Translations under genes and position numbers: made by a program
Notes under the pieces: model-generated
Seen by the model: the letters and a program-made list of their open reading frames with translations, nothing else
Database searches by the model: none
What the model was told of the DNA's origin: nothing
Shown here: positions 1 through 64,000 of the stretch, piece after piece
Layout: every line of letters begins with the position of its first letter
How positions within the stretch are numbered: position 1 is the stretch's first letter
NCBI RefSeq assembly: GCF_000422785.1
Contig: NZ_KE383919.1
Location: forward strand, 186,001-250,000
DNA from: Pseudovibrio exalbescens DSM 16456
GTDB taxonomy: Bacteria; Pseudomonadota; Alphaproteobacteria; Rhizobiales; Stappiaceae
Length of the DNA stretch: 64,000 nucleotides
Direction: 5' to 3'

Positions 1-454
1 CAAGAAGATCCTGCAGGAAAAGCTGGTCGTGTCCACCATCGAGCTTCGTGGCCAACGCGATGTAGACCGCACCACGGCCCACCTTGACGCGCGCCGTTTG
101 TTCAACTTTCTCGTGGCGCGCGGTGTCATTGAAGCAGACATGGGCGTCAGCCCGCCCAAACCCTATCAGGGTCCGGTCATTCCACTCCTGAATATCGACA
201 TGCTTGAGGCTCCTGTCCCGGGGATCATTCTTTACCACGTCGATCCGGGTTCTGAAGTGGAAGAAGGGCAACCTCTGGTAACCCTTATCCGTGAACCGGG
301 TAATCCTGACAGAGACGTTACGTTAACGGCTCCACAGGCTGGTCTTATCCTCACGCGCCGTAGTCATCGTTACACCCGTTCCGGGGATGCCCTGCTGAAA
401 TTGCTTGGCAGCAAGCCCAGTGCTACGGGCAAAGGAAGTATTCTGGAGAACTAA
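1..454 (+). CDS. Succinylglutamate desuccinylase/aspartoacylase-family deacylase, C-terminal part
   Basis: The gene is cut by the window edge: the frame is open from base 2, so the GTG at base 29 is probably an internal valine. About 150 residues are visible. They match the C-terminal half of AstE/AspA-type zinc deacylases: an ELRG segment early on, a LVARGVI helix, then a beta-rich end beginning at APVPGI and containing PGSEVEEGQPL, as in family members that carry a biotinyl-like end domain. The zinc ligands and catalytic Glu would lie in the missing part. The family removes acyl groups from amino acids (N-acetylaspartate, succinylglutamate, N-acetyl-diaminobutyrate in ectoine breakdown). 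Which substrate applies here cannot be told. A strong inverted repeat follows the stop codon. Confidence 0.8.
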   Translation, partial: KKILQEKLVVSTIELRGQRDVDRTTAHLDARRLFNFLVARGVIEADMGVSPPKPYQGPVIPLLNIDMLEAPVPGIILYHVDPGSEVEEGQPLVTLIREPGNPDRDVTLTAPQAGLILTRRSHRYTRSGDALLKLLGSKPSATGKGSILEN

Positions 455-497
455 TCGCAAGCCTCATCCAAGGCTCCTCTGGGATAACAGCAAGATG

Positions 498-538
498 AGG
501 CCCGAAGGTGTGACATCTGTACGCATGTCATCGGGCCT
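498..538 (+). terminator. Inverted repeat, probable terminator of the deacylase gene
   Basis: AGGCCCGA (498-505) pairs with TCGGGCCT (531-538), and inside it TGACAT (511-516) pairs with ATGTCA (525-530), leaving a 5-base bulge and an 8-base loop. Only a short T-rich stretch follows, so termination is likely but not classical. Confidence 0.6.
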
Positions 539-669
539 TCCTAATCTAACGTAAAAGCTGTACACGTTGCTCCAGTTGTTTGACAGATATTTCTGCTGTC
601 GTCATCATAACTGCACCTGCCCGAGGGCAGGCTGTGATCGTGTGAATGCTAAAATAAGAAAGTAGCCCC

Positions 670-1359
670 ATGGCGATTGACCATTTGCTGGCAGAACATG
701 CGCGGGAAAGCCTGGCCGACAAGGCCTACCGTCTCATTGAGGAACTGATTGTAAATCTTGACCTCTCCCCGGGCATGGTTCTGACAGAAAGCGATCTTTG
801 TGAACGAACCGAAATCGGTCGTACTCCTGTGCGCGAAGCAATCAAGCGGCTCTCTACCGAAGGGTTGATTGTCATCAGACCCCGCAAAGGCCTGTTTGTC
901 TCTGAAGTCGAACCAGCCGAATATGTGTTGATGCTGGAAACCCGTAAACCTCTGGAACAGCTGATGGTTGCATCAGCCGTCAAGCGGGCCACAGCGCAGG
1001 AGCGTGAGGCTCTGGCGGAATGTGCTGAGGAAATTCTCAAGCAAGCGCGCGCTGAAGATGTGAAGGGCTATCTGAGAGCTGACAAAATCTTTGATGAGGT
1101 GCTGTGCGCGGTATCACGCAATCCATACACCGCACGGGCCTGTGCTCCGCTGCAGACCATGAGCAGACGCGCATGGAGTGCCTTCCGAGGGGCTGAGAAG
1201 CTGGAAGATTCAGCCATCCTGCACCGCGATGTAGCTGTGGCTTTGGCCAACAACGATGCGGACAAGGCACAGGAAGCCATTACGCAGTTGATGGACCACC
1301 TGACGCATTTTGCCGTGGAACAGGCAGAGCAGCATGAACAGATTGCGCTGGCTCGTTGA
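670..1359 (+). CDS. GntR-family transcriptional regulator, FCD type
   Basis: A 229-residue protein of usual length for the family. Residues about 12-80 form a GntR winged helix-turn-helix: SDLCER, then TPVREAIKRL as the recognition region, then the wing at IRPRKGLFV. The rest is an FCD ligand-binding domain. In FCD proteins a D-x3-H pair and two later His residues bind a metal. Here the first pair reads D-K-I-F-D, so that His is Asp, while LHRDV and MDHL keep the other two. The gene follows the deacylase gene on the same strand, and regulators of this type often control neighbouring catabolic genes, but a terminator-like repeat separates them. The ATG has only a weak purine-rich region before it. 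No target or effector can be read from the sequence. Confidence 0.88.
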   Translation: MAIDHLLAEHARESLADKAYRLIEELIVNLDLSPGMVLTESDLCERTEIGRTPVREAIKRLSTEGLIVIRPRKGLFVSEVEPAEYVLMLETRKPLEQLMVASAVKRATAQEREALAECAEEILKQARAEDVKGYLRADKIFDEVLCAVSRNPYTARACAPLQTMSRRAWSAFRGAEKLEDSAILHRDVAVALANNDADKAQEAITQLMDHLTHFAVEQAEQHEQIALAR

Positions 1360-1369
1360 GGCAGCGCTG

Positions 1370-1684
1370 CTAGATGGGGTCGATGCGAGCGGTTCGTCCG
1401 CTCGCTCCCATCAAGATTGAGTAGGATTTGCCTTGCTCAACCGCGACCCGGCGCCCGCCATACAGGGTCGACTGACGCACACGCATCTCGCCATGTGCGG
1501 TTTCAAAACGCCAAATACCGCTATACACATCAGAAGCTTGCACCGGCGCGTACATGATTTCGCAGCGCGGGGGCGCGGACGGAGGCCTGGCAACTACCAA
1601 CAGGTTGGCACGGATATCATGCCCTTCATCGTCCTGATCAATGTATCCCACTGCCCGGTGGATGACCTGATATCCGCCCGTCAT
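1370..1684 (-). CDS. Hypothetical protein at the end of the flagellar block
   Basis: A 104-residue protein I do not recognise. It starts 2 bases after the stop of the gene before it and is the last gene of the flgE-to-fliR block, so it is almost certainly co-transcribed. The sequence looks like a small soluble beta-rich fold, with a short central Pro-rich stretch (ARPPSAPPR) and alternating charged strands. There is no signal peptide or membrane segment. Its place suggests a motility-related role, but this is inference from position only. It lies tail to tail with gntR with only about 10 bases between the stops. Confidence 0.65.
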   Translation of the reverse strand: MTGGYQVIHRAVGYIDQDDEGHDIRANLLVVARPPSAPPRCEIMYAPVQASDVYSGIWRFETAHGEMRVRQSTLYGGRRVAVEQGKSYSILMGASGRTARIDPI

Positions 1685-1686
1685 TG

Positions 1687-2145
1687 CTACATGGGCTCCA
1701 CGGCTTCCTGAGGCACGTGGAACGCGAACTCCTGCACCAGAACATCCTGAACGATATCCACGCCAAACCGCTCGTTGACGCGTGTCTTGATTTCGTCGGT
1801 GATGTCTTTCAGCTCCGTACGCTCCAGCTGCGCGAACCGCTTGTCCGCACGGGCGTAAATCAGACGAAACGCCTCATCCACCACGAACGCATGAGGCGGC
1901 ACAGCCAGCTTTGCCAAGGTTTCTGCATCAATTGTGAAAACGAACTTGGCAATGATGTACCCGTAAATGTGACCATCTTCCAATACAGGCACATTGATTG
2001 GCTGCGTTTTCTGGTAGTCAAGCCCTTCCAGATGCGCTTCCTTTTGCATCATGGGGTCGTTCTGCGTTTTCCAGAGAGCCGTGGCGTATCCGGCAAACAA
2101 GGTCACGCCGCAGATCCATATGCCGGTCAGAAGTATCTTGAACAT
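1687..2145 (-). CDS. Membrane-anchored protein in the flagellar block, FliL-like in layout
   Basis: A 152-residue protein with one N-terminal membrane segment (residues about 3-24) followed by a periplasmic domain, the same topology as FliL. The domain has INVPVLEDG near residue 50 and GYIIAKFVFTID, then an acidic and basic helical region, recalling FliL or stomatin-like folds, but I see no decisive signature. A true FliL is encoded at 21463-21951, so this is at best a second, distant relative. It sits 6 bases after the flgN-like gene and 2 bases before a small unknown gene, in one operon. A role near the basal body or stator is an inference from topology and context. Confidence 0.65.
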   Translation of the reverse strand: MFKILLTGIWICGVTLFAGYATALWKTQNDPMMQKEAHLEGLDYQKTQPINVPVLEDGHIYGYIIAKFVFTIDAETLAKLAVPPHAFVVDEAFRLIYARADKRFAQLERTELKDITDEIKTRVNERFGVDIVQDVLVQEFAFHVPQEAVEPM

Positions 2146-2151
2146 TGCGGA

Positions 2152-2595
2152 TTACAAGCCTCCTGCAGACGCGTCATAGGTTCCATCGGAATCGATTTCC
2201 CGAATGGCATCCGTCAACTTGCTCGACAAATCGCGCACTGTTTCCAATTGGGTGGACAGCAATTTGAGGTTCAATGCCACCCGTTCACGCAGGTTTTGCA
2301 GGCGATCCACCAGTGCGGACGGCAAGTCATCCAGCGCAACAGTTTCACCAACGCGCTCCAACTCCAGCATGACCTTGCTCTTGCGGTAGGCAGCTTCTTC
2401 AAGATCGAAGGCCTCGTGGGCGTTTATAGCGCGAATTTCTTCCTCAACGACTCGCTCGGCGCGCTCGATAATGGCCTCAAGGCGGGCGTATTCCTGCCCG
2501 GACATGTACCGGCCGGTCTGAACGGGCTCGGCTTGCGTGAGTTGTTGATGCGTGTCTGCTTCCTTGACGAGGCTTGTATGCGCCTGTTCAGACAT
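2152..2595 (-). CDS. FlgN-like export chaperone candidate
   Basis: A 147-residue, mostly helical protein. It has a charged N-terminal third, then a long heptad-like helix pair with LERV and LDDLPSALVDRLQNLRE. FlgN, the chaperone for the hook-filament junction proteins FlgK and FlgL, has this size and build. The start codon overlaps the stop of flgJ in a TAATG arrangement, so the two are translationally coupled. In related alphaproteobacteria a small helical gene of this kind follows flgJ. The assignment rests on size, coiled-coil character and position rather than a clear sequence match. Confidence 0.6.
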   Translation of the reverse strand: MSEQAHTSLVKEADTHQQLTQAEPVQTGRYMSGQEYARLEAIIERAERVVEEEIRAINAHEAFDLEEAAYRKSKVMLELERVGETVALDDLPSALVDRLQNLRERVALNLKLLSTQLETVRDLSSKLTDAIREIDSDGTYDASAGGL

Positions 2596-3092
2596 TATGC
2601 GTCACCTTTTTGAGTTTCTGTCTGGAGAGAGTCAGGCACCAACCGTTCGGCCAAGCCTATACCGCCGCTACGCGCCATCTGGGCCGCCAATTGCTCGGCC
2701 ATCATGCCCTTCCACATATGACCAGCTGTGCCACTGCCAAACACGCTATCCATGTTGGTGGGCAGCATGGACTTGATGAAGGTTTGCAAAACAGCAGCTT
2801 CGAGCTTTTCGCCAAGACTGTCTTGCGCAGCATTGGCAACGGAATGCACACCTTCCGCCGTGCGGCTTTCAACCGGCGTACCTGAAGAAGCAAACGAAGC
2901 TCCGGTTCCGCTGGCGCCGACCTGCTCGGCACGCGCCATTGCCGAGACCCAAGACACTTCTTCGCCAGCGACCGGAAGATTCGCAGCAACGGACACAGGC
3001 TTTGACAAGGATTGCCGGGCCGACGAGACTTCAAGCGGATCAGCCTGCTTGAGGACATCCATCACGATATCACCGATGGGAGAAACAGCCAT
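2595..3092 (-). CDS. flgJ: FlgJ-type rod-binding protein without a muramidase domain
   Basis: About 165 residues. The C-terminal half carries the rod-binding domain signature: FIKSMLP, then an MWKGMMAEQLAAQMA-like stretch and GGIGLAE, as in the N-terminal half of enterobacterial FlgJ. The peptidoglycan-hydrolase half is absent, which is usual in alphaproteobacteria, where a separate lytic transglycosylase does the cutting. Such a gene lies at 12002-12580. I chose the ATG at 3092 because it has GAGG 9 bases upstream and gives a normal N-terminus; the longer reading would need a TTG. The gene follows the fliJ-like gene and overlaps the flgN-like gene by one base. Confidence 0.85.
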   Translation of the reverse strand: MAVSPIGDIVMDVLKQADPLEVSSARQSLSKPVSVAANLPVAGEEVSWVSAMARAEQVGASGTGASFASSGTPVESRTAEGVHSVANAAQDSLGEKLEAAVLQTFIKSMLPTNMDSVFGSGTAGHMWKGMMAEQLAAQMARSGGIGLAERLVPDSLQTETQKGDA

Positions 3093-3141
3093 GAGCGAAA
3101 ACCTCAAGGTTCAGGGGTGGACCTAGTTGCCGAAACCGTAC

Positions 3142-3555
3142 TTAGCGAGGCTTATCCCGGCCTGACCTTTGTTTGAGGACCTGCAGCTCGGCCACTTCCA
3201 TCAAAGACTTGCGTTCGGCATTTCGGTCGTGATCGGTCTTGGCTTCCTTATGCTGCTTTTCGGCCATGGTGGTTTTGCGCTTTTCACCCAACAGTTGATC
3301 CGTCAACTGTTTTACTCGGGCCTGCTTGCGCGTTTTCTCGGCAGCAGCTCGTTTCAGTTTCCGCGCGATCGTCTGATTGACCACTTCCCCGAGCGGCCCC
3401 TCATGACTGCCCCACTGACTTGTCAGGTCCTCCGCTCGCTCCTCCAGCGCGTGAATATCAGCGTTGGCTACCGAGATTTCGTAGCGAATGGCCTCTTCTT
3501 GTTGGCGCTGAACCTTGACGATGCGCTGAAGGCGCGCCATGCGTTTTCTGTCCAT
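3142..3555 (-). CDS. FliJ-like coiled-coil protein
   Basis: A 137-residue, highly charged, nearly all-helical protein with an N-terminal MARLQRIVKVQRQQEE helix and a second long helix rich in Lys, Glu and Gln. FliJ, which couples the FliI ATPase to the FlhA export gate, has this size and antiparallel coiled-coil build. It lies between fliR (3 bases upstream) and flgJ. FliI itself is far away at 34992, so the assignment depends on character and on the absence of any other FliJ candidate in the window. A general coiled-coil motility protein remains possible. Confidence 0.6.
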   Translation of the reverse strand: MDRKRMARLQRIVKVQRQQEEAIRYEISVANADIHALEERAEDLTSQWGSHEGPLGEVVNQTIARKLKRAAAEKTRKQARVKQLTDQLLGEKRKTTMAEKQHKEAKTDHDRNAERKSLMEVAELQVLKQRSGRDKPR

Positions 3556-3558
3556 GGC

Positions 3559-4314
3559 CTACTCCAACACCAACCACATGCCCAAACCATTGAAGAACAA
3601 AGAAATCATCTCGGAAATTGTGAGATAGAGCACGAAGACACCCCCGAGAACAATGATCGGCAGCCCCACGAAGTACACCGGAAGCTGTGGCATCAACCGG
3701 TTGGTCAGCCCCAACGATAGATTTATGATCACACCGTAGACAAAAAACGGCGCAGTGATGCGCAACGCCAGAAGAGCCCCTTGTGTCAGGCGATCAGCCA
3801 ATTGCAGGGTGGCCGCATTCGGCATGAATACCCCCTCCACCGGGACGGCTGCATAGGACTGAGCGATAGCCATAAACACGTCAATGTGCGCATCCGATAT
3901 GAACAGCATGGCCGTTGCAGACAAGGTCACAATGGCAGCCAACGGGGGCACTTGCTCGTTATCCTCCACCATGGGCACAGGCATGTTGAAGCTGGTGGCA
4001 TTGGCAGCAGCGCCCATAAGCATTTGCAACATGGCAAAAAACACCCGACCGAACAGACCAATCACAATGCCGATAATCAGCTCAGCCAAAATGATGCGAA
4101 CCAGTTGCCCCGTATCTGCTTGAGCCACCGCCGGCTGAACCTGGGACAGCAATAGCGGGGTGATAGCAAGCGTCGCCGACAGAGCAATGAACAGGCGCAC
4201 CCGAAGCGCCACGCGTGGCGAGGCGAACCCGGGCATGACCATCAAACAGCCGCCCACTCGGCAGAAAATCACAAACGCTGATAAAAGAAGCGTCGGGATT
4301 TCCGTCAGATTCAC
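3559..4314 (-). CDS. fliR: Flagellar export gate protein FliR
   Basis: A 251-residue integral membrane protein with about six hydrophobic segments, beginning with [22 protein letters not shown], the typical FliR opening with the conserved FxR and [18 protein letters not shown] is the second hallmark. With FliP and FliQ it forms the export gate through which rod, hook and filament subunits leave the cytoplasm. The ATG overlaps the flhA stop codon (ATGA), so the two are coupled, and fliQ lies just before flhA, so much of the gate is encoded together while fliP is in another operon. Confidence 0.97.
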
Positions 4315-6386
4315 GAGATCGTCCCCAAGGTCTCCACTTCGATGCCACGCGCCACTTCCATGTGAGACAGAACCGGCAAGGCCGGGAACATGCGCTCCGT
4401 GATCATGCGCACATAGGTTCGGGCCTCCGGAGCAACAACAAGAGCAAAACGATGGCCTGCTGCAATCCGTTGCCGGATCGCCTCCGACGCTTCCTTTGCA
4501 AAATCTTCGACCTGTTTGGGCTCCATGTCGAACTCGATCGCTTCACCGCTGGCATCGCGGCGCAAGGCCTGGTGGAAGGCCAGATCCCAGCGGTTGCCCA
4601 AACGCAGCACCTTCAGATGGCCATCATCGGCAATGTCTCCACAGATCTGTGTAGCCATGCGCGTACGTACGTGATCGGCAATCTGTTCCGGACGGCGTGC
4701 GTGCGGCGCAATTTCCGCAATCGCTTCAAGGATCAAGGAGAGATTTCGAATGGAGATTCGTTCCGCAAGCAACAACTTCAGCACGGCCTGAAGCCCCGAA
4801 TAGCTCACATGCTGGGGAACGATATCATCTATCAAGCGCTTGTAAGCTGGATCCAGACGATCGAACAGATTGCGCATGTCCTTGTACGAGAGCAACTGCG
4901 CCAGGTTGTTTCGGATGACCTCGGACAAGTGGGTCAACACGACCGAAAGATTATCAACGGTGGTATACCCGGATCGCTTTACTTCGTGCTCGAACGCCTT
5001 GGGAACCCACATGGCCTTCATGCCGAACGCAGGCTCGCGGGTCTCTTTGCCTGGCAAGGCGGGCAAGTCTCGCTCCCCACCGATGACAAGCAACTCGCCG
5101 ACTCGGATATCCTGGGCGGCAACCATGGTCCCATGAATGCGGAACTCGTAGCTTTTCGGTTCAAGATCAATGTTGTCGGTCAACTTGATCTCCGGCACCA
5201 CGAAACCATACTGCTCTGCAAATTTCTTGCGCATCTTGTTGATGCGACTTCCGATTTCAGGTTTGGCCGCCAAGAGCCGCGAGGTCAACTGCTTGCCAAG
5301 GCGCACTTCGATTTCAGGCAGTTCCAGACTGTCCTTGACCGACTCGCGCTTGGCCTCTGCTTCCCGATCGGCAATTGCCTGCTTAGCCGCCGCTTCCTGC
5401 TTACGCTGAGCCTCCAGACGACGGGGAATGGAGTAAGCGGAAAACGCCAGTACGCCAGAAAGAAAGGCAAAGGGGAGAAATGGCAGCCCCGGCAATACAC
5501 CCATCAGCAACATCAGAAGTGATGCCACACCCAGAGCACGCGGATAGCCCCCCAACTGTCCGAGAACGGCCTGCTCTGCCGAGCCCTTCGTACCGCCCTT
5601 CGAGACGAGAAGGCCCGCCGCGAGCGAGACGACAAGCGCCGGAATCTGCGACACCAGACCATCCCCCACGGACAGTTTGGTAAACACATCTGCTGCTTCG
5701 GACAACTCCATGTTGTAACGGGTCACGCCGATGATGATACCACCGAGAATATTGACGGCCGTAATAATCAGGCCTGCCACCGCGTCGCCGCGAACAAACT
5801 TCGAGGCACCGTCCATGGCGCCGAAGAACGAACTCTCCTCTTCCAACTCGTGGCGGCGGCGCTGCGCTTCCTTATCATCAATCATTCCGGCTGACAGGTC
5901 GGCGTCGATGGCCATCTGCTTGCCCGGAATGGCGTCAAGGGTGAAGCGCGCGCCAACCTCGGCGATACGGGTTGCACCCTTTGTGATCACGAGGAAGTTG
6001 ATGGTGACAAGAATCGCAAAAACGATCAGACCGATCACGAAGTCGCCACTCATGACAAACTTCGAAAAGCCGTGAATGACGTAGCCAGCAGCAAGAGGTC
6101 CTTCGTGCCCCTCAGCAAGAATGACGCGTGTTGTTGCGATATTGAGAGCCAAACGCAACATCGTGGCAATCAGCAGGATTGTGGGAAACGAGGAGAACTC
6201 AAGGGGCCGCTGAATCCACAATGCCACCATGAGAATAAGCACGGAAAACGCCACCGATATCGCCAGCCCCATGTCAATCATGAAGGTCGGCATGGGCAGG
6301 AACAGCACAGACAGGATAAAGATTATCCCAACCGCAAATCCCAGATCCCGGCGGCTGGATGGTACTGATTGCACTGCATCGCTCAT
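4311..6386 (-). CDS. flhA: Flagellar export gate protein FlhA
   Basis: About 691 residues, the normal length. The first 310 or so hold eight membrane segments with the family signature around [22 protein letters not shown], and the rest is the cytoplasmic domain that docks export chaperones (SGYTTVDN, then [17 protein letters not shown]). FlhA uses the proton-motive force and passes substrates into the FliPQR channel. I prefer the ATG at 6386, which has AGGTG upstream, over a GTG four codons earlier. It lies 95 bases after fliQ and overlaps fliR. Several long reading frames on the opposite strand inside this gene are shadows. Confidence 0.98.
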
Positions 6387-6481
6387 TCTACATTTCACCT
6401 GAAGTCAGCAAAAACCCGTCCAATTTCTCAGGACCATGCCGAAGGAAACTTGTGTGAGCGTGGAGGAGCGGAAGGAATGGG

Positions 6482-6748
6482 CTAAAAACCGTTTTCAATT
6501 CGGCCATATAGCATTTCGGTCAACGCAAAAATCTGGCCACCAATGAACGGACCCGTGACCGCGACCATGATAAGGATCGCAACAATTTTAGGAATGAACG
6601 TGAGGGTCATCTCCTGAATCTGCGTCAGCGCCTGGAACAGGGCGATCACAAGCCCCACGGCCATGGCAACACCCACTGCGGGGCCTGTCGCCACAAGCAC
6701 GGTCCAAACCGCATTTCGCATGATATCGAGAGCGTCTGCTTCGTTCAT
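6482..6748 (-). CDS. fliQ: Flagellar export gate protein FliQ
   Basis: An 88-residue protein with two membrane segments, the usual FliQ build: an N-terminal MNEADALDIMRNAVW amphipathic start, a first segment ending at LVIALFQALTQIQE, the diagnostic loop LTFIPKI, and a second segment VAILIMVAVTGPFIGG. FliQ forms part of the spiral FliP5-FliQ4-FliR1 gate. About 100 bases separate it from flgD, with nothing I can identify between them, and the same operon continues to flhA and fliR. Confidence 0.97.
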   Translation of the reverse strand: MNEADALDIMRNAVWTVLVATGPAVGVAMAVGLVIALFQALTQIQEMTLTFIPKIVAILIMVAVTGPFIGGQIFALTEMLYGRIENGF

Positions 6749-6852
6749 TCTATTGCCCAGTTTGCCGATTCAGGCCCCGGCTGGCCACCCGCCCCCAACC
6801 ATATTGAAGGCTGGAAGCGGTCAACTCGTATGCGGTTTGCAATCTTAAGGCC

Positions 6853-7284
6853 TCACGCCTCAGGATTCTCCAATGGCGCATCGGAAATAGTCACGCCCGG
6901 CTGCATAAGAATGGCCGTTCCGTCTTCCAGTACAGCAACGTTACCCTGATGGGTGACTTGCACGGACTCAACAGTCCCGGAGACTTTTCCGTCATGTGTT
7001 GTTATCGTTTTGCCGATAAGCACAGCGGCCTGATCAACAGAACTCTGGTTGAGCATTGCTTCCAAATTCTGGTTGGTCATCGTCGCCTGTTCCACAGCCG
7101 AGAACTGGGCCAACTGCCCCATATACTCTGCTGTGTCCATTGGCTGAGTCGGATCCTGATTTTTCAAGGATTCCATGAACAGATGCAAGAAAGCCTCGTA
7201 ATCCATGTAGGCTTCATTGCGGTCTGCTTGTGCCGACGGCTGAGAGGAAGCGGAGGCAACGTTGTTTACTCCAGCGACTGTCAT
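6853..7284 (-). CDS. flgD: Hook-cap protein FlgD, short form
   Basis: A 143-residue protein. The N-terminal scaffold motif is intact: YEAFLHLFMESLKNQDPTQP, then MDTAEYMGQLAQFSAVEQ, which caps the growing hook. The C-terminal part after residue 90 is short and holds one beta domain (IGKTITTHDGKVSGTV), lacking the fuller tudor and FNIII parts of enterobacterial FlgD. Short FlgD forms are usual in alphaproteobacteria. It follows flbT by 15 bases. Confidence 0.95.
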   Translation of the reverse strand: MTVAGVNNVASASSQPSAQADRNEAYMDYEAFLHLFMESLKNQDPTQPMDTAEYMGQLAQFSAVEQATMTNQNLEAMLNQSSVDQAAVLIGKTITTHDGKVSGTVESVQVTHQGNVAVLEDGTAILMQPGVTISDAPLENPEA

Positions 7285-7299
7285 GATGTTGCTCCCGTT

Positions 7300-7734
7300 T
7301 TAGGCGGCCTGGCCGCGTACGTGATCGATGGATGGCATATCCGCAGGCAAGTCTCCGCTGGCGAGCACATCCGCCTCGACCTTGAAGAGCTTGCGCAGGG
7401 TTTTCAGCGTTTCAAAGAAGCGCCCCCGTTTCATCTGGTCTTCCACACGGTCCAACCCTTCATGGATGTCCAGATTACTTACGGCCCGACGCAGTGCCGC
7501 AATCATGTCCTTGTAGAGGGCAAGAACCTGCGGCTCGCTCGAAGGGTCAATCAGTGCATTCTGAACCACAAAGTAGAGCTGGCGCAGCGGTGTCGTGGTC
7601 TCTTCCGGCTGCATCACATGGCTTTCCAGAAGAAACGTGGCGTCGTTCAACAAGTTGATCGTGGTTTTCTGATCAAAACTGAGAACAGCTCCATTTACGA
7701 AAACCTTTTCGCCCGCGCGCAGATGAATACGCAT
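7300..7734 (-). CDS. flbT: Flagellin mRNA regulator FlbT
   Basis: About 144 residues, matching FlbT: MRIHLRAGEKVFVNGAV at the start, then LNDATFLLESHVM and a helical C-terminus. In Caulobacter FlbT binds the 5' untranslated region of flagellin mRNA and holds back translation until the hook is complete. I chose the ATG at 7734 because GGGGAG lies 5 to 6 bases upstream; the GTG two codons earlier is too close to that site. It forms a pair with flaF immediately upstream. The flagellin target is not in this window. Confidence 0.95.
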   Translation of the reverse strand: MRIHLRAGEKVFVNGAVLSFDQKTTINLLNDATFLLESHVMQPEETTTPLRQLYFVVQNALIDPSSEPQVLALYKDMIAALRRAVSNLDIHEGLDRVEDQMKRGRFFETLKTLRKLFKVEADVLASGDLPADMPSIDHVRGQAA

Positions 7735-7745
7735 GTGCACTCCCC

Positions 7746-8093
7746 TTAATTCAGACCGTCGCGAATATTCTCATTCACTTGAATCAGTGTGTCGAAATCT
7801 TCGGTTTCGCCACTGCGGATCTTGTCTGCGTGTTTGATGCAGAAAATGCCGATGGAAATGAGCTCCGCTCTGAGGTCCATGGGCAAAGCATTGTCGTCGC
7901 TGCCAAGGTCTTCGATCAGAAACGACCAAAGCTGACGGATTGTTATCAACGCCTTTGCGGCTTCATCGGAGGTAGGCCCAGCATCCCGCGCTTCTTCCAG
8001 TTGCTTGATCGCCAGCGTGAACACTTCCCGTTCCTGGGCGCGTTTATCAACCGCTGAATCTTCCAGGGTTTCGGCGTAGGACATCTGATACAT
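7746..8093 (-). CDS. flaF: Flagellar biosynthesis regulator FlaF
   Basis: A 115-residue helical protein with the FlaF opening MYQMSYAETLEDS and a LWSFLIEDLGSDDNALP segment. FlaF works opposite to FlbT in alphaproteobacteria and is needed for flagellin synthesis and export; in Caulobacter it contacts flagellin. The order flgL-flaF-flbT-flgD is that of the rhizobial flagellar cluster. It starts about 35 bases after the flgL stop. Confidence 0.95.
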   Translation of the reverse strand: MYQMSYAETLEDSAVDKRAQEREVFTLAIKQLEEARDAGPTSDEAAKALITIRQLWSFLIEDLGSDDNALPMDLRAELISIGIFCIKHADKIRSGETEDFDTLIQVNENIRDGLN

Positions 8094-8127
8094 GACAAAA
8101 CCTTTTTATGTTTCTTTGACTGGCCGA

Positions 8128-9189
8128 TTAGCGGATGTAGTTGAGCAGGCTCAGCTTGTTCAAACGCGAGGTAATCGCATAGTTGGCTTCAAGCTGGGTC
8201 TCGGCTTCCGTCAACCGAACAGCCACCTCATTCGGGTCGACGTTCTCGATTTCGTTTACACGGATGTTCAAGGTGGACATGCGGTTGTCGAGGCTCTTTT
8301 CAGCAAGATCCAAACGGTGCTGGACCGCACCGATATCGGTCTGCACCTTGTTGATCCCGTCGATACCCTGAGTGATTGCAGCTACCGAATTGTCGATGAC
8401 GACAGATTCAGTCTCAGGATCCAGATCTGCTGCACCAATTAGCCCAACCATGGCATAGGCTTTGGCAAGCTGCTTGAAGGACTGATCGTTAGCCGACTGC
8501 GTGCTGTTCACGTTCACGCCGGTTTCAATGTTTGCAGACATCACCGTGTCTGTTGCATTGGACCAGTTCGCCCCCCAGTTTGCCGCATTGAATTGATTGG
8601 TCGCACTTGCCTCATCGTTGAAGGTGTCGTCCAGAAACGTCTGCATCTGGGCCTTCGTGATGTTTTTTGTGTTTGCGCTGTCGCTCAACGGAAACCCGAA
8701 GTGCGTTGCAAACTCCGCTTCAATCGCTGCCTTGGCCGAGGCTTCGAAATCCTGCATGGGCCCGCTGCCCACGTTCTCGCCACCAAACACGTAGACCCCA
8801 CCGGCACTGGTGTTCAGCAGGGATGTGAGGGAGTCCATTTCCGTGTTGGCCAGCTTGGACAAGGTGATGATGGAGCCGCCGGTATCGCGCACACCAATCA
8901 TCTGCGAGCGGAACGCATCGGCGGCTTCACGCAGCGTGTCTACCGACTGATAGGCAACATCCAGCTTCATCTCAGTCTGGCTATTGGACAGGTCCAAACG
9001 TTCAGCATAGTTGAAATCATTGCGCAAGGACGAGGCCGTGCCAGCCTGTGCACCCACCGCAAGACCAAGATCGGCATGTTTACCGGTTGCATTCTCAATG
9101 GTGAGGCGATGCAACTCGTTATTGCCTTCCTGAATGAACTGCACCATGCGCGAGGACATGGTCATGCTGGAAACATTATAGATTGCCAT
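8128..9189 (-). CDS. flgL: Hook-filament junction protein FlgL
   Basis: A 353-residue flagellin-like protein. The N-terminal region has MVQFIQEGNNELHRL and the C-terminal region has LNIRVNEIENVDPNEVAVRLTE, which ends in the coiled-coil typical of flagellin-fold proteins; the middle is variable. FlgL, with FlgK, joins hook to filament. The 3-base gap to flgK and the shared operon support this over a flagellin assignment, as does the length. A flagellin gene proper would normally be a separate unit. Confidence 0.93.
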   Translation of the reverse strand: MAIYNVSSMTMSSRMVQFIQEGNNELHRLTIENATGKHADLGLAVGAQAGTASSLRNDFNYAERLDLSNSQTEMKLDVAYQSVDTLREAADAFRSQMIGVRDTGGSIITLSKLANTEMDSLTSLLNTSAGGVYVFGGENVGSGPMQDFEASAKAAIEAEFATHFGFPLSDSANTKNITKAQMQTFLDDTFNDEASATNQFNAANWGANWSNATDTVMSANIETGVNVNSTQSANDQSFKQLAKAYAMVGLIGAADLDPETESVVIDNSVAAITQGIDGINKVQTDIGAVQHRLDLAEKSLDNRMSTLNIRVNEIENVDPNEVAVRLTEAETQLEANYAITSRLNKLSLLNYIR

Positions 9190-9192
9190 TAC

Positions 9193-10662
9193 TTACCTCA
9201 CCGTGGCCAAAAGCTCTTTAAACATGTCGTCAATGGTGCCGAGTAGCGATGCAGAGGCGGAATAGGCATTTTCCAGCGTCAGCATGCGCTGCATCTCCAC
9301 ATCGAGATTGACGCCCGTCTTGTTGGATAGCGTATCAACGGAAGACGTGAACGCTGCCGAATCCACCATGGCTACATCTGTAGATCGCTGGCGTTCTGCC
9401 GAGTACCAGCTGGTCGAGTTGGTGGAGAACGTCATCAGACTGGACGTCGGATTGACACCAGAGGCTGGATCAAACGTACGATCTGCATTCATCAGATCGA
9501 TGGATTGGTTCAACCGTTCGGCAAAACCGTCCGTGCCTGCAGCGTTGTAAACATAAGCAGCACCGTTGACCCCGCCGTTGCGGAACAATTCCAGATTACC
9601 ACCCTGCCCCGGATCAACCGCGGCATTGACCTTGATCTTAGATGCGAGCCCCGGAATATCCGCAGCAGTTGGCATACCCGGACCACCGGACCAATCAAAC
9701 AGGCCGGTCAAGTCTGGTCCACCGCCGCCGCTCTGATCCACTTCCTTGAAGATGTCGATCAGCGCACTGGCCGTTTCGTCCAACTGGGTTTGAAGTGTTA
9801 CTGCCGTCTCATCGCGGATCTGGGCATGTCCGGCCAAGGCACCGCCAGAGACCGGCTTTGTGGCACCTGGGCCTACCACTGACACTCCATCCACAACCAC
9901 CTGACCCCCAACCGTGTTGGCGTCAAAGGCCGCAGTGGGCGTGAAGCTGACATCGCGAGCGGACGTTTCAAACAGGGTAACACCGCTATCGGTGTAGATA
10001 GCCAGATCGTTGTTGTCGCGATAGACAACTTCAATTCCGATTTCCTGCGACAAGGCCAGCAACTGTTGATCGCGTTTATCCAACAGCGCGTTGACGTCCT
10101 TGTTGCCGGCTGTGCCAGCAACAATGTCCTCGTTCAAGCTCTCCAGATCCGAAAGGATACTGTTGATCTTGTCAACCGAGGTGGCCATCGCAGCATCTGA
10201 ATCAGTCCGCAGCTTTTGAACCCGCGACGCACCGTTGTGCAGGTCTGTCACCAAGGCATTGCTGCTATTGATGACAGTCTGACCCAACACAAGATTGGTC
10301 GGATCATTGGCATAGGCGCGCAGATCGGATTCAAGCTTGCCCAACCCCGACGACAATCCACCTGAGAACGGATCGCTGTCCGTGGCACCCAAGCGGTCGA
10401 GAAGGCTGGCATAGGTCTCCGACGCTGTTGCAGTGCTGCCATTCGCGATGACGGTTTCCAAACCGGCCCGGTCCGCCGCCCGCTGGGCATTGGACACGTA
10501 TATGCCAGTGCTTGTTCCGGCATATACGGTGGTTACAACCGCTGACTGGCGGCTGTAACCCCGGTTGTTAACCTGGGAAATGTTCTGAGAATTGATCGCA
10601 AGCTCAGCAGATCGCGCCTGAATGGACGCCTGAGCTGTCAGCAGTGCTGATGACAGAGACAT
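9193..10662 (-). CDS. flgK: Hook-associated protein FlgK
   Basis: A 489-residue protein with both ends conserved: an N-terminal LLTAQASIQARSAELAINSQNISQVNNRGYSRQ block, the rod/hook-family signature, and a C-terminal NLDVEMQRMLTLENAYSAS block. FlgK is the first junction protein on the hook tip. It lies between flgE (14 bases upstream) and flgL, in the standard order. The variable middle is rich in Gly, Ser and Asp, as usual for surface-exposed domains. Confidence 0.96.
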   Translation of the reverse strand: MSLSSALLTAQASIQARSAELAINSQNISQVNNRGYSRQSAVVTTVYAGTSTGIYVSNAQRAADRAGLETVIANGSTATASETYASLLDRLGATDSDPFSGGLSSGLGKLESDLRAYANDPTNLVLGQTVINSSNALVTDLHNGASRVQKLRTDSDAAMATSVDKINSILSDLESLNEDIVAGTAGNKDVNALLDKRDQQLLALSQEIGIEVVYRDNNDLAIYTDSGVTLFETSARDVSFTPTAAFDANTVGGQVVVDGVSVVGPGATKPVSGGALAGHAQIRDETAVTLQTQLDETASALIDIFKEVDQSGGGGPDLTGLFDWSGGPGMPTAADIPGLASKIKVNAAVDPGQGGNLELFRNGGVNGAAYVYNAAGTDGFAERLNQSIDLMNADRTFDPASGVNPTSSLMTFSTNSTSWYSAERQRSTDVAMVDSAAFTSSVDTLSNKTGVNLDVEMQRMLTLENAYSASASLLGTIDDMFKELLATVR

Positions 10663-10676
10663 AGCCTAACCACCCC

Positions 10677-11888
10677 TTAGCGCAGATTGACGAGTTCCTG
10701 AAGGATCTCGGAACTGGTGGTAAACACCTTGGAGTTTGCGCTATAGGACCGCTGCGACTGGATCATCTCCGTCAATTCGGTAGCCAGGTCCACGTTGGAC
10801 CCCTCAAGCGCGCCTGACAGCATGTCACCCAGTCCGGCTTCGCCAGGCAGGCCAATGCGCAACTCACCAGAAGCGTTGGTTACCGAGTACACGTTCCCGC
10901 TCTGGGCCGTCAGATTGTCCGGGCTTGGCACATCACCCACTGGGATCTTGTAGATGGCGATTTCATCGCCGTTTCCGAAGATCGCATTCAAGGTGCCATC
11001 CTGATCGATGCGGATGGATTCTACCGATGATGGGGCGTTACCATTCACATCAACATCAAGAACCGAAAAGTCCCCAGCCAGATGCTTGCTGCCACCCGCA
11101 TCCATTGCGATGGTCTGCATCGGCGCGGCAGGATCCGGACCCGTGATCTCAATGTCGAAATTGCCACCGGCAGTGACGGACCCCGTTGCCGGATCAAAAT
11201 CCAGCGTCGCCGTCGCGGGGTTCAACGTTGCGGTGTAAGCAGGATCGCTCGACGTCGCCGTCACTTCCCACTGGTTTACACCTGTCTTGGTATAGGCGAA
11301 ATCAACCTTCACCTCGTTACCGTTGTAATCGTAGACCACCATGGAGGTGGATTCCGTGTCGCCCACGGCAGCACCAAACGGCAAAGTGGCATTCAGCTTG
11401 CCGCTATCGGAAGGAACCGCCTGCATCTCCATATTCGAGACATTGACCGTTTCAAGACCAGCGGTGCTGTTGGCGGCGCTGTTGATATTGCCCGCGGCGT
11501 CGATCGGGTACCCCTGCAGATAGTAACCTGCCGTATTCACCAGATCACCGCTGTTGTCGATGACAAATGCACCGGCGCGCGTCAGATACGGTGTACCCGA
11601 GGCATCGTTGACTATGAAGAAGCCATTGCCACGCACAGCAAGATCGGTCCCGCTTGTCGTGAAATTATAACCGCCTTCTTGGGAAATGGACTGCACGACT
11701 GATGTGCGCACGGAGCCTGAGTTGTGGCCCGAACCGCCGGACCCGACAACCATGGACGAGAATTGGGTTTCAACACCCTTGTAGCCCACCGTGTTCACGT
11801 TCGCCACGTTGTCAGCAACAGTGGAAAGCTTGTTCGCCTGAGCGTTCATCCCAGACACACTGGTGTTCATGATACCGTAGATACTCAT
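10677..11888 (-). CDS. flgE: Flagellar hook protein FlgE
   Basis: A 403-residue protein. It starts MSIYGIMNTSVSGMNAQ, has the rod/hook signature VADNVANVNTVGYKG, an inner domain with YLTRAGAF, and the C-terminal TELTEMIQSQRSYSANSK block shared by FlgE, FlgF and FlgG. The hook is the flexible joint polymerised outside the outer membrane. It is the first gene of the operon that runs to fliR and beyond. A TCAG-N7-CAAG box lies 58-75 bases upstream of the ATG. Confidence 0.97.
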   Translation of the reverse strand: MSIYGIMNTSVSGMNAQANKLSTVADNVANVNTVGYKGVETQFSSMVVGSGGSGHNSGSVRTSVVQSISQEGGYNFTTSGTDLAVRGNGFFIVNDASGTPYLTRAGAFVIDNSGDLVNTAGYYLQGYPIDAAGNINSAANSTAGLETVNVSNMEMQAVPSDSGKLNATLPFGAAVGDTESTSMVVYDYNGNEVKVDFAYTKTGVNQWEVTATSSDPAYTATLNPATATLDFDPATGSVTAGGNFDIEITGPDPAAPMQTIAMDAGGSKHLAGDFSVLDVDVNGNAPSSVESIRIDQDGTLNAIFGNGDEIAIYKIPVGDVPSPDNLTAQSGNVYSVTNASGELRIGLPGEAGLGDMLSGALEGSNVDLATELTEMIQSQRSYSANSKVFTTSSEILQELVNLR

Positions 11889-11945
11889 CGATCTAATGCT
11901 CCTAAGATCGCAGGGACCCTTGATGTGTCCTCAGTTAACCGTTGT

Positions 11946-11963
11946 AAACTTGCCCGAGCCTGA
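11946..11963 (-). promoter_or_regulatory. Shared flagellar box upstream of flgE
   Basis: On the minus strand this reads TCAGGCT CGGG CAAGTTT, two related 7-base units in direct repeat with an 11-base period. The same pattern lies before flgB, the fliF unit, motA and the DUF1217 gene. The layout fits an OmpR-type activator; FtcR is the obvious candidate in this window. Function is inferred. Confidence 0.6.
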
Positions 11964-12001
11964 CTGAGTTTTCTCATTCAGAACGGGTAGTTGCGCCGTT
12001 T

Positions 12002-12580
12002 TCATCGACAAAACTGACGGGCATTCGACGTCCATTTGCCGAAGCCGCTGGCCACCATGTTGGCGATGACGCGGCAGATGTATCTTTTTTGTGCAGGGTC
12101 GTTATTTGGACCGGCGTGATAACGCGCTACAGCCATGGTCCATGTTCCTTCCCTGCGCTTGAGTTCGCTCAGAAAACGAGCCGCATAGGTCACGTTTTCC
12201 CGAGGGACCAACATGCTCTTCAGCGAAGGAAATTCCTGCGCGTGATAGAAAACGTTGATCTGCATGCACCCCACATCTATTAGCTTCTTGCCGCGGGCCT
12301 GTGCCCGGCGGATTGCGCGCACTGCATCAGCAGCACTTGGGGCAAAGTGAGAGGCCCCCTCGATATTGAGCGCATAGGGGTGCAGTGACCCTTTGCGCCC
12401 GGTTTCGGTAAGTCCCACGGAATAAAGAATACCGAGGGGCACGTTGTAGAGAGCGGCGGCACGTTCCAACTCACGTTCACACAACCGGATTCCGGTTTTG
12501 GAAGCCGTGGTCGCCAACGCTCCGGTGTCAGAGGTAAATACCGTCGCGCAAATCAGCAGCGTCGACGCCAGAACGCGCAT
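12002..12580 (-). CDS. Flagellum-associated lytic transglycosylase (SltF-like)
   Basis: About 192 residues with a cleavable N-terminal signal sequence (RVLASTLLICATVF) and an SLT domain. The catalytic Glu sits in VGLTETGRKG, and VGCMQINV is the conserved second motif. It cuts peptidoglycan so the rod can pass. The rod-binding FlgJ of this organism (2595-3092) lacks a hydrolase half, so this enzyme probably supplies that activity, as SltF does in Rhodobacter sphaeroides. I chose the ATG at 12580, with AGGAGG about 11 bases upstream, because a longer frame has no signal peptide at its start. The chosen start overlaps the end of fliK by 53 bases. Confidence 0.85.
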   Translation of the reverse strand: MRVLASTLLICATVFTSDTGALATTASKTGIRLCERELERAAALYNVPLGILYSVGLTETGRKGSLHPYALNIEGASHFAPSAADAVRAIRRAQARGKKLIDVGCMQINVFYHAQEFPSLKSMLVPRENVTYAARFLSELKRREGTWTMAVARYHAGPNNDPAQKRYICRVIANMVASGFGKWTSNARQFCR

Positions 12581-13982
12581 CACGTCCTCTGCCCTCCTGA
12601 AAAGCTTTCTCACGACCGTTTTGATTGGGATGCCCGTCCCCGCCTCGCGCGTCACCGCCTTGGCGACCATCACCTGATCCGGCTCGATCGCCCATGCCTC
12701 TGTCGCCCTGACCGGACAAATGCTGCCGCACTTGATCAGACACGTCGTTGCGAACATTGATCGTCAGGTTTCCGGAATCCGTCCGATAACCGGCATCGCG
12801 CAGCACCTTGGTCAACGCCAGACTATCCCGTTGCAACTGCTCGGCCGCTTCCTTGGAGCTTGCGGTCATCGTAATTTCCAAGGCATCACCTGAAAGCTGC
12901 ATGGAGACCCGTACGGTGCCAAGATTTTCTGGTCGCAGCTGTATTTCCAGTGTCTTTACGGGTGTCGCAGACTTGCTGTTCTGCGCCGCCTGAGACAGCT
13001 CACGAACCAGCTTGGCCGGATCGTTCAAACCACCATCTGCACGCATTACACCTTCCGCCACCTGACGAGATGGCCCCTTCAGATCACTCGTCGGCATGAA
13101 ATGGGTCTCAGCCTTGAGAACCTTCACGTCCTTGGCCTCCGGCGACACCTCCGCTTCTCCGACAGAAGGCTTGGTGCCCGCATTCGGATCAACCCGCATC
13201 TCTTCCGCCGTGTTGGACGGCATCACCTTGCCTTGGCCCGCCGCGACTTGATCCGCTACCGGCTTAGCCACACCCTCACCAGGTATCGGGGTCGCCTTTC
13301 CAAGTTTAGAACCTTCTCCAGCAGCGGTTGCGGTTTGCAGGTCAACGGTTTTTCCCGTTTCCATTGTCTGCCCAGAAGCACGGGGCAAGGTCGCGCCCAC
13401 CACGGCACCAGCTTGCCCTTGCATCTGCCCCTGGTTGGCTTGCGCGGCGTTGAGTGCCACAACAAGTCCAGCGGCAGTTTGCGCTGCGGTCGCCTGCGCC
13501 GATCCGGTTTGATTTGCTGCGCTCACGTCTGTGCTTTCGGCAGCCTCAGACGCGTCCCCACCGGTCTCATCACCAGCGAGTGCGAGCAAACGTTTCAAGG
13601 CTTTTTCAGCACCGGGCTCCAGCTCTTCGCCAGCAGCCAATTTAGACAGCAAGACTTCCGGCGCATTTTCCGGGTTTTTCACGGCCTTGGCCGCGGTTTT
13701 ACCTTCCGGATTTTGCTCAAGAAGCTGCTTGAGCGCCGTTTGCATTTCCTCGCTCGTCGGCAAGCCTTGTGCAGCGCCCCCCTTTTCGTTGGCCGCTAGC
13801 GCGTTTTGCCCGCCATCGCGACCGGGCAAGGCGTGCTCCTTGCCCTTCCCGCCGAGCTTTTCGAACAGAGCAGTGAACTCTCCACTGCGCGCCTGTGTTT
13901 CGGCTGCGTCACCCGATCCGCCTTTCGGCGTCTTGGCTCCCCCGCTCATGCCGGGGGTCATCAGGACTGGTGCGTTACTCAA
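12528..13982 (-). CDS. fliK: Hook-length control protein FliK
   Basis: A 484-residue protein. The first 330 residues are low-complexity, rich in Ala, Gly, Glu and Gln, as in the ruler part of FliK. The C-terminal hook-length domain is clear: LEIQLRPENLGTVRV, then LEITMTASSKEAAEQL and LRDAGY. FliK switches export from hook to filament subunits; the rhizobial protein was once named MotD. The start is a TTG whose first bases overlap the motC stop, with AAGGA about 10 bases upstream. The next ATG (13961) has no ribosome site. The end has a Gly-, Arg- and Asp-rich tail. Confidence 0.92.
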   Translation of the reverse strand: MSNAPVLMTPGMSGGAKTPKGGSGDAAETQARSGEFTALFEKLGGKGKEHALPGRDGGQNALAANEKGGAAQGLPTSEEMQTALKQLLEQNPEGKTAAKAVKNPENAPEVLLSKLAAGEELEPGAEKALKRLLALAGDETGGDASEAAESTDVSAANQTGSAQATAAQTAAGLVVALNAAQANQGQMQGQAGAVVGATLPRASGQTMETGKTVDLQTATAAGEGSKLGKATPIPGEGVAKPVADQVAAGQGKVMPSNTAEEMRVDPNAGTKPSVGEAEVSPEAKDVKVLKAETHFMPTSDLKGPSRQVAEGVMRADGGLNDPAKLVRELSQAAQNSKSATPVKTLEIQLRPENLGTVRVSMQLSGDALEITMTASSKEAAEQLQRDSLALTKVLRDAGYRTDSGNLTINVRNDVSDQVRQHLSGQGDRGMGDRAGSGDGRQGGDARGGDGHPNQNGREKAFQEGRGRDARSGVDAADLRDGIYL

Positions 13983-15187
13983 AATTCTGCGTCCTTCAAA
14001 ACAGCATTCGCTTGCGCGAGACTCTCATGAACTTCGGCCAACACCTCAGTGTTGACACCATACTTCTTCAATTCATTGGGCGGCAGATGGGGCGCAAAAA
14101 TAGATGCTTCGGTGATCTTGGGAGATGGCCATGCGCGAACGGAGTTGGCCACCCGGGCAACGGCGTCAGTAAGCACCTTGTTCTCTGGGGACAGCGACGC
14201 GTACTCGATCTTGCCGATCCCTCGAAGTGCCTCCAGCCAATCCTCTGACGACGCCTTTGCCGCAGCCACATAAAGCATCGCGTTGCGGCGCTCTTCCGGC
14301 TCAAGCTTGTCCATTTCCAAAATCATGTGCCCCGCCTTGCGGGCAAACTGCATGTTGCCGCTCACCAGCGACGCCCGTGACAAGGTCAACAACACCTGCA
14401 ACCGCGATTTTTCATCAAAATCAGCGATCAGTTGGAACACCTTGTCCCAATCCGTCTCGCGTTGCAGATAGCTTGACGTGCTCATGGTTTCCGCCATGGT
14501 CTTGCGGAAATCATCGGCAAAGATCGACTTGGGATATTGAAACAAGTAGCGCTGCGCCAAGCGCTCGAACTTGTCATGCTGACCGATGCGCGCAACAAGC
14601 GGCACCTGACGACGCAACGCGCTTTCCTCGACCAAGGTACCGGGCATGAGCAGCCGGGCCAGATCGAAGCGTTTGTTTGCCTTGGCTGGCTGGTCCTGAC
14701 TGAGAAGAATACCTTGGGCCAAGGCCACCTGACCTGAAAGGCCTGAAGGAAGGTCATGAACATCAACCTTTAAAAGCAGGTTTTTAGCAGCGGTCCGGTT
14801 CCCTTGCGAGTAGGCCATTGCGCCCGCAAACAGATTGGAGTCGGTGTTGAACGTAATGCCGCGCGAGGCCAACTCCTGAAATACCGATCCGGAGCCGCCG
14901 CTGAGCATAAACGCAACCGCTGCATTGGCCTGTTTGCGCTTTTCCCAAATCTGGGGATCGACCGACAGGAAGCGGCGGCCCAACACCAACAGTGAGGGTT
15001 GCAGCAAATCGTAGGCTTCCCGGTTGCCCTTGATGATTTCATCCTGGAGGATCTGCATCTCCAGAACCATCAGATCCGGATTGGCAGACACCGAGACCTG
15101 TGCTGTTGCCGGCCTGACCGCCACAGTACCCGTTGCGCCGAGTGCAATGGCTAGGCAGGCGGCTCTGATGGAATGACGCAACCTCAT
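13979..15187 (-). CDS. motC: Periplasmic motility protein MotC
   Basis: About 402 residues with a signal peptide (RAACLAIALGATG then an ATA-Q cleavage region) and a largely helical mature part. The block LMVLEMQILQDEIIKGN is typical of rhizobial MotC, a periplasmic protein that works with MotB to set flagellar speed. I chose the ATG at 15187, which has GGAGG 9 bases upstream, rather than one seven codons earlier that lacks a site. The gene lies between motB and fliK, as in Sinorhizobium. The likely chaperone partner MotE is encoded at 22665-23192. Confidence 0.9.
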   Translation of the reverse strand: MRLRHSIRAACLAIALGATGTVAVRPATAQVSVSANPDLMVLEMQILQDEIIKGNREAYDLLQPSLLVLGRRFLSVDPQIWEKRKQANAAVAFMLSGGSGSVFQELASRGITFNTDSNLFAGAMAYSQGNRTAAKNLLLKVDVHDLPSGLSGQVALAQGILLSQDQPAKANKRFDLARLLMPGTLVEESALRRQVPLVARIGQHDKFERLAQRYLFQYPKSIFADDFRKTMAETMSTSSYLQRETDWDKVFQLIADFDEKSRLQVLLTLSRASLVSGNMQFARKAGHMILEMDKLEPEERRNAMLYVAAAKASSEDWLEALRGIGKIEYASLSPENKVLTDAVARVANSVRAWPSPKITEASIFAPHLPPNELKKYGVNTEVLAEVHESLAQANAVLKDAEF

Positions 15188-15191
15188 GCTC

Positions 15192-17087
15192 TCAGACCTC
15201 CGGGTCATTCAACAGCATGATTTCAATGCGACGGTTCTGTGGTGCCAGCGTATCGCTTGGCACCTTGGGGCGCTTGTCCGCAAACCCTTCGATGCCTACG
15301 AACCGTTCTTCATCAAGGCCGCCTCGCCGTAGCATGTAGTAGGCCATGTGAGCGCGCGACGTTGAGAGGCGCCAGTTGTTGTAGTTGCCAGAGCGGAACG
15401 GGCGGCTGTCAGTATGCCCGCGTATAACGATCTTGCCGTTTTCCTGCTTGAGCACTTCGGCAATGCGCTCCATGGCTTTGACCACCTGGGGCTTTGGTTC
15501 AGCCGATCCAACCTCAAACATGCCGAACTGATCGTTGTCCATTACCTGAATGAGCACGCCCTCGGCATTGTGGGAGAACTCGACGCTGGCACCAGATGCC
15601 ACACCGCTCAGAGCATTACCCACGCGACTGCGAATTTCCGCAAGGCGCGCCTCAGCCGCCGGCTTTTGTGCAGGCACCGCCGGTTTGGTTTCACCAATCC
15701 CCTGTTCAGACTTGTCTGAGTTCGCCATCAACATCGTGTTGGTTTCGCCATCAAGCTCACGGTCAGAGGTGCCATCTTCGCTTTGAGACGACGTTCCGTT
15801 TTCCTTCAAGTCGGAAGTGCCAGAGAATGGCTGTCCGGAACCACCATCTTCGGTCTGATCAGAACTTCCATCTGCTGTTTGATCGGAGGTGCCGTCTTCC
15901 TTTTGCGAAGTCGCCCCCTCAAAAGGCTGATCCGAGGTTCCGTTCTCCGCCAGTTCCGTCCCATCGTTGCCCGAACCATCCGAATCCGGGCGCTGAGACG
16001 CGAGAACTTCTGCAATCTCGGCAAACTCGGCTTCTCCTGCAGCCGCCTCGTCCTGCGCAGCTTGCCCCAGCACAATTACAGAGCTTTCTGTAGCACCGCC
16101 GTTTTCGGCTTCCTCACGCTTGACTAGCCCCACTTGCGTGCCTTGCTCCTTGCCAGCGATGTCAGATCCAGCTTCAGGGCGATAAACAATGGCAGATCCG
16201 CTTTTCAAGGCCTCTTCCTGACCTTCCATTTCCGGATCCTTGATCCCGGCGCGGGCCAGATCTTTAGCGTCTTCAAGAACACGGATCTGTTCCGGGCTCA
16301 ATGCAGTCACATCCAGCCCATTTTCGACTTCCGTCACGATTGGAACCCGGGCGAGCAATGGAGAGTTGCCTGGCAATTCTTCGCTCTGCCAACCGGATGG
16401 ATCAAAGGGATCGCGAAAACTGGAGCCCTCTGCAAGACCCTGCCCTTCGGGGTCCCGGTTCGGACGGGCAAACAACACAGGCGTCTTGGCGCGTTGCATG
16501 GCACCAGGGCCGCCCTGCCCAGCAGTGCCGTCCGTTTCAACCAACGCTTCGGCTTCAACGGCCAGCGCGGCAAGAACGGCATAGGGATTGTCAAAAAGTT
16601 CCTGTTCCGTGTAGCTGCCGGCCTTGCCGCCTCGAGGGCTTTTCACACGACTGGCATCACCGGGAACCTTCTCAGAAGAACGTCCCGCGCCGTTGGCGTC
16701 TTCTGTCTCCGACTCGGTGATCGGCTCCGGTTCATCCAGCCCCCCACCGGTTGCCGGGCCATTCAGCTCCGTTCCACCGAGACCGGCGTTCTTGCCGTCC
16801 TCGATGCCTTCATTGCCTTCAGCGGGCGGATTGGGGTCTTCCGGGTCCCGCAACCCTTTCGGTTGCGAGGCTGTATCAACGATCTTCATGGGGTTGAAGT
16901 AGGCAACGACACCGGCGCGGGTAGCGCTATCGGAAGCGTTGACCAGCCACATCACGAGGAAAAAGGCCATCATGGCGGTCGTGAAGTCGGCATAAGCGAT
17001 CTTCCACACGCCAGACTTCCCGCCTTGATCAAGATCGTCATTCCGGCGCCGGACAATGATCAGCTCAGACTGCTCTTTTTCAGCCAT
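15192..17087 (-). CDS. motB: Stator protein MotB with an extended linker
   Basis: A 631-residue MotB, much longer than the roughly 300 of enterobacteria. Residues 27-50 form the membrane helix, with the proton-binding Asp at position 34 in KIAYADFTTAMMAF. The C-terminal 140 residues are an OmpA-like peptidoglycan-binding domain (IVIRGHTDSRPF, NWRLSTSRA, APQNRRIEI). Between them lies an acidic, Gly- and Ser-rich linker of more than 400 residues that contains eight tandem 8-residue repeats (15747-15938). Rhizobial MotB proteins also have long linkers. It precedes motC by 4 bases, while motA is about 15 kb away. Confidence 0.95.
   Translation of the reverse strand: MAEKEQSELIIVRRRNDDLDQGGKSGVWKIAYADFTTAMMAFFLVMWLVNASDSATRAGVVAYFNPMKIVDTASQPKGLRDPEDPNPPAEGNEGIEDGKNAGLGGTELNGPATGGGLDEPEPITESETEDANGAGRSSEKVPGDASRVKSPRGGKAGSYTEQELFDNPYAVLAALAVEAEALVETDGTAGQGGPGAMQRAKTPVLFARPNRDPEGQGLAEGSSFRDPFDPSGWQSEELPGNSPLLARVPIVTEVENGLDVTALSPEQIRVLEDAKDLARAGIKDPEMEGQEEALKSGSAIVYRPEAGSDIAGKEQGTQVGLVKREEAENGGATESSVIVLGQAAQDEAAAGEAEFAEIAEVLASQRPDSDGSGNDGTELAENGTSDQPFEGATSQKEDGTSDQTADGSSDQTEDGGSGQPFSGTSDLKENGTSSQSEDGTSDRELDGETNTMLMANSDKSEQGIGETKPAVPAQKPAAEARLAEIRSRVGNALSGVASGASVEFSHNAEGVLIQVMDNDQFGMFEVGSAEPKPQVVKAMERIAEVLKQENGKIVIRGHTDSRPFRSGNYNNWRLSTSRAHMAYYMLRRGGLDEERFVGIEGFADKRPKVPSDTLAPQNRRIEIMLLNDPEV
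15747..15938 (-). repeat. Eight tandem 24-bp units coding octapeptides in the MotB linker
   Basis: In protein order the units are TSDQPFEG, ATSQKEDG, TSDQTADG, SSDQTEDG, GSGQPFSG, TSDLKENG, TSSQSEDG and TSDRELDG. The consensus is about TSDQxEDG. They are in frame with no gap, and the DNA copies have diverged, so the array looks maintained at the protein level. Confidence 0.85.
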
Positions 17088-17088
17088 T

Positions 17089-17727
17089 TCACCCCTTGCC
17101 TTCTTCTTTTGCGTGAAGTTCTGAAATCCACTCCGAAAGACCGGAGGACAGCGTCATTTCACCCACGCGCACCTCCAGATCTCCGCCTTCTGTCTCTGTG
17201 TAATTCATCAAGTGAAACAGATCGCCGGAAGTTCGCTCGAAGAGGTCATGCAGATCCTTTGGTCCCTTGACCTCAATCACCGCCTCACGATTGTCGGAGA
17301 GGTGACGACGAAGGACCTGTGAGAGCGTGGAAATGGCTTTTTCTCGCGCCTGATCGTGCAGGAACGGAATCAGGATTTCCGCAACAGCTGCAGACACCTT
17401 TTCTTCAAGTCCAGCCAGCGCCTGCTTCACTTGTTCTTCAAGGATGCGGCCCTGTTCTTCCTTCCAGGCTTTTTGGGTCGTGACGAACTTCTCATCGAGT
17501 TCCTTTTTCATTTCCTCGATGCGGGCATCACACTCAGCCTGTTTGGACTCCTCACCTTCCGAAAAGCCGTTCTCGTACGCTTCAAAAACACGGCCGACCC
17601 AGTCGCCGCCCTCGCCGTACGCCTTGGGCAGGATGGCGACAACATCGTTCAGTTCGAGCGGATCATGTGACCCTCTCTCGGTCGCATCCGTAAAGTCGGC
17701 GAGAGTATCTGCCAGCGCCTTTGTCAT
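17089..17727 (-). CDS. fliH: FliH-like regulator of the export ATPase
   Basis: A 212-residue acidic protein. The middle (residues about 50-120) is a charged coiled coil with CDARIEEMKKELDEKF, and the C-terminal 60 residues form a small domain with EVRVGEMTLSSGLSEWI, similar to the end of FliH/HrpE stator proteins. FliH holds FliI at the base of the motor. The gene overlaps fliF by 4 bases (ATGA) and is followed after 1 base by motB. FliH is poorly conserved, and the position after fliF is the strongest support. Confidence 0.8.
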   Translation of the reverse strand: MTKALADTLADFTDATERGSHDPLELNDVVAILPKAYGEGGDWVGRVFEAYENGFSEGEESKQAECDARIEEMKKELDEKFVTTQKAWKEEQGRILEEQVKQALAGLEEKVSAAVAEILIPFLHDQAREKAISTLSQVLRRHLSDNREAVIEVKGPKDLHDLFERTSGDLFHLMNYTETEGGDLEVRVGEMTLSSGLSEWISELHAKEEGKG

Positions 17728-19409
17728 GAGGCATGACCCTGGTTATACATCCACTGCTTGAGAATAATCGCAGCCTGTACATCATCCAGATCCACTGCAC
17801 GCTCCAGCTTGCGAAGCGCTACGCGGTTGACCATGGTCGGATCTTCATCATCGGCCACGTGAGCGAACTCCGGACCTCCAAGGGCGGCATATCCGCCCTC
17901 AGCGCCCGCTGCCCCTTCCAGAGCGGCCTGCTCTGCATGCCCTTCAGGCAACGCCGCCAACGCAGAGGCATTCGCTGCGTTTTCATCTTCCAGTTCCTGC
18001 TGAGTTGGCAGCAGGAAGGCGACGGCTGGACGAAGACCAAACCAGATGATCATCAACGTAACGACAAGGATTGCCAGTGCGTTGACCAGACTACCCATGT
18101 TGCGCATCAGCGCATCCATTATGGTCTGCTGAGGGATAGGTTGCAGCTGACCTTGTGGTGTGAGGAAGTTCACCGCACTCACAGTGATGCGGTCACCGCG
18201 GCTCTGATCCAGACCTGCAGCGGTGGCGATGATCTGCTCGATTTCCTGAAGCTTTTCATCCAGCTGCTCAGGGGTAATCTCCTCACCAGTGCCGGAGTCA
18301 GCCAGCAGACGATGACGGTCCACCACAACCGCGACAGACAGGCGGTCGATCTTGTAATCATCGAATACGGTTTCGACTGTACGGCTTGAGATTTCATAGT
18401 TTGTTAGTTCTTCACGGCGTTCGTTCTGCTCAGACGAGCGCTCGCCGCCTTGGGCATCGATCTCTTCTTCAGGCAGGTTTTGTTCAACCGTGACCGGTGT
18501 CTCGACACTGGCGTTTTGAGATTGCTCATTTTCACGCACGACGCGGAAGGACCGTTCCACACGGCTTTCGGGATCGAAGATCGTCTCCGAAACGCGCTGT
18601 TGGTCGGTGTCGAGTTGAGCCGAAACGCTGACTTCGAAATTCCCGATTCCAAGATAAGGCAGCAGCGCACGGCGAATGGACGACTGCGCACGCGACACCA
18701 TGGTCTCTTCCAGCATGACCTTGCGGCCAGTAGACGCATTCGCCTCGGCATCACCAGCCGCCAGAAGCTGCCCTTCGGTGTCCAGCACCGTTACACCGTC
18801 TGCAGACAGGTTCGGTACGGCGGCAGCGACGAGATGACGGATGGATTGCGCAAGACTACCCACCTCACCCGGATCTGTGCGAATGAGAACCGACGCCGTC
18901 GGCTTTTGATCTTCGGTGCGAAACGACGCGCGCTCCGGCAACACCAGATGAACCCGGGCGGCCTTGATGCCGCGCATGGATTGAATTGTGCGGGAGATTT
19001 CCCCTTCGAGAGCGCGAACCCGGGTGATGCCTTGCATGAACGAGGTCAACCCAAGCGACCCCATTTCGTCAAAGAGCTCATAGCCAGCGCCAGAGCCACG
19101 TGGCAACCCCTTCTCGGCCAGCAGCATGCGCGCCCGAGCTGTTGACCCAACATCAACCGTGACCACCGAGCCATCGGAACTGACATCGAACGGGATGCCT
19201 GCATTTTGCAGAGCCGTCCCGATCTGACTTACGTCGTCCCGCTCCAGGTTCGCATACAACACTTCCTGTTGGGGACGTGACAGAAGATATGCAGCAACAC
19301 CAATCGCTACAAAGGTGATCAAACCAACAAAGCCAAGGGCGATCAGCCGCTTTGTTCCAAGCTGAGCCAGGTTGGCATAGATTTTTTCTGCGTTTTCGCG
19401 GGCAGCCAT
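17724..19409 (-). CDS. fliF: MS-ring protein FliF
   Basis: About 561 residues with membrane helices near both ends: LIALGFVGLITFVAIGVAAYLL and NALAILVVTLMIIWFGLRP. Ring-building motifs between them include RAARVHLVLPERASF-like KAARVHLVLPE and NYEISSRTVE. The C-terminal tail after the second helix (ALRKLERAVDLDD) binds FliG. I chose the ATG at 19409 (MAARENAEK) because upstream in-frame choices need a TTG. It begins 92 bases after an unrecognised 322-residue gene on the same strand. Confidence 0.95.
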   Translation of the reverse strand: MAARENAEKIYANLAQLGTKRLIALGFVGLITFVAIGVAAYLLSRPQQEVLYANLERDDVSQIGTALQNAGIPFDVSSDGSVVTVDVGSTARARMLLAEKGLPRGSGAGYELFDEMGSLGLTSFMQGITRVRALEGEISRTIQSMRGIKAARVHLVLPERASFRTEDQKPTASVLIRTDPGEVGSLAQSIRHLVAAAVPNLSADGVTVLDTEGQLLAAGDAEANASTGRKVMLEETMVSRAQSSIRRALLPYLGIGNFEVSVSAQLDTDQQRVSETIFDPESRVERSFRVVRENEQSQNASVETPVTVEQNLPEEEIDAQGGERSSEQNERREELTNYEISSRTVETVFDDYKIDRLSVAVVVDRHRLLADSGTGEEITPEQLDEKLQEIEQIIATAAGLDQSRGDRITVSAVNFLTPQGQLQPIPQQTIMDALMRNMGSLVNALAILVVTLMIIWFGLRPAVAFLLPTQQELEDENAANASALAALPEGHAEQAALEGAAGAEGGYAALGGPEFAHVADDEDPTMVNRVALRKLERAVDLDDVQAAIILKQWMYNQGHAS

Positions 19410-19501
19410 ACGCACCTCTGATGCTTTACATTCCTGCCCTATTTTGACCAATAACCTTGCGCGAAGGTGGTGCGGCGATTATTGGCGGAAAACAGCCAGT
19501 T

Positions 19502-20470
19502 TCAAGGGATCGAAATGGGCGAACGCGGCCCATCACCTGACCTACCCAAAGGTGTAATGGCTTGAAAATCGCTCAACCGGCCCTCCGCGATTCCCTGAGA
19601 CGAGCTGGCGAGATGCTCTGCCGTCAGCCCGGCAAGTTGCAACGCTGCCCGCAAGGACAGGCTCTCGTTCACCTTTTCCAACAGGTGGTCGCGCATGGCT
19701 TCGACTTTTTGCCCAAGGGCGGACTGATGGGCATCCAGTCGATTGAGAAAAGCCGCCAAGGTGCCCCTGGCATCCTGAAGTCGCCGCTCAAGGCCTTCAA
19801 CGGCAGAGAGCACCTCAAACAGACGGGCCTCCCCCTCCACGCCCTGTGTCAGGTCCAAAAGATCCATCGTGAGAACCGTCGGGGCGGGTTCAAGGTTGGC
19901 ATCAGGTCGACAGACCGGTTGTTCCAAGGCCCCTGCGCCGTTGCCAGTTATCAAAACCACGCGAGACAGGTTCAACAATGCCTTGGTGACGACCGCGGAT
20001 CCGTCAGCGGCGGTCATGACATCGATTGGCACAGCCAGATATTCAACGTCGGAACGCGCAACGAAGTCCTGGCGCTTGCAGCGCTCCTGCTTGAAGGCCA
20101 ACTGATTGGCGCAACAGGACACTTTTTCCTGAAGGATACTAATTTCCGCTTGCACCTTGCCACGGTCCACTCCCGGCGCACCAGCTTCATTCAGCAAGTC
20201 GCGAATTTGGCACAGGTACCCTATGAGACTGACCTGGAGATCGGCAAGCTCCAGCACCTCCGATGAGCCATCAGCGACCGTTTTGTGGTATGCAGCAACC
20301 ATATCCTGTTCAGGCATGGCCCCATCCTCGCCATGATCGACGGCCAGCGCGGTCCCGACATCGGTTTCCTCACCAAGCACCGTTATCATGCCACACATTG
20401 CCCTGAGCGAAATTCGGCTGGGTTTTGATTGCTTATGGGATTTCGCAGGTTTGGATGGAAAAGGCCGCAT
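19502..20470 (-). CDS. Unrecognised protein leading the fliF unit
   Basis: About 322 residues; I do not recognise the family. The N-terminal 60 residues are basic then acidic. Residues about 80-140 and 220-290 look like coiled coils (LADLQVSLIGYLCQIRDLL; LFEVLSAVEGLERRLQ). There is no membrane segment or signal peptide. Four Cys residues cluster in CQIRD, SCCANQ and ERCKRQD. The ATG at 20470 has GAGG 5 bases upstream. It is the first gene after a shared flagellar box (20591-20608) and the terminator of fliP, and is followed by fliF. A cytoplasmic motor or chemotaxis-linked role is possible but unproven; some rhizobia carry regulator genes near fliF. Confidence 0.7.
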   Translation of the reverse strand: MRPFPSKPAKSHKQSKPSRISLRAMCGMITVLGEETDVGTALAVDHGEDGAMPEQDMVAAYHKTVADGSSEVLELADLQVSLIGYLCQIRDLLNEAGAPGVDRGKVQAEISILQEKVSCCANQLAFKQERCKRQDFVARSDVEYLAVPIDVMTAADGSAVVTKALLNLSRVVLITGNGAGALEQPVCRPDANLEPAPTVLTMDLLDLTQGVEGEARLFEVLSAVEGLERRLQDARGTLAAFLNRLDAHQSALGQKVEAMRDHLLEKVNESLSLRAALQLAGLTAEHLASSSQGIAEGRLSDFQAITPLGRSGDGPRSPISIP

Positions 20471-20590
20471 GCCCCTCACCTTTCCATGGCATAAGGTGCA
20501 TCAGCATGACCTGTCGCCTAGACGCCGACAGCCCCAACACCTTGAATGATTGATTGAGTACACATTGTACACTTGCCAAGTATAGTGAAT

Positions 20591-20608
20591 GAACTTGCTT
20601 CAGCCTGA
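20591..20608 (-). promoter_or_regulatory. Shared flagellar box upstream of the fliF unit
   Basis: The minus strand reads TCAGGCT GAAG CAAGTTC, the same direct-repeat pattern as upstream of flgE and flgB. It is 121-138 bases before the preferred ATG of the first gene, farther than at the other four sites, so either the leader is longer or the start lies elsewhere. Confidence 0.55.
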
Positions 20609-20654
20609 CCAAAGATACAATTTTATTAAGTTAGGCGGGTATCTATTTATGTAA

Positions 20655-20685
20655 AAATACTAAAGGCCGCCTCATTGGACGGCCT
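20655..20685 (-). terminator. Terminator after fliP
   Basis: On the minus strand AGGCCG, a 10-base loop, then CGGCCT, followed by a T-rich run (TTTAGTATTTTTA). It lies 32 bases after the fliP stop and ends the flgB-to-fliP operon. Confidence 0.8.
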
Positions 20686-20716
20686 CCTGAAATTCGCACT
20701 GCGATGTCAGCTTGTA

Positions 20717-21466
20717 TCAGACAAACGATCGGATCAATCCCGCCGTCAGAAGATGCCACCCATCCACCAGGACGAAGAAAAGCACCTTGAACGGCAGCGA
20801 GATGACCGTTGGCGGCAACATCATCATGCCCATGGACATGGTCAGGGTTGCGACGATCAAATCAATGACGAGAAATGGCAGAGCGATCAGAAACCCGATT
20901 TCGAAACCGCGCCTCAGCTCCGATACCATGAAAGCCGGGATCAAAACACGAAGATCGATTTCCTCGACAGGTACGTTGCGGTCGTAGTCAAACGATTCCA
21001 CCGCCAGACTATCAAACAACGCCAAATCCTTTTCCCGCACATTGTTGAGCATGAACTGACGAAAAGGATCGGTCATGCGATCATACGCCTCGGCCTCAGT
21101 GATCTCGTTGGCAATCAACGGCTGGAGACCGTTCTGCCACGCTCGATCAAAGGTGGGCGCCATGACATAAAACGTCATGAACAAGGCAAGAGAAATCAGA
21201 ATGATGTTTGCGGGAGTCGTCTGAAGCCCCATGCCTGACCGCACGAACGACAACGCCACCACAAATCGGGTGAAGCTCGTGACCATGATCAGGATACCCG
21301 GGGCCAGTGACAGCACCGTCAGAATAGCAATGTATTGAATTATCCGACCGGTCGTGCTCGGCTGACCATCAGGCAGTACCGAGGACAGATCGAATTCCTG
21401 TGCCATACCCGCTGTTACGGTCAGAAGCAGAACGGCAACACCGAAAAGGAGCGTTTTCAGCTTCAC
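20717..21466 (-). CDS. fliP: Flagellar export gate protein FliP
   Basis: A 249-residue protein with a cleavable signal peptide (LFGVAVLLLTVTAGMAQ) and four membrane helices. Hallmarks are LVLAPGIL-like LSLAPGILIMVTSFTR, LRSGMGLQ-like VRSGMGLQTTPANIIL and the C-terminal LPFKVLFFVLVDGW. FliP is the main subunit of the export gate. It overlaps fliL (ATGA) and is the last gene of the flgB operon, an order shared with rhizobia. A hairpin terminator follows. Confidence 0.97.
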   Translation of the reverse strand: MKLKTLLFGVAVLLLTVTAGMAQEFDLSSVLPDGQPSTTGRIIQYIAILTVLSLAPGILIMVTSFTRFVVALSFVRSGMGLQTTPANIILISLALFMTFYVMAPTFDRAWQNGLQPLIANEITEAEAYDRMTDPFRQFMLNNVREKDLALFDSLAVESFDYDRNVPVEEIDLRVLIPAFMVSELRRGFEIGFLIALPFLVIDLIVATLTMSMGMMMLPPTVISLPFKVLFFVLVDGWHLLTAGLIRSFV

Positions 21467-21951
21467 TGGATGACCACCGATTCTAGAACCAGTTCATGCA
21501 CTGCATCCCCGCCTCGCATGCGGGCCCGCTCATTCAGATCGTCCTTCAAGCGCAACAAACCTCTGGAGCCTTCCAACTGACGGGGCCCCAGCGTGCGGGC
21601 GTAGACCAATAGATCCTGCTCGATTTCCTTGGCCAGCACATCCCGGTCCATGTCACCAAGGCGGGCGGTTTCAATGACCAACGATGCTTCTATGCGGATC
21701 CAGTTCTCTGAGGAAGACAGCAAGTTGGTCACAATCGGGTTCAGGGACAGAATCTGGCTCTCTTCAGCGTAGATGGGATTTACAATCCCTTCCTGCTCCA
21801 CTTCCCGCTCGGCCAACAACGTGTCATGTACCGTCGTCACCAGCTTGTCGCCCAGAATGTATCCACTCCCCAGCGCAACAAGAGTTACAACAACAAAAGC
21901 TATAACGGTCTCAATCAGCGAAGACTGGCGTTTCAACAAGCCACCGATCAT
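21463..21951 (-). CDS. fliL: Basal-body protein FliL
   Basis: A 162-residue protein with one membrane helix near the N-terminus (IETVIAFVVVTLVALGSGYIL) and a periplasmic domain. That domain has LNPIVTNL, corresponding to the family segment on which the ring of FliL around the stator is built, and RLKDDLNERAR near the end. FliL supports stator function under load. It lies 9 bases after flgH and overlaps fliP. Confidence 0.93.
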   Translation of the reverse strand: MIGGLLKRQSSLIETVIAFVVVTLVALGSGYILGDKLVTTVHDTLLAEREVEQEGIVNPIYAEESQILSLNPIVTNLLSSSENWIRIEASLVIETARLGDMDRDVLAKEIEQDLLVYARTLGPRQLEGSRGLLRLKDDLNERARMRGGDAVHELVLESVVIQ

Positions 21952-21960
21952 GGGTCTCTC

Positions 21961-22668
21961 CTAGTAAGGTGCGATAATGTCCATGACCTGCTGCCCCCAG
22001 CCAGGCTGTTGAACTTCCGTGATGCGACCGCGGCCGCCATACGACACACGAGCCTCTGCAATCTTGTCATAAGGAATTGTGTTGCGGCCTGTTATGTCTT
22101 CCGGTCGCACAATGCCAGCTACCGACAGAACGCGCACCTCATAGTTGACCCGCACTTCCTGCTGCCCACTGATGATCAAATTGCCATTGGGCAACACCTG
22201 CGTAACGACCGCTGCAATGGAAAGCTTGATCTTTTCAGAACGATCAATGGCGCCTTCACCTTTGCTGGTCGTCTTGCCGGACGCGCCAATATTGCCGTTT
22301 GCAGCGCCACTTGATATGGAGCCCCAAGCGAAAGACGCATCTGCCGACGTGCGCGCATCAGAGTTCCGCGAGCGCTCGGATTCATTGTCGATCTGGGCCT
22401 TGTCATCAATCTGGATGGTAACGGTCAGCACATCCCCGATCTTCTTCGCCCGTGGGTCGCGGAAGAAGTCTTGCTCTCCTTCCGCCCACAAACCATGGAA
22501 GGCACGCTTTTCGGATTTGCTCTGAACCGATGTGGCCACGGGTAGCGCGCCAACATTGGGCGCAAGACCGTTGCCAAGCGGCGTCAGCTCCGGTTCCTTG
22601 CCAACGTTCTTCAGCGAATTACATCCGGCCAGTGACAGGGCCATGAACAGAAGAGCTAGTTTCTTCAC
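21961..22668 (-). CDS. flgH: L-ring lipoprotein FlgH
   Basis: A 235-residue outer-membrane lipoprotein. The lipobox is LSLAGC at residues 12-17, so Cys17 would be acylated. Family motifs are LFRDPRA-like FFRDPRAKKIGDVLTVTI, GNLIISGQQEVRVN and IVRPEDI. It forms the L ring in the outer membrane, paired with FlgI. The start overlaps the motE stop by 4 bases. Confidence 0.97.
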   Translation of the reverse strand: MKKLALLFMALSLAGCNSLKNVGKEPELTPLGNGLAPNVGALPVATSVQSKSEKRAFHGLWAEGEQDFFRDPRAKKIGDVLTVTIQIDDKAQIDNESERSRNSDARTSADASFAWGSISSGAANGNIGASGKTTSKGEGAIDRSEKIKLSIAAVVTQVLPNGNLIISGQQEVRVNYEVRVLSVAGIVRPEDITGRNTIPYDKIAEARVSYGGRGRITEVQQPGWGQQVMDIIAPY

Positions 22669-23192
22669 GAGTCGGCCCCTTTTGAATATTTCTGGGTGAG
22701 TAGAGCCATGGTGTCTGTCAGGTATGCCGCTCGTTCAGCTGGCATCTCAGCCAAGATCGCGCCGGCCTGACGAGCCTTCATCTGCATGAGAACAGAAACG
22801 GCGGTGATATCATCCAGCGTGGAAAGCTGCTCGGCGGCTGCCTCGGCGCGCATCTTTGAGTAGATGTCGACAACGTGGCCTTCCGCGCGTTGAAGAATCT
22901 GCTCCCGACGCTCGACCCATTCGCGCAACTCCGCCACCTTTTCGTCTAATTGGGCTATCTTGGCGTTCATCTGTTCTTCTGCATCGAACATTGCGCGCAT
23001 CTGCCACTTCATGCGAATGGCCTCCGCATCTTCAGAAACGTTTTCGCAATAGTTCAGTGCATCCTCGATCGCCTGCTTCGTAACTTCATCAAGGGGCTCT
23101 TGAGTTTCCTGAGCCAGCGATGCCACTGACGCGGCAAAAAGAAAGACGCCGCCGACGCTCGCAAGTTTTAGCGATTTCATGCAAAAAGCCAT
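22665..23192 (-). CDS. motE: MotE-type periplasmic protein (MgtE-N-like domain)
   Basis: About 175 residues. A signal sequence (KLASVGGVFLFAASVASLAQ) is followed by a long charged coiled coil (MNAKIAQLDEKVAELREWV) and a C-terminal MgtE-N-like helical repeat with LMQMKARQAGAILAEMP. In Sinorhizobium MotE is a periplasmic chaperone specific for MotC. I prefer an ATG at 23192 or 23180, just before the signal sequence. A GTG at 23276 overlaps the flgI stop by 4 bases (GTGA) and would add 28 residues, so the start is unsettled. It lies between flgI and flgH, as in rhizobia. Confidence 0.88.
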   Translation of the reverse strand: MAFCMKSLKLASVGGVFLFAASVASLAQETQEPLDEVTKQAIEDALNYCENVSEDAEAIRMKWQMRAMFDAEEQMNAKIAQLDEKVAELREWVERREQILQRAEGHVVDIYSKMRAEAAAEQLSTLDDITAVSVLMQMKARQAGAILAEMPAERAAYLTDTMALLTQKYSKGADS

Positions 23193-23272
23193 CGCACCAT
23201 AAGTCCTGAGGAATGAGTTGAGCTGATCTTGAAGGCGCAAACTTGCCTGTGGCTTGTTGTGCGCCTTCTCAA

Positions 23273-24400
23273 TCACTTGACCACAAGGGTGGCCTGCAGT
23301 GCGCCGGCCCGCTTGATCGCCTGAAGGATGGCAATGATGCCGCTGGGCTTGAGCCCAATTCGGTTCAGGCCATTGACGAGAGTTTGCAGATTCGTTCCGC
23401 CGACAATCTGCAGTTGCCCATCTTCTTCCACCGCCTCGATTTCCGTCCGCGGTACGACCGTGGTCTCACCCTGTTCCGCAAACGGGTTGGGCTGCGATAC
23501 TTCGGGCCGCTCCGAGACACGAACCGTCAGGTTGCCGTGCGTAACAGCGACCGTTGAGATCGTCACGTTCTGGCCAATAACCACTGTACCAGTCCGCTCA
23601 TCCACAACCACTCTGGCAGGCGTGTCTGGCTGCACAAGAAGGCTTTCAATCTGGGAAACAAACCGTACAGGGCTCATGCCTTGCGGTTTGCGGACTTCAA
23701 TAGCCCGGTAGTCCACCTCTTGCGCCATCTTGCGCCCATAACGGGTGGTGGTGAATGCGTTAATGGCATCAGCCACACGGACCGCAGTCTTGAAGTCCGG
23801 GTTCTTCAACTCGAACACCAGCTTGGGCATGTTGGAAAAATAATCCGGAAGCGTCTTTTCGATGAGCGCGCCGTTGGAAATGACACCGGAGGTGGGTACG
23901 CCCTGGGTCAGGTTTTCCGCATCTCCCTCCGCATTGAACCCGGAGACCGAGACCGACCCCTGCGCTACGGCGTACACGTTGCCATCAGCACCCATAAGCG
24001 GAGTGACCAACAACATTCCGCCGCGCAAGGACGATGCATCACCCAACGACCCAATGGAGATATCGATGCGCGAACCATTGCCCACGAACGGTGGCAGGTC
24101 AGCGGTGACAACCACAGCCGCAACATTTTGGGACCGAACCTGCGCTTCTCGTACGTTCACACCCATCCGCTCAAGCATGGATTGCAGGGATTGCTCGGTG
24201 AACGGCGAGTTGCGCATGGTATCGCCCGTCCCGTTCAGACCTATAACCAAACCATAGCCAACGAGTTGGTTATCGCGAATGCCGCGCAGCTCCGCAATAT
24301 CCTTGATGCGAACAAGCGCATTCGCGTTCGCCACCATCAGACAACTGAGAAGACCGGCCCCAAGGGCTCGTGTTACAATCCGCAGAACTTTGGTAAACAC
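23273..24400 (-). CDS. flgI: P-ring protein FlgI
   Basis: A 375-residue periplasmic protein with a signal peptide ending near NANA-L. Family motifs follow: RIKDIAELRGIRDNQLVGYG, LVIGLNGTGD, and MLERMGVNV. The C-terminal half holds the conserved VRVADAINAF, RVVVDERTGTVVIG and LNRIGLKPSGIIAILQAIK. The start appears to be a GTG with AGGGG about 10 bases upstream. FlgI assembles into the P ring in the peptidoglycan layer with help from FlgA, encoded just upstream. Confidence 0.97.
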   Translation of the reverse strand: MFTKVLRIVTRALGAGLLSCLMVANANALVRIKDIAELRGIRDNQLVGYGLVIGLNGTGDTMRNSPFTEQSLQSMLERMGVNVREAQVRSQNVAAVVVTADLPPFVGNGSRIDISIGSLGDASSLRGGMLLVTPLMGADGNVYAVAQGSVSVSGFNAEGDAENLTQGVPTSGVISNGALIEKTLPDYFSNMPKLVFELKNPDFKTAVRVADAINAFTTTRYGRKMAQEVDYRAIEVRKPQGMSPVRFVSQIESLLVQPDTPARVVVDERTGTVVIGQNVTISTVAVTHGNLTVRVSERPEVSQPNPFAEQGETTVVPRTEIEAVEEDGQLQIVGGTNLQTLVNGLNRIGLKPSGIIAILQAIKRAGALQATLVVK

Positions 24401-24403
24401 TTC

Positions 24404-24883
24404 TCAATTACCCCTTATCAGCAAGGTACCATCCGTCTGGACAATCCCCGTTACCTGCTGCCCCGTATCCACGTTGCGTGCCTTGATCATTTCACCGAAC
24501 GCCCCCGACTGAAGCGGCTCGACCACTGCGATAATCTCAAGGCCATTTTCACGGAAAACGAGATTGGTCAGCGTGCCGCGCTTTACTACCAACGGCTCTC
24601 TCAAGGCATTGAGAGGAATTGGCTGTCCTGGCACCAAAGTGCGACGCACTTCCTTGCCAATCGCCCCGTCGGCGCCGCGAACAACGGCCATATCGGCCAC
24701 GCCACGCTTCAAGAAGGCCTTGTCTTGCAACATGCCTTCCCGCACCACATCACCGGGATAGATCACAATTGAGGGCACCGGCAGGTCGATTACACTGTTG
24801 TCTCGCGCCACGGCGGAAGCAGTTATAACCACAGATGCCAGCGCCGCCATGGCGAGGCGAAGATAGGGGCGTGGTCTCGTCAC
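24404..24883 (-). CDS. flgA: P-ring chaperone FlgA
   Basis: A 159-residue periplasmic protein. The first 25 residues are a signal peptide (LAMAALASVVITASAVA). The SAF/FlgA domain follows, with VYPGDVVREGML-like IYPGDVVREGMLQDKAFLK, then PGQPIPLNALREP and GEMIKARNVDTGQQVTG. It helps FlgI assemble. It is shorter than enterobacterial FlgA, lacking the N-terminal domain, which is usual in this group. flgI starts 3 bases after it. Confidence 0.93.
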   Translation of the reverse strand: MTRPRPYLRLAMAALASVVITASAVARDNSVIDLPVPSIVIYPGDVVREGMLQDKAFLKRGVADMAVVRGADGAIGKEVRRTLVPGQPIPLNALREPLVVKRGTLTNLVFRENGLEIIAVVEPLQSGAFGEMIKARNVDTGQQVTGIVQTDGTLLIRGN

Positions 24884-24906
24884 GTTCGCTCTCGCTTTTC
24901 TAGGTT

Positions 24907-25695
24907 TTATCGGATGCCCTTGCTGACCGTGCCAGCCATGTCGTCGGCGGCCTGAATGACCTTGGAGTTCATTTCATAGGCCCGCTGAGCGCTGATCAGC
25001 TCTGTGATTTCCTTGACCGGATCCACATTGGCGGTTTCAAGATACCCCTGCTGGATAACCCCCAGCCCCGGATCACCTGGAACACCTTCAGTCGCTGCGC
25101 CGGATGCTTCCGTTTCACGGAAAAGATTCCCGCCAATCGCCAACAAACCCGCATCGTTCACAAAGGACGCCAGGGACATCTGCCCCAGATCCTGCGGCGC
25201 TTCATCCCCATCAAGGATGGCAAACACCTGACCGCTCTGGTTGATGGAGACGCGAACAGCATCTTCCGGCACAACAATGCCCGGCTGCACTTCATAGCCG
25301 TCCAGCGTCACGAGCTGGCCCTCCGCATTCACGTTGAATGCGCCGGCGCGGGTAAAGAGCGTCTCGCCATCAGGACCGGTGATCTGAAACCACCCCTTGC
25401 CATCAATTGCCAGATCAAATGTGTTGCTCGTTTCAACCAGTGCGCCTTGGGAATGCAGCTTGCGTACAGCCGCCGTCTTTACACCCAACCCTTGCTGAAT
25501 GCCTTCCGGGATCGGCGCTTCACCAGCCTGCGTGGAAATCCCCGCGGCACGGTCGATCTGGTACAGCAGATCGGTGAACTCTGCGCGGGAGGCCTTGAAC
25601 CCGGTCGTGTTCATGTTGGCGATATTGTTGGAAATGACTTCAAGGTTGGTCTGCTGGGCAGCCATACCAGTCGCAGCGATTGCCAGTGCTTTCAT
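24907..25695 (-). CDS. flgG: Distal rod protein FlgG
   Basis: A 262-residue protein, the family's usual length. It starts [15 protein letters not shown] and has the rod signature [19 protein letters not shown]. Central [16 protein letters not shown] and C-terminal [20 protein letters not shown] complete the pattern. FlgG builds the distal rod through the P and L rings. It lies 10 bases after fliE and before flgA. Confidence 0.98.
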
Positions 25696-25705
25696 GGTCT
25701 AGCCC

Positions 25706-26059
25706 CTAGATCGACATTCTGGAGAATTCTTGATAGGCCGAGACGACCTTGTCCCGGATGGCGATGGCACTTTGCAGCTGAATTTCAGCTTCCATCACGG
25801 CCTCGACCACCTTCTGAGCGGAGACTTCGCCCTTGATGCCAGAGATTGACGTTGCTTCCGCTGTCTTTACCGTGTCAGCGGTTTGCTGCATGGCATCGGC
25901 CATCACTTCGGTAAAGCTGGCTTCTTGCGTTTGCGCCGTATCGCCGACCGGCGCGTACTGACGAGTTTCTGCTGCGCCACCAAGTGCCTCTGTCCCAACA
26001 GAGCGGGAACTGGACATCAGGCTACCGACACTGCCCAAACCTTCGATAAATCCAACCAT
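25706..26059 (-). CDS. fliE: Rod adapter protein FliE
   Basis: A 117-residue protein whose C-terminal 60 residues carry the FliE motif: SAQKVVEAVMEAEIQLQSAIAIRDKVVSAYQE-type helices ending in FSRMSI. The N-terminus is disordered. FliE joins the MS ring to the rod and is the first substrate exported. Its ATG shares one base with the flgC stop (TAATG), so the two are coupled. Confidence 0.95.
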   Translation of the reverse strand: MVGFIEGLGSVGSLMSSSRSVGTEALGGAAETRQYAPVGDTAQTQEASFTEVMADAMQQTADTVKTAEATSISGIKGEVSAQKVVEAVMEAEIQLQSAIAIRDKVVSAYQEFSRMSI

Positions 26060-26478
26060 TAACGCGACCTCAACAAGTCAATTGTTCGGGTAATCATTTC
26101 GCGCGACTGCTTCATCAGCGACAACCCGGCCTCATAGGAGCGAGTTGCTTCGCGCATGTCAGAAAGCTCAATGAGCGTGTTCACATTCGGATACTTGACG
26201 TTTCCATTCTCATCTGCAGCCGGATGCGACGGATCATATTCAATACGGAAGGCGCTATCGTCCTTGCCGATGCCATCAACTTCCACCAGCTCCGCACCGA
26301 GCGCACGATCCATCTCGCTCTGAAAAGTAATGGTCTTGCGCTGATAGGGATCAGCCCCTTCGGTCTTGCCCGTGGACTGAACGTTAGCGAGGTTCTCGGA
26401 GACAACGCGCATACGCTGCGATTGCGCATGCAGCCCCGACCCGCTGATTTTCAATGATGCGGCTAAAGGATCAATCAT
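26059..26478 (-). CDS. flgC: Proximal rod protein FlgC
   Basis: A 139-residue protein with the rod signature [22 protein letters not shown] near the N-terminus and the C-terminal block [23 protein letters not shown]. Length and motifs are standard for FlgC, which forms the proximal rod with FlgB and FlgF. It begins 3 bases after flgB. Confidence 0.97.
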
Positions 26479-26481
26479 GTG

Positions 26482-26865
26482 TCATCGCTTTCCTAAACTA
26501 GCCAGAAGAAGGCCGTGGAACTTCTGCACAACAGCCGTATTCAGCTGATGTGATCGGGCCACTTCACCCGACTTGATCATTTCCTGTTCCAGAGAGACGG
26601 AGTTTTCAGAGGCCGACACCTGCCAAGGCTCAGCCTCCACATTGCGCACATCACGCGCTGTTTCGAAATCGCCGCCCAAATGACCAGAGGTTGTGGCGAT
26701 CATGCCCAACTGCGTCTTGTCGAGAACATCGCGAAAGGGCTCGACATCCTTTGCAGTGTAGCCAGGCGTATCTGCCTGAGAGACGTTCTCGGCAATTGTC
26801 GCCTGCCTGACGGACAGCCAAGTGGATTGGCGCGAAGCAAGATCGAACAAGTAAACCGGTTCCAA
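26482..26865 (-). CDS. flgB: Proximal rod protein FlgB
   Basis: A 127-residue protein. The start is a TTG giving MEPVYLFDLASRQ, the expected FlgB opening, with GGAG 7 bases upstream. The only nearby ATG upstream reads straight into a stop. The rod signature is VRQATIAENVSQADTPGYTAKD, and the C-terminal helix has EQEMIKSGEVARSHQLNTA. It is the first gene of a ten-gene operon ending at fliP. A shared flagellar box lies 46-63 bases before the start. Confidence 0.95.
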   Translation of the reverse strand: MEPVYLFDLASRQSTWLSVRQATIAENVSQADTPGYTAKDVEPFRDVLDKTQLGMIATTSGHLGGDFETARDVRNVEAEPWQVSASENSVSLEQEMIKSGEVARSHQLNTAVVQKFHGLLLASLGKR

Positions 26866-26910
26866 AACGCTACTCCATGGATCACATTAGTGACCCTTGG
26901 GTACCAATCG

Positions 26911-26928
26911 AATCTTGCACGAGCCTGA
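26911..26928 (-). promoter_or_regulatory. Shared flagellar box upstream of flgB
   Basis: The minus strand reads TCAGGCT CGTG CAAGATT. It is the closest match to the flgE site: the first 9 bases, TCAGGCTCG, and the GCAAG are identical. It is the only striking feature between flgB and the terminator at 27003-27030. Confidence 0.6.
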
Positions 26929-27002
26929 CGGCCAAAGCCATTCAGACCCACCACCGCCGGTTGATGGCACCAGATGCCCGTACCCAAAGCAGGACACACC
27001 AA

Positions 27003-27030
27003 TAAAAAAGGCCCGCACCAAGTGCGAGCC
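27003..27030 (-). terminator. Terminator of the motA-flhB block
   Basis: On the minus strand GGCTCGCAC, a 3-base loop, then GTGCGGGCC, followed by TTTTTTATT. It lies 27 bases after the stop of the gene at 27057-27560 and separates that block from flgB. Confidence 0.9.
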
Positions 27031-27056
27031 ACACGCCCTTCCCCACTTTCAGGAAC

Positions 27057-27560
27057 TCAGGATTGTCCGGACAGGACTGCATCTTCCAGTGCATCACGAA
27101 ACCGCTGCGAATTGTCCAGCACGTCACGCTCCAAACGATCAAACGCGATGAACTTGACGTCCACGGCCGACTTGAGCGGCAACAGGAACAATTCAAACAT
27201 CACAGTCACGCCGTTATTCTGAAAGTTGAGATGAAAGCATACGGACTGATCGCCCGACCAATTGAGATCAATGGTCGCCGTGCCCGCGTAACTGATCGTC
27301 CCGTCCTTGAAATAAAGCTCACAGGAGGACTCGATCAAATCGGCGATATTGCCGGTCTCATGCCCAAGAATATGCCGTGCAAGGCAATTCAAATCGACAA
27401 GGCGCAGTTCGGCGGCCAACGGCCGAATGGCTTCTGCAAGCAAAGCCTCGCGCTCTGCATGTTCGGTAACCGTCGTATCTACTTCGCTCGCGTCGACTAG
27501 ACTTTCGGCTAATGGAAATGTCCGCATGGCATCCTTACGCGCGGCTACACATCTACTCAT
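27057..27560 (-). CDS. Hypothetical protein coupled to flhB
   Basis: A 167-residue cytoplasmic protein I do not recognise. Its ATG overlaps the flhB stop (ATGA), so it is translated with flhB and is the last gene before the terminator. The N-terminal 50 residues are helical and acidic (EHAEREALLAEAIRPL). The rest looks beta-rich (IDLNWSGDQSVCFHLNFQ), ending in a helix (RFRDALEDAV). There is no membrane segment or signal. A motility role is inferred only from coupling. Confidence 0.7.
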   Translation of the reverse strand: MSRCVAARKDAMRTFPLAESLVDASEVDTTVTEHAEREALLAEAIRPLAAELRLVDLNCLARHILGHETGNIADLIESSCELYFKDGTISYAGTATIDLNWSGDQSVCFHLNFQNNGVTVMFELFLLPLKSAVDVKFIAFDRLERDVLDNSQRFRDALEDAVLSGQS

Positions 27561-28621
27561 CTTCTACTCACATACACGTAAGAAATAATTTCTGCAACTG
27601 CCCTGTAATATTCAGGGGGAATATATTGATCTACCGCTACGGCTGCATGCAGCCCGCGCGCCAGTTCCTTGTTTTCAACCACAGGGACATCGTTTTGATA
27701 GGCGATCTCCTTGATCTTGAGCGCAACGAGATCTTGCCCTTTCGCGGTCACTCGGGGCGCTGAATTCTCACCACGATCATAATGCAACGCGACGGCAAAG
27801 TGCGTCGGGTTGGCGACCACCACCGTCGCTTCGGCTACACTGGACATCATCCGCTTGCGCGCCCGGTCGCGCGCCAGCGACCGCATGCGTGCCTTGAGGA
27901 TGGGATCCCCTTCTGCCTGCTTGTACTCGTCCTTGATGTCTTGCCGCGTCATACGCAAGTTCTTGCGCCACTGGAACCGTGCCAACACCAGATCGAAGCC
28001 GACCAACGCAATCGTTGCAACACAAATGGCCGAGAGCAACTTGATCGCGATCTGCAAAATGGTCTGCGGCAATAGCGAAGGGTCCTGATACATGGCAGTA
28101 AGTGCCACCGCCTGCTGAGACCGCAACACAATCAATGCAACCGCCCCAACGATGCTCAGCTTTATCAGGGATTTAACAAACTCCATGAAGCCATTCATGC
28201 TGTAGATGCGGCCGAACCCCTTGATCGGAGAAATACGATTCAGTTTCGGCTGAATGCGATCCAGGACCAGGCGCGGTGCGTTTTGCAAGAATGAGGCGGC
28301 CAGTCCAAGAATGATCAAGAGACCCGCGATCGGCATGAAAAACCGACCGAACTCCAAGGACACGATATACAGCAATTCCACCGCATCCTCATCGCTGAGC
28401 ATGCGTATCTCGCCAGGATTGTCGAGGAACCAACGTAAAAAGCCCGAAAAGCCGGCACCAGCGTCGTTAAGCATGAAAGTCAGAATAAACATCATGCCTA
28501 CGAAAGACGCGAGAACGGAGGCTTCCTTCGATACCGGGATATTGCCTTTCTCAATGGCATCCCGGATTCGCTTCTCCGTAGGCTCTTCTGTTTTACTCTC
28601 TTTATCCTGATCTTCCGACAT
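27557..28621 (-). CDS. flhB: Flagellar export switch protein FlhB
   Basis: About 354 residues: a charged N-terminus (KTEEPTEKRIRDA), four membrane helices, then the cytoplasmic domain. The self-cleavage motif NPTH is present in VVVANPTHFAVAL, so the substrate-specificity switch should work. Later VVENKELARGLHAAV is also conserved. I chose the ATG at 28621, which has CAGGCGGG upstream, over a GTG two codons earlier. It lies 45 bases after fliG. Confidence 0.97.
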   Translation of the reverse strand: MSEDQDKESKTEEPTEKRIRDAIEKGNIPVSKEASVLASFVGMMFILTFMLNDAGAGFSGFLRWFLDNPGEIRMLSDEDAVELLYIVSLEFGRFFMPIAGLLIILGLAASFLQNAPRLVLDRIQPKLNRISPIKGFGRIYSMNGFMEFVKSLIKLSIVGAVALIVLRSQQAVALTAMYQDPSLLPQTILQIAIKLLSAICVATIALVGFDLVLARFQWRKNLRMTRQDIKDEYKQAEGDPILKARMRSLARDRARKRMMSSVAEATVVVANPTHFAVALHYDRGENSAPRVTAKGQDLVALKIKEIAYQNDVPVVENKELARGLHAAVAVDQYIPPEYYRAVAEIISYVYVSRR

Positions 28622-28666
28622 GCCCACCCGCCTGAACTAGCCGCCCATGAAAACCGGCATGCCGGA

Positions 28667-29704
28667 TTAGATGTAGACCTCTTCGCTACGTCCCAGGTCG
28701 AGCTCGATCTCTCCGCTGTTCGCTTTTTCCAAAGCCAGATCGGTGATCTGGCGACGGGCATCGAATACCTCACGCTGTGGTGATGGCTCGCCGGAGGCCA
28801 GGTCGTTCTCGACAATACGTTTGGCGCGCGAAGAAATGGACGACAGGATCGCATCGCGGAAGTCTGGCTCGGTTCCCTTCAGAGCCAAAGTGATGACGTC
28901 CGTATTGATGTCGTCGAAAATTGCCATCCGTGTACGCTGATCCAGATTGACGATATCGTCGAACGTGAACAGAAGACCTGCGAGCTGTTCCGCCGACTTG
29001 GGCAGCACTTCCCGAAGATTGTCCAACGTGTCCTCAAGATCGTCGCGTTCCATCTTGTTGAGGATGTCCGCCATCCGCGCATGCGCATCCGTACCCACAG
29101 TACGGGCGAAGTTGACCATGAAGTCTTCATGGAGTGTTTTTTGCACTTCGTCCATCACGTCCTCAACAATTGGCTTGAGGGTCAGCATGCGGCGGACGAT
29201 CTCATTTCTCTTGCGCCGCGGAATTTGCGAGATGACACCCGCTGCAGCATTCGGCGAAATTTTTGACAGAATGAAAGCAGCCGTCTGCGGATGCTCCTTT
29301 TGCAGATAGGTCGACAGCACGTGCTCCGAGATCTGAGAGACCTTGTCCCATATGGAGCGTTTGGAATACCCCATGACATCGGACATGATCTCGGCAACCT
29401 GCTCTTCCGGCAGGATCCCTCTGAGGAGACCTTCAGCGCCCTCTGCCGTACCAAACAGGTTTACACCGCCGGAAAACAGTTCGATGAACTCTTCAATCAG
29501 TTCCTCAAGTTCATTTGCTGGCACCGTCCCCAGTTCGGCCGCCGACCGGATGATCAGACGCATCTCGTCATTGTCGAAATGCTTGAGCACCCGTGTCGCC
29601 TTCTCGTTGCCCATCGCCAAAAGCAGGGCTGCGGCCTTTTGTGTCCCGGATTTGTGAACAGCCACCGCTGTTCCGGTTCCTTGAACCTGAAGCGCTTTGT
29701 TCAT
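28667..29704 (-). CDS. fliG: C-ring switch protein FliG
   Basis: A 345-residue protein with FliG N, middle and C domains. The N domain has AALLLAMGNEKATRVLKHFD, the middle has EHPQTAAFILSKISP (an EHPQ motif) and the C domain has FDDIVNLDQRT with the charged helix that meets MotA. FliG transmits torque and sets rotation. It lies between fliN and flhB in the block headed by motA. Confidence 0.97.
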   Translation of the reverse strand: MNKALQVQGTGTAVAVHKSGTQKAAALLLAMGNEKATRVLKHFDNDEMRLIIRSAAELGTVPANELEELIEEFIELFSGGVNLFGTAEGAEGLLRGILPEEQVAEIMSDVMGYSKRSIWDKVSQISEHVLSTYLQKEHPQTAAFILSKISPNAAAGVISQIPRRKRNEIVRRMLTLKPIVEDVMDEVQKTLHEDFMVNFARTVGTDAHARMADILNKMERDDLEDTLDNLREVLPKSAEQLAGLLFTFDDIVNLDQRTRMAIFDDINTDVITLALKGTEPDFRDAILSSISSRAKRIVENDLASGEPSPQREVFDARRQITDLALEKANSGEIELDLGRSEEVYI

Positions 29705-29721
29705 GCTGCTTCCCTATCGCC

Positions 29722-30144
29722 TTACGCGTAACTACCCTTGGCGCCCACAATCTCTGTCAGAGAGACGCCGAACCGTGAATTATCATCTTCAACAACCACG
29801 ATCTCACCTCGGGCAACCGTTCGCCCGTTCACCACGATATTGACTGGCTCACCCACACGGTGATCGAGCGGGATGACAGCGCCACGGCCCAACTTCAACA
29901 AGCTTGCAACCGGCATGGTGGCGGAGCCCAGCACGACCTGCATGTCAACCGGAATGCCAAGCACGGCATCCAGATTGCGATCCACGTTGGAATCGCTCAT
30001 GCCATCGCTATCCTGCGCCTGAGAGGTTGAAGCGGCTGGCGTTGCAGCCATTGCCTCTTCCATGCTCATATCGGCTTCGGCAGCAGCAGCTTCCCACTGC
30101 AGGGCCAGAGCCTCATCGCTGGTCATATCGTTGGAACCGCTCAT
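29722..30144 (-). CDS. fliN: C-ring switch protein FliN
   Basis: About 140 residues. The N-terminal 60 are acidic and flexible. The C-terminal SpoA domain has VLGSATMPVASLLKLGRGAVI, LDHRVGEPVNIVVNG and FGVSLTEIV, the standard FliN fold. I chose the ATG at 30144, with GGAG 9 bases upstream; a TTG two codons earlier is too close to that site. It sits 17 bases before fliG. Confidence 0.95.
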   Translation of the reverse strand: MSGSNDMTSDEALALQWEAAAAEADMSMEEAMAATPAASTSQAQDSDGMSDSNVDRNLDAVLGIPVDMQVVLGSATMPVASLLKLGRGAVIPLDHRVGEPVNIVVNGRTVARGEIVVVEDDNSRFGVSLTEIVGAKGSYA

Positions 30145-30172
30145 AGCCAATCACTCCAAGAGAATTGTTAGT

Positions 30173-30853
30173 TTAGTCTTTGACATTTACGCTTCTAAAC
30201 GGCGCAGCCTGTCCAAAGCTTACCTTGCGCACACGCAAATTCTGTTTGTTAACCGCTGAGACAGCCTCACCAGACTGACCCTCCCCGGCCTTTCCTGCAG
30301 GTGCCGTACCCGCCTCCGACTTGCCCCCAGCGGCCGCACCACCTGCAGCGCGGCCCGCTGCGGCACCCTGCGCCTTGTGAGAGGCATCCGGCTTCGCCGC
30401 ACCCTGCATCGCGCGGCCCTGACCGGCGTGCAACCGGCTGCGCGGCGCGGCGCTTCGAGCGCCTCGGCCTGCCGGGCGATCCGGAACGCGGGCATCAACA
30501 TGAGACAGGTCTACTCCAACCTTGTCTGCGGCCGCCTGAAGCCAGTCGACATATTCTTGCAAATGGCTCATTTCCTCATGAGCCTTATGGATGACCGAGT
30601 TCATATCCACGGTTGTTTCCTTGGCGGTATCGATACGCTCGCTCAAGGTATTGGAGATTTCTTCACCACGAACACGCAGCTCTTGCAGCGTGACGCTAAT
30701 GGCATCCATCGCGTCCGATGTCTGATCAAAGACCCGCTGATAGTCTTCATGATGCGATGCCATGACCCGCAGCTGCCTGTACATGAGCACCACCCGCCAC
30801 GTGGTGAGCAAAAGCGCGAGAAATAAAAATCCGTCAATTAGATATGATGTCAT
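30173..30853 (-). CDS. DUF6468 protein of the flagellar cluster
   Basis: A 226-residue protein. One N-terminal membrane helix (LIDGFLFLALLLTTWRVVL) is followed by a coiled coil (residues about 35-105) and a long Ala-, Gly- and Lys-rich tail (AGRAAGGAAAGGKSEAG). This matches the DUF6468 family, found in alphaproteobacterial flagellar clusters with no known function. Its start overlaps fliM by 20 bases and fliN follows after 28. A scaffold near the C ring or stator is a guess from topology. Confidence 0.8.
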   Translation of the reverse strand: MTSYLIDGFLFLALLLTTWRVVLMYRQLRVMASHHEDYQRVFDQTSDAMDAISVTLQELRVRGEEISNTLSERIDTAKETTVDMNSVIHKAHEEMSHLQEYVDWLQAAADKVGVDLSHVDARVPDRPAGRGARSAAPRSRLHAGQGRAMQGAAKPDASHKAQGAAAGRAAGGAAAGGKSEAGTAPAGKAGEGQSGEAVSAVNKQNLRVRKVSFGQAAPFRSVNVKD

Positions 30854-31811
30854 CTAGAAGGTCTCCATCTTGCTGGATCAACTCATCAATTCGGACGGTA
30901 TAGGACCCAGCAACCTGTCCCAGTTTACAGTTGAACAGGGGTTGTCTGTTGCACTCCAGCCGCACAGGTGTTTTGGGTGTTGCATTAAGCTCAAGCACAA
31001 GACCGACCTCGAATTGAGCTACCTCATCCAAAGTCAGGCGCTGCTCTTCAAGCACAGCCGTGAGCTTCACCTCTGTTTTTTGAATTTCGTGCTGGAACTG
31101 TTTCGTCCAGCGGGTATCCCGTCCTGCAACTTCGCCGGAAAGGACCTGTGTCAGGTTCTGTCGCAGCGGGTTCAGAACCGACTGCGGAATTACAATGAAG
31201 ATCTCGCCTTCGCGCCCGATAAGCTCGGCGGCCATCTGACAAACGACACACTGGTTGCTGCGCCGACCGGTTTGCGCGAACTCGGTGCGCGTTTCCAGGC
31301 GCTCTACCTTCAACGTGACATCCGCAATCGCTTCGAAGGCGCTGGCCATTGCCTGCGCCGCTTCGGTAAACATCTTGTGTGCGAGGCGCTGCTCCACACT
31401 GGTCAGGGCCCGATCCTCGATGAACGGCTCCTCTTCCCCATCGCCGCCGAGCAGCAGCTCCACCATGGAAAAGATGAATTGCTTGTCAAAACCCAGCAGA
31501 ATGCGCGCATCCCACTCCTGAGCATGCAAAACCGCAATAATGGCCTTGTCTTCATAGACATCCAGCGCATCACCAATGCGATCATTGCGCACGGACTGAA
31601 CCGCGATGTACGGAGCTGACGCTGCCATCTGACGCAAGATGTCTATGTATTGGCGCGCCATGCGGTCGAAAACAACGTGCAGCATGGGCAACCGATCAAC
31701 GCCGATACCTGCCGCATCGAGAAGACGCTGAGGCAAGTCAAACTTTGCCCCGTTATCTTCTTCACTGTCATCATAGGTGCCCGGCTCGATCACATCGCTT
31801 TCGTACTGCAT
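30834..31811 (-). CDS. fliM: C-ring switch protein FliM
   Basis: A 325-residue protein with the middle CheC-like domain (LELLLGGDG-type VELLLGGDGEEE, carrying the GGxG motif that contacts FliG) and a C-terminal SpoA domain (FNCKLGQVAGSYTVRI). The N-terminus is acidic (YESDVIEPGTYDDSEEDNG) and I cannot find the usual LSQxEIDALL peptide that binds CheY-P. Length is standard. It lies between motA (3 bases upstream) and the DUF6468 gene. Confidence 0.93.
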   Translation of the reverse strand: MQYESDVIEPGTYDDSEEDNGAKFDLPQRLLDAAGIGVDRLPMLHVVFDRMARQYIDILRQMAASAPYIAVQSVRNDRIGDALDVYEDKAIIAVLHAQEWDARILLGFDKQFIFSMVELLLGGDGEEEPFIEDRALTSVEQRLAHKMFTEAAQAMASAFEAIADVTLKVERLETRTEFAQTGRRSNQCVVCQMAAELIGREGEIFIVIPQSVLNPLRQNLTQVLSGEVAGRDTRWTKQFQHEIQKTEVKLTAVLEEQRLTLDEVAQFEVGLVLELNATPKTPVRLECNRQPLFNCKLGQVAGSYTVRIDELIQQDGDLLDDIISN

Positions 31812-31814
31812 GGG

Positions 31815-32675
31815 TTAAGCGGCTCCTGCGTTCATTGTCTCTTCTTCAACTTCATCAATGGTTGGGCGCGCATCTGCGGAGATGGTCTTGCGACCGTGCT
31901 CCAAAGCAATCTGCGGAGCTGCACCATTCATGAAGGCCAGAAGGGTTTGCTTGACTTCGATGTAGAGGCGATAGCGGCGCTCACGAACCTGTTTGATCTT
32001 TTGCCCGATAGGGCTGACGATGCCGTAGGACAGGAAGATACCGAGGAAAGTTCCGACCAGCGCAGCACCGATAAGCGCACCTAGAATTTCGGGCTCCTGA
32101 TCAATGGCGCCCATCGCCTTGATGATACCCAGCACTGCAGCAACAATACCCAATGCAGGCAAGGCTTCGGCCAACGTGCTCAATGCATGGTAAGGCTTCA
32201 ACTCTTCCCGACCGATGGTATGCAGCTCTTCATCCATGAGGGCTTCAATCTCATGGGGGCGCACATTGCCAATCACGATCAGGCGGAAGTAATCGCAGAT
32301 GAAGCTGGTCAGGGATTCATTACCCAAAACGCTGGGAAAGCGCTGAAACAGTTCCGATTCATGCGGATTATCAATAATGGCTTCCACGTCGTTGCGCCCC
32401 TTGGCGCGCAGCGTGCGCATGAGACCATAAAGCACACTCAGCGTATCAAGGTGATCCCGCTTCTTCGGCACGGCATATTGGAAAGCCTGAACGATGCCTC
32501 GCCCCGTGTCCTTTATTGTCTTGAAGGAGTTCCCGACAACAAATGTCCCAAAAGCAGCACCGCCAATGATTACGAACTCGAAGGGTTGCCATAGCACGCC
32601 AAGATGACCACCCATTGCCATGTAACCACCGAGCAACGACCCGATCACGATCACCAAACCGACAATAATATTCAA
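31815..32675 (-). CDS. motA: Stator protein MotA
   Basis: About 286 residues with four membrane helices. Typical motifs: [19 protein letters not shown] near the N-terminus, a charged cytoplasmic loop ([14 protein letters not shown]), and the last two helices containing [15 protein letters not shown] and [18 protein letters not shown]. It conducts protons with MotB. The family normally begins at N-I-I-V-G; a TTG at 32675 gives exactly that and has GGAG 6 bases upstream. A longer reading to a TTG at 32699 is possible. motA heads a seven-gene block while motB lies 15 kb away. Confidence 0.95.
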
Positions 32676-32727
32676 AACGCGCTCCACTCTTCGAGCCAAT
32701 TCCAGATTGAGAACGTTCTAGAGGCAC

Positions 32728-32745
32728 TGGCTTGTCTGAAACTGG
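32728..32745 (-). promoter_or_regulatory. Shared flagellar box upstream of motA
   Basis: The minus strand reads CCAGTTT CAGA CAAGCCA, 53-70 bases before the preferred motA start. It is a variant of the flgE and flgB boxes and lies head to head with the box of the divergent DUF1217 gene. Confidence 0.5.
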
Positions 32746-32765
32746 CGCACCGAACAGACCCCAAA

Positions 32766-32783
32766 TCAGTTTCAGGCAAGCAA
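32766..32783 (+). promoter_or_regulatory. Shared flagellar box upstream of the DUF1217-flgF-fliI unit
   Basis: The plus strand reads TCAGTTT CAGG CAAGCAA, 45-62 bases before the start at 32828. Its core CAGTTTCAG matches the motA box on the other strand, so the divergent promoter carries one copy facing each way. Confidence 0.55.
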
Positions 32784-32827
32784 TCAGCCCTAGGTTGTCG
32801 GAGATTTTAGTAATCTTGAGGTGCCCT

Positions 32828-33601
32828 ATGCTTGATACAGCGCTGCGTTACACCATGCTGACACGCGACATGGGGTCGACGATCAAGCGGACCTCCGAGG
32901 ACCCGATCGTCGACCGTGAAAGCCAGTACTATCTGGAAAACATTCGCAATATCAAAACGATCGACCAGTTTCTCGAGGACGATCGCATCTTCACATACGC
33001 CATGAAGGCAAAGGGGCTGGGCGACATGGCCTATGCCAAGGGCCTCATGCGCGACGTGCTTGAACAAGGTATTCAGGACAAGGACAGCTACGCCAACCGT
33101 CTGAATGACAAGCGCTACTATGAGTTCGCAAAGGCCTTCAATTTCGAAGCCTACGGCGGAACTGCGACCAACTTTGATCGGGCGCAGCAGGAAATCGTCG
33201 ATTCCTACATCCTTCAAACACTGGAGGAGCAGGAAGGCGCGCAGAACGAAGGAGTGCGTCTGGCTCTCTACTTCCAGCGCAAGGCACCAGAGATCAACAC
33301 CGCCTATGACATTCTGGCGGATCAGGCCCTTTATGCAGTGGTGCGTACGGCCATCGGCATGCCGGAATCAATGGTTGGCACGGATGTGGATCGCCAGGCA
33401 GACTACATCGACCAGCGTCTGGATCTGGAAAGCTTGAAGGACCCCGAACAATTGGGTGAGTTTCTGACGAAGTTCACCAATCTCTACGATGTTCAGAACA
33501 ACGTCTCATCGGCACCAACCTTATCGCTGTTTCAGAATACGGGACCCGGTGTAAATCCGGACCTTCTGCTGCAGGTCAACTCCCTCAAGTTTGGAGGTTA
33601 A
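32828..33601 (+). CDS. DUF1217 flagellar protein
   Basis: A 257-residue protein that fits the DUF1217 family of alphaproteobacterial flagellar clusters, whose function is unknown. Family features include DPIVDRESQYYLENI, TIDQFLEDDRIFTYAMKAKGL, a repeated YANRLNDKRYYEFAKAFNF segment and DIDYLVDQ-like QADYIDQRLDLESL. It is mostly helical, without a signal or membrane segment. I chose the ATG at 32828 with GAGG 7 bases upstream. It is the first gene of the plus-strand unit, and the flgF start follows 4 bases after its stop. Confidence 0.85.
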   Translation: MLDTALRYTMLTRDMGSTIKRTSEDPIVDRESQYYLENIRNIKTIDQFLEDDRIFTYAMKAKGLGDMAYAKGLMRDVLEQGIQDKDSYANRLNDKRYYEFAKAFNFEAYGGTATNFDRAQQEIVDSYILQTLEEQEGAQNEGVRLALYFQRKAPEINTAYDILADQALYAVVRTAIGMPESMVGTDVDRQADYIDQRLDLESLKDPEQLGEFLTKFTNLYDVQNNVSSAPTLSLFQNTGPGVNPDLLLQVNSLKFGG

Positions 33602-33605
33602 AGCT

Positions 33606-34325
33606 ATGGAATCGTCGCTTTACGTCTCGCTTTCAGGTCAGTTGGCCTTGGAACGCCGCCTTGAAACGGTGGCACGCAACGTTGCGAACATGGATACAGC
33701 GGGCTATCGGGCGGATGCGGTCAAGTTCAGCACCGAAGTCAATCGGGCCGGGCTTGATCCAGTCTCCTTCGCCTCTGAAGGACAGACTTACATCAACCGG
33801 CAGGCTGGACCGATCAAACAAACCGGCAACCCGCTGGACGTGGCCATTGCCGGCCAAGGCTGGCTGGGCATTGAAACCGGCAACGGCGTCGCCTACACCC
33901 GCGATGGACGCATGCAGATTTCGGTGGACGGCTTGCTTCGCACGGTTGAGGGCAACCCCATTCTTGATGCCGGCGGTGGTCCCATTGCTCTGGATCCGGC
34001 CGGCGGCACACCGAACATCCTGCGCGATGGGTCCGTTTTCCAAAACGACCAGCGTGTGGCGGTTATCGGTCTCTATGAGATTCCGGAGGGAGCCAAACTA
34101 TCCCGCATGGGCAACTCGGCCGTCGTGCCGGATCAGGATGCCCAACCGATTTTCGAGTTCACGGAGAACGGCCTTGAACAGGGCTATGTTGAAGGTTCCA
34201 ACGTGAACGCGATCATGGAAATCTCTCGCATGATCGAAATCACGCGCGCGTTCGAGAGCACGAACAATGCGATGCAGACTGCTGAATCGGCTCGGCAGAA
34301 TGCAATCCGCCAGTTGGGAGGCTGA
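33606..34325 (+). CDS. flgF: Proximal rod protein FlgF
   Basis: A 239-residue rod protein: MESSLYVSLSGQLALERRL, then the signature VARNVANMDTAGYRADAVKF, a central YTRDGRMQIS, and the C-terminal QGYVEGSNVNAIMEISRMIE block. GGAGG lies about 8 bases before the ATG, inside the end of the DUF1217 gene. FlgF rather than FlgG fits the length, the N-terminus and the position; FlgG is at 24907-25695. Confidence 0.95.
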   Translation: MESSLYVSLSGQLALERRLETVARNVANMDTAGYRADAVKFSTEVNRAGLDPVSFASEGQTYINRQAGPIKQTGNPLDVAIAGQGWLGIETGNGVAYTRDGRMQISVDGLLRTVEGNPILDAGGGPIALDPAGGTPNILRDGSVFQNDQRVAVIGLYEIPEGAKLSRMGNSAVVPDQDAQPIFEFTENGLEQGYVEGSNVNAIMEISRMIEITRAFESTNNAMQTAESARQNAIRQLGG

Positions 34326-34328
34326 CCC

Positions 34329-34991
34329 ATGTATGTGGATGGAGTCTCGACGAATACCGGCAGCCCGATGATCAACCGGCTGAATGAACAGGCGCAGGGC
34401 CACGAGGCTGCCCCTGCTCCCGATTTCACCATGGATGAGTTCATCGATATCCTGAATCCGTTGCAACACATTCCGGGAATCAACACGCTCTATCAGAATT
34501 TCACAGGGGATGAAGCCTCCGTTCGCTCCCGTGCGATCGGGAGCAGCCTGTTCGGCTTGCTGGGCGGTCCTGTGGGCATGGTGGGTCTGATGGCGGCCAA
34601 CATGGTTCAAATGTCCGTCACCGGCGAGCTTGAGCAGGAAACCATGGTTGCAGAGTCTGGCGCCGATGCCCTGTCGCAAAAACTTGCCACGCTTGAAGCC
34701 GATGCCCTGCCCACTGACGTGGCTGGCGTTTCCTATGAGAACGGCGTGAAAGATATTCCCGCGCTGTTTGGCAACGTGGGCATGGCAGCAGCTAAGCAGG
34801 CAGCAGTAGCCCCAGACGTTTCGGGCCTGATGCCATCTGCCTCCGATGACAGCGAAGCGAACGCGGCGCGGGAAAAACAGGCCGAGGAAACACCGGTACC
34901 TGACCTTGCAGGACTGGCAAACGACCCGCGCAATGTGTTCCCAGAAGACGTTCTCCGGCAACTGCAGGCCAAACATCTGGGCGAGTCGTAA
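34329..34991 (+). CDS. Hypothetical protein between flgF and fliI
   Basis: A 220-residue protein. A recognisable block near residue 40 reads FIDILNPLQHIPGIN, and is followed by a Gly-rich hydrophobic stretch (GSSLFGLLGGPVGMVGLMAAN). Blocks like this occur in hypothetical alphaproteobacterial proteins, but I cannot name a function. The rest is acidic and Ala-rich and ends DVLRQLQAKHL. The start is 3 bases after flgF and the TAA is followed directly by the ATG of fliI, so the three are coupled. Confidence 0.75.
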   Translation: MYVDGVSTNTGSPMINRLNEQAQGHEAAPAPDFTMDEFIDILNPLQHIPGINTLYQNFTGDEASVRSRAIGSSLFGLLGGPVGMVGLMAANMVQMSVTGELEQETMVAESGADALSQKLATLEADALPTDVAGVSYENGVKDIPALFGNVGMAAAKQAAVAPDVSGLMPSASDDSEANAAREKQAEETPVPDLAGLANDPRNVFPEDVLRQLQAKHLGES

Positions 34992-36308
34992 ATGCACGAT
35001 CTGGAGCGGCTGCAAAAGCTGACACGGCATGTGCCATCTGATGCATGGGACATTGATGTAACCGGCATCCTGAGCGAAGTAACATCCAACTACTTGCGCG
35101 TTCGTGGCCTTTCAAGCGGTGTCAACCTGGGTGATCAGGTCTCCTTCAACAATGGCCGTGAAACCTGCTTCGGTGAAATCATCAAGATCGACGCCGAAAG
35201 CGTCATCGTCAAACCGTATTCTCCGCGCAACGATCTGGGTTTGGGAACACGCATCAAACGCGCAGGAGAGTTGTGCCTGCGGCCAGACCCAAGCTGGAAG
35301 GGCCGCGTCATCAATGCCATGGGCAAACCCGTGGACATGCTTGATCCCCTCAAGCGCGGCGCGGAAGAAGTTCCTTTCAATCGGCCCCCACCTCCCGCCA
35401 TTCAAAGAAAGCGGGTAACCGAACATGCTCGGACCGGCGTACGTGTCCTCGACATATTCACGCCGATGCTGCACGGTCAGCGCCTTGGAATTTTCGCAGG
35501 TTCTGGCGTGGGCAAATCCACTACCCTGTCGATGATCGCCCGAAGCAATTCCTTCGATACTGTGGTGATTGGCCTGATCGGTGAGCGCGGCCGCGAAGTG
35601 CGCGAGTTTATCGAAGAAACACTTGGCGAGCAGATGGGCAAATCCGTCGTTGTTGTTGCAACTGGCGATGAAAGCCCAATGATGCGCCGCCTGGCGCCCA
35701 AAACAGCCGTATCCGTGGCAGAATACTTTCGTGATCAGGGCGATTCTGTCCTGTTGGTGCTGGATAGCATCACCCGCTATGCCCACGCTTTGCGCGATGT
35801 GGCACTGGCAGCTGGAGAACCCGCCGTATCACGCGGCTATCCGCCCAGCGTGTTCACGGAACTTCCGGCGTTGCTGGAGCGCACCGGACCGGGCGTTGAG
35901 GGAACCGGCATGATTACTGCCGTCATCTCCGTCCTGGTGGACGGTGATGATCACAATGATCCGGTTGCTGACAACATCCGCGGCCTCTTGGACGGGCATA
36001 TTGTTCTCGACCGACACATTGCCGAGGATGGCCGGTATCCGGCGGTTAACATCCTGCAATCGGTTTCTCGTCTGGCGCAACACGCCTGGTCGCCGCAAGA
36101 ACGTGATCTGGTTCTGAAATTGCGGGCCATGGTAGCCAAATTCGAAGACACGAAAGACTTGCGCATGATGGGCGGCTACAAACAGGGCGTGGAGCCGTTC
36201 CTTGATCAAGCCTTAGAGATCGTACCCAAGCTCTACAAGGCGCTCTCACAGAGCTCTACAGACCCTTCCAGCACGGACGCCTTCACCGAGCTGGCCCAAA
36301 TGCTGTAG
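34992..36308 (+). CDS. fliI: Flagellar export ATPase FliI
   Basis: A 438-residue F1-beta-like ATPase. The Walker A loop is GIFAGSGVGKST at residues 167-177; VLLVLDSITRYAHALRDVAL is the Walker B region and SRGYPPSVFTELPALLERTG the arginine-rich family motif. It hexamerises at the export gate to release chaperones and load substrates. It is the last gene of the plus-strand unit and a strong bidirectional terminator follows. Its partners FliH and a FliJ-like protein are encoded elsewhere in the window. Confidence 0.98.
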   Translation: MHDLERLQKLTRHVPSDAWDIDVTGILSEVTSNYLRVRGLSSGVNLGDQVSFNNGRETCFGEIIKIDAESVIVKPYSPRNDLGLGTRIKRAGELCLRPDPSWKGRVINAMGKPVDMLDPLKRGAEEVPFNRPPPPAIQRKRVTEHARTGVRVLDIFTPMLHGQRLGIFAGSGVGKSTTLSMIARSNSFDTVVIGLIGERGREVREFIEETLGEQMGKSVVVVATGDESPMMRRLAPKTAVSVAEYFRDQGDSVLLVLDSITRYAHALRDVALAAGEPAVSRGYPPSVFTELPALLERTGPGVEGTGMITAVISVLVDGDDHNDPVADNIRGLLDGHIVLDRHIAEDGRYPAVNILQSVSRLAQHAWSPQERDLVLKLRAMVAKFEDTKDLRMMGGYKQGVEPFLDQALEIVPKLYKALSQSSTDPSSTDAFTELAQML

Positions 36309-36336
36309 CTGCCCTCTTCCCCTCTGCAATCGCAAC

Positions 36337-36374
36337 AAAAAAGGCCCGCCTTGGTTCAATCAGGCGGGCCTTTT
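36337..36374. terminator. Bidirectional terminator between fliI and ftcR
   Basis: AAGGCCCGCC (36341-36350) pairs with GGCGGGCCTT (36363-36372), with an A run before and a T run after, so it can stop transcription from both sides of this convergent pair. Confidence 0.92.
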
Positions 36375-36414
36375 CATGATGGATTGTGGTGGTGATGTCT
36401 TGGGTGAGGCGACG

Positions 36415-37101
36415 TCAGCGCGCCTCTTGCGTCGTGTTGATGATGTATCCCAGATAGCGCTTTGAATCGATCGGATCATAGCCCAAGCGCTTGCGCAGTT
36501 TTTTACGCAGCTTGCTGATGTGACTTTCGATCACGTTCTCATCCACTTCGCTTTCGAAGATGCCATAGACAAAATTGTAGATCTGCGCCTTGGTCAGACG
36601 ACGACCATTGTTCTGCGCCAGATATTCCAGAATACGGCGCTCACGGCGCGGCAGTGGTAATGTATCGCCGCTAACCTGCGGATCACGGCCGTCAAAAAAC
36701 ACGGTCAGATCTCCCAGATCCACTTGGACAGACTGGGTCTGGGTCCGGCGTTTGATGGCATTGACCCGGGCCAGTATTTCCTGAACATGCACCGGCTTGC
36801 GGACCACATCATCCACGCCTGCAGCAAACAGTTTCAAGGTCTGTTCAAGCTGAGTCGTGCTGTTGAGTGCGATCACAGGCTTCTGGCCACATCGACGGCG
36901 GATGATTTCCGGATATTGTTCGCGGTCAATGCAGTCACCGATCAAGATGGCTTCAACCGCTTCAAAATCCGTCTCCGGCGCGGAGCTAATCCAGTCATGA
37001 AACTCTGACGGATTAAAACCGCTAGAAGAAATTCCTTCACGCTTGAAACCAGAGGTATAACCTTCAGTCACAAGCTCCTGTTCATCTACAATTAGATACA
37101 T
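36415..37101 (-). CDS. ftcR: FtcR/Rem-type flagellar response regulator
   Basis: About 228 residues: an N-terminal receiver domain and a C-terminal OmpR-type winged helix ([15 protein letters not shown], then [13 protein letters not shown] as recognition region). The start [17 protein letters not shown] and the segment [22 protein letters not shown] match FtcR of Brucella and Rem of Sinorhizobium, which switch on class II flagellar genes. Likely acidic pocket D6/E7, acceptor D56 and a Lys in RKPVHV are kept, although the acceptor sits in an unusual LIGDC context. I chose the ATG at 37101. A perfect CtrA-type site lies 103-117 bases upstream. It is a single gene with no histidine kinase nearby. 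Confidence 0.92.
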
Positions 37102-37201
37102 AACCCCAAATCCAAATACCCCACGGACACCATTGGCACTAATACAGTTCATTCTGCCCTGTCAATTTATGTTTTTGTGAAATTATTTAGTTTATATAAG
37201 A

Positions 37202-37220
37202 GGTTAACACTTTGTTAACC
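37202..37220. promoter_or_regulatory. CtrA-type site upstream of ftcR
   Basis: TTAA (37204-37207), seven bases, TTAAC (37215-37219) matches the full CtrA consensus. The same bases form a perfect inverted repeat, GGTTAAC-N5-GTTAACC. It lies in an AT-rich region between ftcR and the PilZ-like gene, so it could serve either. A second small repeat, AAATCT-N4-AGATTT, lies at 37236-37251. Binding is inferred. Confidence 0.65.
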
Positions 37221-37387
37221 AATTTAATCTTGGAAAAATCTATAGAGATTTATATAAAATTTTATTCTATTTTTCCCTCGAAACGGAATCCTTTCGGAAT
37301 CTCAACAAGGAAGCCTGCCTTATTAACCGGCGAATGGTCAGTTTGTGGCAAGCTTTGCACGACAGAACGTGACATGAATTGGGCGCG

Positions 37388-37780
37388 ATGGAAAAAACCC
37401 ATTCAACGATGCCCTTTAAATTTTATGGGATAAAAATCAGGGAATTTCGCAGTTTTATGGAACGACGCAGCGAGAATCGGCAAAGGATTCGCTTTAGAGA
37501 AGGTAAGCTTTGCGATCTTAATGACCAATTTGTGGCAGAATGCATCGTGCGCGATCGGACCCGCAAAGGCGCCCGGTTGCTGGTAAGCGAGACAACAGAC
37601 GTCCCAAAGCAGGGGCAACTCTACTTTGATGATGATAGTAAAATTGCGTTGTTTGAGGTGGTTTGGAAGAATAAATCAGAAGCTGGCGTTTGCTTTGTCT
37701 CTGAGCCGTGCGACATACACACATTCACCGCCAAGGACCTGAGGGCGCTAAAAGGGCTTTATTACGCCCTCACTAAATGA
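37388..37780 (+). CDS. PilZ-like small protein
   Basis: About 130 residues. The N-terminal ERRSENRQRIRF corresponds to the RxxxR element of PilZ domains, and CIVRDRTRKGARLLV to the (D/N)xSxxGxxL region that completes the c-di-GMP site; here the Ser is replaced by Thr. Later strands (LYFDDDSKIALFEVVWKN) fit the small beta barrel. PilZ proteins bind c-di-GMP and often alter motility or polysaccharide export, and both systems flank this gene. The start is uncertain: ATG 37388, 37412 or 37457 are possible. Base composition is more AT-rich than the neighbours. Confidence 0.65.
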   Translation: MEKTHSTMPFKFYGIKIREFRSFMERRSENRQRIRFREGKLCDLNDQFVAECIVRDRTRKGARLLVSETTDVPKQGQLYFDDDSKIALFEVVWKNKSEAGVCFVSEPCDIHTFTAKDLRALKGLYYALTK

Positions 37781-37789
37781 GCCGGCCCC

Positions 37790-37808
37790 GTCACAACAGC
37801 GTTGTGAC
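37790..37808. repeat. Perfect 8-bp inverted repeat after the PilZ-like gene
   Basis: GTCACAAC, three bases, GTTGTGAC. There is no T run after it, so a regulatory site or weak terminator are both possible. It lies about 200 bases before the UDP-glucose dehydrogenase start. Confidence 0.5.
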
Positions 37809-38002
37809 GACCCGGATTGCGCCCCCCAACCACTCCTATGAAGTGTGCAGTCCCCTTTCTTCTGTGACAGTTCTATGGTTCTTGTCCCCACCCATACCCT
37901 TTAAGGCGACGAAAGACTTTTCTTGGTCACAGGATCGCGATAAGCGTTCTGCCAAACATACTGGCACGACAGATCGGCTTTGTGCCGACAACAGGAGCGA
38001 CC

Positions 38003-39322
38003 ATGATCATATCAGTCATTGGCAGTGGCTATGTGGGCCTCGTTTCGGGGGCATGCTTTGCAGACTTTGGACACGAAGTAATCTGCGTTGACAAGGCAGC
38101 CGAGAAGATTGAAGGCCTGAAGCGCGGTCAGATCCCCATATTCGAGCCGGGCCTTGATGAACTGGTAAAACGAAACTGTGACGAAGGTCGCCTTACCTTT
38201 ACCACCGATCTGCCCAGCGCCGTCCAGAAAGCCGATGTTGTGTTCATCGCTGTCGGCACACCGTCTCGGCGTGGTGATGGCCATGCAGACCTTAGCTTTG
38301 TGTATGACGTCTCGCGAGAAATCGCAGCATCCCTTGATGGATTTACGGTTGTTGTAACCAAGTCCACCGTGCCCGTTGGCACGGGTGATGAAGTCGAGCG
38401 CATCATTCGAGAAACCAACCCGTCTGCTGAATTCGACGTGGTATCCAACCCGGAGTTTTTGCGTGAAGGGGCAGCGATCGACGATTTCAAACGGCCTGAC
38501 CGAATTGTTGTTGGCGTGACAGGTGAGCGTGCCCGTGAGGTCATGACGGAAGTTTACCGGCCGCTTTATTTGAACCAGTCACCAATTCTGTTCACCTCAC
38601 GGCGTTCCTCAGAACTGATCAAGTATGCCGCCAATGCATTTCTTGCCATGAAGATTACCTTCATCAACGAAATAGCAGATTTGAGCGAAGCTGTTGGTGC
38701 CGACGTGCAGGATGTGGCCCGCGGCATTGGCCTCGACAACCGCATTGGCTCCAAGTTCCTTCATGCCGGTCCCGGTTATGGTGGCTCATGCTTCCCAAAG
38801 GATACGCTGGCTCTCGTCAAAACAGCTCAGGATAACTCTTCGCCTGTTCGTCTTATTGAAACCACATGTTCCATCAACGATCAGCGTAAGCGTTCCATGT
38901 CCCGTAAGGTTCAAGAGGCTGTTGGCGGCAACGTGCGCGGCAAGAAGATTGCCATTCTTGGCCTCACCTTCAAGCCCAACACGGACGACATGCGCGACAG
39001 CCCGGCCCTGTCCATCGTTCAGGCTTTACAAGACAAGGGCGCGGCCATTCACGCTTATGACCCTGAAGGCATGGAAAGCGCAGCCGAACTGATGAACAAT
39101 GTCACGTTCGGTACAGATGCCTACGAGATTGCGCAGGATGCGGACGCCCTGGTGATTGTGACGGAATGGAACGCCTTTCGCGCGCTGGACTTTACCCGCC
39201 TGAAGTCCCTGATGAAAACCCCGGTTCTGGTTGATCTACGGAACATTTACGGCCGGGACGAGTTGGAACGGCACGGCTTTTCCTATTTCTGTGTGGGCCG
39301 TCCGGCACAAGAAATCCGGTAG
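38003..39322 (+). CDS. ugd: UDP-glucose 6-dehydrogenase
   Basis: A 439-residue enzyme that oxidises UDP-glucose to UDP-glucuronate with two NAD+. The NAD site is VIGSGYVGLVSG at residues 5-16. The catalytic Cys is residue 263 in GPGYGGSCFPKD. Middle-domain motifs such as SSELIKYAANAFLA and the C-terminal LGLTFKPNTDDMRDSP are complete. I chose the ATG at 38003, with AGGAG 7 bases upstream. The product feeds acidic capsule or exopolysaccharide, which fits the minus-strand capsule genes that face it. A terminator follows. Confidence 0.96.
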   Translation: MIISVIGSGYVGLVSGACFADFGHEVICVDKAAEKIEGLKRGQIPIFEPGLDELVKRNCDEGRLTFTTDLPSAVQKADVVFIAVGTPSRRGDGHADLSFVYDVSREIAASLDGFTVVVTKSTVPVGTGDEVERIIRETNPSAEFDVVSNPEFLREGAAIDDFKRPDRIVVGVTGERAREVMTEVYRPLYLNQSPILFTSRRSSELIKYAANAFLAMKITFINEIADLSEAVGADVQDVARGIGLDNRIGSKFLHAGPGYGGSCFPKDTLALVKTAQDNSSPVRLIETTCSINDQRKRSMSRKVQEAVGGNVRGKKIAILGLTFKPNTDDMRDSPALSIVQALQDKGAAIHAYDPEGMESAAELMNNVTFGTDAYEIAQDADALVIVTEWNAFRALDFTRLKSLMKTPVLVDLRNIYGRDELERHGFSYFCVGRPAQEIR

Positions 39323-39347
39323 GCATTGGCTACAGGCAAAACAGTTC

Positions 39348-40241
39348 TCAAAAACCCGCTGGCATAGTGCTGGCGGGTTTTTTGTTTGCCTCCCCTTCCG
39401 CCCCCTGAGGCTTGACCGTTTTATGAGCCTGATCCGGGTCCGGTACTGCGCTGTAGCTGGGATCGGGATCAATACGAGCGGGAAACCAGCTCATTGTCCA
39501 ATCAGAGAGCCGGGGAATGAGAAATGTTTTCTGCAACCAGATCAAGCCAACCAAGATCTTCGGAAAAGCGATTACCGAGCGGCGGCGTTGTATTCCCTTT
39601 AAGATCTTCTTGCTGGCTCGGACGGCCGAGATCTCGAGGGGCTTGGGTCCCTGATGACGCTGTGACATGGCACTGGTGACAAAGCCGGGAAACACCACTG
39701 AAACATGGATCCCTGTTCCGCGCAGCTGACCGCGCAGGGCGGCTCCGTATGCCGCTACAGCCGCTTTGGTCGCGCTGTAGCTTGGCATATCGGGCAAGGC
39801 GCGCAGCCCTGCCAGCGACGAGAGGAAAACTATCTGACCGCAATTGCGCGCCCGCATGCCCGGAAGCACCGCTTCTGCCGCCTCGACAGCAGCCGTATAG
39901 TTTACCTCGGTCAGCCGGTGAGCCTCTTCAGGATCTTCCAAACCGGTAGACGGCGCGACACCACAGGTAATCCCGGCATTGGCTATCAGAACGTCCACCG
40001 GGTACTGGTCATCAAAGGCTTTCAGTGTGCGGCGCAAAGCCAGACGATCACGCACATCCATCGTGATGAGATGGACATGAGCCCCGGCATCTGAACACCG
40101 CAGTGCCAGTGTTTCAAGCTTATGCCGATTTCGAGCCAAGAGGGCCAGCCGACGGCCCGGCGCGGCGTAGGCCAAGGCAAGCTCGCTGCCGATGCCGCCA
40201 CTTGCGCCGGTTATCACGATGGTTTGCGGCTGTTTCGCCAT
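39348..40241 (-). CDS. Short-chain dehydrogenase/reductase at the end of the capsule block
   Basis: About 297 residues with the NAD(P) motif TGASGGIG at residues 11-18, a downstream NAG segment (ANAGIT), the catalytic Ser in VFLSSLAG and the Y-x3-K pair in SYSATKAAVAAY. The C-terminal part has a basic and hydrophobic segment (ILVGLIWLQKTFLIP) and a Pro-rich tail encoded inside the terminator. I chose the ATG at 40241, where the family's N-terminus begins. It follows the kpsC-type gene by 29 bases and is probably co-transcribed. The substrate is unknown. Confidence 0.88.
   Translation of the reverse strand: MAKQPQTIVITGASGGIGSELALAYAAPGRRLALLARNRHKLETLALRCSDAGAHVHLITMDVRDRLALRRTLKAFDDQYPVDVLIANAGITCGVAPSTGLEDPEEAHRLTEVNYTAAVEAAEAVLPGMRARNCGQIVFLSSLAGLRALPDMPSYSATKAAVAAYGAALRGQLRGTGIHVSVVFPGFVTSAMSQRHQGPKPLEISAVRASKKILKGIQRRRSVIAFPKILVGLIWLQKTFLIPRLSDWTMSWFPARIDPDPSYSAVPDPDQAHKTVKPQGAEGEANKKPASTMPAGF
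39350..39384. terminator. Bidirectional terminator after ugd, inside the end of the SDR gene
   Basis: AAACCCGC (39352-39359) pairs with GCGGGTTT (39373-39380), with an inner GCA/TGC pair and T runs on both strands. The last dozen codons of the convergent dehydrogenase gene lie within it. Confidence 0.9.
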
Positions 40242-40270
40242 GTGGTCGCCTTCCCTCGCTGTGCCTTTGC

Positions 40271-41764
40271 TCAAATACCCAAACGGCGTCCAGCCCAAGA
40301 CACCTGCTGCAAGACCCAACGCCATGATTGGTTTTGCCGCCGTTCCCTGAGTTGTGCCAATCGCCGGATCAGGCGCTCCGGTGTCGTAATGCTCAAGGTG
40401 AGCGGGTCGATCATGCGAGTGTATTCCACCAGTACGAGGTAAATCAGTTCCTCCAATTTCAGGGTTCGTGTGCGCGCAGAGGAACGCGTTCTGTCCTCCG
40501 TCAACCCCCATCCCGCATAAAAAGGCAGGCCATAGGTCGTCACCGGCTTATCGCGGATCAATGCCTCGAAACCGGTGAGCGAGGAAAGTGTCGCGACCCG
40601 ATCACACTGAGTTATCAGATGAATGAGGTCCGCTCGCCCGATCTCTTCGTCGCACAACCCTTGTGCTTGCGGGGCGTCGATATGGCCTTTGCGCAAGCCA
40701 CTGACCACGTCTGGGTGGGGTTTGTACACGATATGGGCCTGCGGATAGTCCTCACGCACGGCCTGCAACAACTGAATGTTGATGTTCTCGTCTGACTGAG
40801 ACGCCAACCGATCTGAAACGCCGCGCCGGACCGCCATGTCGTCCGCCACCTGCCCCGGAACCAGAATGATTTCTCGGCTGCGATCCGCCGGTTGCCACAA
40901 GGTCTTGCCGGTCAGGTTATATTTCGTGACCCGGCTTTCACTCAACAATCGCTTGAGTGTGAGGCCTCTTTCACGCTGGTGCTGTGAGAACTTGAAGGAC
41001 GACAAGAGGCGAAACAGCCGGCTGTTCGTTGTGGGCGCATAATACAGCCCCTCATCATCCATCGCGATGGACGAACAGGCCACCAAACCGGCCCCCAACC
41101 CGACGGACCGTATGAACCCATCTTCAATCCTGCGAACCGGTATATCTGCGGCTCGAAATCTGGCCAAAACCTCATCGGATTGTTGCATGCCCCATACCAC
41201 CAACGGACCGCCAAGACGCCTTGCAGTGTCCAGAGCCTGATCGGCGCTGGACACAAAGGTGACATTCTGGCCATTGCCCAAAAGGTGGCTCATGGAGCGG
41301 TGGTTCCACGCCTTCACGCCCAGACACACCAGCGGTGCACAAGCCTCCTCGATGTGGCGCGCGCGCGCCTGCCATAGCCACGCCCCCTCTTTGGGCTCAA
41401 GGATCTCGCCGCCGGAAAGAACAAAACGTTCAGGGGCCTGCTCCAGTGCTTTCTCAAGCCCCTCAAAAAAAGAGTCCGCTTTCTTTCCTAACGACTTATT
41501 GTAGTTGATGATTTTGCAGTTCAACAACCACTCGCCATGCACATGCTCCGGTTGCTGGACACCCTTGGCTTGCCACACCCACAAAGGCTTGTCCGCCTCA
41601 AGGCTCCATCTCACCGCTTCGACCAACTGGGGAGATTCAGCGGCAACGATCCCCGCCCGCGCCATGGGGCGAGAGACAGCAAGCGCGGGGTTCAAACCGG
41701 TCAAGATGCCCAGCGCCTTCAGCCAGCGCCGACTTTGACCTTCAAAACAATGCACGCCGATCAT
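40271..41764 (-). CDS. kpsC: KpsC-type capsule Kdo transferase with one catalytic domain
   Basis: A 497-residue protein. Motifs of KpsC glycosyltransferase domains are clear: RIEDGFIRSVGLGA, DDEGLYYAPT, ILVPGQVADD, IVYKPHPDVVSGLR and YGLPFYAGWGLTEDR. Standard KpsC has two such domains (about 675 residues) that alternate in adding beta-Kdo to a lipid; only the second-domain type is seen here, with an extended, unrelated-looking first 130 residues. KpsC and KpsS build the Kdo linker that anchors capsule to phospholipid in the ABC-exported type. Its ATG overlaps the preceding kpsS-type gene (ATGA). Confidence 0.85.
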   Translation of the reverse strand: MIGVHCFEGQSRRWLKALGILTGLNPALAVSRPMARAGIVAAESPQLVEAVRWSLEADKPLWVWQAKGVQQPEHVHGEWLLNCKIINYNKSLGKKADSFFEGLEKALEQAPERFVLSGGEILEPKEGAWLWQARARHIEEACAPLVCLGVKAWNHRSMSHLLGNGQNVTFVSSADQALDTARRLGGPLVVWGMQQSDEVLARFRAADIPVRRIEDGFIRSVGLGAGLVACSSIAMDDEGLYYAPTTNSRLFRLLSSFKFSQHQRERGLTLKRLLSESRVTKYNLTGKTLWQPADRSREIILVPGQVADDMAVRRGVSDRLASQSDENINIQLLQAVREDYPQAHIVYKPHPDVVSGLRKGHIDAPQAQGLCDEEIGRADLIHLITQCDRVATLSSLTGFEALIRDKPVTTYGLPFYAGWGLTEDRTRSSARTRTLKLEELIYLVLVEYTRMIDPLTLSITTPERLIRRLAQLRERRQNQSWRWVLQQVSWAGRRLGI

Positions 41765-43074
41765 GCACGACCCTCACTTTCATAGTGAGCCTGAAGATCG
41801 GGCTGCAGCCCCGACGTTTCCTGGTGCGGCTCAAAGGTGCAGGCGAGTTTGGAAACAAAACTCTCCACTGCTGTTGTCAGACCACCCGGATGATGGATGG
41901 ATCCGGGCACCTGCGTTTGCGCGATCAGCACCTTCAGGAAGTCTTGAAGCAGGTCCATCTCGGGCTTTACCGGATTGCGCCAGAACCCATCCAAGGTTTG
42001 CTGATCGGTCAGCCCCGGCAGATCATATAGTGTTGGCGACAGACACTTGACGGGTTTGGCGTCCTGCAATGCCTCGAGCCCTGCGGTTGAGTTGACCGTA
42101 ACCACACCATGGCAGAGCGCCAGCCAAGCCGGCATGGGCCCGCCTTGCACGAAATGCACCCGCTGTGCGCATCCCAAACTGCGTGCAAGACGCTTCAGTA
42201 CGCCCCCAAAATCTTCAAAGCCGGCATCAAGGGGGTGTTCCTTGACGACAAGGTGAGCGCTGGCTGGCGCTGAGCGTGCGAACGATTCCATTACGTGACG
42301 AAGCGCCGGGATCATGCTGCCAAATTGGGATTGGGTACGGATTTGAAAATCACCTTCCAGTTGAAGGGGAAACAGGAAGCGAGGGGCAGGCTCATCGCAC
42401 AATCTCTTCATCACGGCAGCCGCACGTCGCTCCTGATGTCGCCGACCCACCAACTTGGCAATCCAGCGGCCATACTCGACCACCGGGTTATAAAGGGTGT
42501 GCTTTTGGTAGTGCGGGAAGGCCAAGAGATCGAAATAATTGGCCAGATTGTACACCACATCCGGCAAGGCTTGCATGGTGAACCGCGTGGGAAACTCCCC
42601 GCCGGACGCAGTTGTTTTCCGCAGCATGTGCGCCTGCGCCCGGACTTGAACCGGATCACGCGGCATGGGGCACGCTGACCCCAGACCATTCCTGCACAAG
42701 GTCATGTATCCGGGACGCAGCAACCCCATCTCGCTGACATGAACCCGAACCCCGTCCCGCCTCGCCATTTCGATAGCCAGACGATGGTACAGCCGCTGAT
42801 CGCCATGACAGACCAGATCCGTTGCCTTGAGGTGCCTTAGAACATCGCGAAAAAACGCTGGCCATTGCCGCGGGCGCCCCCGGAATGGCACAGTATTCAA
42901 CGAAGGCCAGTGCAAGGCATCGCCCAAACAGAAGTTGATCCGGCACACCTGCGCCCCAGCAGCCTCAAGCTTGCGTCCAACCCGGCGATACAGCGGCGAC
43001 AACGGTCCCTGGAGGAAAACAAAACTGCGTTCTGCCAGTTCATCAGACCCAAGAACGCTGGCGTCAATGTTCAT
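41761..43074 (-). CDS. KpsS-type capsule protein, second copy
   Basis: About 437 residues of the KpsS/LipB family. It has RSFVFLQGPLSPLY at the start, INFCLGDALHWP, VSEMGLLRPGY, LVVKEHPLDAGF and VNSTAGLEAL, each matching the neighbouring copy. KpsS adds the first Kdo to phosphatidylglycerol. I chose the ATG at 43074, which overlaps the end of the first copy and has GGAG upstream. The two copies differ at most positions, so this is an old duplication or two distinct activities rather than a recent repeat. Confidence 0.8.
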   Translation of the reverse strand: MNIDASVLGSDELAERSFVFLQGPLSPLYRRVGRKLEAAGAQVCRINFCLGDALHWPSLNTVPFRGRPRQWPAFFRDVLRHLKATDLVCHGDQRLYHRLAIEMARRDGVRVHVSEMGLLRPGYMTLCRNGLGSACPMPRDPVQVRAQAHMLRKTTASGGEFPTRFTMQALPDVVYNLANYFDLLAFPHYQKHTLYNPVVEYGRWIAKLVGRRHQERRAAAVMKRLCDEPAPRFLFPLQLEGDFQIRTQSQFGSMIPALRHVMESFARSAPASAHLVVKEHPLDAGFEDFGGVLKRLARSLGCAQRVHFVQGGPMPAWLALCHGVVTVNSTAGLEALQDAKPVKCLSPTLYDLPGLTDQQTLDGFWRNPVKPEMDLLQDFLKVLIAQTQVPGSIHHPGGLTTAVESFVSKLACTFEPHQETSGLQPDLQAHYESEGRA

Positions 43075-44431
43075 GTTCCAGCTCCCCGAGGCTTGGCCCG
43101 CTGGCCTCTTTGGTCCGACGGCCACGCGAGGCGATCTGGTCCTCGGCCCGCAACGGGATCCCTTGTGCGGCCGCCCGTTTGAGCCGTGGGGCCACCGGCT
43201 CAAGCGCGCCGGGCTGATTGATGGTTCCCGACAGCAGCCGGTCCGTCGCGGTGACTGTAGCGGCCCGCCGCCCCTCTCGCGTGTAAAAATTGCCCTTGAT
43301 CTGAATGGTGGCGGCCAACACCTTTTCAAAATCCGCAAGCAGCTCGGGATCCGGCGGTGTCGGGTTCTGCCAGAACTGATCCAGACTGCCCTGCGCTGTC
43401 AGCCCTGCAATATCGTAGATCGCAATACCCAGGATCTTGACGGGACACCCCAACCGGAGCGCATGCAACCCTGTGGTGCTGTTGACCATCACGGCCCCGC
43501 GGGCGGACTTGAGCAAGGTCACCAGGTTACCGCCATCTATGACGTGTACACGCCTTTTGAGCCCATGGGTGCGGGCCAAACGGCGCACAATGGCGGTCCA
43601 CGGCTCAATCCCATTGTCGAACGGGTGGACCTTGAAAACCAGATGTTGAGCCTTGGGTGCGGTACGCGCAAAGCTGGCCATGACCTGATCTATAGCTTCA
43701 CTCAGATGGTCAAACCCGGCATTGTAGCGCAGTTGATAGTCGCTCTGGAGTTGAAGGGGCACGACGAAGTAACCTGCAGCAACTTCAATCACGTCCTCAA
43801 TCAGCATGTTGGCGCTTTCATCCTTGCGCCGCGCCATCAGCAACCTGGGGATCATCGCCAGGTATTCCACCAAGGGATTGTAAACCTTGTCGCTATCAAA
43901 GCGCAGATAGGGCCAGGGAAAGAAGAAATTGGCCAGATGATAGAATACCTCTCCAAACGCTTCATTGAAGAACGGATGCGGGTATTCAATGGACCGATCT
44001 GCTTTGGGAAGCTGCCTGGCCAGTTCGCGAATGCGGGCCGGATCCTCCGGAAACCGTGAATACGCTCCCATGCCATCACGTTCCAGCGTGATCCAGTCGG
44101 GCCTGAGATAGCCGAACTCATAAGCGTAACACGGGATCTTCAACGTCGCGCACACTTCGTTGGCGATGGCGTGATAAGGAAAACGATCCTGATAATACAC
44201 CACGTCCGTCACGCTGTGCTGGCGCAGAAAATTTTCCAGATAGGACCGCCAGTTTTTCAAAGGGCCTCGATAGGACACCGTGCGCCGGCCCCGCCAGTAC
44301 ACCCAATCGCCGATGCACAGGTTGATGCGCAAGGTACGGGCACCGCGGCGCTCCAGTTCATCGGCCCATTCACGTGCGAAAAACGACGGTGGACCTTGCA
44401 GAAACAATATGACCCGCTGCTTGTCCCCCAT
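43064..44431 (-). CDS. kpsS: KpsS-type capsule protein, first copy
   Basis: About 455 residues with the KpsS/LipB motifs VILFLQGPPSFFA, INLCIGDWVYW, AYEFGYLRPDW, VFKVHPFDNG and VNSTTGLHAL. The family makes the Kdo linker of capsules and acts at the cytoplasmic face of the inner membrane. The C-terminal 70 residues are a basic, Arg- and Ala-rich extension that I do not recognise. I chose the ATG at 44431, with GGGAGG 10 bases upstream, since the longer frame starts with an unlikely basic tract. It follows the Wza-like gene and overlaps the second copy. Confidence 0.85.
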   Translation of the reverse strand: MGDKQRVILFLQGPPSFFAREWADELERRGARTLRINLCIGDWVYWRGRRTVSYRGPLKNWRSYLENFLRQHSVTDVVYYQDRFPYHAIANEVCATLKIPCYAYEFGYLRPDWITLERDGMGAYSRFPEDPARIRELARQLPKADRSIEYPHPFFNEAFGEVFYHLANFFFPWPYLRFDSDKVYNPLVEYLAMIPRLLMARRKDESANMLIEDVIEVAAGYFVVPLQLQSDYQLRYNAGFDHLSEAIDQVMASFARTAPKAQHLVFKVHPFDNGIEPWTAIVRRLARTHGLKRRVHVIDGGNLVTLLKSARGAVMVNSTTGLHALRLGCPVKILGIAIYDIAGLTAQGSLDQFWQNPTPPDPELLADFEKVLAATIQIKGNFYTREGRRAATVTATDRLLSGTINQPGALEPVAPRLKRAAAQGIPLRAEDQIASRGRRTKEASGPSLGELEHEH

Positions 44432-44499
44432 TGATCGTGCGCCTCCCTTGCCCCTCGGGCGTCCTTTTTGTTTTAAACCCGGCAGTCGGCTGAGCAATC

Positions 44500-45636
44500 C
44501 TAGAAAAACTCCAAACGGTTTACGGTGGAGACATTGGAAAGCAACGGCGAGATGATCTGCAGGAACTTGCCGAACTCTGCGGTTGGGTGGTTCGCGACAT
44601 AGAGAATGTCCTTGTCCTTCATCTGGACAAATCGTGCCCGCAGGAACCCGTCTGCACGGCGCAGGTTCAATCGATAAACCACCGGTACAGGGGTGCCCGA
44701 CGTCACACTTGGAGCGAATTTTCGCTGTGTCATCTGACTGACCAGACCGGCTTCTTCAAAACGGAACAGGAAAATGCCGGCTGGATCAGCCGTGAAGTCG
44801 CTGATTCCCCCTACGACAGCCAATGCCTCAGCCAACGTCACTTCCTGCGTTCGGAACGGAACCAGTTGTTCCTTGCCGACAGCGCCAAAGACCGAGAAGC
44901 TGCGCGGTCGATGGGACAACAGGATGTTGTCTCCTGACGCTACGCGTATGTTGTTGGCAGGGTTTTCAATCAGATCCTCGAACCGAGCGGTGCCCGACCG
45001 GTGCCCTCGTTTCAGCGTGATCACGGTTTCATAGGTCGCCTCACGGGCTCCCCCGGCCACGGCCACCAGCTCCAGCAAGCGCGAGCCGCCAATCGAAATG
45101 GGATAGCGACCCGGCTTGACCACATCCCCAATCACAACCGCGCTGTTGCTCTGATTATGAAGAACCTGCACGAGCACCTGAGGCTCGATCGCCTTTCCAA
45201 TAAGCTTGTTCTGTACGGTGGTTCGAAGCCCCTCCACCGTGAGGCCGGCCGCCCTTACGCGGCCCGCATACGGGATGAAGATGAACCCGGATTCATCAAT
45301 AACTGCATCAATGCCGGACTGTTTGGACTTTTCCGTCGAAAACAGCCCCTGCGGCGCGGCCTCCCAGATGTGAATGCGCACGGCATCCCCCACCCCCAAT
45401 TGCAACACCCCATTGGAGGCAGGCACGCTGCCAAACTTGTTGGCGAAACTTTGAGGCTGATAATGGCGCAACACCGAGATGGCCGCGTCATCCAGTTTCA
45501 CGATTGTGTAGTTGGCAAGTTGCGCATCAGCCGTCACCTGCTCAGAAGATATGACCGCTGAAGACGGTCCTTGCGCTGGCAACGCAGAGCACGCAGCCAA
45601 AGCAACCGACATCAACCAAACTGGTATCCAGCGCAT
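44500..45636 (-). CDS. Wza/KpsD-type outer-membrane polysaccharide export lipoprotein
   Basis: About 378 residues with a lipoprotein signal ending in ALAAC, so the Cys would be acylated. A poly-export domain follows (LGVGDAVRIHIWEAAP) and then SLBB-type repeats: IPYAGRVRAAGLT, VVIGDVVKPGRYPIS and FSVFGAVGKEQLVPF. It would form the outer-membrane exit for the polysaccharide. It is the first gene of the capsule block. I chose the ATG at 45636; a TTG four codons earlier is less likely. No Wzc or KpsE partner is present nearby. Confidence 0.9.
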   Translation of the reverse strand: MRWIPVWLMSVALAACSALPAQGPSSAVISSEQVTADAQLANYTIVKLDDAAISVLRHYQPQSFANKFGSVPASNGVLQLGVGDAVRIHIWEAAPQGLFSTEKSKQSGIDAVIDESGFIFIPYAGRVRAAGLTVEGLRTTVQNKLIGKAIEPQVLVQVLHNQSNSAVVIGDVVKPGRYPISIGGSRLLELVAVAGGAREATYETVITLKRGHRSGTARFEDLIENPANNIRVASGDNILLSHRPRSFSVFGAVGKEQLVPFRTQEVTLAEALAVVGGISDFTADPAGIFLFRFEEAGLVSQMTQRKFAPSVTSGTPVPVVYRLNLRRADGFLRARFVQMKDKDILYVANHPTAEFGKFLQIISPLLSNVSTVNRLEFF

Positions 45637-46134
45637 TGAGTATCCCAATAAGCCTGCAATCTGTAGACGAGTAATTATGATTCCCTAAGGCAACCGGGCC
45701 TAACCTTGCGCACATGGAAAAATAAAACAAACGCAACAACTTATTAGGCATTTTCCTACATGCTATTTTTACCAGTAATTTACTCAGGAGATGGAGGTAA
45801 AAGTGGCTCGGAGCGAATGATTCTAAGCCAGAATGCATGTCGTAAACGGCAAGTTCGCAACCCAACTGTGCAGGTAAAAACTACCAAAACCCTGTGTTTT
45901 GGCGAGGTTGGCCGTTCTCCACAGTTTCATGGCGATCGTCCTCGTTAAATCGTGGAATACACTCTGGGCTTCATCGCTCTGGCACATTCGGAAAGAACAG
46001 ATTGCAAATGGCCAAGGGGCATGGCATGCAACAATCTGAATGGACGGCAAACTTCACAACAAGCTGTTATTGTGGTCTTTTTGCCGTCCACGACAGGTAC
46101 TTGGTAAGTTTTCACGGATCCTTGTGCGGTAGTC
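45637..46134. other. Intergenic region between the capsule block and tamA
   Basis: About 500 bases with no convincing gene: short open frames here lack ribosome sites or conserved content. It must hold the divergent promoters of the capsule block and tamA. The right part carries a long inverted repeat (46041-46090), listed separately. The left part, next to the capsule gene, is AT-rich. Confidence 0.6.
46041..46090 (+). repeat. Long stem-loop in the tamA leader
   Basis: TGGACGGCAAA (46041-46051) pairs perfectly with TTTGCCGTCCA (46080-46090). Inside, CACAA (46055-46059) pairs with TTGTG (46070-46074). It lies 44 bases before the tamA ATG. No T run directly follows, so a leader structure or binding site is likelier than a terminator. 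Confidence 0.6.
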
Positions 46135-48153
46135 ATGGGACTACACTCGTCGCATCTGGGGATCCGTGCGATCTCGGAATTGGGGCTTGGATTGATCGCG
46201 GTGTTGGCAACAAATGGGCTTGGAGGACGGTTTTCAGCCATTTTGGCTGGCCTCGTGCTGGCGGCTGCCTTGCTGTTCGCCGCGCCACCTGCCCAAGCCT
46301 TCAGTCTGTTCGGCATCCATTTATGGGGCGAGGAAGAAACGGAAGCCTCCGCCGACGACGCTCTGCCCGAACCTACCCGTTTTACGGTGGAGCTCACCGT
46401 CACACCGAACCCTGAAACTGGTGAGGTCGATGAGGATCTGAAGGCACGGTTGGAACGCAACAGTGACCTCGTCACCAATCAGGATAGTCCAGTATCTGGA
46501 GAGGCTGGTGTGCTGGCGCTGGCTTCTGGCGACTTCGAAAACATGGTGGGCACGCTTTATACGCGCGGATATTATGGCGGCCTTGTCTCCGTACGCATCG
46601 ATGGGCGGCCCCTCAGTGTTGTCATTGAAGATCCCAATCCCATTCAAACACGGCCCATTCCGGTTGAAGTCACGGTAACCCCAGGCCCCGTGTTTTCATT
46701 GGGCAAGGTCGATATTCGCTACAAGACACCCCGAGCCGAGTTGCAAGACATGCTTCCAGGTGCCGGAGATTTGGGTCTTGTTACAGGTGAACCGGCGTTT
46801 TCTGAAAAGGTTCTGACAGCGGAAAAGCGCGGACTAAGCGCTCTGGACGATGAAGGGTTTCCCAAAGCGCGTGTGGCAGACCGACAATTGTCTGCCAATC
46901 ACAGCGCCAATACGCTGGACGTGACGTTGGTGTTCGATAGCGGCCGGGAGGCTTTTTTCGGGCCTGTTTCGGTTGAAGGTACGGAGCGAATGGACCCGGT
47001 TTTCATTCGCAGCTACGCCAATATTCCCGAAGGGATGCGCTATGATGCGCGCATTCTCAAACGCGCAGAAACCCGCCTGCGTGATCTTGGCGTTTTTGCC
47101 AGTTTGCGAGTGCGTCCTGATGATACGATTGCTGCCGATGGCACCTTGCCGATCACCATAACCGTATCCGAGCGTCCGCGCCGGGTATTTGGTTTCGGCG
47201 CCAGTTGGTCCAGCAATGAGGGATTTGGTGTTGAGGGATATTGGCGCCACCGCAACCTGTTCGGACAAGCAGAAAAGCTTCAGGTCTCCGGCTCCGTTGG
47301 CAAGATCGATACGGTGAACCCCGAGGACTTGGAGTATGCGCTGCGACTTGCCTTCGAAAAGCCGGGCGCCTTTGGGCCGACAACTTCGTTCACCACCAGT
47401 CTCGCAGCTGTACAGGAGCAGCCGGAAAACTACACCTCTCGTAGCCTGTCTGCTGATGCCTTCTTCGTGAAGGACTTCGATGAAACGCTTTCTGGACGTG
47501 TTGGCGGGGAAGTTTACTACGCCAATGAAGAAGACGTGTTTGGAACGAACGACTATTTCATCGTCGGCATTCCGGGCTACCTGACCTATGACACGCGCGA
47601 TGATGACCTGAACCCCAGTTCGGGCATTTATGCGGAGGCGTATGTGGAGCCGGCCATTGATGCGCTGGACACGTCCCCTCTTGTGTTCTCCCGTTTTTCT
47701 GCCGCGTCATATCTGGGCCTTGACGATGCGAACCGGTTCATTCTGGCCGGGCGCGTGGCCACCGGCACGATTTACTCCGATAGCCTGCAGGACATTCCCG
47801 CCTCTCGTCGGTTCTTCCTTGGGGGTGGCGGCTCCGTTCGAGGGTATGCTTACAAGAACATTGGCCCACGTATTGGCGATGAAGTGATTGGTGGCCGCTC
47901 CTTCCTTCAGTTAAACGGCGAACTGCGCACGAAACTGACTGATAACATTGGTGCTGTAGGCTTTGTGGATGCCGGTGCGGCGTTCGAACAGAGCCTGCCG
48001 GACTTCAGCGAACCTTTGCAGGTTGGCGTTGGAGCCGGCTTACGTTACTTTACGCCTGTTGGACCGCTCCGGCTGGATGTTGGCGTACCGCTGGACCCAA
48101 AGGAAAACGACCCATCATTCGCAATTTACGTGGGACTGAGCCAATCCTTCTGA
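46135..48153 (+). CDS. tamA: Outer-membrane assembly protein TamA
   Basis: About 672 residues. A signal sequence (ILAGLVLAAALLFAAPPAQA) is followed by POTRA-type domains and a C-terminal Omp85 beta-barrel. The barrel loop motif is FFLGGGGSVRGYAY, and the end (IYVGLSQSF) is an aromatic-terminated strand. TamA and TamB form the TAM complex that helps some autotransporters and other proteins into the outer membrane and supports lipid transfer. The ATG at 46135 gives an unusually long stretch before the signal core, so a later alternative start is possible. tamB follows after 47 bases. Confidence 0.92.
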   Translation: MGLHSSHLGIRAISELGLGLIAVLATNGLGGRFSAILAGLVLAAALLFAAPPAQAFSLFGIHLWGEEETEASADDALPEPTRFTVELTVTPNPETGEVDEDLKARLERNSDLVTNQDSPVSGEAGVLALASGDFENMVGTLYTRGYYGGLVSVRIDGRPLSVVIEDPNPIQTRPIPVEVTVTPGPVFSLGKVDIRYKTPRAELQDMLPGAGDLGLVTGEPAFSEKVLTAEKRGLSALDDEGFPKARVADRQLSANHSANTLDVTLVFDSGREAFFGPVSVEGTERMDPVFIRSYANIPEGMRYDARILKRAETRLRDLGVFASLRVRPDDTIAADGTLPITITVSERPRRVFGFGASWSSNEGFGVEGYWRHRNLFGQAEKLQVSGSVGKIDTVNPEDLEYALRLAFEKPGAFGPTTSFTTSLAAVQEQPENYTSRSLSADAFFVKDFDETLSGRVGGEVYYANEEDVFGTNDYFIVGIPGYLTYDTRDDDLNPSSGIYAEAYVEPAIDALDTSPLVFSRFSAASYLGLDDANRFILAGRVATGTIYSDSLQDIPASRRFFLGGGGSVRGYAYKNIGPRIGDEVIGGRSFLQLNGELRTKLTDNIGAVGFVDAGAAFEQSLPDFSEPLQVGVGAGLRYFTPVGPLRLDVGVPLDPKENDPSFAIYVGLSQSF

Positions 48154-48200
48154 TGAAGGGTTGATGATCGCGGCACCCACCAAGACAAGGACTTAGCACT

Positions 48201-51200
48201 GTGCTGCTGCGCATTCTCGGAGTAATTACTCGCCTCATCCTGAGTGTAATTGCCCTTGTCGCGCTGGCTTATGGCGCGCTCGTTGCGACAAGCCAGTTCG
48301 ATCAGGGGCGCGAGGCGCTTGGACGTGTGGCCTCCGCGCTTGTTCCCGACATCGCCTTGTCGCAACTCGGGATCAGCCCGACCGGCACCATTTCCGTGGG
48401 CCGCGTCGACATATCCGATCCCACCGGCCCTTGGCTTGTTGTGGATGGCATCTTTCTGGAGTGGTCGCCGCTGGCATTGTTGCGCGCTGATCTGCAGATC
48501 CAGCAGTTGGCGAGCGAACATGTGCGCATTCTCCGCCAACCGGTTTATCCCGCCGAAAACACCAGTGAAGCAACCGAACCGGCCGATGAGGGCTCTGGGG
48601 GCTTGCCGCGCCTGACCGGACGGCTGACAAAGCTCAGTATCGACAAGATCTCGATTGAGCGTCCTGTCCTTGGTACGCCAATTCAATTGCAAGTCGTGGG
48701 GTCAGCTGATGTAACAGCATCCCCGCAAGCAGCGTCTGTTACCCTGCAGGCAGAGCGGCTGGACAGCGTCCAAGGCCGTGTGGATGTGGCTGCACATGTG
48801 GATCTTGCTGACGTCGCTTTCGATGTGGACGCCAAAATCAGCGAAGCAGCAGGTGGACTGGTCGCCTCGTTGCTGGACATCGCTCGCGCCCCTTCGTTTG
48901 ATGCGGAGTTGGTGGGCAGCGGCACGCTGGAGGCATTCGAGGCTCAACTCTCTGTTGCGCTTGATGGCAAGCAGACCGTTTCAGGCTCTGCCGCCTTGAC
49001 CGATATTGCTGCAACCAAGCGCCTGACGGCGGATCTCAGAGGCGATCTGGAAACAATCCTTCCTGCGCCACTGAAGCCGCTTTTTGCAGGCAATACGCAA
49101 CTTGTTGCCAACGGTGAGCTGGACTCCTCCTATTTCCCCGCCCTTTTGGATGTGAGTCTGGCAACGGATACCTTCTTTTTGAAGGCAAACAGCAGCGTTG
49201 CGCGCGCCACGCAAACAGCTCTTGTCAAAGTCAACATCGGCACCCGCCTGCCAAGCGGCGAGACATTGGAGCTGCCAGTGCCCGATGTGCCGGTCAGCGT
49301 TCAGGCGCTCAATGCCAACCTAACGGCGGAAGGCGCATTGGATGCGTTGGACTGGACCATGTACGTTGAGGGCACCTCGATTGTATCGGATCAGGTGGAT
49401 CTGCAGTCGGTTCGGCTGAACGCACGCGGCACGGGGGCCTCTACTCTGGCAACCGCTCTTTCAACTCCGCTGGAGGCGAACTTGGTGCTCGAAGGCGTTG
49501 CTCTAAAACACAACTCCTTCGGTGGCAGTATGCCACCTGCTGCAAGTGTGAGCCTGAAAGGGGATCTGGATCTGACCAATCAGGTGGCCCGACTTGATTT
49601 CCTGACCGCAGCCAGCGATGACACCTCACTCAATCTGTCAAACATTGTCGCCTCACCCACCCGCGTTTCGGCGCAGGGCCAGCTTGAGGCCACCAATCTG
49701 TCACGATTTGCCCGACTGACGGACCGCCCCTTGGCGGGTGCAGCTGCCATGACCTTTTCCCTCGACGGCACGCCGGATACCGGTCGCTATTCGCTGACCT
49801 TTGACAGCAGCGCTGACGATTTGCAGACCGGCATCGCCCAGTTGGATGCCCTGACAAAAGGGCGCGCGACGTTGAGCGGCTCGGCACGCGGTCAGTTGCC
49901 ATCAGACTTCCCGGCATCGGGCGAGCTTGAGGTTATGGATCTGAAGGCAGCCTCTTCGCGTTTTGACCTGGAGGCCAGCGGCATCCTGCAGGACGGCGCG
50001 CTCGACGGCAGCGTTCGCGCGCGTTTGAAGGATTTGGCCGCGCTCGATCAACGCATTTCCGGCGCTGTTACCCTTTCCTCGCAGGTGAGCGGGCCACTGG
50101 ATGCAGCCGTAATGTCCCTGGAAGCGCAAGCCGAGCGGCTGGAAATGATGGGAACGCCGGTGACCGATCTTTCGTTACGCAGCGAAGCAACACTGAGTAC
50201 ACAAGCACCGCGGGCGCAGGTGAACCTCAGCGGATCCTTGCGAGATCGGGAAATCACCATCTCAGGTGAATTGAATTCAGGTGATGGTGGCGCGGACATC
50301 AGTGACCTTGCCATCGTTGTGGGGGATAATCGTGCGAACGGTGCCTTCACGATTGCTGATCTGACCACCCTGCCCGAAGGCATTGAAGGGCATCTGGACA
50401 TCTCCGCGCCCGATCTGGCGCAAATCGCTCCGTTGGTATTGGCGGAAGTGGAAGGCTCTCTTGTGGGACGCGTTCAGGTCCAACAGGCGGCAGGCCAGAC
50501 CCGCGTTGACCTGGACGCTCAGGCCAGCGCCTTTGCGTGGGAAAATGTCACTTTAACGAGTTTGAGCGCAGATGCGCGCGTTTTGAACGCATTCTCGACG
50601 CCGGAAGTTGACGGCAACTTGAGACTGTCAGAACTGAACGCCGGAGCGGTTGTCGTGACCAATGCCAACGCCTCGGCGCAAACCAGAGGCAACACGACCA
50701 CGGTCGATCTGCAAGCCAAACTTGACGGCGATACCGACAGGTTTCAGACAGCCTTTGTCGTCACCCGCGGATCAGACGCCTTGACCATCGACATCAACCA
50801 GATCTCCGGTAGCTATCAGGGCATCACCTCTCAACTTGACGCGCCTGGTCAGGTGGTTGTGCGGCAGGGCGTTGTCTCCCTTGCAAATCCCCTGGTCATG
50901 GCGTTGGGAGAAGGCCGGATCACGGTGACTGGTGCCAGCGGCTCCGAGCTGGACCTCGGCATCAAGGTGGACGCCGTGCCGCTCAATCTGGCCAATGCAT
51001 TCGCCCCGCAACTGGGCCTTGGCGGTGCCGTGTCGGCGAGCGCAAGCGTGACTGGCGCACCGCAATCCCCCAATGCGCAATGGCAAGTAAATGCCAGCGG
51101 CATTGCAGTTGCTGCCATGCGGGACAATGCCATTTCACCCCTCACCATTACCTCTACAGGCCAACTGCAAAACCAGCGCATTCAACAAGACACCCGCGTC

Positions 51201-52586
51201 ACGAACAACGGCGGCCTGGATGTCACGTCTACTGGCACTGTTTCGCTATCCGATGGCGGCACGTTGAACCTTGAAGCTGCCGGTCAGGTGCCGCTGGAAG
51301 TGTTGCGGGCTCGGCTGATCCGCGCTGGCCTGTCGGGACAAGGGTTGCTCAGTGTATCCGGGACGGCTGCAGGATCTTTCGCAAAACCCCGCTTCAACGT
51401 TTCGGTGACCCCGCAAAACGTGGAGCTGACCCGGTTGGCCACAGGCCTGACCCTGCAGAATTTCCGAGGCTCTGTGGACGCCAATCAGGATCGCATCAGC
51501 GTCAACGATATCACCGCAGACATCCGCACCGGTGGGACTGTGCGTGCCGGAGGTACGGTTGGGCTGGGCGATGGCTTGCCGATCTCGGTGCAAGCTCAGG
51601 TAGATCAAGGCCGTTATGTACAAGGGACGCTGGCCAACGTACTGCTGGATGCAGACATACGAATGACAGGGCCGCTAGCCAGCACCGCGCAAAATCCAAC
51701 TCTTGCCGGCACCGTGACCATTGAGCGCGCGGATATTGGCATCCCGAACTCCTTCGGCGGCGGCGTGAACCCGGTGATCGTTCGCCATCTCAATGCTCCC
51801 AAGCCCGTTCTGGACCAAGCGCGCGCGTTGGCGATTGATGAAGGGCAAGCTTCAGGCGCCAGCCAACAGGCCGAGACGAACACCGGGGCCATCAATCTGG
51901 ACCTTACCGTGAACGCACCCGGCCGCGTGTTCGTTCGCGGGCGTGGCTTGAACGCAGAAGTAGGCGGCTCACTTCGCCTTGCCGGTACTAGCCGAGATGT
52001 TCAAGGTATCGGCGGCTTCGACCTGGTGCGGGGTCGCTTTGATATCCTCAGCAAGCGCCTTGAGTTTCAAGAAGGATCAGTCACGTTTGACGGTAGTCTG
52101 ATGCCTTACATCGACTTTGCGGCCACCACCAGCACGGCTAACGCCAATGTCACCATCGGGGTGCGCGGTGAAGCCGACCAGCCGGAAATCACCCTCACCT
52201 CGTCACCCGATTTGCCTCAGGATGAAATTCTGGCGCAATTGTTGTTTGGGCAGTCCGTCACCGACCTTTCACCAGTTCAGGTGGCTCAGCTTGCCAACGC
52301 GGTAACAACATTGGCAGGGGGCGGCACGGGCGGCCCGTTGGGCGCTCTGCGCAACGTATTGGGCCTGAGTGATATCGACGTAAACGTGAATGCTGACGGC
52401 GCAGCAGAACTGTCTGCAGGAACCTATATCAACGACAATATCTATCTTGGCGTCACCCAGAACGCCAAAGACGGCTCCAACTCGGCGACCGTCGACATCG
52501 AAATCACCAAGGACTTGAAAATTCGTGGCGAAGCCGGATCAACCGGCGATGCGAAGGCCGGTTTCTTTTTTGAACGCGAATACTGA
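48201..52586 (+). CDS. tamB: Translocation and assembly protein TamB
   Basis: A 1461-residue protein. A signal anchor near the N-terminus (LILSVIALVALAYGALVA) is followed by a very long beta-rich, Thr- and Ala-rich region that forms the groove seen in AsmA-like proteins. The C-terminal 300 residues carry the TamB domain: FDLVRGRFDILSKRLEFQEG, GEADQPEITLTSSPDLPQDE and LAQLLFGQSV. It spans the periplasm to reach TamA. The start is a GTG with AAGGAC upstream. Length is standard for alphaproteobacteria. Confidence 0.95.
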   Translation: MLLRILGVITRLILSVIALVALAYGALVATSQFDQGREALGRVASALVPDIALSQLGISPTGTISVGRVDISDPTGPWLVVDGIFLEWSPLALLRADLQIQQLASEHVRILRQPVYPAENTSEATEPADEGSGGLPRLTGRLTKLSIDKISIERPVLGTPIQLQVVGSADVTASPQAASVTLQAERLDSVQGRVDVAAHVDLADVAFDVDAKISEAAGGLVASLLDIARAPSFDAELVGSGTLEAFEAQLSVALDGKQTVSGSAALTDIAATKRLTADLRGDLETILPAPLKPLFAGNTQLVANGELDSSYFPALLDVSLATDTFFLKANSSVARATQTALVKVNIGTRLPSGETLELPVPDVPVSVQALNANLTAEGALDALDWTMYVEGTSIVSDQVDLQSVRLNARGTGASTLATALSTPLEANLVLEGVALKHNSFGGSMPPAASVSLKGDLDLTNQVARLDFLTAASDDTSLNLSNIVASPTRVSAQGQLEATNLSRFARLTDRPLAGAAAMTFSLDGTPDTGRYSLTFDSSADDLQTGIAQLDALTKGRATLSGSARGQLPSDFPASGELEVMDLKAASSRFDLEASGILQDGALDGSVRARLKDLAALDQRISGAVTLSSQVSGPLDAAVMSLEAQAERLEMMGTPVTDLSLRSEATLSTQAPRAQVNLSGSLRDREITISGELNSGDGGADISDLAIVVGDNRANGAFTIADLTTLPEGIEGHLDISAPDLAQIAPLVLAEVEGSLVGRVQVQQAAGQTRVDLDAQASAFAWENVTLTSLSADARVLNAFSTPEVDGNLRLSELNAGAVVVTNANASAQTRGNTTTVDLQAKLDGDTDRFQTAFVVTRGSDALTIDINQISGSYQGITSQLDAPGQVVVRQGVVSLANPLVMALGEGRITVTGASGSELDLGIKVDAVPLNLANAFAPQLGLGGAVSASASVTGAPQSPNAQWQVNASGIAVAAMRDNAISPLTITSTGQLQNQRIQQDTRVTNNGGLDVTSTGTVSLSDGGTLNLEAAGQVPLEVLRARLIRAGLSGQGLLSVSGTAAGSFAKPRFNVSVTPQNVELTRLATGLTLQNFRGSVDANQDRISVNDITADIRTGGTVRAGGTVGLGDGLPISVQAQVDQGRYVQGTLANVLLDADIRMTGPLASTAQNPTLAGTVTIERADIGIPNSFGGGVNPVIVRHLNAPKPVLDQARALAIDEGQASGASQQAETNTGAINLDLTVNAPGRVFVRGRGLNAEVGGSLRLAGTSRDVQGIGGFDLVRGRFDILSKRLEFQEGSVTFDGSLMPYIDFAATTSTANANVTIGVRGEADQPEITLTSSPDLPQDEILAQLLFGQSVTDLSPVQVAQLANAVTTLAGGGTGGPLGALRNVLGLSDIDVNVNADGAAELSAGTYINDNIYLGVTQNAKDGSNSATVDIEITKDLKIRGEAGSTGDAKAGFFFEREY

Positions 52587-52592
52587 AGAGGA

Positions 52593-52609
52593 CGCGTGCA
52601 CAGCACGCG
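52593..52609. repeat. Inverted repeat after tamB
   Basis: CGCGTGC, three bases, GCACGCG. It is 7 bases after the tamB stop, with no T run, and may act as a weak terminator or RNA-stabilising hairpin. Confidence 0.45.
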
Positions 52610-52668
52610 CCAGCCATCACGTTCACAAGGAGTGAAACAGACGCATTCAACGCAGTGAAATATTTTGC

Positions 52669-52703
52669 CTGCTCATTAGTGAAAACGTTGTTTTTCAGAG
52701 CAG
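52669..52703 (+). repeat. Stem-loop in the leader of the nucleoside permease gene
   Basis: CTGCTC (52669-52674) pairs with GAGCAG (52698-52703), and TGAAAA (52680-52685) with TTTTCA (52692-52697), with one 5-base bulge. It lies about 56 bases before the ATG. It does not match a purine riboswitch pattern that I know. Confidence 0.45.
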
Positions 52704-52758
52704 TATGTGTGAATTGAAGCTTCTAGATCTTCCTTCATTTCAAACTTCGGGGAACATT

Positions 52759-53763
52759 ATGAAGCTTCGATCACTTGCCGTTTGTTTGGCCTCCATGCTA
52801 GTGCCATTGGCGGCCCACGCTGCCCCTGTTTCACCAAAGGTGATGGTCGTCACCATGTTTGACGGTGAGACACAACCGTGGTTGGACAATCTGGACCTGT
52901 CTCAACAGATTGCTGTTCCGGGTCTGCCTGCCTCAAACAATACCGTGGCCTGCAATGACGACTTGTGCGTCATGACAACGACCATGGGCTATGCGAATGC
53001 AGCCAGCTCGACACTGGCGGTGGCGTTGTCTGAACAGTTCGATCTATCGCAGACCTACTTCCTGATCGCGGGTATTGCTGGCGTCGACCCAAACAAGGGC
53101 ACATTGGGATCAGCCGCATGGGCCGACTATGTAGTGGACGCGGGCCTGTTTCACCGCATCGATGACCGGGAAGCCCCGAAAGACTGGGACAGCCAAATTC
53201 TGGAACTTGGCGCACAAGCCCCGGGCGAAAAGCCCAAATGGGCCGCTGGCTCAGAAGTGTTCAAGCTGAACCCGGCACTGATTGAAAAAGCCTTTTCAGT
53301 CACTGAAGGCGTCGCGCTTGCCGACGGCGACACGGCTGCAGCCTATCGTGCAAACTACCCGCAAGAGGCCGCAAAGGCTCAACCAACGGTAATGATCTGC
53401 AGTTCTGTTTCGGCCGATACCTATTGGCATGGCGCCATTACTGCAGCTGAGGTAAGTGCTCACACAGCGCTGTTGACCGACGGCGAAGCTGAATACTGCA
53501 TGAGCCAGATGGAAGACAATGCCACACTGACTGCGTTGCAGCGGGGCGCGGAAGCCGGAAAGCTGGACTTCTCTCGTGTGGCCGTGTTGCGCACAGCTTC
53601 CAACTTTGACCGGCAGAATCCAGAGCAAACGGCTGCCGAGTCGCTGGCTGCCAACTCCGGCGGCTTTGGCCCAGCGAAGGAAAACGCCTTTCGCGTAGGC
53701 AATGCCTTTGCGCAGGACATCATCGCCAACTGGAACGTCTATAGCGACGGCCTGAGCAAGTAA
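52759..53763 (+). CDS. Purine nucleoside permease (NUP) family periplasmic protein
   Basis: About 334 residues with a signal peptide (LAVCLASMLVPLAAHA). The mature part matches the NUP family: VMVVTMFDGETQPWLDNL, MTTTMGYANAASS, FLIAGIAGVDPNKGTLGSAAWADYV, and VLRTASNFDRQ. The fold resembles nucleoside phosphorylases, and a fungal member is reported to move purine nucleosides. In bacteria these proteins are exported, so a periplasmic nucleoside-binding or -cleaving role is possible. I chose the ATG at 52759, with GGGGAA upstream. It stands alone. Confidence 0.88.
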   Translation: MKLRSLAVCLASMLVPLAAHAAPVSPKVMVVTMFDGETQPWLDNLDLSQQIAVPGLPASNNTVACNDDLCVMTTTMGYANAASSTLAVALSEQFDLSQTYFLIAGIAGVDPNKGTLGSAAWADYVVDAGLFHRIDDREAPKDWDSQILELGAQAPGEKPKWAAGSEVFKLNPALIEKAFSVTEGVALADGDTAAAYRANYPQEAAKAQPTVMICSSVSADTYWHGAITAAEVSAHTALLTDGEAEYCMSQMEDNATLTALQRGAEAGKLDFSRVAVLRTASNFDRQNPEQTAAESLAANSGGFGPAKENAFRVGNAFAQDIIANWNVYSDGLSK

Positions 53764-53771
53764 GACCTCTT

Positions 53772-53803
53772 TGATCAGGCCTGGCCTCCACCAAGCCTGA
53801 TCA
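53772..53803 (+). terminator. Hairpin after the nucleoside permease gene
   Basis: TGATCAGGC (53772-53780) pairs perfectly with GCCTGATCA (53795-53803). No clear T run follows, so it is a probable but imperfect terminator. Confidence 0.55.
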
Positions 53804-53987
53804 CCCCTCCCCGCCTCATCTGGAGGGCGAAGACTGGATCCGGTCACGGGCCCTTGTTGTAAGCCCTAGTTCTATTTGCCAAGCGAACGGGGCGCGCATG
53901 TACCTTGTCAGCAGTCCTGAAACGTCATAGCAACTGGTACAAATGGCCTCTGGCCCTTGTCCTATCCTTCAGACTATCAGGTCCCAA

Positions 53988-54548
53988 ATGACATTTCCCC
54001 GTCCAGCAGCTGCGCCCGTCTTGACGAGTGATCGTCTCGTCTTAAGGCCCTTGAGGCCAGACGATCTTGATGCCAGCCATGCTCTTTGGTGCGAAGAATC
54101 TGTTTACCGCTTCATTTCCGGCAAGCCTTCAAACAGACAAGACTGCTGGTTTCGCCTGCTCAACTTTGTCGGCATGTGGTCCATGATGGGATTTGGCTAC
54201 TGGGCAGTTGAACACCGGGAAACCGGCGATTACGTTGGCGAAGTCGGATTTGCCGATTTCAAGCGCGCGCTTTCCGTTGACATCGAAGGGCATCCTGAGA
54301 TGGGCTGGATACTCTCTCCAAGATTCTTCGGTCAGGGCTTGGGTCATGAAGCTGTCAGTTGCGCGTTGCAATGGGCGCAAGAAACCCTGCCTTTTGATAA
54401 GGTTTTCTGCATCATAGCTCCAGAGAACCAAGCTAGTGCCCGCCTTGCGCAACGCGCTGGTTTCGTTCAGCAGAGCGAGCCCGTTGTGTTCAACGAAGCA
54501 CCAACTTTGTTTTTTCGCCGGCCTCTGGACCGCAACACTCAGAGCTGA
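53988..54548 (+). CDS. GNAT-family N-acetyltransferase
   Basis: About 186 residues of RimJ/RimL type. It has TSDRLVLRPLRPDDLDA at the start, the acetyl-CoA loop in RFFGQGLGHEAV, and the family ending NQASARLAQRAGF. These enzymes acetylate protein N-termini or small amines; the substrate cannot be read. I chose the ATG at 53988 (MTFPRPAAAP) with CAGG 6 bases upstream rather than a frame extension of 15 codons. The next gene, a methyltransferase, starts about 50 bases later. Confidence 0.9.
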   Translation: MTFPRPAAAPVLTSDRLVLRPLRPDDLDASHALWCEESVYRFISGKPSNRQDCWFRLLNFVGMWSMMGFGYWAVEHRETGDYVGEVGFADFKRALSVDIEGHPEMGWILSPRFFGQGLGHEAVSCALQWAQETLPFDKVFCIIAPENQASARLAQRAGFVQQSEPVVFNEAPTLFFRRPLDRNTQS

Positions 54549-54598
54549 CCTTACCCTCCATACCTCTGCCCAGCTTGCCCTTTGACCGGGTTATCTAT

Positions 54599-55135
54599 AT
54601 GCACATAGCGAAACCGCAAGCAGATGGCGACATGCAGAAATACGACAAGATCTACAAACACAACCCGGAGTATTTCGGGCATACTTCCAAACAGTTCACA
54701 ACCATGTTCAACAATCTCGACTTTGATGCCGGGCTTGTTCTGGATCTGGGTGCAGGTCAAGGGCGCGATGCCGTGTACCTCGCCAACCGAGGTCACCATG
54801 TCATTGCCGTGGACACTTCTGCCGTGGGCCTGGAGCAACTGCGCGAACGCATTGAAGCCGAGCACCTCTCGATTGAAACGGTTCACACAGACGCCATTGG
54901 CTATGCGCCTCAACACCAGTTTGACGCGATTGTATGTGACCGCTTTTTCCACGAGTTGGCCTCCAACACACGGGTCCGTGTCTTGGAGAAGTATATCGGG
55001 CACCTGAAGAGCGATGGCTATCTATTGATCGCCGATGACAAGAGCGTGTTGCCGCAGTTACGCGATTCCCTCAAAAAGCATGGATTCGAGTTCATCCGGG
55101 ACAAGAACGGCATCTTGTTTGCGCTCAAGCCCTAA
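54599..55135 (+). CDS. SAM-dependent methyltransferase, TehB-like
   Basis: About 178 residues with a class I methyltransferase fold. Motif I is VLDLGAGQGRDAVYLA, followed by the acidic end of strand 2 (VIAVDTSAVGLEQL) and the ID/AIVCDRFFHEL region. The short size and RDA motif resemble TehB-like enzymes. The substrate is unknown. The start could also be the ATG at 54632 (MQKYDKIY). A hairpin (55154-55178) lies shortly after the stop. Confidence 0.85.
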   Translation: MHIAKPQADGDMQKYDKIYKHNPEYFGHTSKQFTTMFNNLDFDAGLVLDLGAGQGRDAVYLANRGHHVIAVDTSAVGLEQLRERIEAEHLSIETVHTDAIGYAPQHQFDAIVCDRFFHELASNTRVRVLEKYIGHLKSDGYLLIADDKSVLPQLRDSLKKHGFEFIRDKNGILFALKP

Positions 55136-55153
55136 TTTTCTGCATTCAAGATT

Positions 55154-55178
55154 TGTGAGCCCGTCTTGGTGGCTCACA
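55154..55178 (+). repeat. Inverted repeat after the methyltransferase gene
   Basis: TGTGAGCC, nine bases, GGCTCACA. There is no T run, so it is a weak terminator candidate. Confidence 0.45.
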
Positions 55179-55317
55179 TCCCATCACAGTATTGTCAGCG
55201 AGTGGGCCGATCATTGTCCGGTCTAGCAGTACCATTGCACCTTGATATGGACAATTGAGGCGCACTCCTTGCTTTTTGCTGAACAATTTCCAAAGATTTT
55301 GCTGAAAGTGCCACAAT

Positions 55318-55345
55318 CGTTCACACATTATGAACGGTACGTTCA
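55318..55345. promoter_or_regulatory. Three alternating half-sites upstream of the yceI unit
   Basis: CGTTCA (55318-55323), 7 bases, TGAACG (55331-55336), 3 bases, CGTTCA (55340-55345). The outer two are the reverse complement of the middle one, so the region holds two overlapping inverted repeats about 90 bases before the first yceI start. It looks like an operator for a dimeric regulator. Confidence 0.55.
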
Positions 55346-55434
55346 GTTGCAATTTCATCAGAACCACACAATATCCCATCATGGTTTTTACGCAGTTCGC
55401 GTAGAGCAACTGAGAAACAAGAGGGTACTTGACC

Positions 55435-56010
55435 ATGATGAAACGCCTTGCAGCCGTCGCTTTGACGACCGCTTTGTTTTCGGCTCCTGCGCTGGCCGAG
55501 CCGGTTGAATACGAGTTCGACATGTCCCATGCGAACATCGCGTTCAGCTACAACCACTTGGGTTACTCCACCACAGATGGGCGTTTTGGTGACTGGGAAG
55601 GTACGCTTGTTATCGATGAAGACGCGCCGGAAAACTCCAGCGTAGAGATCATCATCGACATGAACAGCATCGACACTTTCTGGGAAGAGCGGGATGCTCA
55701 TCTGAAGTCTGCTGACTTTTTCAATGTGGAAGCCAATCCAACGGCCACCTTCAAGAGCACCAAAGTTGAGCAAGTGGATGAAGATGAACTGGAAATCACT
55801 GGCGATCTGACAATCAACGGGCAAACACGGGAAACCGTTCTGGAAGTGGACGTCAACAAGATGGCCGAGCATCCGATGTTGAAGAAACCAGCTGTCGGCT
55901 TCACTGCCACGACAACGGTGCTGCGCTCCGAGTTTGGCATGGACAAGTTCGTGCCCTATGTCAGCGATGAAGTGGACATCGTGATCAACGCCGAAGCCCT
56001 GATCAAATAA
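55435..56010 (+). CDS. YceI-family periplasmic protein, first copy
   Basis: About 191 residues. A signal peptide (RLAAVALTTALFSAPALA) is followed by a YceI lipocalin-like barrel: FDMSHANIAFSYNHLGYS, DGRFGDWEGTLVID, HLKSADFFNVEANPTATF and GDLTINGQTRETVLEV. YceI barrels bind isoprenoid lipids such as ubiquinone-type molecules. It lies directly before a cytochrome b561 gene and a second yceI, so a role with quinones or membrane redox is plausible. The ATG at 55435 or the next codon is likely; a TTG two codons earlier is less so. Confidence 0.93.
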   Translation: MMKRLAAVALTTALFSAPALAEPVEYEFDMSHANIAFSYNHLGYSTTDGRFGDWEGTLVIDEDAPENSSVEIIIDMNSIDTFWEERDAHLKSADFFNVEANPTATFKSTKVEQVDEDELEITGDLTINGQTRETVLEVDVNKMAEHPMLKKPAVGFTATTTVLRSEFGMDKFVPYVSDEVDIVINAEALIK

Positions 56011-56064
56011 ACCAAACAGGAATGGGGCATCTCTGTGGTGCCCCTCCTTGTGCCGAGGTCGAAC

Positions 56065-56631
56065 ATGATCAAAAACACACACAGGACCTATGGCCTGATT
56101 GCCATCACGTTCCACTGGCTAATGGCGCTGATGATTATTGGTCTGCTTGGTCTCGGGCTGTACATGGTGGATCTTCCCCTAACCGACCAACGCACCTTTG
56201 AACTTTACCAGCTGCACAAATCATTTGGCTTCGTCATTCTGGTTCTGGCTGTTCTGAGGTTGGTGTGGCGCACCGTGAACCCATCTCCCAAACTGCCAGA
56301 GACAATGCCGTTTCTTGAGCGTATGGCGGCCCATCTTGGCCACGCTGGCCTCTATGGACTGATGCTGTTTCTGCCCCTGTCCGGCTGGCTCATGGTGTCT
56401 GCCTCACCTTGGGGTGTGCCTACTGTCATTTTCGACAGCTTCACCTTGCCTCACCTTCCGGTGCCAGACTTTTTGGGAACAAAGGAAACGGCTGAGGCTA
56501 CTTTGAAAACGGTTCATGAATGGGGCGCCTATCTCTTGATTGCCCTGATCGTTTTGCACATCGCGGCCGCCCTCAAACATCACTTTATTTCGCGAGACGA
56601 TGTACTGCGCCGGATGACCCGCCCCAGCTAA
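56065..56631 (+). CDS. Cytochrome b561
   Basis: About 188 residues with four membrane helices. Haem-ligand His candidates are in AITFHWLMAL, YQLHKSFGF, and the C-terminal TVHEWGAYLLIALIVLHIAAAL. The family moves electrons between quinol and a periplasmic acceptor; E. coli CybB is a superoxide:ubiquinone oxidoreductase. I chose the ATG at 56065, with GAGG 6 bases upstream. It lies between two yceI genes, 54 bases after the first and 38 before the second. The E. coli pair yceJ-yceI shows the same linkage with one YceI. Confidence 0.93.
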   Translation: MIKNTHRTYGLIAITFHWLMALMIIGLLGLGLYMVDLPLTDQRTFELYQLHKSFGFVILVLAVLRLVWRTVNPSPKLPETMPFLERMAAHLGHAGLYGLMLFLPLSGWLMVSASPWGVPTVIFDSFTLPHLPVPDFLGTKETAEATLKTVHEWGAYLLIALIVLHIAAALKHHFISRDDVLRRMTRPS

Positions 56632-56669
56632 CTTCCTGACCGCACAAAAGACATCCAAAGGACCCTGCC

Positions 56670-57230
56670 ATGTCATCCTTCAATTCTCTCCGCGCTGCTG
56701 GCCTTCTTGCCGTGAGTCTGATCGTTTCCACGCCGGCGTTGGCCATGGACTGGACGGTGAACTCGGAAAAAAGCAGTTTGAGCTTTGAAACCACCCAAAA
56801 TGGTCAGCCCCTGACCGGAACTTTCGGCACCTGGGACGCGGCGATTTCGCTTGACCCGAACACTCCGGAGACGGGATCCATCGAAGCCACCATTTCAACC
56901 GGTAGCGCCGATACAGGCAATGGTCAGATAAACGGCACGCTGACAAGTGATGCCTGGTTCAATTCGTCAGCCTATCCTGATGCAGTGTTTTCCTCCGACG
57001 AGATAGTGGCAACAACCGGCAATCGCTACGAAGCACGCGGTACACTGACCATTCGCGGCATATCCGTGCCATTGACCTTGCCGTTTACGCTTTCGGTTGA
57101 AGGGGATGAGGCGCACGCCACCGCACAAGTGGCATTGATGCGTTCCTCCTTCGAGATGGGACAGGACATCTCTGCTGATACGGTGCCGGACAAGGTAGCC
57201 GTTACGCTTGATCTTTGGGCAACGCGCTGA
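56670..57230 (+). CDS. YceI-family periplasmic protein, second copy
   Basis: A 186-residue YceI protein with a signal peptide (AGLLAVSLIVSTPALA). Barrel motifs are shorter or changed relative to the first copy: SEKSSLSFETTQNGQPLTG, AWFNSSAYPDAVFSS, GTLTIRGISVPLTLPF. It lacks the central HLKSADFF His and has TSDAWF instead. The two copies therefore differ in ligand surface. It closes the unit; a terminator follows at 57298-57327. Confidence 0.92.
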   Translation: MSSFNSLRAAGLLAVSLIVSTPALAMDWTVNSEKSSLSFETTQNGQPLTGTFGTWDAAISLDPNTPETGSIEATISTGSADTGNGQINGTLTSDAWFNSSAYPDAVFSSDEIVATTGNRYEARGTLTIRGISVPLTLPFTLSVEGDEAHATAQVALMRSSFEMGQDISADTVPDKVAVTLDLWATR

Positions 57231-57297
57231 ACGGAGGACTTATCCACGAGGACGCAAGGTAAGCACTTTGCCTAATCGGTTTAATTTCCAAAGAACG

Positions 57298-57327
57298 GGC
57301 CGGAGCGCTTTGCGCATCCGGCCTTTT
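57298..57327 (+). terminator. Terminator after the second yceI
   Basis: GGCCGG (57298-57303) pairs with CCGGCC (57318-57323), with an inner GCGC/GCGC pair, followed by TTTT. It ends the yceI-b561-yceI unit. Confidence 0.88.
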
Positions 57328-57394
57328 GATTATACAACCCTTGTGAACAGAAGACCGCAGGGTCCAACTTGCTGCAAAAACCAGAGATTTCGTC

Positions 57395-59029
57395 ATGTCA
57401 GAAAACCGTCCTCCAGACTATGTCCACTCGCCTCTGTTTCCCTTGGGAGAAGACCAGACCCGCTACCGCAAACTCACTGACGCTCATGTGAGCACGACAG
57501 AGTTTGATGGTGAGACCGTTCTCAAGGTGGAACAGGAAGGCCTTCGACTGTTGGCGGAGGAGGCATTCAAGGACATCAATCACTATTTGCGTGAAGGTCA
57601 TTTGAAGCAGCTCCGCGCAATTCTGGAGGACCCAGAGGCGACCGAGAATGACAAGTTCGTAGCCTATGATCTTTTAAAGAACGCCAATATCGCCTCTGCA
57701 GGTGTTCTGCCCATGTGCCAGGACACAGGGACAGCCATTATCATGGGCAAGAAAGGTCGACGGGTCTGGACCAACGGACGTGATGAAGAAGCGTTGGGTG
57801 AAGGCGCAAGGGATGCGTACTTCCACAAGAACCTAAGGTATTCCCAGTTGGCACCACTTGCGATGTTCGAGGAAAAGAACACCAAGAACAACATGCCTGC
57901 CCAGATCGATCTCTACAGCGAGGGCGAGGATGCCTACAAGTTCCTGTTCATGGCCAAAGGCGGCGGGTCTGCAAACAAGACCTTCCTCTATCAGGGTACG
58001 CCAAGCCTTCTGACCCATGACCGGATGATCGACTTCCTGAAAGAGAAGATTTTGACACTCGGCACGGCCGCCTGCCCGCCGTATCACCTTGCGATCGTGA
58101 TCGGAGGCACATCCGCAGAAATGAACCTGAAGACGGTCAAGCTGGCTTCGGCGCGATATCTGGATGGATTGCCGACGCAGGGCTCCGAACTGGGCCATGC
58201 ATTCCGCGATCTCGACATGGAAGCGGTGATACACAAACTGACCCAGTCCACGGGCGTTGGGGCACAGTTTGGTGGGAAGTACTTCTGCCACGATGTGCGG
58301 GTCATTCGTCTGCCGCGCCACGGCGCCTCCCTGCCCATTGGTATCGGGGTCTCATGCTCTGCAGACCGTCAGGCAACCGGCAAGATCACCAAGGACGGTA
58401 TTTTCCTTGAGGAGCTGGAACGCCACCCTGAAAAATACATGCCGGAGGTCACCGACGCAGACCTCGGGGATGATGTGGTGAAGATTGATCTGACGCGGCC
58501 CATGCCCGAGATCCTCGGTGAGTTGACCAAGCATCCCATCAAGACGCGGCTGTCTTTGACCGGACCGTTGATCGTGGCGCGAGATCTTGCTCACTCCAAA
58601 TTGCGGGAGCGACTGGAGAGCGGAGAACCGCTGCCAGATTATATCAAGAACCATCCGGTATACTATGCGGGCCCGGCCAAGACCCCTGAGGGCATGCCTT
58701 CGGGCTCGTTCGGACCAACGACCGCCGGCCGGATGGACGCCTATGTAGACCAGTTTCAGGCTGCGGGCGGGTCCATGGTGATGCTGGCAAAGGGGAACCG
58801 CTCGGCTCAGGTACGGCGGGCGTGTCAGGCCCATGGTGGTTTTTATCTCGGCTCCATTGGCGGACCGGCAGCCCGTCTGGCTCAAGACTGCATCAAAAAG
58901 GTGGAGGTGCTGGAGTTCGAAGAGTTGGGCATGGAAGCGGTCTGGAAAATTGAGGTTGAGGATTTCCCTGCTTTCATCGTAATTGATGACAAGGGCAATG
59001 ATTTCTTCAAGGAGCTCAATCTGGGCTGA
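57395..59029 (+). CDS. fum: Fumarate hydratase, class I (iron-sulfur)
   Basis: A 544-residue enzyme that interconverts fumarate and malate in the TCA cycle. The [4Fe-4S] cluster ligands include Cys108 in [12 protein letters not shown], with later Cys in [13 protein letters not shown] and [12 protein letters not shown]. The C-terminal beta-subunit-like domain has [38 protein letters not shown] and [13 protein letters not shown]. Both halves are fused as usual for the single-chain type. It stands alone; a terminator follows. Confidence 0.96.
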
Positions 59030-59036
59030 CCATTGT

Positions 59037-59075
59037 GGCGGACGATCATGTTGCGATCCGTCCGCCGCCTCTTTT
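59037..59075 (+). terminator. Terminator after the fumarase gene
   Basis: GGCGGACG (59037-59044) pairs with CGTCCGCC (59059-59066), followed by a short C- and T-rich run. It begins 8 bases after the stop. The remaining 250 or so bases before the next gene are AT-rich, and I see no gene there. Confidence 0.8.
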
Positions 59076-59323
59076 CAAGCTTAGCGAATTTCATTCAACA
59101 TCGACGCATTTTGAATCTTTTTGTCTCTGACCGGTTTTTAACCGGATTTATGCGAATGCGATGTGATTTTATTAATTACACCAGAGACTTCCTCCCCTGA
59201 CATCTGCACACGCGCAGCTTGCGTTAACGGCTTTGCAACAGAGCGGTGACAGCTTACAGTAACTTGACGCAGAGACACCCTCATGTAGTCGAGAATAATA
59301 AAACATAATTACAGGGGATCACT

Positions 59324-59917
59324 ATGCTCAGATTTCTCGCCATTGCGGCCATTGTGTTGTCCGCTGGTTACGCGAGCACAACCGTGCAGGCCGCAAGCGG
59401 CAAATTCTTCGACCCGGCAACGAAACAGTGGGTTTCCTATGGAACCGCCCGCCATGGAAAATCACCCATTAAACGACAAATGGTGAACTACTACGGCCCC
59501 CACAGTCCCGGCACCATTGTTGTCAACACGTCAGAGCGGCGCTTGTATCACGTCTATCCCGGTGGCAAAGCCATGAAATACGGGGTTGGCGTTGGCCGGG
59601 AGGGGTTCCAGTGGTCCGGAACCCACCGCATCAGTCGCAAGGCCGAGTGGCCGGGATGGACACCGCCTGCTGTCATGCGCGAAAGAGAGCGCCGCAAGGG
59701 CCGGATCCTGCCTGCCTACATGGAAGGTGGCCCCAACAACCCTCTGGGCGCCCGTGCGCTTTACATCGGGTCGACCATTTATCGCATTCATGGCTCCAAT
59801 GAGCCTTGGACAATCGGCTCTGCCGTTTCCTCAGGCTGCATCCGCTTGGCCAACGAAGACGTGATCCATCTCTACGAAAACGTACGGGTGGGCTCCAAAG
59901 TTGTTGTGGTGCGATAA
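59324..59917 (+). CDS. L,D-transpeptidase (YkuD type)
   Basis: A 197-residue exported enzyme. The signal peptide is LAIAAIVLSAGYASTTVQA. The YkuD domain has TIVVNTSERRLYHVYPGG and the catalytic motif around His156 (IYRIHGSNEP) and Cys172 (SAVSSGCIRLANED). These enzymes make 3-3 cross-links in peptidoglycan or attach proteins to it. AGGGGA lies 7 to 8 bases before the ATG. It stands alone between terminators. Confidence 0.94.
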   Translation: MLRFLAIAAIVLSAGYASTTVQAASGKFFDPATKQWVSYGTARHGKSPIKRQMVNYYGPHSPGTIVVNTSERRLYHVYPGGKAMKYGVGVGREGFQWSGTHRISRKAEWPGWTPPAVMRERERRKGRILPAYMEGGPNNPLGARALYIGSTIYRIHGSNEPWTIGSAVSSGCIRLANEDVIHLYENVRVGSKVVVVR

Positions 59918-59948
59918 TAACACTCAACCATCCGACTTTATTTCCTGT

Positions 59949-59980
59949 GCCCTGTCCGCTTACGGACAGGGCCTTTTTCT
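59949..59980 (+). terminator. Terminator after the L,D-transpeptidase gene
   Basis: GCCCTGTCCG (59949-59958), a 4-base loop, CGGACAGGGC (59963-59972), then CTTTTTCTT. A strong classical terminator. Confidence 0.93.
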
Positions 59981-59995
59981 TGCCCTCCGCCGACG

Positions 59996-60376
59996 TCAGG
60001 AGCGGCTCAACCCCTTTTCCTCCAGTTCCTTCAGGTAGCGTGCCCAAAGGGACTCCCGCTGTTCATCCAGTTCCTTGAAATAGGCCCATGTAAAGATCCC
60101 GGTATTGTGGAGGTCGTCAAATACCAGTTTGACCGCATAGTTGCCGACAGGTTCCACAGCGATGATTTCAACATGCGCCTTGCCGGCTACGGTCTTGCGT
60201 TGATGCGGCGCATGCCCCTGCACCTCTGCACTGGGCGAGTTCACCCTCAAAAACTCAGAGGTAAACTCCACAGGCTCGCGATCTTCGTAGGACACAACCA
60301 GGTGTTTTCTGTCCTTCTTCAATCGTATTTCGGTGGGCCATGGCACGGTCTCGGTTGCCAACGTATCACTCCGCAT
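59996..60376 (-). CDS. DUF971 (GBBH-like N-terminal domain) protein
   Basis: A 126-residue protein that is a stand-alone DUF971 domain. Its features are PTEIRLKKDRKHLVVSYED, FTSEFLRVNSPSAEVQGH, VEPVGNYAVKLVFDDLHNTGIFTW and YFKELDEQRESLW. The same domain is found at the N-terminus of gamma-butyrobetaine hydroxylases. In bacteria the single-domain form is often encoded near mrp or iron-sulfur and molybdenum-cofactor genes. It is divergent from moaA, and an mrp gene is 3 kb away. Confidence 0.88.
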   Translation of the reverse strand: MRSDTLATETVPWPTEIRLKKDRKHLVVSYEDREPVEFTSEFLRVNSPSAEVQGHAPHQRKTVAGKAHVEIIAVEPVGNYAVKLVFDDLHNTGIFTWAYFKELDEQRESLWARYLKELEEKGLSRS

Positions 60377-60505
60377 TTTATTGGTTGTATCCTGTCATGT
60401 GGGGCACCCTTCAAGTAAATGTCAATGCTTGCCCGTTGACGCTGGTTGGGATCACTCTAAACTACGGTGATCTTCACGCGATAGACAGGTTCAGGGAGGG
60501 GCTCG

Positions 60506-61537
60506 GTGGATCCAGAAATTCGCATTCCTCAGGCACAGCAGCCAGCGCTCGTCGATCCATTCGGCCGTAAGGTTACCTATCTCAGAGTTTCCGTGACGGA
60601 CCGATGCGATTTCCGCTGCCTCTACTGCATGGCCGAGGACATGACCTTTCTGCCCAAAAGAGAAGTTCTCTCATTGGAAGAACTGGACCGCTTGTGCAGT
60701 GCCTTCATCGACAAGGGTGTTCGAAAGCTACGCCTCACCGGCGGCGAACCTCTGGTGCGCAAGAACATCATCAGCTTGATCCGTTCCCTTTCCCGTCACC
60801 TGGAAAGCGGCGCTCTGGATGAACTGACCCTGACCACAAACGGCTCTCAACTGGCCCGTTTTGCGCAGGACTTGGCGGCCTGCGGCATCAAGCGGGTTAA
60901 TGTCTCCCTCGACACGCTGAATCCAGCCAAGTTCAGGGAAATCACGCGGTGGGGAGATTTGGCAAAGGTGCTGGACGGCATTGACGCTGCCGTAGCCGCT
61001 GGACTCAAGGTCAAGATCAATGCGGTAGCGCTGAAAGGCTTCAACGAGCACGACCTTCACGCCATGATGGAATGGGCCCATGGTGAAGGTCACGATTTCA
61101 CCTTGATCGAAACAATGCCGCTTGGAGAAATTGACGGCGAGCGCGTTGACCAGTATCTGCCGCTTGATCAGGTGCGCCGCCAACTTGAGCAACACTTTAC
61201 GCTGACCCCTCTCCCCTACAAAACAGGCGGTCCGGCCCGCTATTTTGGTGTGGCAGAAACGGGTGGTCGCCTCGGGCTGATTACCCCCCTCACGCACAAT
61301 TTCTGTGAGGGCTGCAACCGCGTACGCGTCACCTGCACCGGGCAATTGTTCATGTGCTTGGGACAGGAGGATAACGCGGATCTCAGGGCGCCGCTGCGGG
61401 CCTCAGAAGGGAATGAGTTGCTGTCACAGGCCATTGAGGAAGCAATAAGCCGGAAACCAAAAGGCCATGACTTCGTCATTGACCGAGACACAAAAAAACC
61501 GGCTGTCTCACGTCACATGAGCGTTACCGGCGGGTAG
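60506..61537 (+). CDS. moaA: GTP 3',8-cyclase MoaA
   Basis: A 343-residue radical-SAM enzyme, the first step of molybdenum cofactor synthesis. The first [4Fe-4S] site is C34-x3-C38-x2-C41 (CDFRCLYC). The second site is near the C-terminus: Cys267, Cys270 and Cys284 (FCEGCNRVR, then LFMC). The protein ends in the required Gly-Gly. The start is a GTG with GGAGGGG 5 bases upstream. No other moa gene is in the window. A bidirectional terminator separates it from the pilin gene. Confidence 0.97.
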
Positions 61538-61553
61538 GTTCGTATCACGAGTG

Positions 61554-61588
61554 AAAAACCCGCCAGCATATGCTGGCGGGTTTTTTTT
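61554..61588. terminator. Bidirectional terminator between moaA and the pilin gene
   Basis: CCCGCCAGCA pairs with TGCTGGCGGG around a 2-base centre, with an A run on the left and a T run on the right, so it serves both convergent genes. Confidence 0.93.
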
Positions 61589-61594
61589 GAAAGA

Positions 61595-61768
61595 CTAATT
61601 TGTCGGTTTTGAACCGTCGAGCTTTGTCGATACGGCCGAGAAAAAGCCATCAAGGCTAGAGCCAAGCGCAGTTACCCCACCAACAATAGCCAAAGCGATA
61701 AGAGCAGCGATCAGACCATATTCGATTGCGGTCGCACCGGACTCGTCTTTCAGAAACTTTGCAAACAT
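61595..61768 (-). CDS. flp: Flp-family type IVb pilin, single gene
   Basis: A 57-residue pilin. The sequence starts MFAKFLKDESGATAIEYG: a short basic leader ending in Gly, then the conserved A-T-A-I-E-Y of Flp mature pilins, followed by a hydrophobic helix (LIAALIALAIVGGVTALG) and a short polar tail. Prepilin peptidase would cut after the Gly. GGAG lies 8 bases before the ATG. Tad pili made of such subunits give surface attachment. No tad or cpa secretion gene is nearby, so this copy is apart from its machine. A CtrA-type site lies 235 bases upstream. Confidence 0.93.
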   Translation of the reverse strand: MFAKFLKDESGATAIEYGLIAALIALAIVGGVTALGSSLDGFFSAVSTKLDGSKPTN

Positions 61769-62002
61769 GTATTTTACTCCAACTGAACCCTAATTGCCCC
61801 TTTGGTCCTGAGGGCATGTCTGCAAGGTACTGGCAGGTTTCTTGCCAAAATCTAAATTTTTACTGGGTTGAATCTACAAGTACAATTTGAAGGTGCCACG
61901 CCCCAGAACGGAGACATATGATGTTAGGCACACATATTTCAACTAATTGAAAAACATAGGTTTTTATCTATTTTGATGCAAACCGGACATGTTTACCCTT
62001 GA

Positions 62003-62017
62003 TTAACCACGCCTTAA
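62003..62017. promoter_or_regulatory. CtrA-type site upstream of the pilin gene
   Basis: TTAA (62003-62006), seven bases, TTAA (62014-62017) fits the CtrA consensus core. It lies in the 340-base region between the pilin gene and a small open frame. pilA is a CtrA target in Caulobacter. The distance to the pilin start is long, so its use is uncertain. Confidence 0.45.
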
Positions 62018-62107
62018 AAACACTGTGTTTTGAATACCCTAACGTTTGATGGAGCGTGCTGGACGTGCGGTGGCGGGGCGACTCGGCGCCCCTTCACCCG
62101 CTCATTC

Positions 62108-62239
62108 TTAACGGCGCTTGAACAACCAGCGCAGTGCTGCCAGTGCCGCTTTTGATCTGGCCCGTTGTCCTCTGAGCAGTAGTTGGTTCATGGATTGACC
62201 ATTGATGCTCGATGGCGATGCAAAGTGATGGACATTCAT
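62108..62239 (-). CDS. Possible small basic protein
   Basis: A 43-residue frame beginning MNVHHFASPSS and ending with a basic Ala- and Arg-rich helix (RSKAALAALRWLFKRR). GGAG lies 8 bases before the ATG. It lies downstream of the EamA transporter gene on the same strand, 114 bases after its stop. A longer reading to an ATG at 62344 would follow that gene by 9 bases but lacks a ribosome site. I do not recognise it, and it may not be a gene. Confidence 0.35.
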   Translation of the reverse strand: MNVHHFASPSSINGQSMNQLLLRGQRARSKAALAALRWLFKRR

Positions 62240-62353
62240 TGTCTCGTCTCCAGTAAAGACAGGTCCGTTCGTGGGACCATTTCCAGCCAGAGGGACGCGC
62301 AGCACCCGACCGGCGAACAGCATGGCGCAGACCATCTGCGCCATGAAAAGGGA

Positions 62354-63313
62354 TCACGCAGAAGCCGGCGCCCCCGGCGTTGCCACCGGGATGTCGGTTG
62401 TTTCTTTCTGCTGTTTTAGCGCGCTGGTGCGTTCGGCTGCCTGTTCTGCCCGCAACCGCATGCGTTCGCGGTGAACGGTGTATAGGCCCGAGCCCACCAC
62501 AATGACCATGCCCAGCATGGTGATAGCATCGGGGAAGGTGCCCCACACAAGGACGCCGATGCCGGTAGCCCAAAGCAGACCGGTGTAGCGCATGGGAGCT
62601 ACCGCCACGAGTTCACCCAAACGGTTGGACACGATCGCAAAATAGTAAGCACCGATGATGAAGGCGGAAGATCCGAGCACAGGCCACAAATACCATGTGT
62701 CCACCTGAACCCAGTCTTCGGTGACGCCAAGGCCCAATCCCATGAAGGTTACGGCGCCACATACAACAAAAGTAACACCGAAGGACGGAAGCCCCTTGGG
62801 CATACGGCGCGTGACCAGATCGCGGCACGCCATGAAGAACACGGCAGCAATGGCCAGCAAGGCCCAGGCATCAAAACCATCCAGGCCGGGCTGGATGATC
62901 AGCATAACGCCCACGAAACCGAAAGCGACGGCGCTCCAACGGCGCCAGCCAACCACTTCGCCGTAAACCATGGCTGCTCCGGCCGTCACCATGAGCGGCA
63001 TCGCCTGCAGCATGGCCGTGGCGTTGGCCATGGGCATGTGCGTGAGCGCGGTGAGGTACATCATGGACCCGATGACCTCCAGCAGCGCACGCGCCAGCAC
63101 GACCGGATGAAACAGCTGCCACCCTATCTTGAACTGACCAAGATAGAGGCAGAGCCCCCCCATCACCGCCGTCGTGACCAATCCACGCAAGAAGATCACC
63201 TGCCCCAGTGGCATGGTTTGTGCGGTATATTTCAGTGTTGCATCATTGAACATAAAAAACGCGGTGGACAAGAACATTGCCAGCAACGCGCGGCCATTTT
63301 CCTTGGCAAGCAT
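62354..63313 (-). CDS. DMT-family transporter (two EamA domains)
   Basis: A 319-residue protein with ten hydrophobic helices in two EamA repeats. Features include LKYTAQTMPLGQVIFLRGL, YLTALTHMPMANATAMLQ, YGEVVGWRRWSAVAFGFVGV in the first half and PMRYTGLLWATGIGVLVWG in the second. These are exporters of amino acids, nucleotides or other small metabolites; the substrate cannot be told. A basic C-terminal tail ends near a run of Thr and Pro. A reading frame antisense or out of phase in the same stretch is a shadow. Confidence 0.9.
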   Translation of the reverse strand: MLAKENGRALLAMFLSTAFFMFNDATLKYTAQTMPLGQVIFLRGLVTTAVMGGLCLYLGQFKIGWQLFHPVVLARALLEVIGSMMYLTALTHMPMANATAMLQAMPLMVTAGAAMVYGEVVGWRRWSAVAFGFVGVMLIIQPGLDGFDAWALLAIAAVFFMACRDLVTRRMPKGLPSFGVTFVVCGAVTFMGLGLGVTEDWVQVDTWYLWPVLGSSAFIIGAYYFAIVSNRLGELVAVAPMRYTGLLWATGIGVLVWGTFPDAITMLGMVIVVGSGLYTVHRERMRLRAEQAAERTSALKQQKETTDIPVATPGAPASA

Positions 63314-63476
63314 TCCCAGGGCACTCCAAATCTCTGGGCTTCATCCCTGCCGAACAGCAGCTTCATCCGGTTGCTTTCACCCCCCAGACAGCTATCCGAC
63401 TTTCGTAGAGTACCGTAACGCGAATTAGCTCCATTTAAGACGTGACAATGTGCCGCCTTAAGGCCATTTTATGTTG

Positions 63477-63491
63477 AAATATCAGATATTT
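63477..63491. repeat. AT-rich 15-bp palindrome
   Basis: AAATATC, one base, GATATTT. It lies in the roughly 295-base gap between the DMT transporter and mrp, upstream of the transporter start by about 165 bases. It may be an operator, but short AT palindromes arise easily by chance. Confidence 0.35.
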
Positions 63492-63563
63492 AGATAGTTT
63501 TACGCGGTAGTGTTTAAACGTATGAGCGCTGCGCCTATACAAATCTGTCCGTAATAACCGCAA

Positions 63564-63586
63564 GGCGGCCCCTGATCGGGGCCGCC
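63564..63586 (-). terminator. Hairpin after mrp
   Basis: On the minus strand GGCGGCCCC, a 5-base loop, GGGGCCGCC, followed by TTGCGGTTATT. A very stable stem 22 bases after the mrp stop; the T run is weak. Confidence 0.65.
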
Positions 63587-63608
63587 AGATAGCATGACTG
63601 CGACAATC

Positions 63609-64000
63609 TTATTCGATGACGATTCTCGGCGCTGGTTTGCTCAAGCCGGCCTCGCCCGTTTCCAGAGAGGTTCGAATATGCTCGGCTATGGTCAGGTACG
63701 CCTGAGCAACTGCGCCTTCGGGATGCGCAATCACCACAGGGCGGCCTTGATCCGATTGAACGCGCAATTCCATGGTCAACGGTATTTCACCCAAGAACGG
63801 CACCTGAAGTTTCTGGGCCTCTTCCCGCGCGCCGCCATGCCCGAAAATCTCGTGACGACTGCCACAATCCGGGCATATGAAATGGCTCATGTTCTCGATG
63901 ATCCCGATGACCGGAATGCTAACCTTTTGGAACATTGCTGTTCCGCGGCGTGCATCCAACAGCGCCAGATCCTGAGGCGTTGAAACAATGACACTCCCCG
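63609..64000 (-). CDS. mrp: Mrp/ApbC iron-sulfur carrier ATPase, C-terminal part
   Basis: The gene runs off the window's right edge, and about 130 C-terminal residues are visible. The frame is open to the end, so the TTG at 63959 is internal. VSTPQDLALLDARRG and PVIGIIENMSHFICPDCG match Mrp. The C-x2-C pair in that motif binds the [4Fe-4S] cluster that the dimer carries. The P-loop lies in the missing part. Mrp delivers iron-sulfur clusters; moaA, fumarase and a DUF971 protein nearby are linked to such cofactors by function or common context. Confidence 0.93.
   Translation of the reverse strand, partial: GSVIVSTPQDLALLDARRGTAMFQKVSIPVIGIIENMSHFICPDCGSRHEIFGHGGAREEAQKLQVPFLGEIPLTMELRVQSDQGRPVVIAHPEGAVAQAYLTIAEHIRTSLETGEAGLSKPAPRIVIE

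Follow-up and report, generated by a model that had tools for sequence, protein, structure and literature searches.

The flagellar gene cluster of Pseudovibrio exalbescens DSM 16456 carries, upstream of the lead genes of its transcription units, a direct repeat that lies at a fixed distance from the TA of a −10-like element, is conserved across the Hyphomicrobiales and is distributed over genomes together with the orphan OmpR-type regulator FtcR. From sequence comparison we consider it probable that these repeats, here called boxes, are the operator-promoters of a single flagellar regulon, for which an FtcR-type protein would most likely be the activator. The window referred to throughout is the whole stretch of DNA analysed, 64,000 nucleotides of contig NZ_KE383919.1 (positions 186,001 to 250,000).

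A direct repeat with an 11-bp period

The initial annotation had listed five stretches with the shared pattern TCAG-N7-CAAG, before flgE, the fliF unit, flgB, motA and DUF1217, and reading the window located all five with coordinates and strands as listed. Four of them carry the pattern exactly; the motA copy starts with CCAG and reads CCAGTTTCAGACAAG. In the window the exact pattern occurs nine times against 2.8 expected, a count reached in 0 of 100 shuffles. The tighter form TCAGKYTN3GCAAG is found seven times in the 4.16-Mb genome, with five copies inside the flagellar cluster, and its reversed control once. One of those five, at 37338–37352 (+) between ftcR and a PilZ-like ORF, is absent from the annotated list, and the collection of boxes is larger than was listed. 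Of the two copies outside the cluster, one falls where the Walker-A motif of an ABC ATPase is encoded and the other upstream of a CoA-transferase-like ORF (names assigned by eye).

A motif search without prior (EM) on 85 unique sequences out of 89 upstream regions of relatives, with the window itself excluded, returned CGCCAGCTTCGCGCAAGC-N8-CTA, which is a direct repeat, CMAGCYT-N4-CAAGCYT, with a period of 11 bp, followed by the TA of a −10-like element. Occupancy was 0.95 and the log-likelihood 982, against 103 for shuffled sequences, and 76 of the 85 upstream regions have a site at a position weight matrix (PWM) score of at least 15. Within the family-wide motif the half-sites correlate best at offset 11 (r = 0.70, the highest among direct offsets 7–16; the best inverted correlation is 0.56, at 12), which bears out the two 7-base units with an 11-base period first described by eye and supports reading the box as an OmpR-type direct repeat. 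The EM matrix has T at position 25 in 72% and A at position 26 in 91% of sites. An alignment of 67 of the 85 sites, from which nine were dropped for scoring below PWM 15 (six DUF1217, two motA and one flgE) and nine as identical repeats, has TAnnnT in its consensus, and this −10-like element lies at a fixed short distance from the box. The box consensus contains no TTGACA, the consensus −35 sequence.

Boxes upstream of motA, DUF1217-flgF-fliI, flgB and flgE

Four sites in the window stand out by both the PWM and a second scoring method, model R1. The box upstream of motA (32717..32747, minus strand; annotated as 32728–32745) includes the TA of the −10-like element, scores PWM 29.4 (R1 E 0.00026), ranks first in the window with R1 as well as with a matrix trained without Pseudovibrio, and is kept in eight aligned Pseudovibrio loci. 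Diverging from it, the box and TA before DUF1217-flgF-fliI (32764..32794, plus strand; annotated as 32766–32783) score PWM 24.4 (21.9 cross-validated; R1 E 0.0011), and those before flgB (26900..26930, minus strand; annotated as 26911–26928) score 23.8 (20.8 cross-validated; R1 E 0.0034) and are kept in 8/8 aligned Pseudovibrio loci. The box upstream of flgE (11935..11965, minus strand; annotated as 11946–11963) is weaker, at PWM 15.9 (15.0 cross-validated; R1 E 0.023); it is present in 15/15 genus relatives, 71–75 nt from the start, with scores of 14.9–19.7. Measured from the CAG, the distances to the start codons are 74 nt for flgE, 62 for flgB, 45 for motA and 61 for DUF1217, in agreement with the 45–75 bases noted initially. 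With the matrix trained without Pseudovibrio the six best sites in the window are those of motA, DUF1217, flgB, PilZ, fliF and flgE; with R1 only motA, DUF1217, flgB and flgE stand out (E ≤ 0.023).

Among relatives, with training loci counted, the box precedes motA in 12/12 loci, flgB in 14/14, flgE in 15/16 and DUF1217 in 5/6. When each gene was left out of training in turn, a site was recovered, at score 12, for flgE in 11/15, flgB in 13/13, motA in 30/32 and DUF1217 in 19/25, and in none of the shuffled sequences. A control inside genes gave a site in 1/353, and none of 20 second-type flgE genes, six of them from FtcR-positive genomes, has the box. The box is thus not equally common before non-flagellar genes, judging by the genome pattern count and the inside-gene control, and it is kept in close relatives, namely the Pseudovibrio loci and the other genus relatives; both points had been raised as ways in which the proposal could fail. 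In the P. exalbescens genome itself (150 of 1253 candidates scored), three of the four best R1 matches fall within the cluster; the other six listed correspond to none of these promoters, and by eye no motility gene lies near the R1 matches outside the cluster (L152 and L154–L158). Together these comparisons strongly support the box as a putative cis-element shared by the flagellar units.

Weaker sites near fliF, flhA and a PilZ-like gene

The remaining sites score less well: R1 E values for fliF, PilZ, flhA and the 20591 site run from 0.46 to 9.7, worse than some coding-region matches in the window. The stretch annotated as the fliF-unit box (20591–20608; 20579..20608 with TATACT, minus strand) precedes a lineage-specific ORF (19502–20479), which in turn precedes fliF, and is a poor fit to the family motif (PWM 1.7; R1 E 9.7). 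We initially took it for chance on that score and revised the verdict because of the alignment with a sister-species locus (P. exalbescens L269), where identity is 19 of 21 bases in the core and 39 of 114 in the flanks, with unaligned flanking bases scored as mismatches; in this comparison the site forms a conserved island. Directly upstream of fliF lies another box-like site, CACCTTCGCGCAAGG (19442..19472, minus strand; PWM 14.1, 15.4 cross-validated; R1 E 0.46). A counterpart 18–21 nt from the start, scoring 6.3–17.4, is present in 14/15 genus relatives and reaches at least 13 in 12/15; in wider loci 5/10 fliF upstream regions have a site at PWM 13 and 1/10 at PWM 15. If this site is real, the fliF start lies downstream of 19451. 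fliF is a published direct FtcR target.

The newly found box before the PilZ-like ORF 37379–37780 (PilZ by eye) occupies 37336..37365 on the plus strand (PWM 15.7, 16.5 cross-validated; R1 E 0.62), and the counterpart of this gene in another P. exalbescens locus (L037) has AGTCAGTCCGACACAAG at 50 nt, scoring 13.8. Upstream of flhA the window has CACGCTCACACAAGT (6435..6465, minus strand; PWM 13.5, only 9.6 cross-validated; R1 E 2.5). Of the genus relatives whose stretch includes flhA, 14/14 have a box-like site here (8.9–15.5), scoring at least 13 in 12 of them. The loci L092, L093, L094 and L097 score 16.3–20.5.

Co-distribution of the box with FtcR

FtcR (36415..37152, minus strand; true start probably near 37101) matches Trans_reg_C above the cut-off and Response_reg below it. 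As the initial annotation had it, FtcR is the only OmpR-type regulator in the window: a PF00486 search finds no other there, and 12 in the genome. Orthologs are present in 47 of 199 genomes of the order; in a search reaching beyond the order, FtcR was present at E ≤ 1e-30 in 1 of 240 genomes drawn from the class, the P. exalbescens genome itself. An R1 match at E ≤ 0.02 was found in 30/47 FtcR-positive and 6/152 FtcR-negative genomes (p = 8e-18) and, among FtcR-positive genomes that gave no training site, in 9/16 (p = 2e-7). The scan behind these counts applied stricter filters and scored 35 candidates in each genome, so R1 misses are likely. FtcR is the likely binder, given that it shares genomes with the box and that the window encodes no other protein of OmpR type. 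This assignment is confounded with flagellum type: FtcR is present in 35/35 genomes with a first-type FlgE (E ≤ 2e-80), so phylogeny cannot part the two, and another regulator tied to the flagellum type would give an equal pattern.

Two genomes with DUF1217 and no FtcR (G166 and G196) were sought as natural negatives; by tblastn the fetched stretches hold no other flagellar gene, so they are uninformative about boxes at flagellar genes. A single site, scoring PWM 21.3, is present in one locus of G196 (L308). A further genome, G134, was considered as a flagellar genome with a missed FtcR and set aside, the boxes there adjoining non-flagellar ORFs. In its locus L285 a box with CAAGCTTCGCGCAAGCTT lies between a TctD-like OmpR-type regulator (by eye) and a transporter-receptor-like ORF; it differs from the cluster studied here in having no flagellar gene, apart from the regulator, which itself weakly matches FtcR. 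This site suggests that similar repeats are used by other OmpR-type regulators.

The ftcR gene is reported to autoregulate. The box precedes 0/50 ftcR genes at PWM 15 and 2/50 at 13. A CtrA-type site, TTAA-N7-TTAA, matches the sequence upstream of ftcR at 37204..37218 (minus strand), and this pattern precedes 7/50 ftcR genes against 8/408 other genes (Fisher p = 4e-4).

A proposed model for a flagellar regulon

In the mechanism we propose, the activator is an orphan protein of OmpR type, most probably FtcR (the ortholog of Rem, LafR and ActR), and would bind head-to-tail to the two 7-bp half-sites of CMAGCYT-N4-CAAGCYT. The pair would replace the −35 element; taking the conserved TAnnnT as −10 hexamer places it at about −37 to −20. 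Once bound, the activator would recruit sigma-70 RNA polymerase; we infer FtcR binding, activation instead of repression and the use of sigma-70. Targets would be the lead genes motA, DUF1217-flgF-fliI, flgB and flgE, and further ones probably fliF, flhA and the PilZ-like gene. Since the receiver domain of FtcR seems to lack the conserved phospho-acceptor, control would probably depend on how much FtcR is present, a level that CtrA may set, instead of on a sensor kinase.

At PhoB-type class II promoters the Pho box likewise consists of two 7-bp direct repeats with a 4-bp spacer that replace the −35 element close upstream of the −10. The flagellar box shares this layout and position; it differs in half-site sequence and is closer to the −10, by a few bp, than the Pho box. 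CtrA, another OmpR-type regulator, has the site TTAA-N7-TTAA, with the same 11-bp spacing of half-sites; the flagellar boxes differ in having no TTAA.

Three articles report control of flagellar genes by the FtcR/Rem/LafR/ActR family in Brucella, Sinorhizobium, Rhizobium, Bradyrhizobium and Azorhizobium (PMC9456535, PMC8429497, PMC8639532), and the cluster studied here resembles these systems in holding an FtcR ortholog together with the boxes. The difference lies in the published site: the Brucella FtcR study describes the motif TGTGGGCA in 118 of 363 ChIP-seq peaks, with gel shifts for the ftcR and betI promoters that mutation of the motif abolished (PMC9456535). The box is unlike this motif. 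The single TGTGGGCA of the window falls within an ORF, at 34571; the motif is absent from the box promoters and precedes 0/50 ftcR genes. We did not find the box in the literature searched, among it parts of PMC4018554, PMC4433202, PMC9611204 and PMC6406911; primary Rem, LafR and FtcR papers lie outside that set, and this does not establish that the box is unprinted.

Alternative explanations

This discrepancy is a point in favor of a rather unlikely alternative, in which the box serves a different regulator, one invariably found with this type of flagellum, and FtcR has its sites elsewhere, for example at TGTGGGCA; the coincidence of FtcR and flagellum type in every genome with a first-type FlgE would fit it equally. 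Against it, the window encodes no other OmpR-type protein, and an 11-bp direct repeat suits that family. According to a review (PMC8429497), Bradyrhizobium diazoefficiens and Azorhizobium caulinodans have kept rem homologs without VisNR, and LafR targets the lateral and not the polar flagellum, which agrees with the absence of the box from second-type flgE (0/20).

It is much less probable that the box is no activator site and instead serves an alternative sigma factor as core promoter. Its fixed distance to the −10-like TA would suit such a promoter, but the conserved block is a direct repeat and the downstream element a plain TAnnnT; sigma-28 promoters in particular were ruled out, as FliA exceeded the TIGR02479 cut-off in 0/16 genomes.

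Chance similarity of short sequences is very improbable as a general account, even though a window of this size should by itself hold 2.8 copies of TCAG-N7-CAAG: the cross-validation speaks against it, as does the conservation of the box in different families, and in our view the EM search together with these rules it out for the motA, DUF1217, flgB and flgE sites, while single weak sites such as those at 6435, 23228 and 30194 may have arisen by chance. CtrA controls flagella in many Alphaproteobacteria and its site pattern precedes ftcR, but the boxes, read directly, contain neither TTAA half-sites nor TTAA-N7-TTAA, and we regard CtrA boxes as ruled out for practical purposes.

Implications

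The box thus looks like a site at which a master regulator of flagellar genes binds, probably FtcR (alias Rem or LafR), at a fixed distance from an ordinary promoter. A bolder proposal, toward which we lean slightly less than away, is that the whole FtcR/Rem/LafR family may use the box as its main operator, in the form of a 7-4-7 repeat linked to the −10, conserved across the Hyphomicrobiales and read by a phosphorylation-independent pseudo-receiver protein; it would define one lateral-type regulon reaching chemoreceptors and a PilZ protein, and TGTGGGCA would then not be the main FtcR site. Because the box conflicts with the one published FtcR motif in the literature searched, both sequences are directly testable. 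If the binding site of such a master regulator could be recognized by a sequence rule, regulons would become readable from the genomes of numerous bacteria of soil, sea and symbioses, and one could tell which of two flagellar systems in a cell is switched by the regulator.

A conserved direct-repeat box precedes the lead flagellar units

The window (G000:C5:186001-250000 of a 4.16 Mb Pseudovibrio-like genome, order Hyphomicrobiales) carries a flagellar cluster whose genes cover much of the lateral-flagellum set that PMC6406911 gives for Bradyrhizobium. All five boxes reported in the initial annotation as TCAG-N7-CAAG are present at the stated positions, upstream of flgE (11946-11963), the fliF unit (20591-20608), flgB (26911-26928), motA (32728-32745) and DUF1217-flgF-fliI (32766-32783). 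This loose pattern occurs nine times in the window against 2.8 expected, and five of the seven genomic matches to the tighter form TCAGKYTN3GCAAG lie within the flagellar cluster.

An expectation-maximisation search with no prior, applied to 85 unique sequences lying ahead of flgE, flgB, motA and DUF1217 in relatives (window excluded), recovered the motif cGcCAGCtTCGcGCAAGcctg.....cTA, with an occupancy of 0.95 and a log-likelihood of 982 versus 103 for shuffled sequences. Its core, [CA]AG[CT][CT]TC[GA][CG][GA]CAAG, is followed after ten bases by TA, and the consensus of this downstream element in a 67-site alignment is TAnnnT. The proposed pair of repeat units with an 11-base period is borne out by half-site correlation, which peaks at 0.70 at offset 11 among direct offsets 7-16; the best inverted arrangement reaches 0.56.

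We scanned up to 220 bp upstream of genes in the window and in 49 gene-mapped loci (L037-L045, L080-L119; training sequences among them) with the resulting position weight matrix (PWM). At PWM ≥ 15 the box precedes motA in 12/12 cases, flgB in 14/14, flgE in 15/16, DUF1217 in 5/6, flgF in 3/12 and a PilZ-like gene in 1/2. It was found upstream of flhA in 4/11 cases (5/11 at a score of 13), fliF in 1/10 (5/10 at 13) and ftcR in 0/50 (2/50 at 13); upstreams of the remaining genes gave no site at 15 and one each for fliN and o27057 at 13. An inside-gene control gave 1/353. The opposite strand of the same upstream regions gave 18/359, at least partly owing to the divergent motA/DUF1217 pair. The window itself holds six sites at PWM ≥ 15 and nine at ≥ 13, versus 0.25 and 0.45 expected from 40 simulated first-order Markov windows.

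Four sites are firm and others lean on conservation

A matrix trained on 66 sequences, none from Pseudovibrio, ranked motA (26.6), DUF1217 (21.9), flgB (20.8), PilZ (16.5), fliF (15.4) and flgE (15.0) highest in the window, followed by 23228 (14.4) and 30194 (14.0), both within coding regions. The former (23228-23258) falls inside motE and scores higher in P. exalbescens (20.7), which may reflect coding conservation. Leave-one-gene-out scoring at 12 recovered flgE in 11/15, flgB in 13/13, motA in 30/32 and DUF1217 in 19/25 cases, with no sites in shuffled sequences; on the reverse strand it gave 0, 0, 26 and 17, respectively, and we take the motA and DUF1217 matches for the box of the divergent partner. 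With filters off, a second model of the box, R1, placed motA, DUF1217, flgB and flgE at E values of 0.00026 to 0.023, and fliF (0.46), PilZ (0.62), flhA (2.5) and 20592 (9.7) among interspersed coding-region matches. Because R1 separates only the first four from such matches, these four sites are firm and the remaining window sites lean on conservation. In genus relatives the flgE box is present in 15/15, and a box-like site precedes fliF in 14/15 (score ≥ 13 in 12/15) and flhA in all 14 stretches containing it (≥ 13 in 12/14).

The box at 20591-20608 fared less well: its core is conserved (19/21 bases identical to P. exalbescens versus 39/114 in the flanks, unaligned flank scored as different), but it scores only 1.7 against the family matrix, with the TA one base closer and position 9 unusual. 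It precedes an ORF of 325 residues (19502-20479) that has no Pfam match at 1e-4 and was detected by tblastn in 2/15 genus relatives (L269, L277), several of whose stretches end earlier or show no gene there. This site is probably a lineage-specific promoter and not the main fliF promoter.

Boxes and flagellar genes elsewhere

Among 14 further box stretches from genomes carrying FtcR (L291-L304; genes named by eye), three have motility genes behind the box, one of them motA-like (L298, in G008) and the other two chemoreceptor-like (L295, L297). Another three, from three genomes of one genus, share a small ORF, a conserved 59-residue protein behind a strong box (L291:2044, L292:1963, L293:1977); the remaining eight show no clear motility gene by eye. 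A PilZ-like ORF (37379-37780, named by eye; no Pfam match at 1e-4) diverges from ftcR with its own box and was found in 1/11 loci searched (P. exalbescens L037). Elsewhere in the same genome (G000:C1:46713-48164, L284) lies a second FliF with fliG, fliN and flhA matches; the second fliF and flhA upstreams carry no box. At L285:15251 (G134) a near-perfect AAGCTT-type double repeat adjoins a transporter-receptor-like ORF and a TctD-like regulator of the OmpR type; this repeat may be a comparable operator used by a different regulator.

FtcR is the likely binder

As initially annotated, the window encodes no OmpR-type protein (PF00486) other than FtcR; the genome has 12 in all, FtcR included. Orthologs of FtcR occur in 47/199 genomes of the order, each with a top match at E ≤ 1e-50, while the next genome in rank reaches 6e-24; DUF1217 occurs in 43/199, 41 of them with FtcR. 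R1 matches at E ≤ 0.02 were found in 30/47 genomes with FtcR versus 6/152 without (p = 8e-18), the six comparing with about three expected by chance. Since training sites derived from genomes with FtcR, the fairer figure is 9/16 (p = 2e-7) among those contributing none, a set that counts our own genome and some congeners of training genomes and leaves out G219, whose site is identical to a training site. Upstreams of second-type flgE (20 genomes, six with FtcR) gave no site above PWM 5, which fits the control of the lateral but not the polar flagellum reported for LafR (PMC8429497). All 35 genomes with first-type FlgE have FtcR, so phylogeny cannot separate the regulator from the flagellum type.

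One published result counts against FtcR: in a Brucella study (PMC9456535), ChIP-seq yielded the FtcR motif TGTGGGCA, mutation of which abolished gel shifts, and this motif is absent from the box promoters of the window. The conflict is real and still stands. FtcR is a likely but putative binder.

An alignment of 49 FtcR sequences, including that of the window (36415-37152), has an invariant glycine (49/49) at the expected phospho-acceptor aspartate position, in our reading of the register, the canonical protein aligning poorly there; D, E or Q follows it among the sequences listed. Phosphorylation is reportedly unnecessary for LafR (PMC8429497). Upstream of ftcR lies a CtrA-type TTAA-N7-TTAA (37204-37218), a pattern present in 7/50 ftcR upstreams versus 8/408 others (p = 4e-4), so the amount of FtcR may be under CtrA control. 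According to PMC4433202, CtrA neither binds nor changes rem in S. meliloti.

A predicted operator-promoter

If TAnnnT served as the −10 element, the box would lie at about −37 to −20. By analogy with the pho box, an OmpR/PhoB-type dimer bound there would substitute for the −35 contact. We regard the box as a real and deeply conserved predicted operator-promoter before the four lead units, and probably before further units as well.
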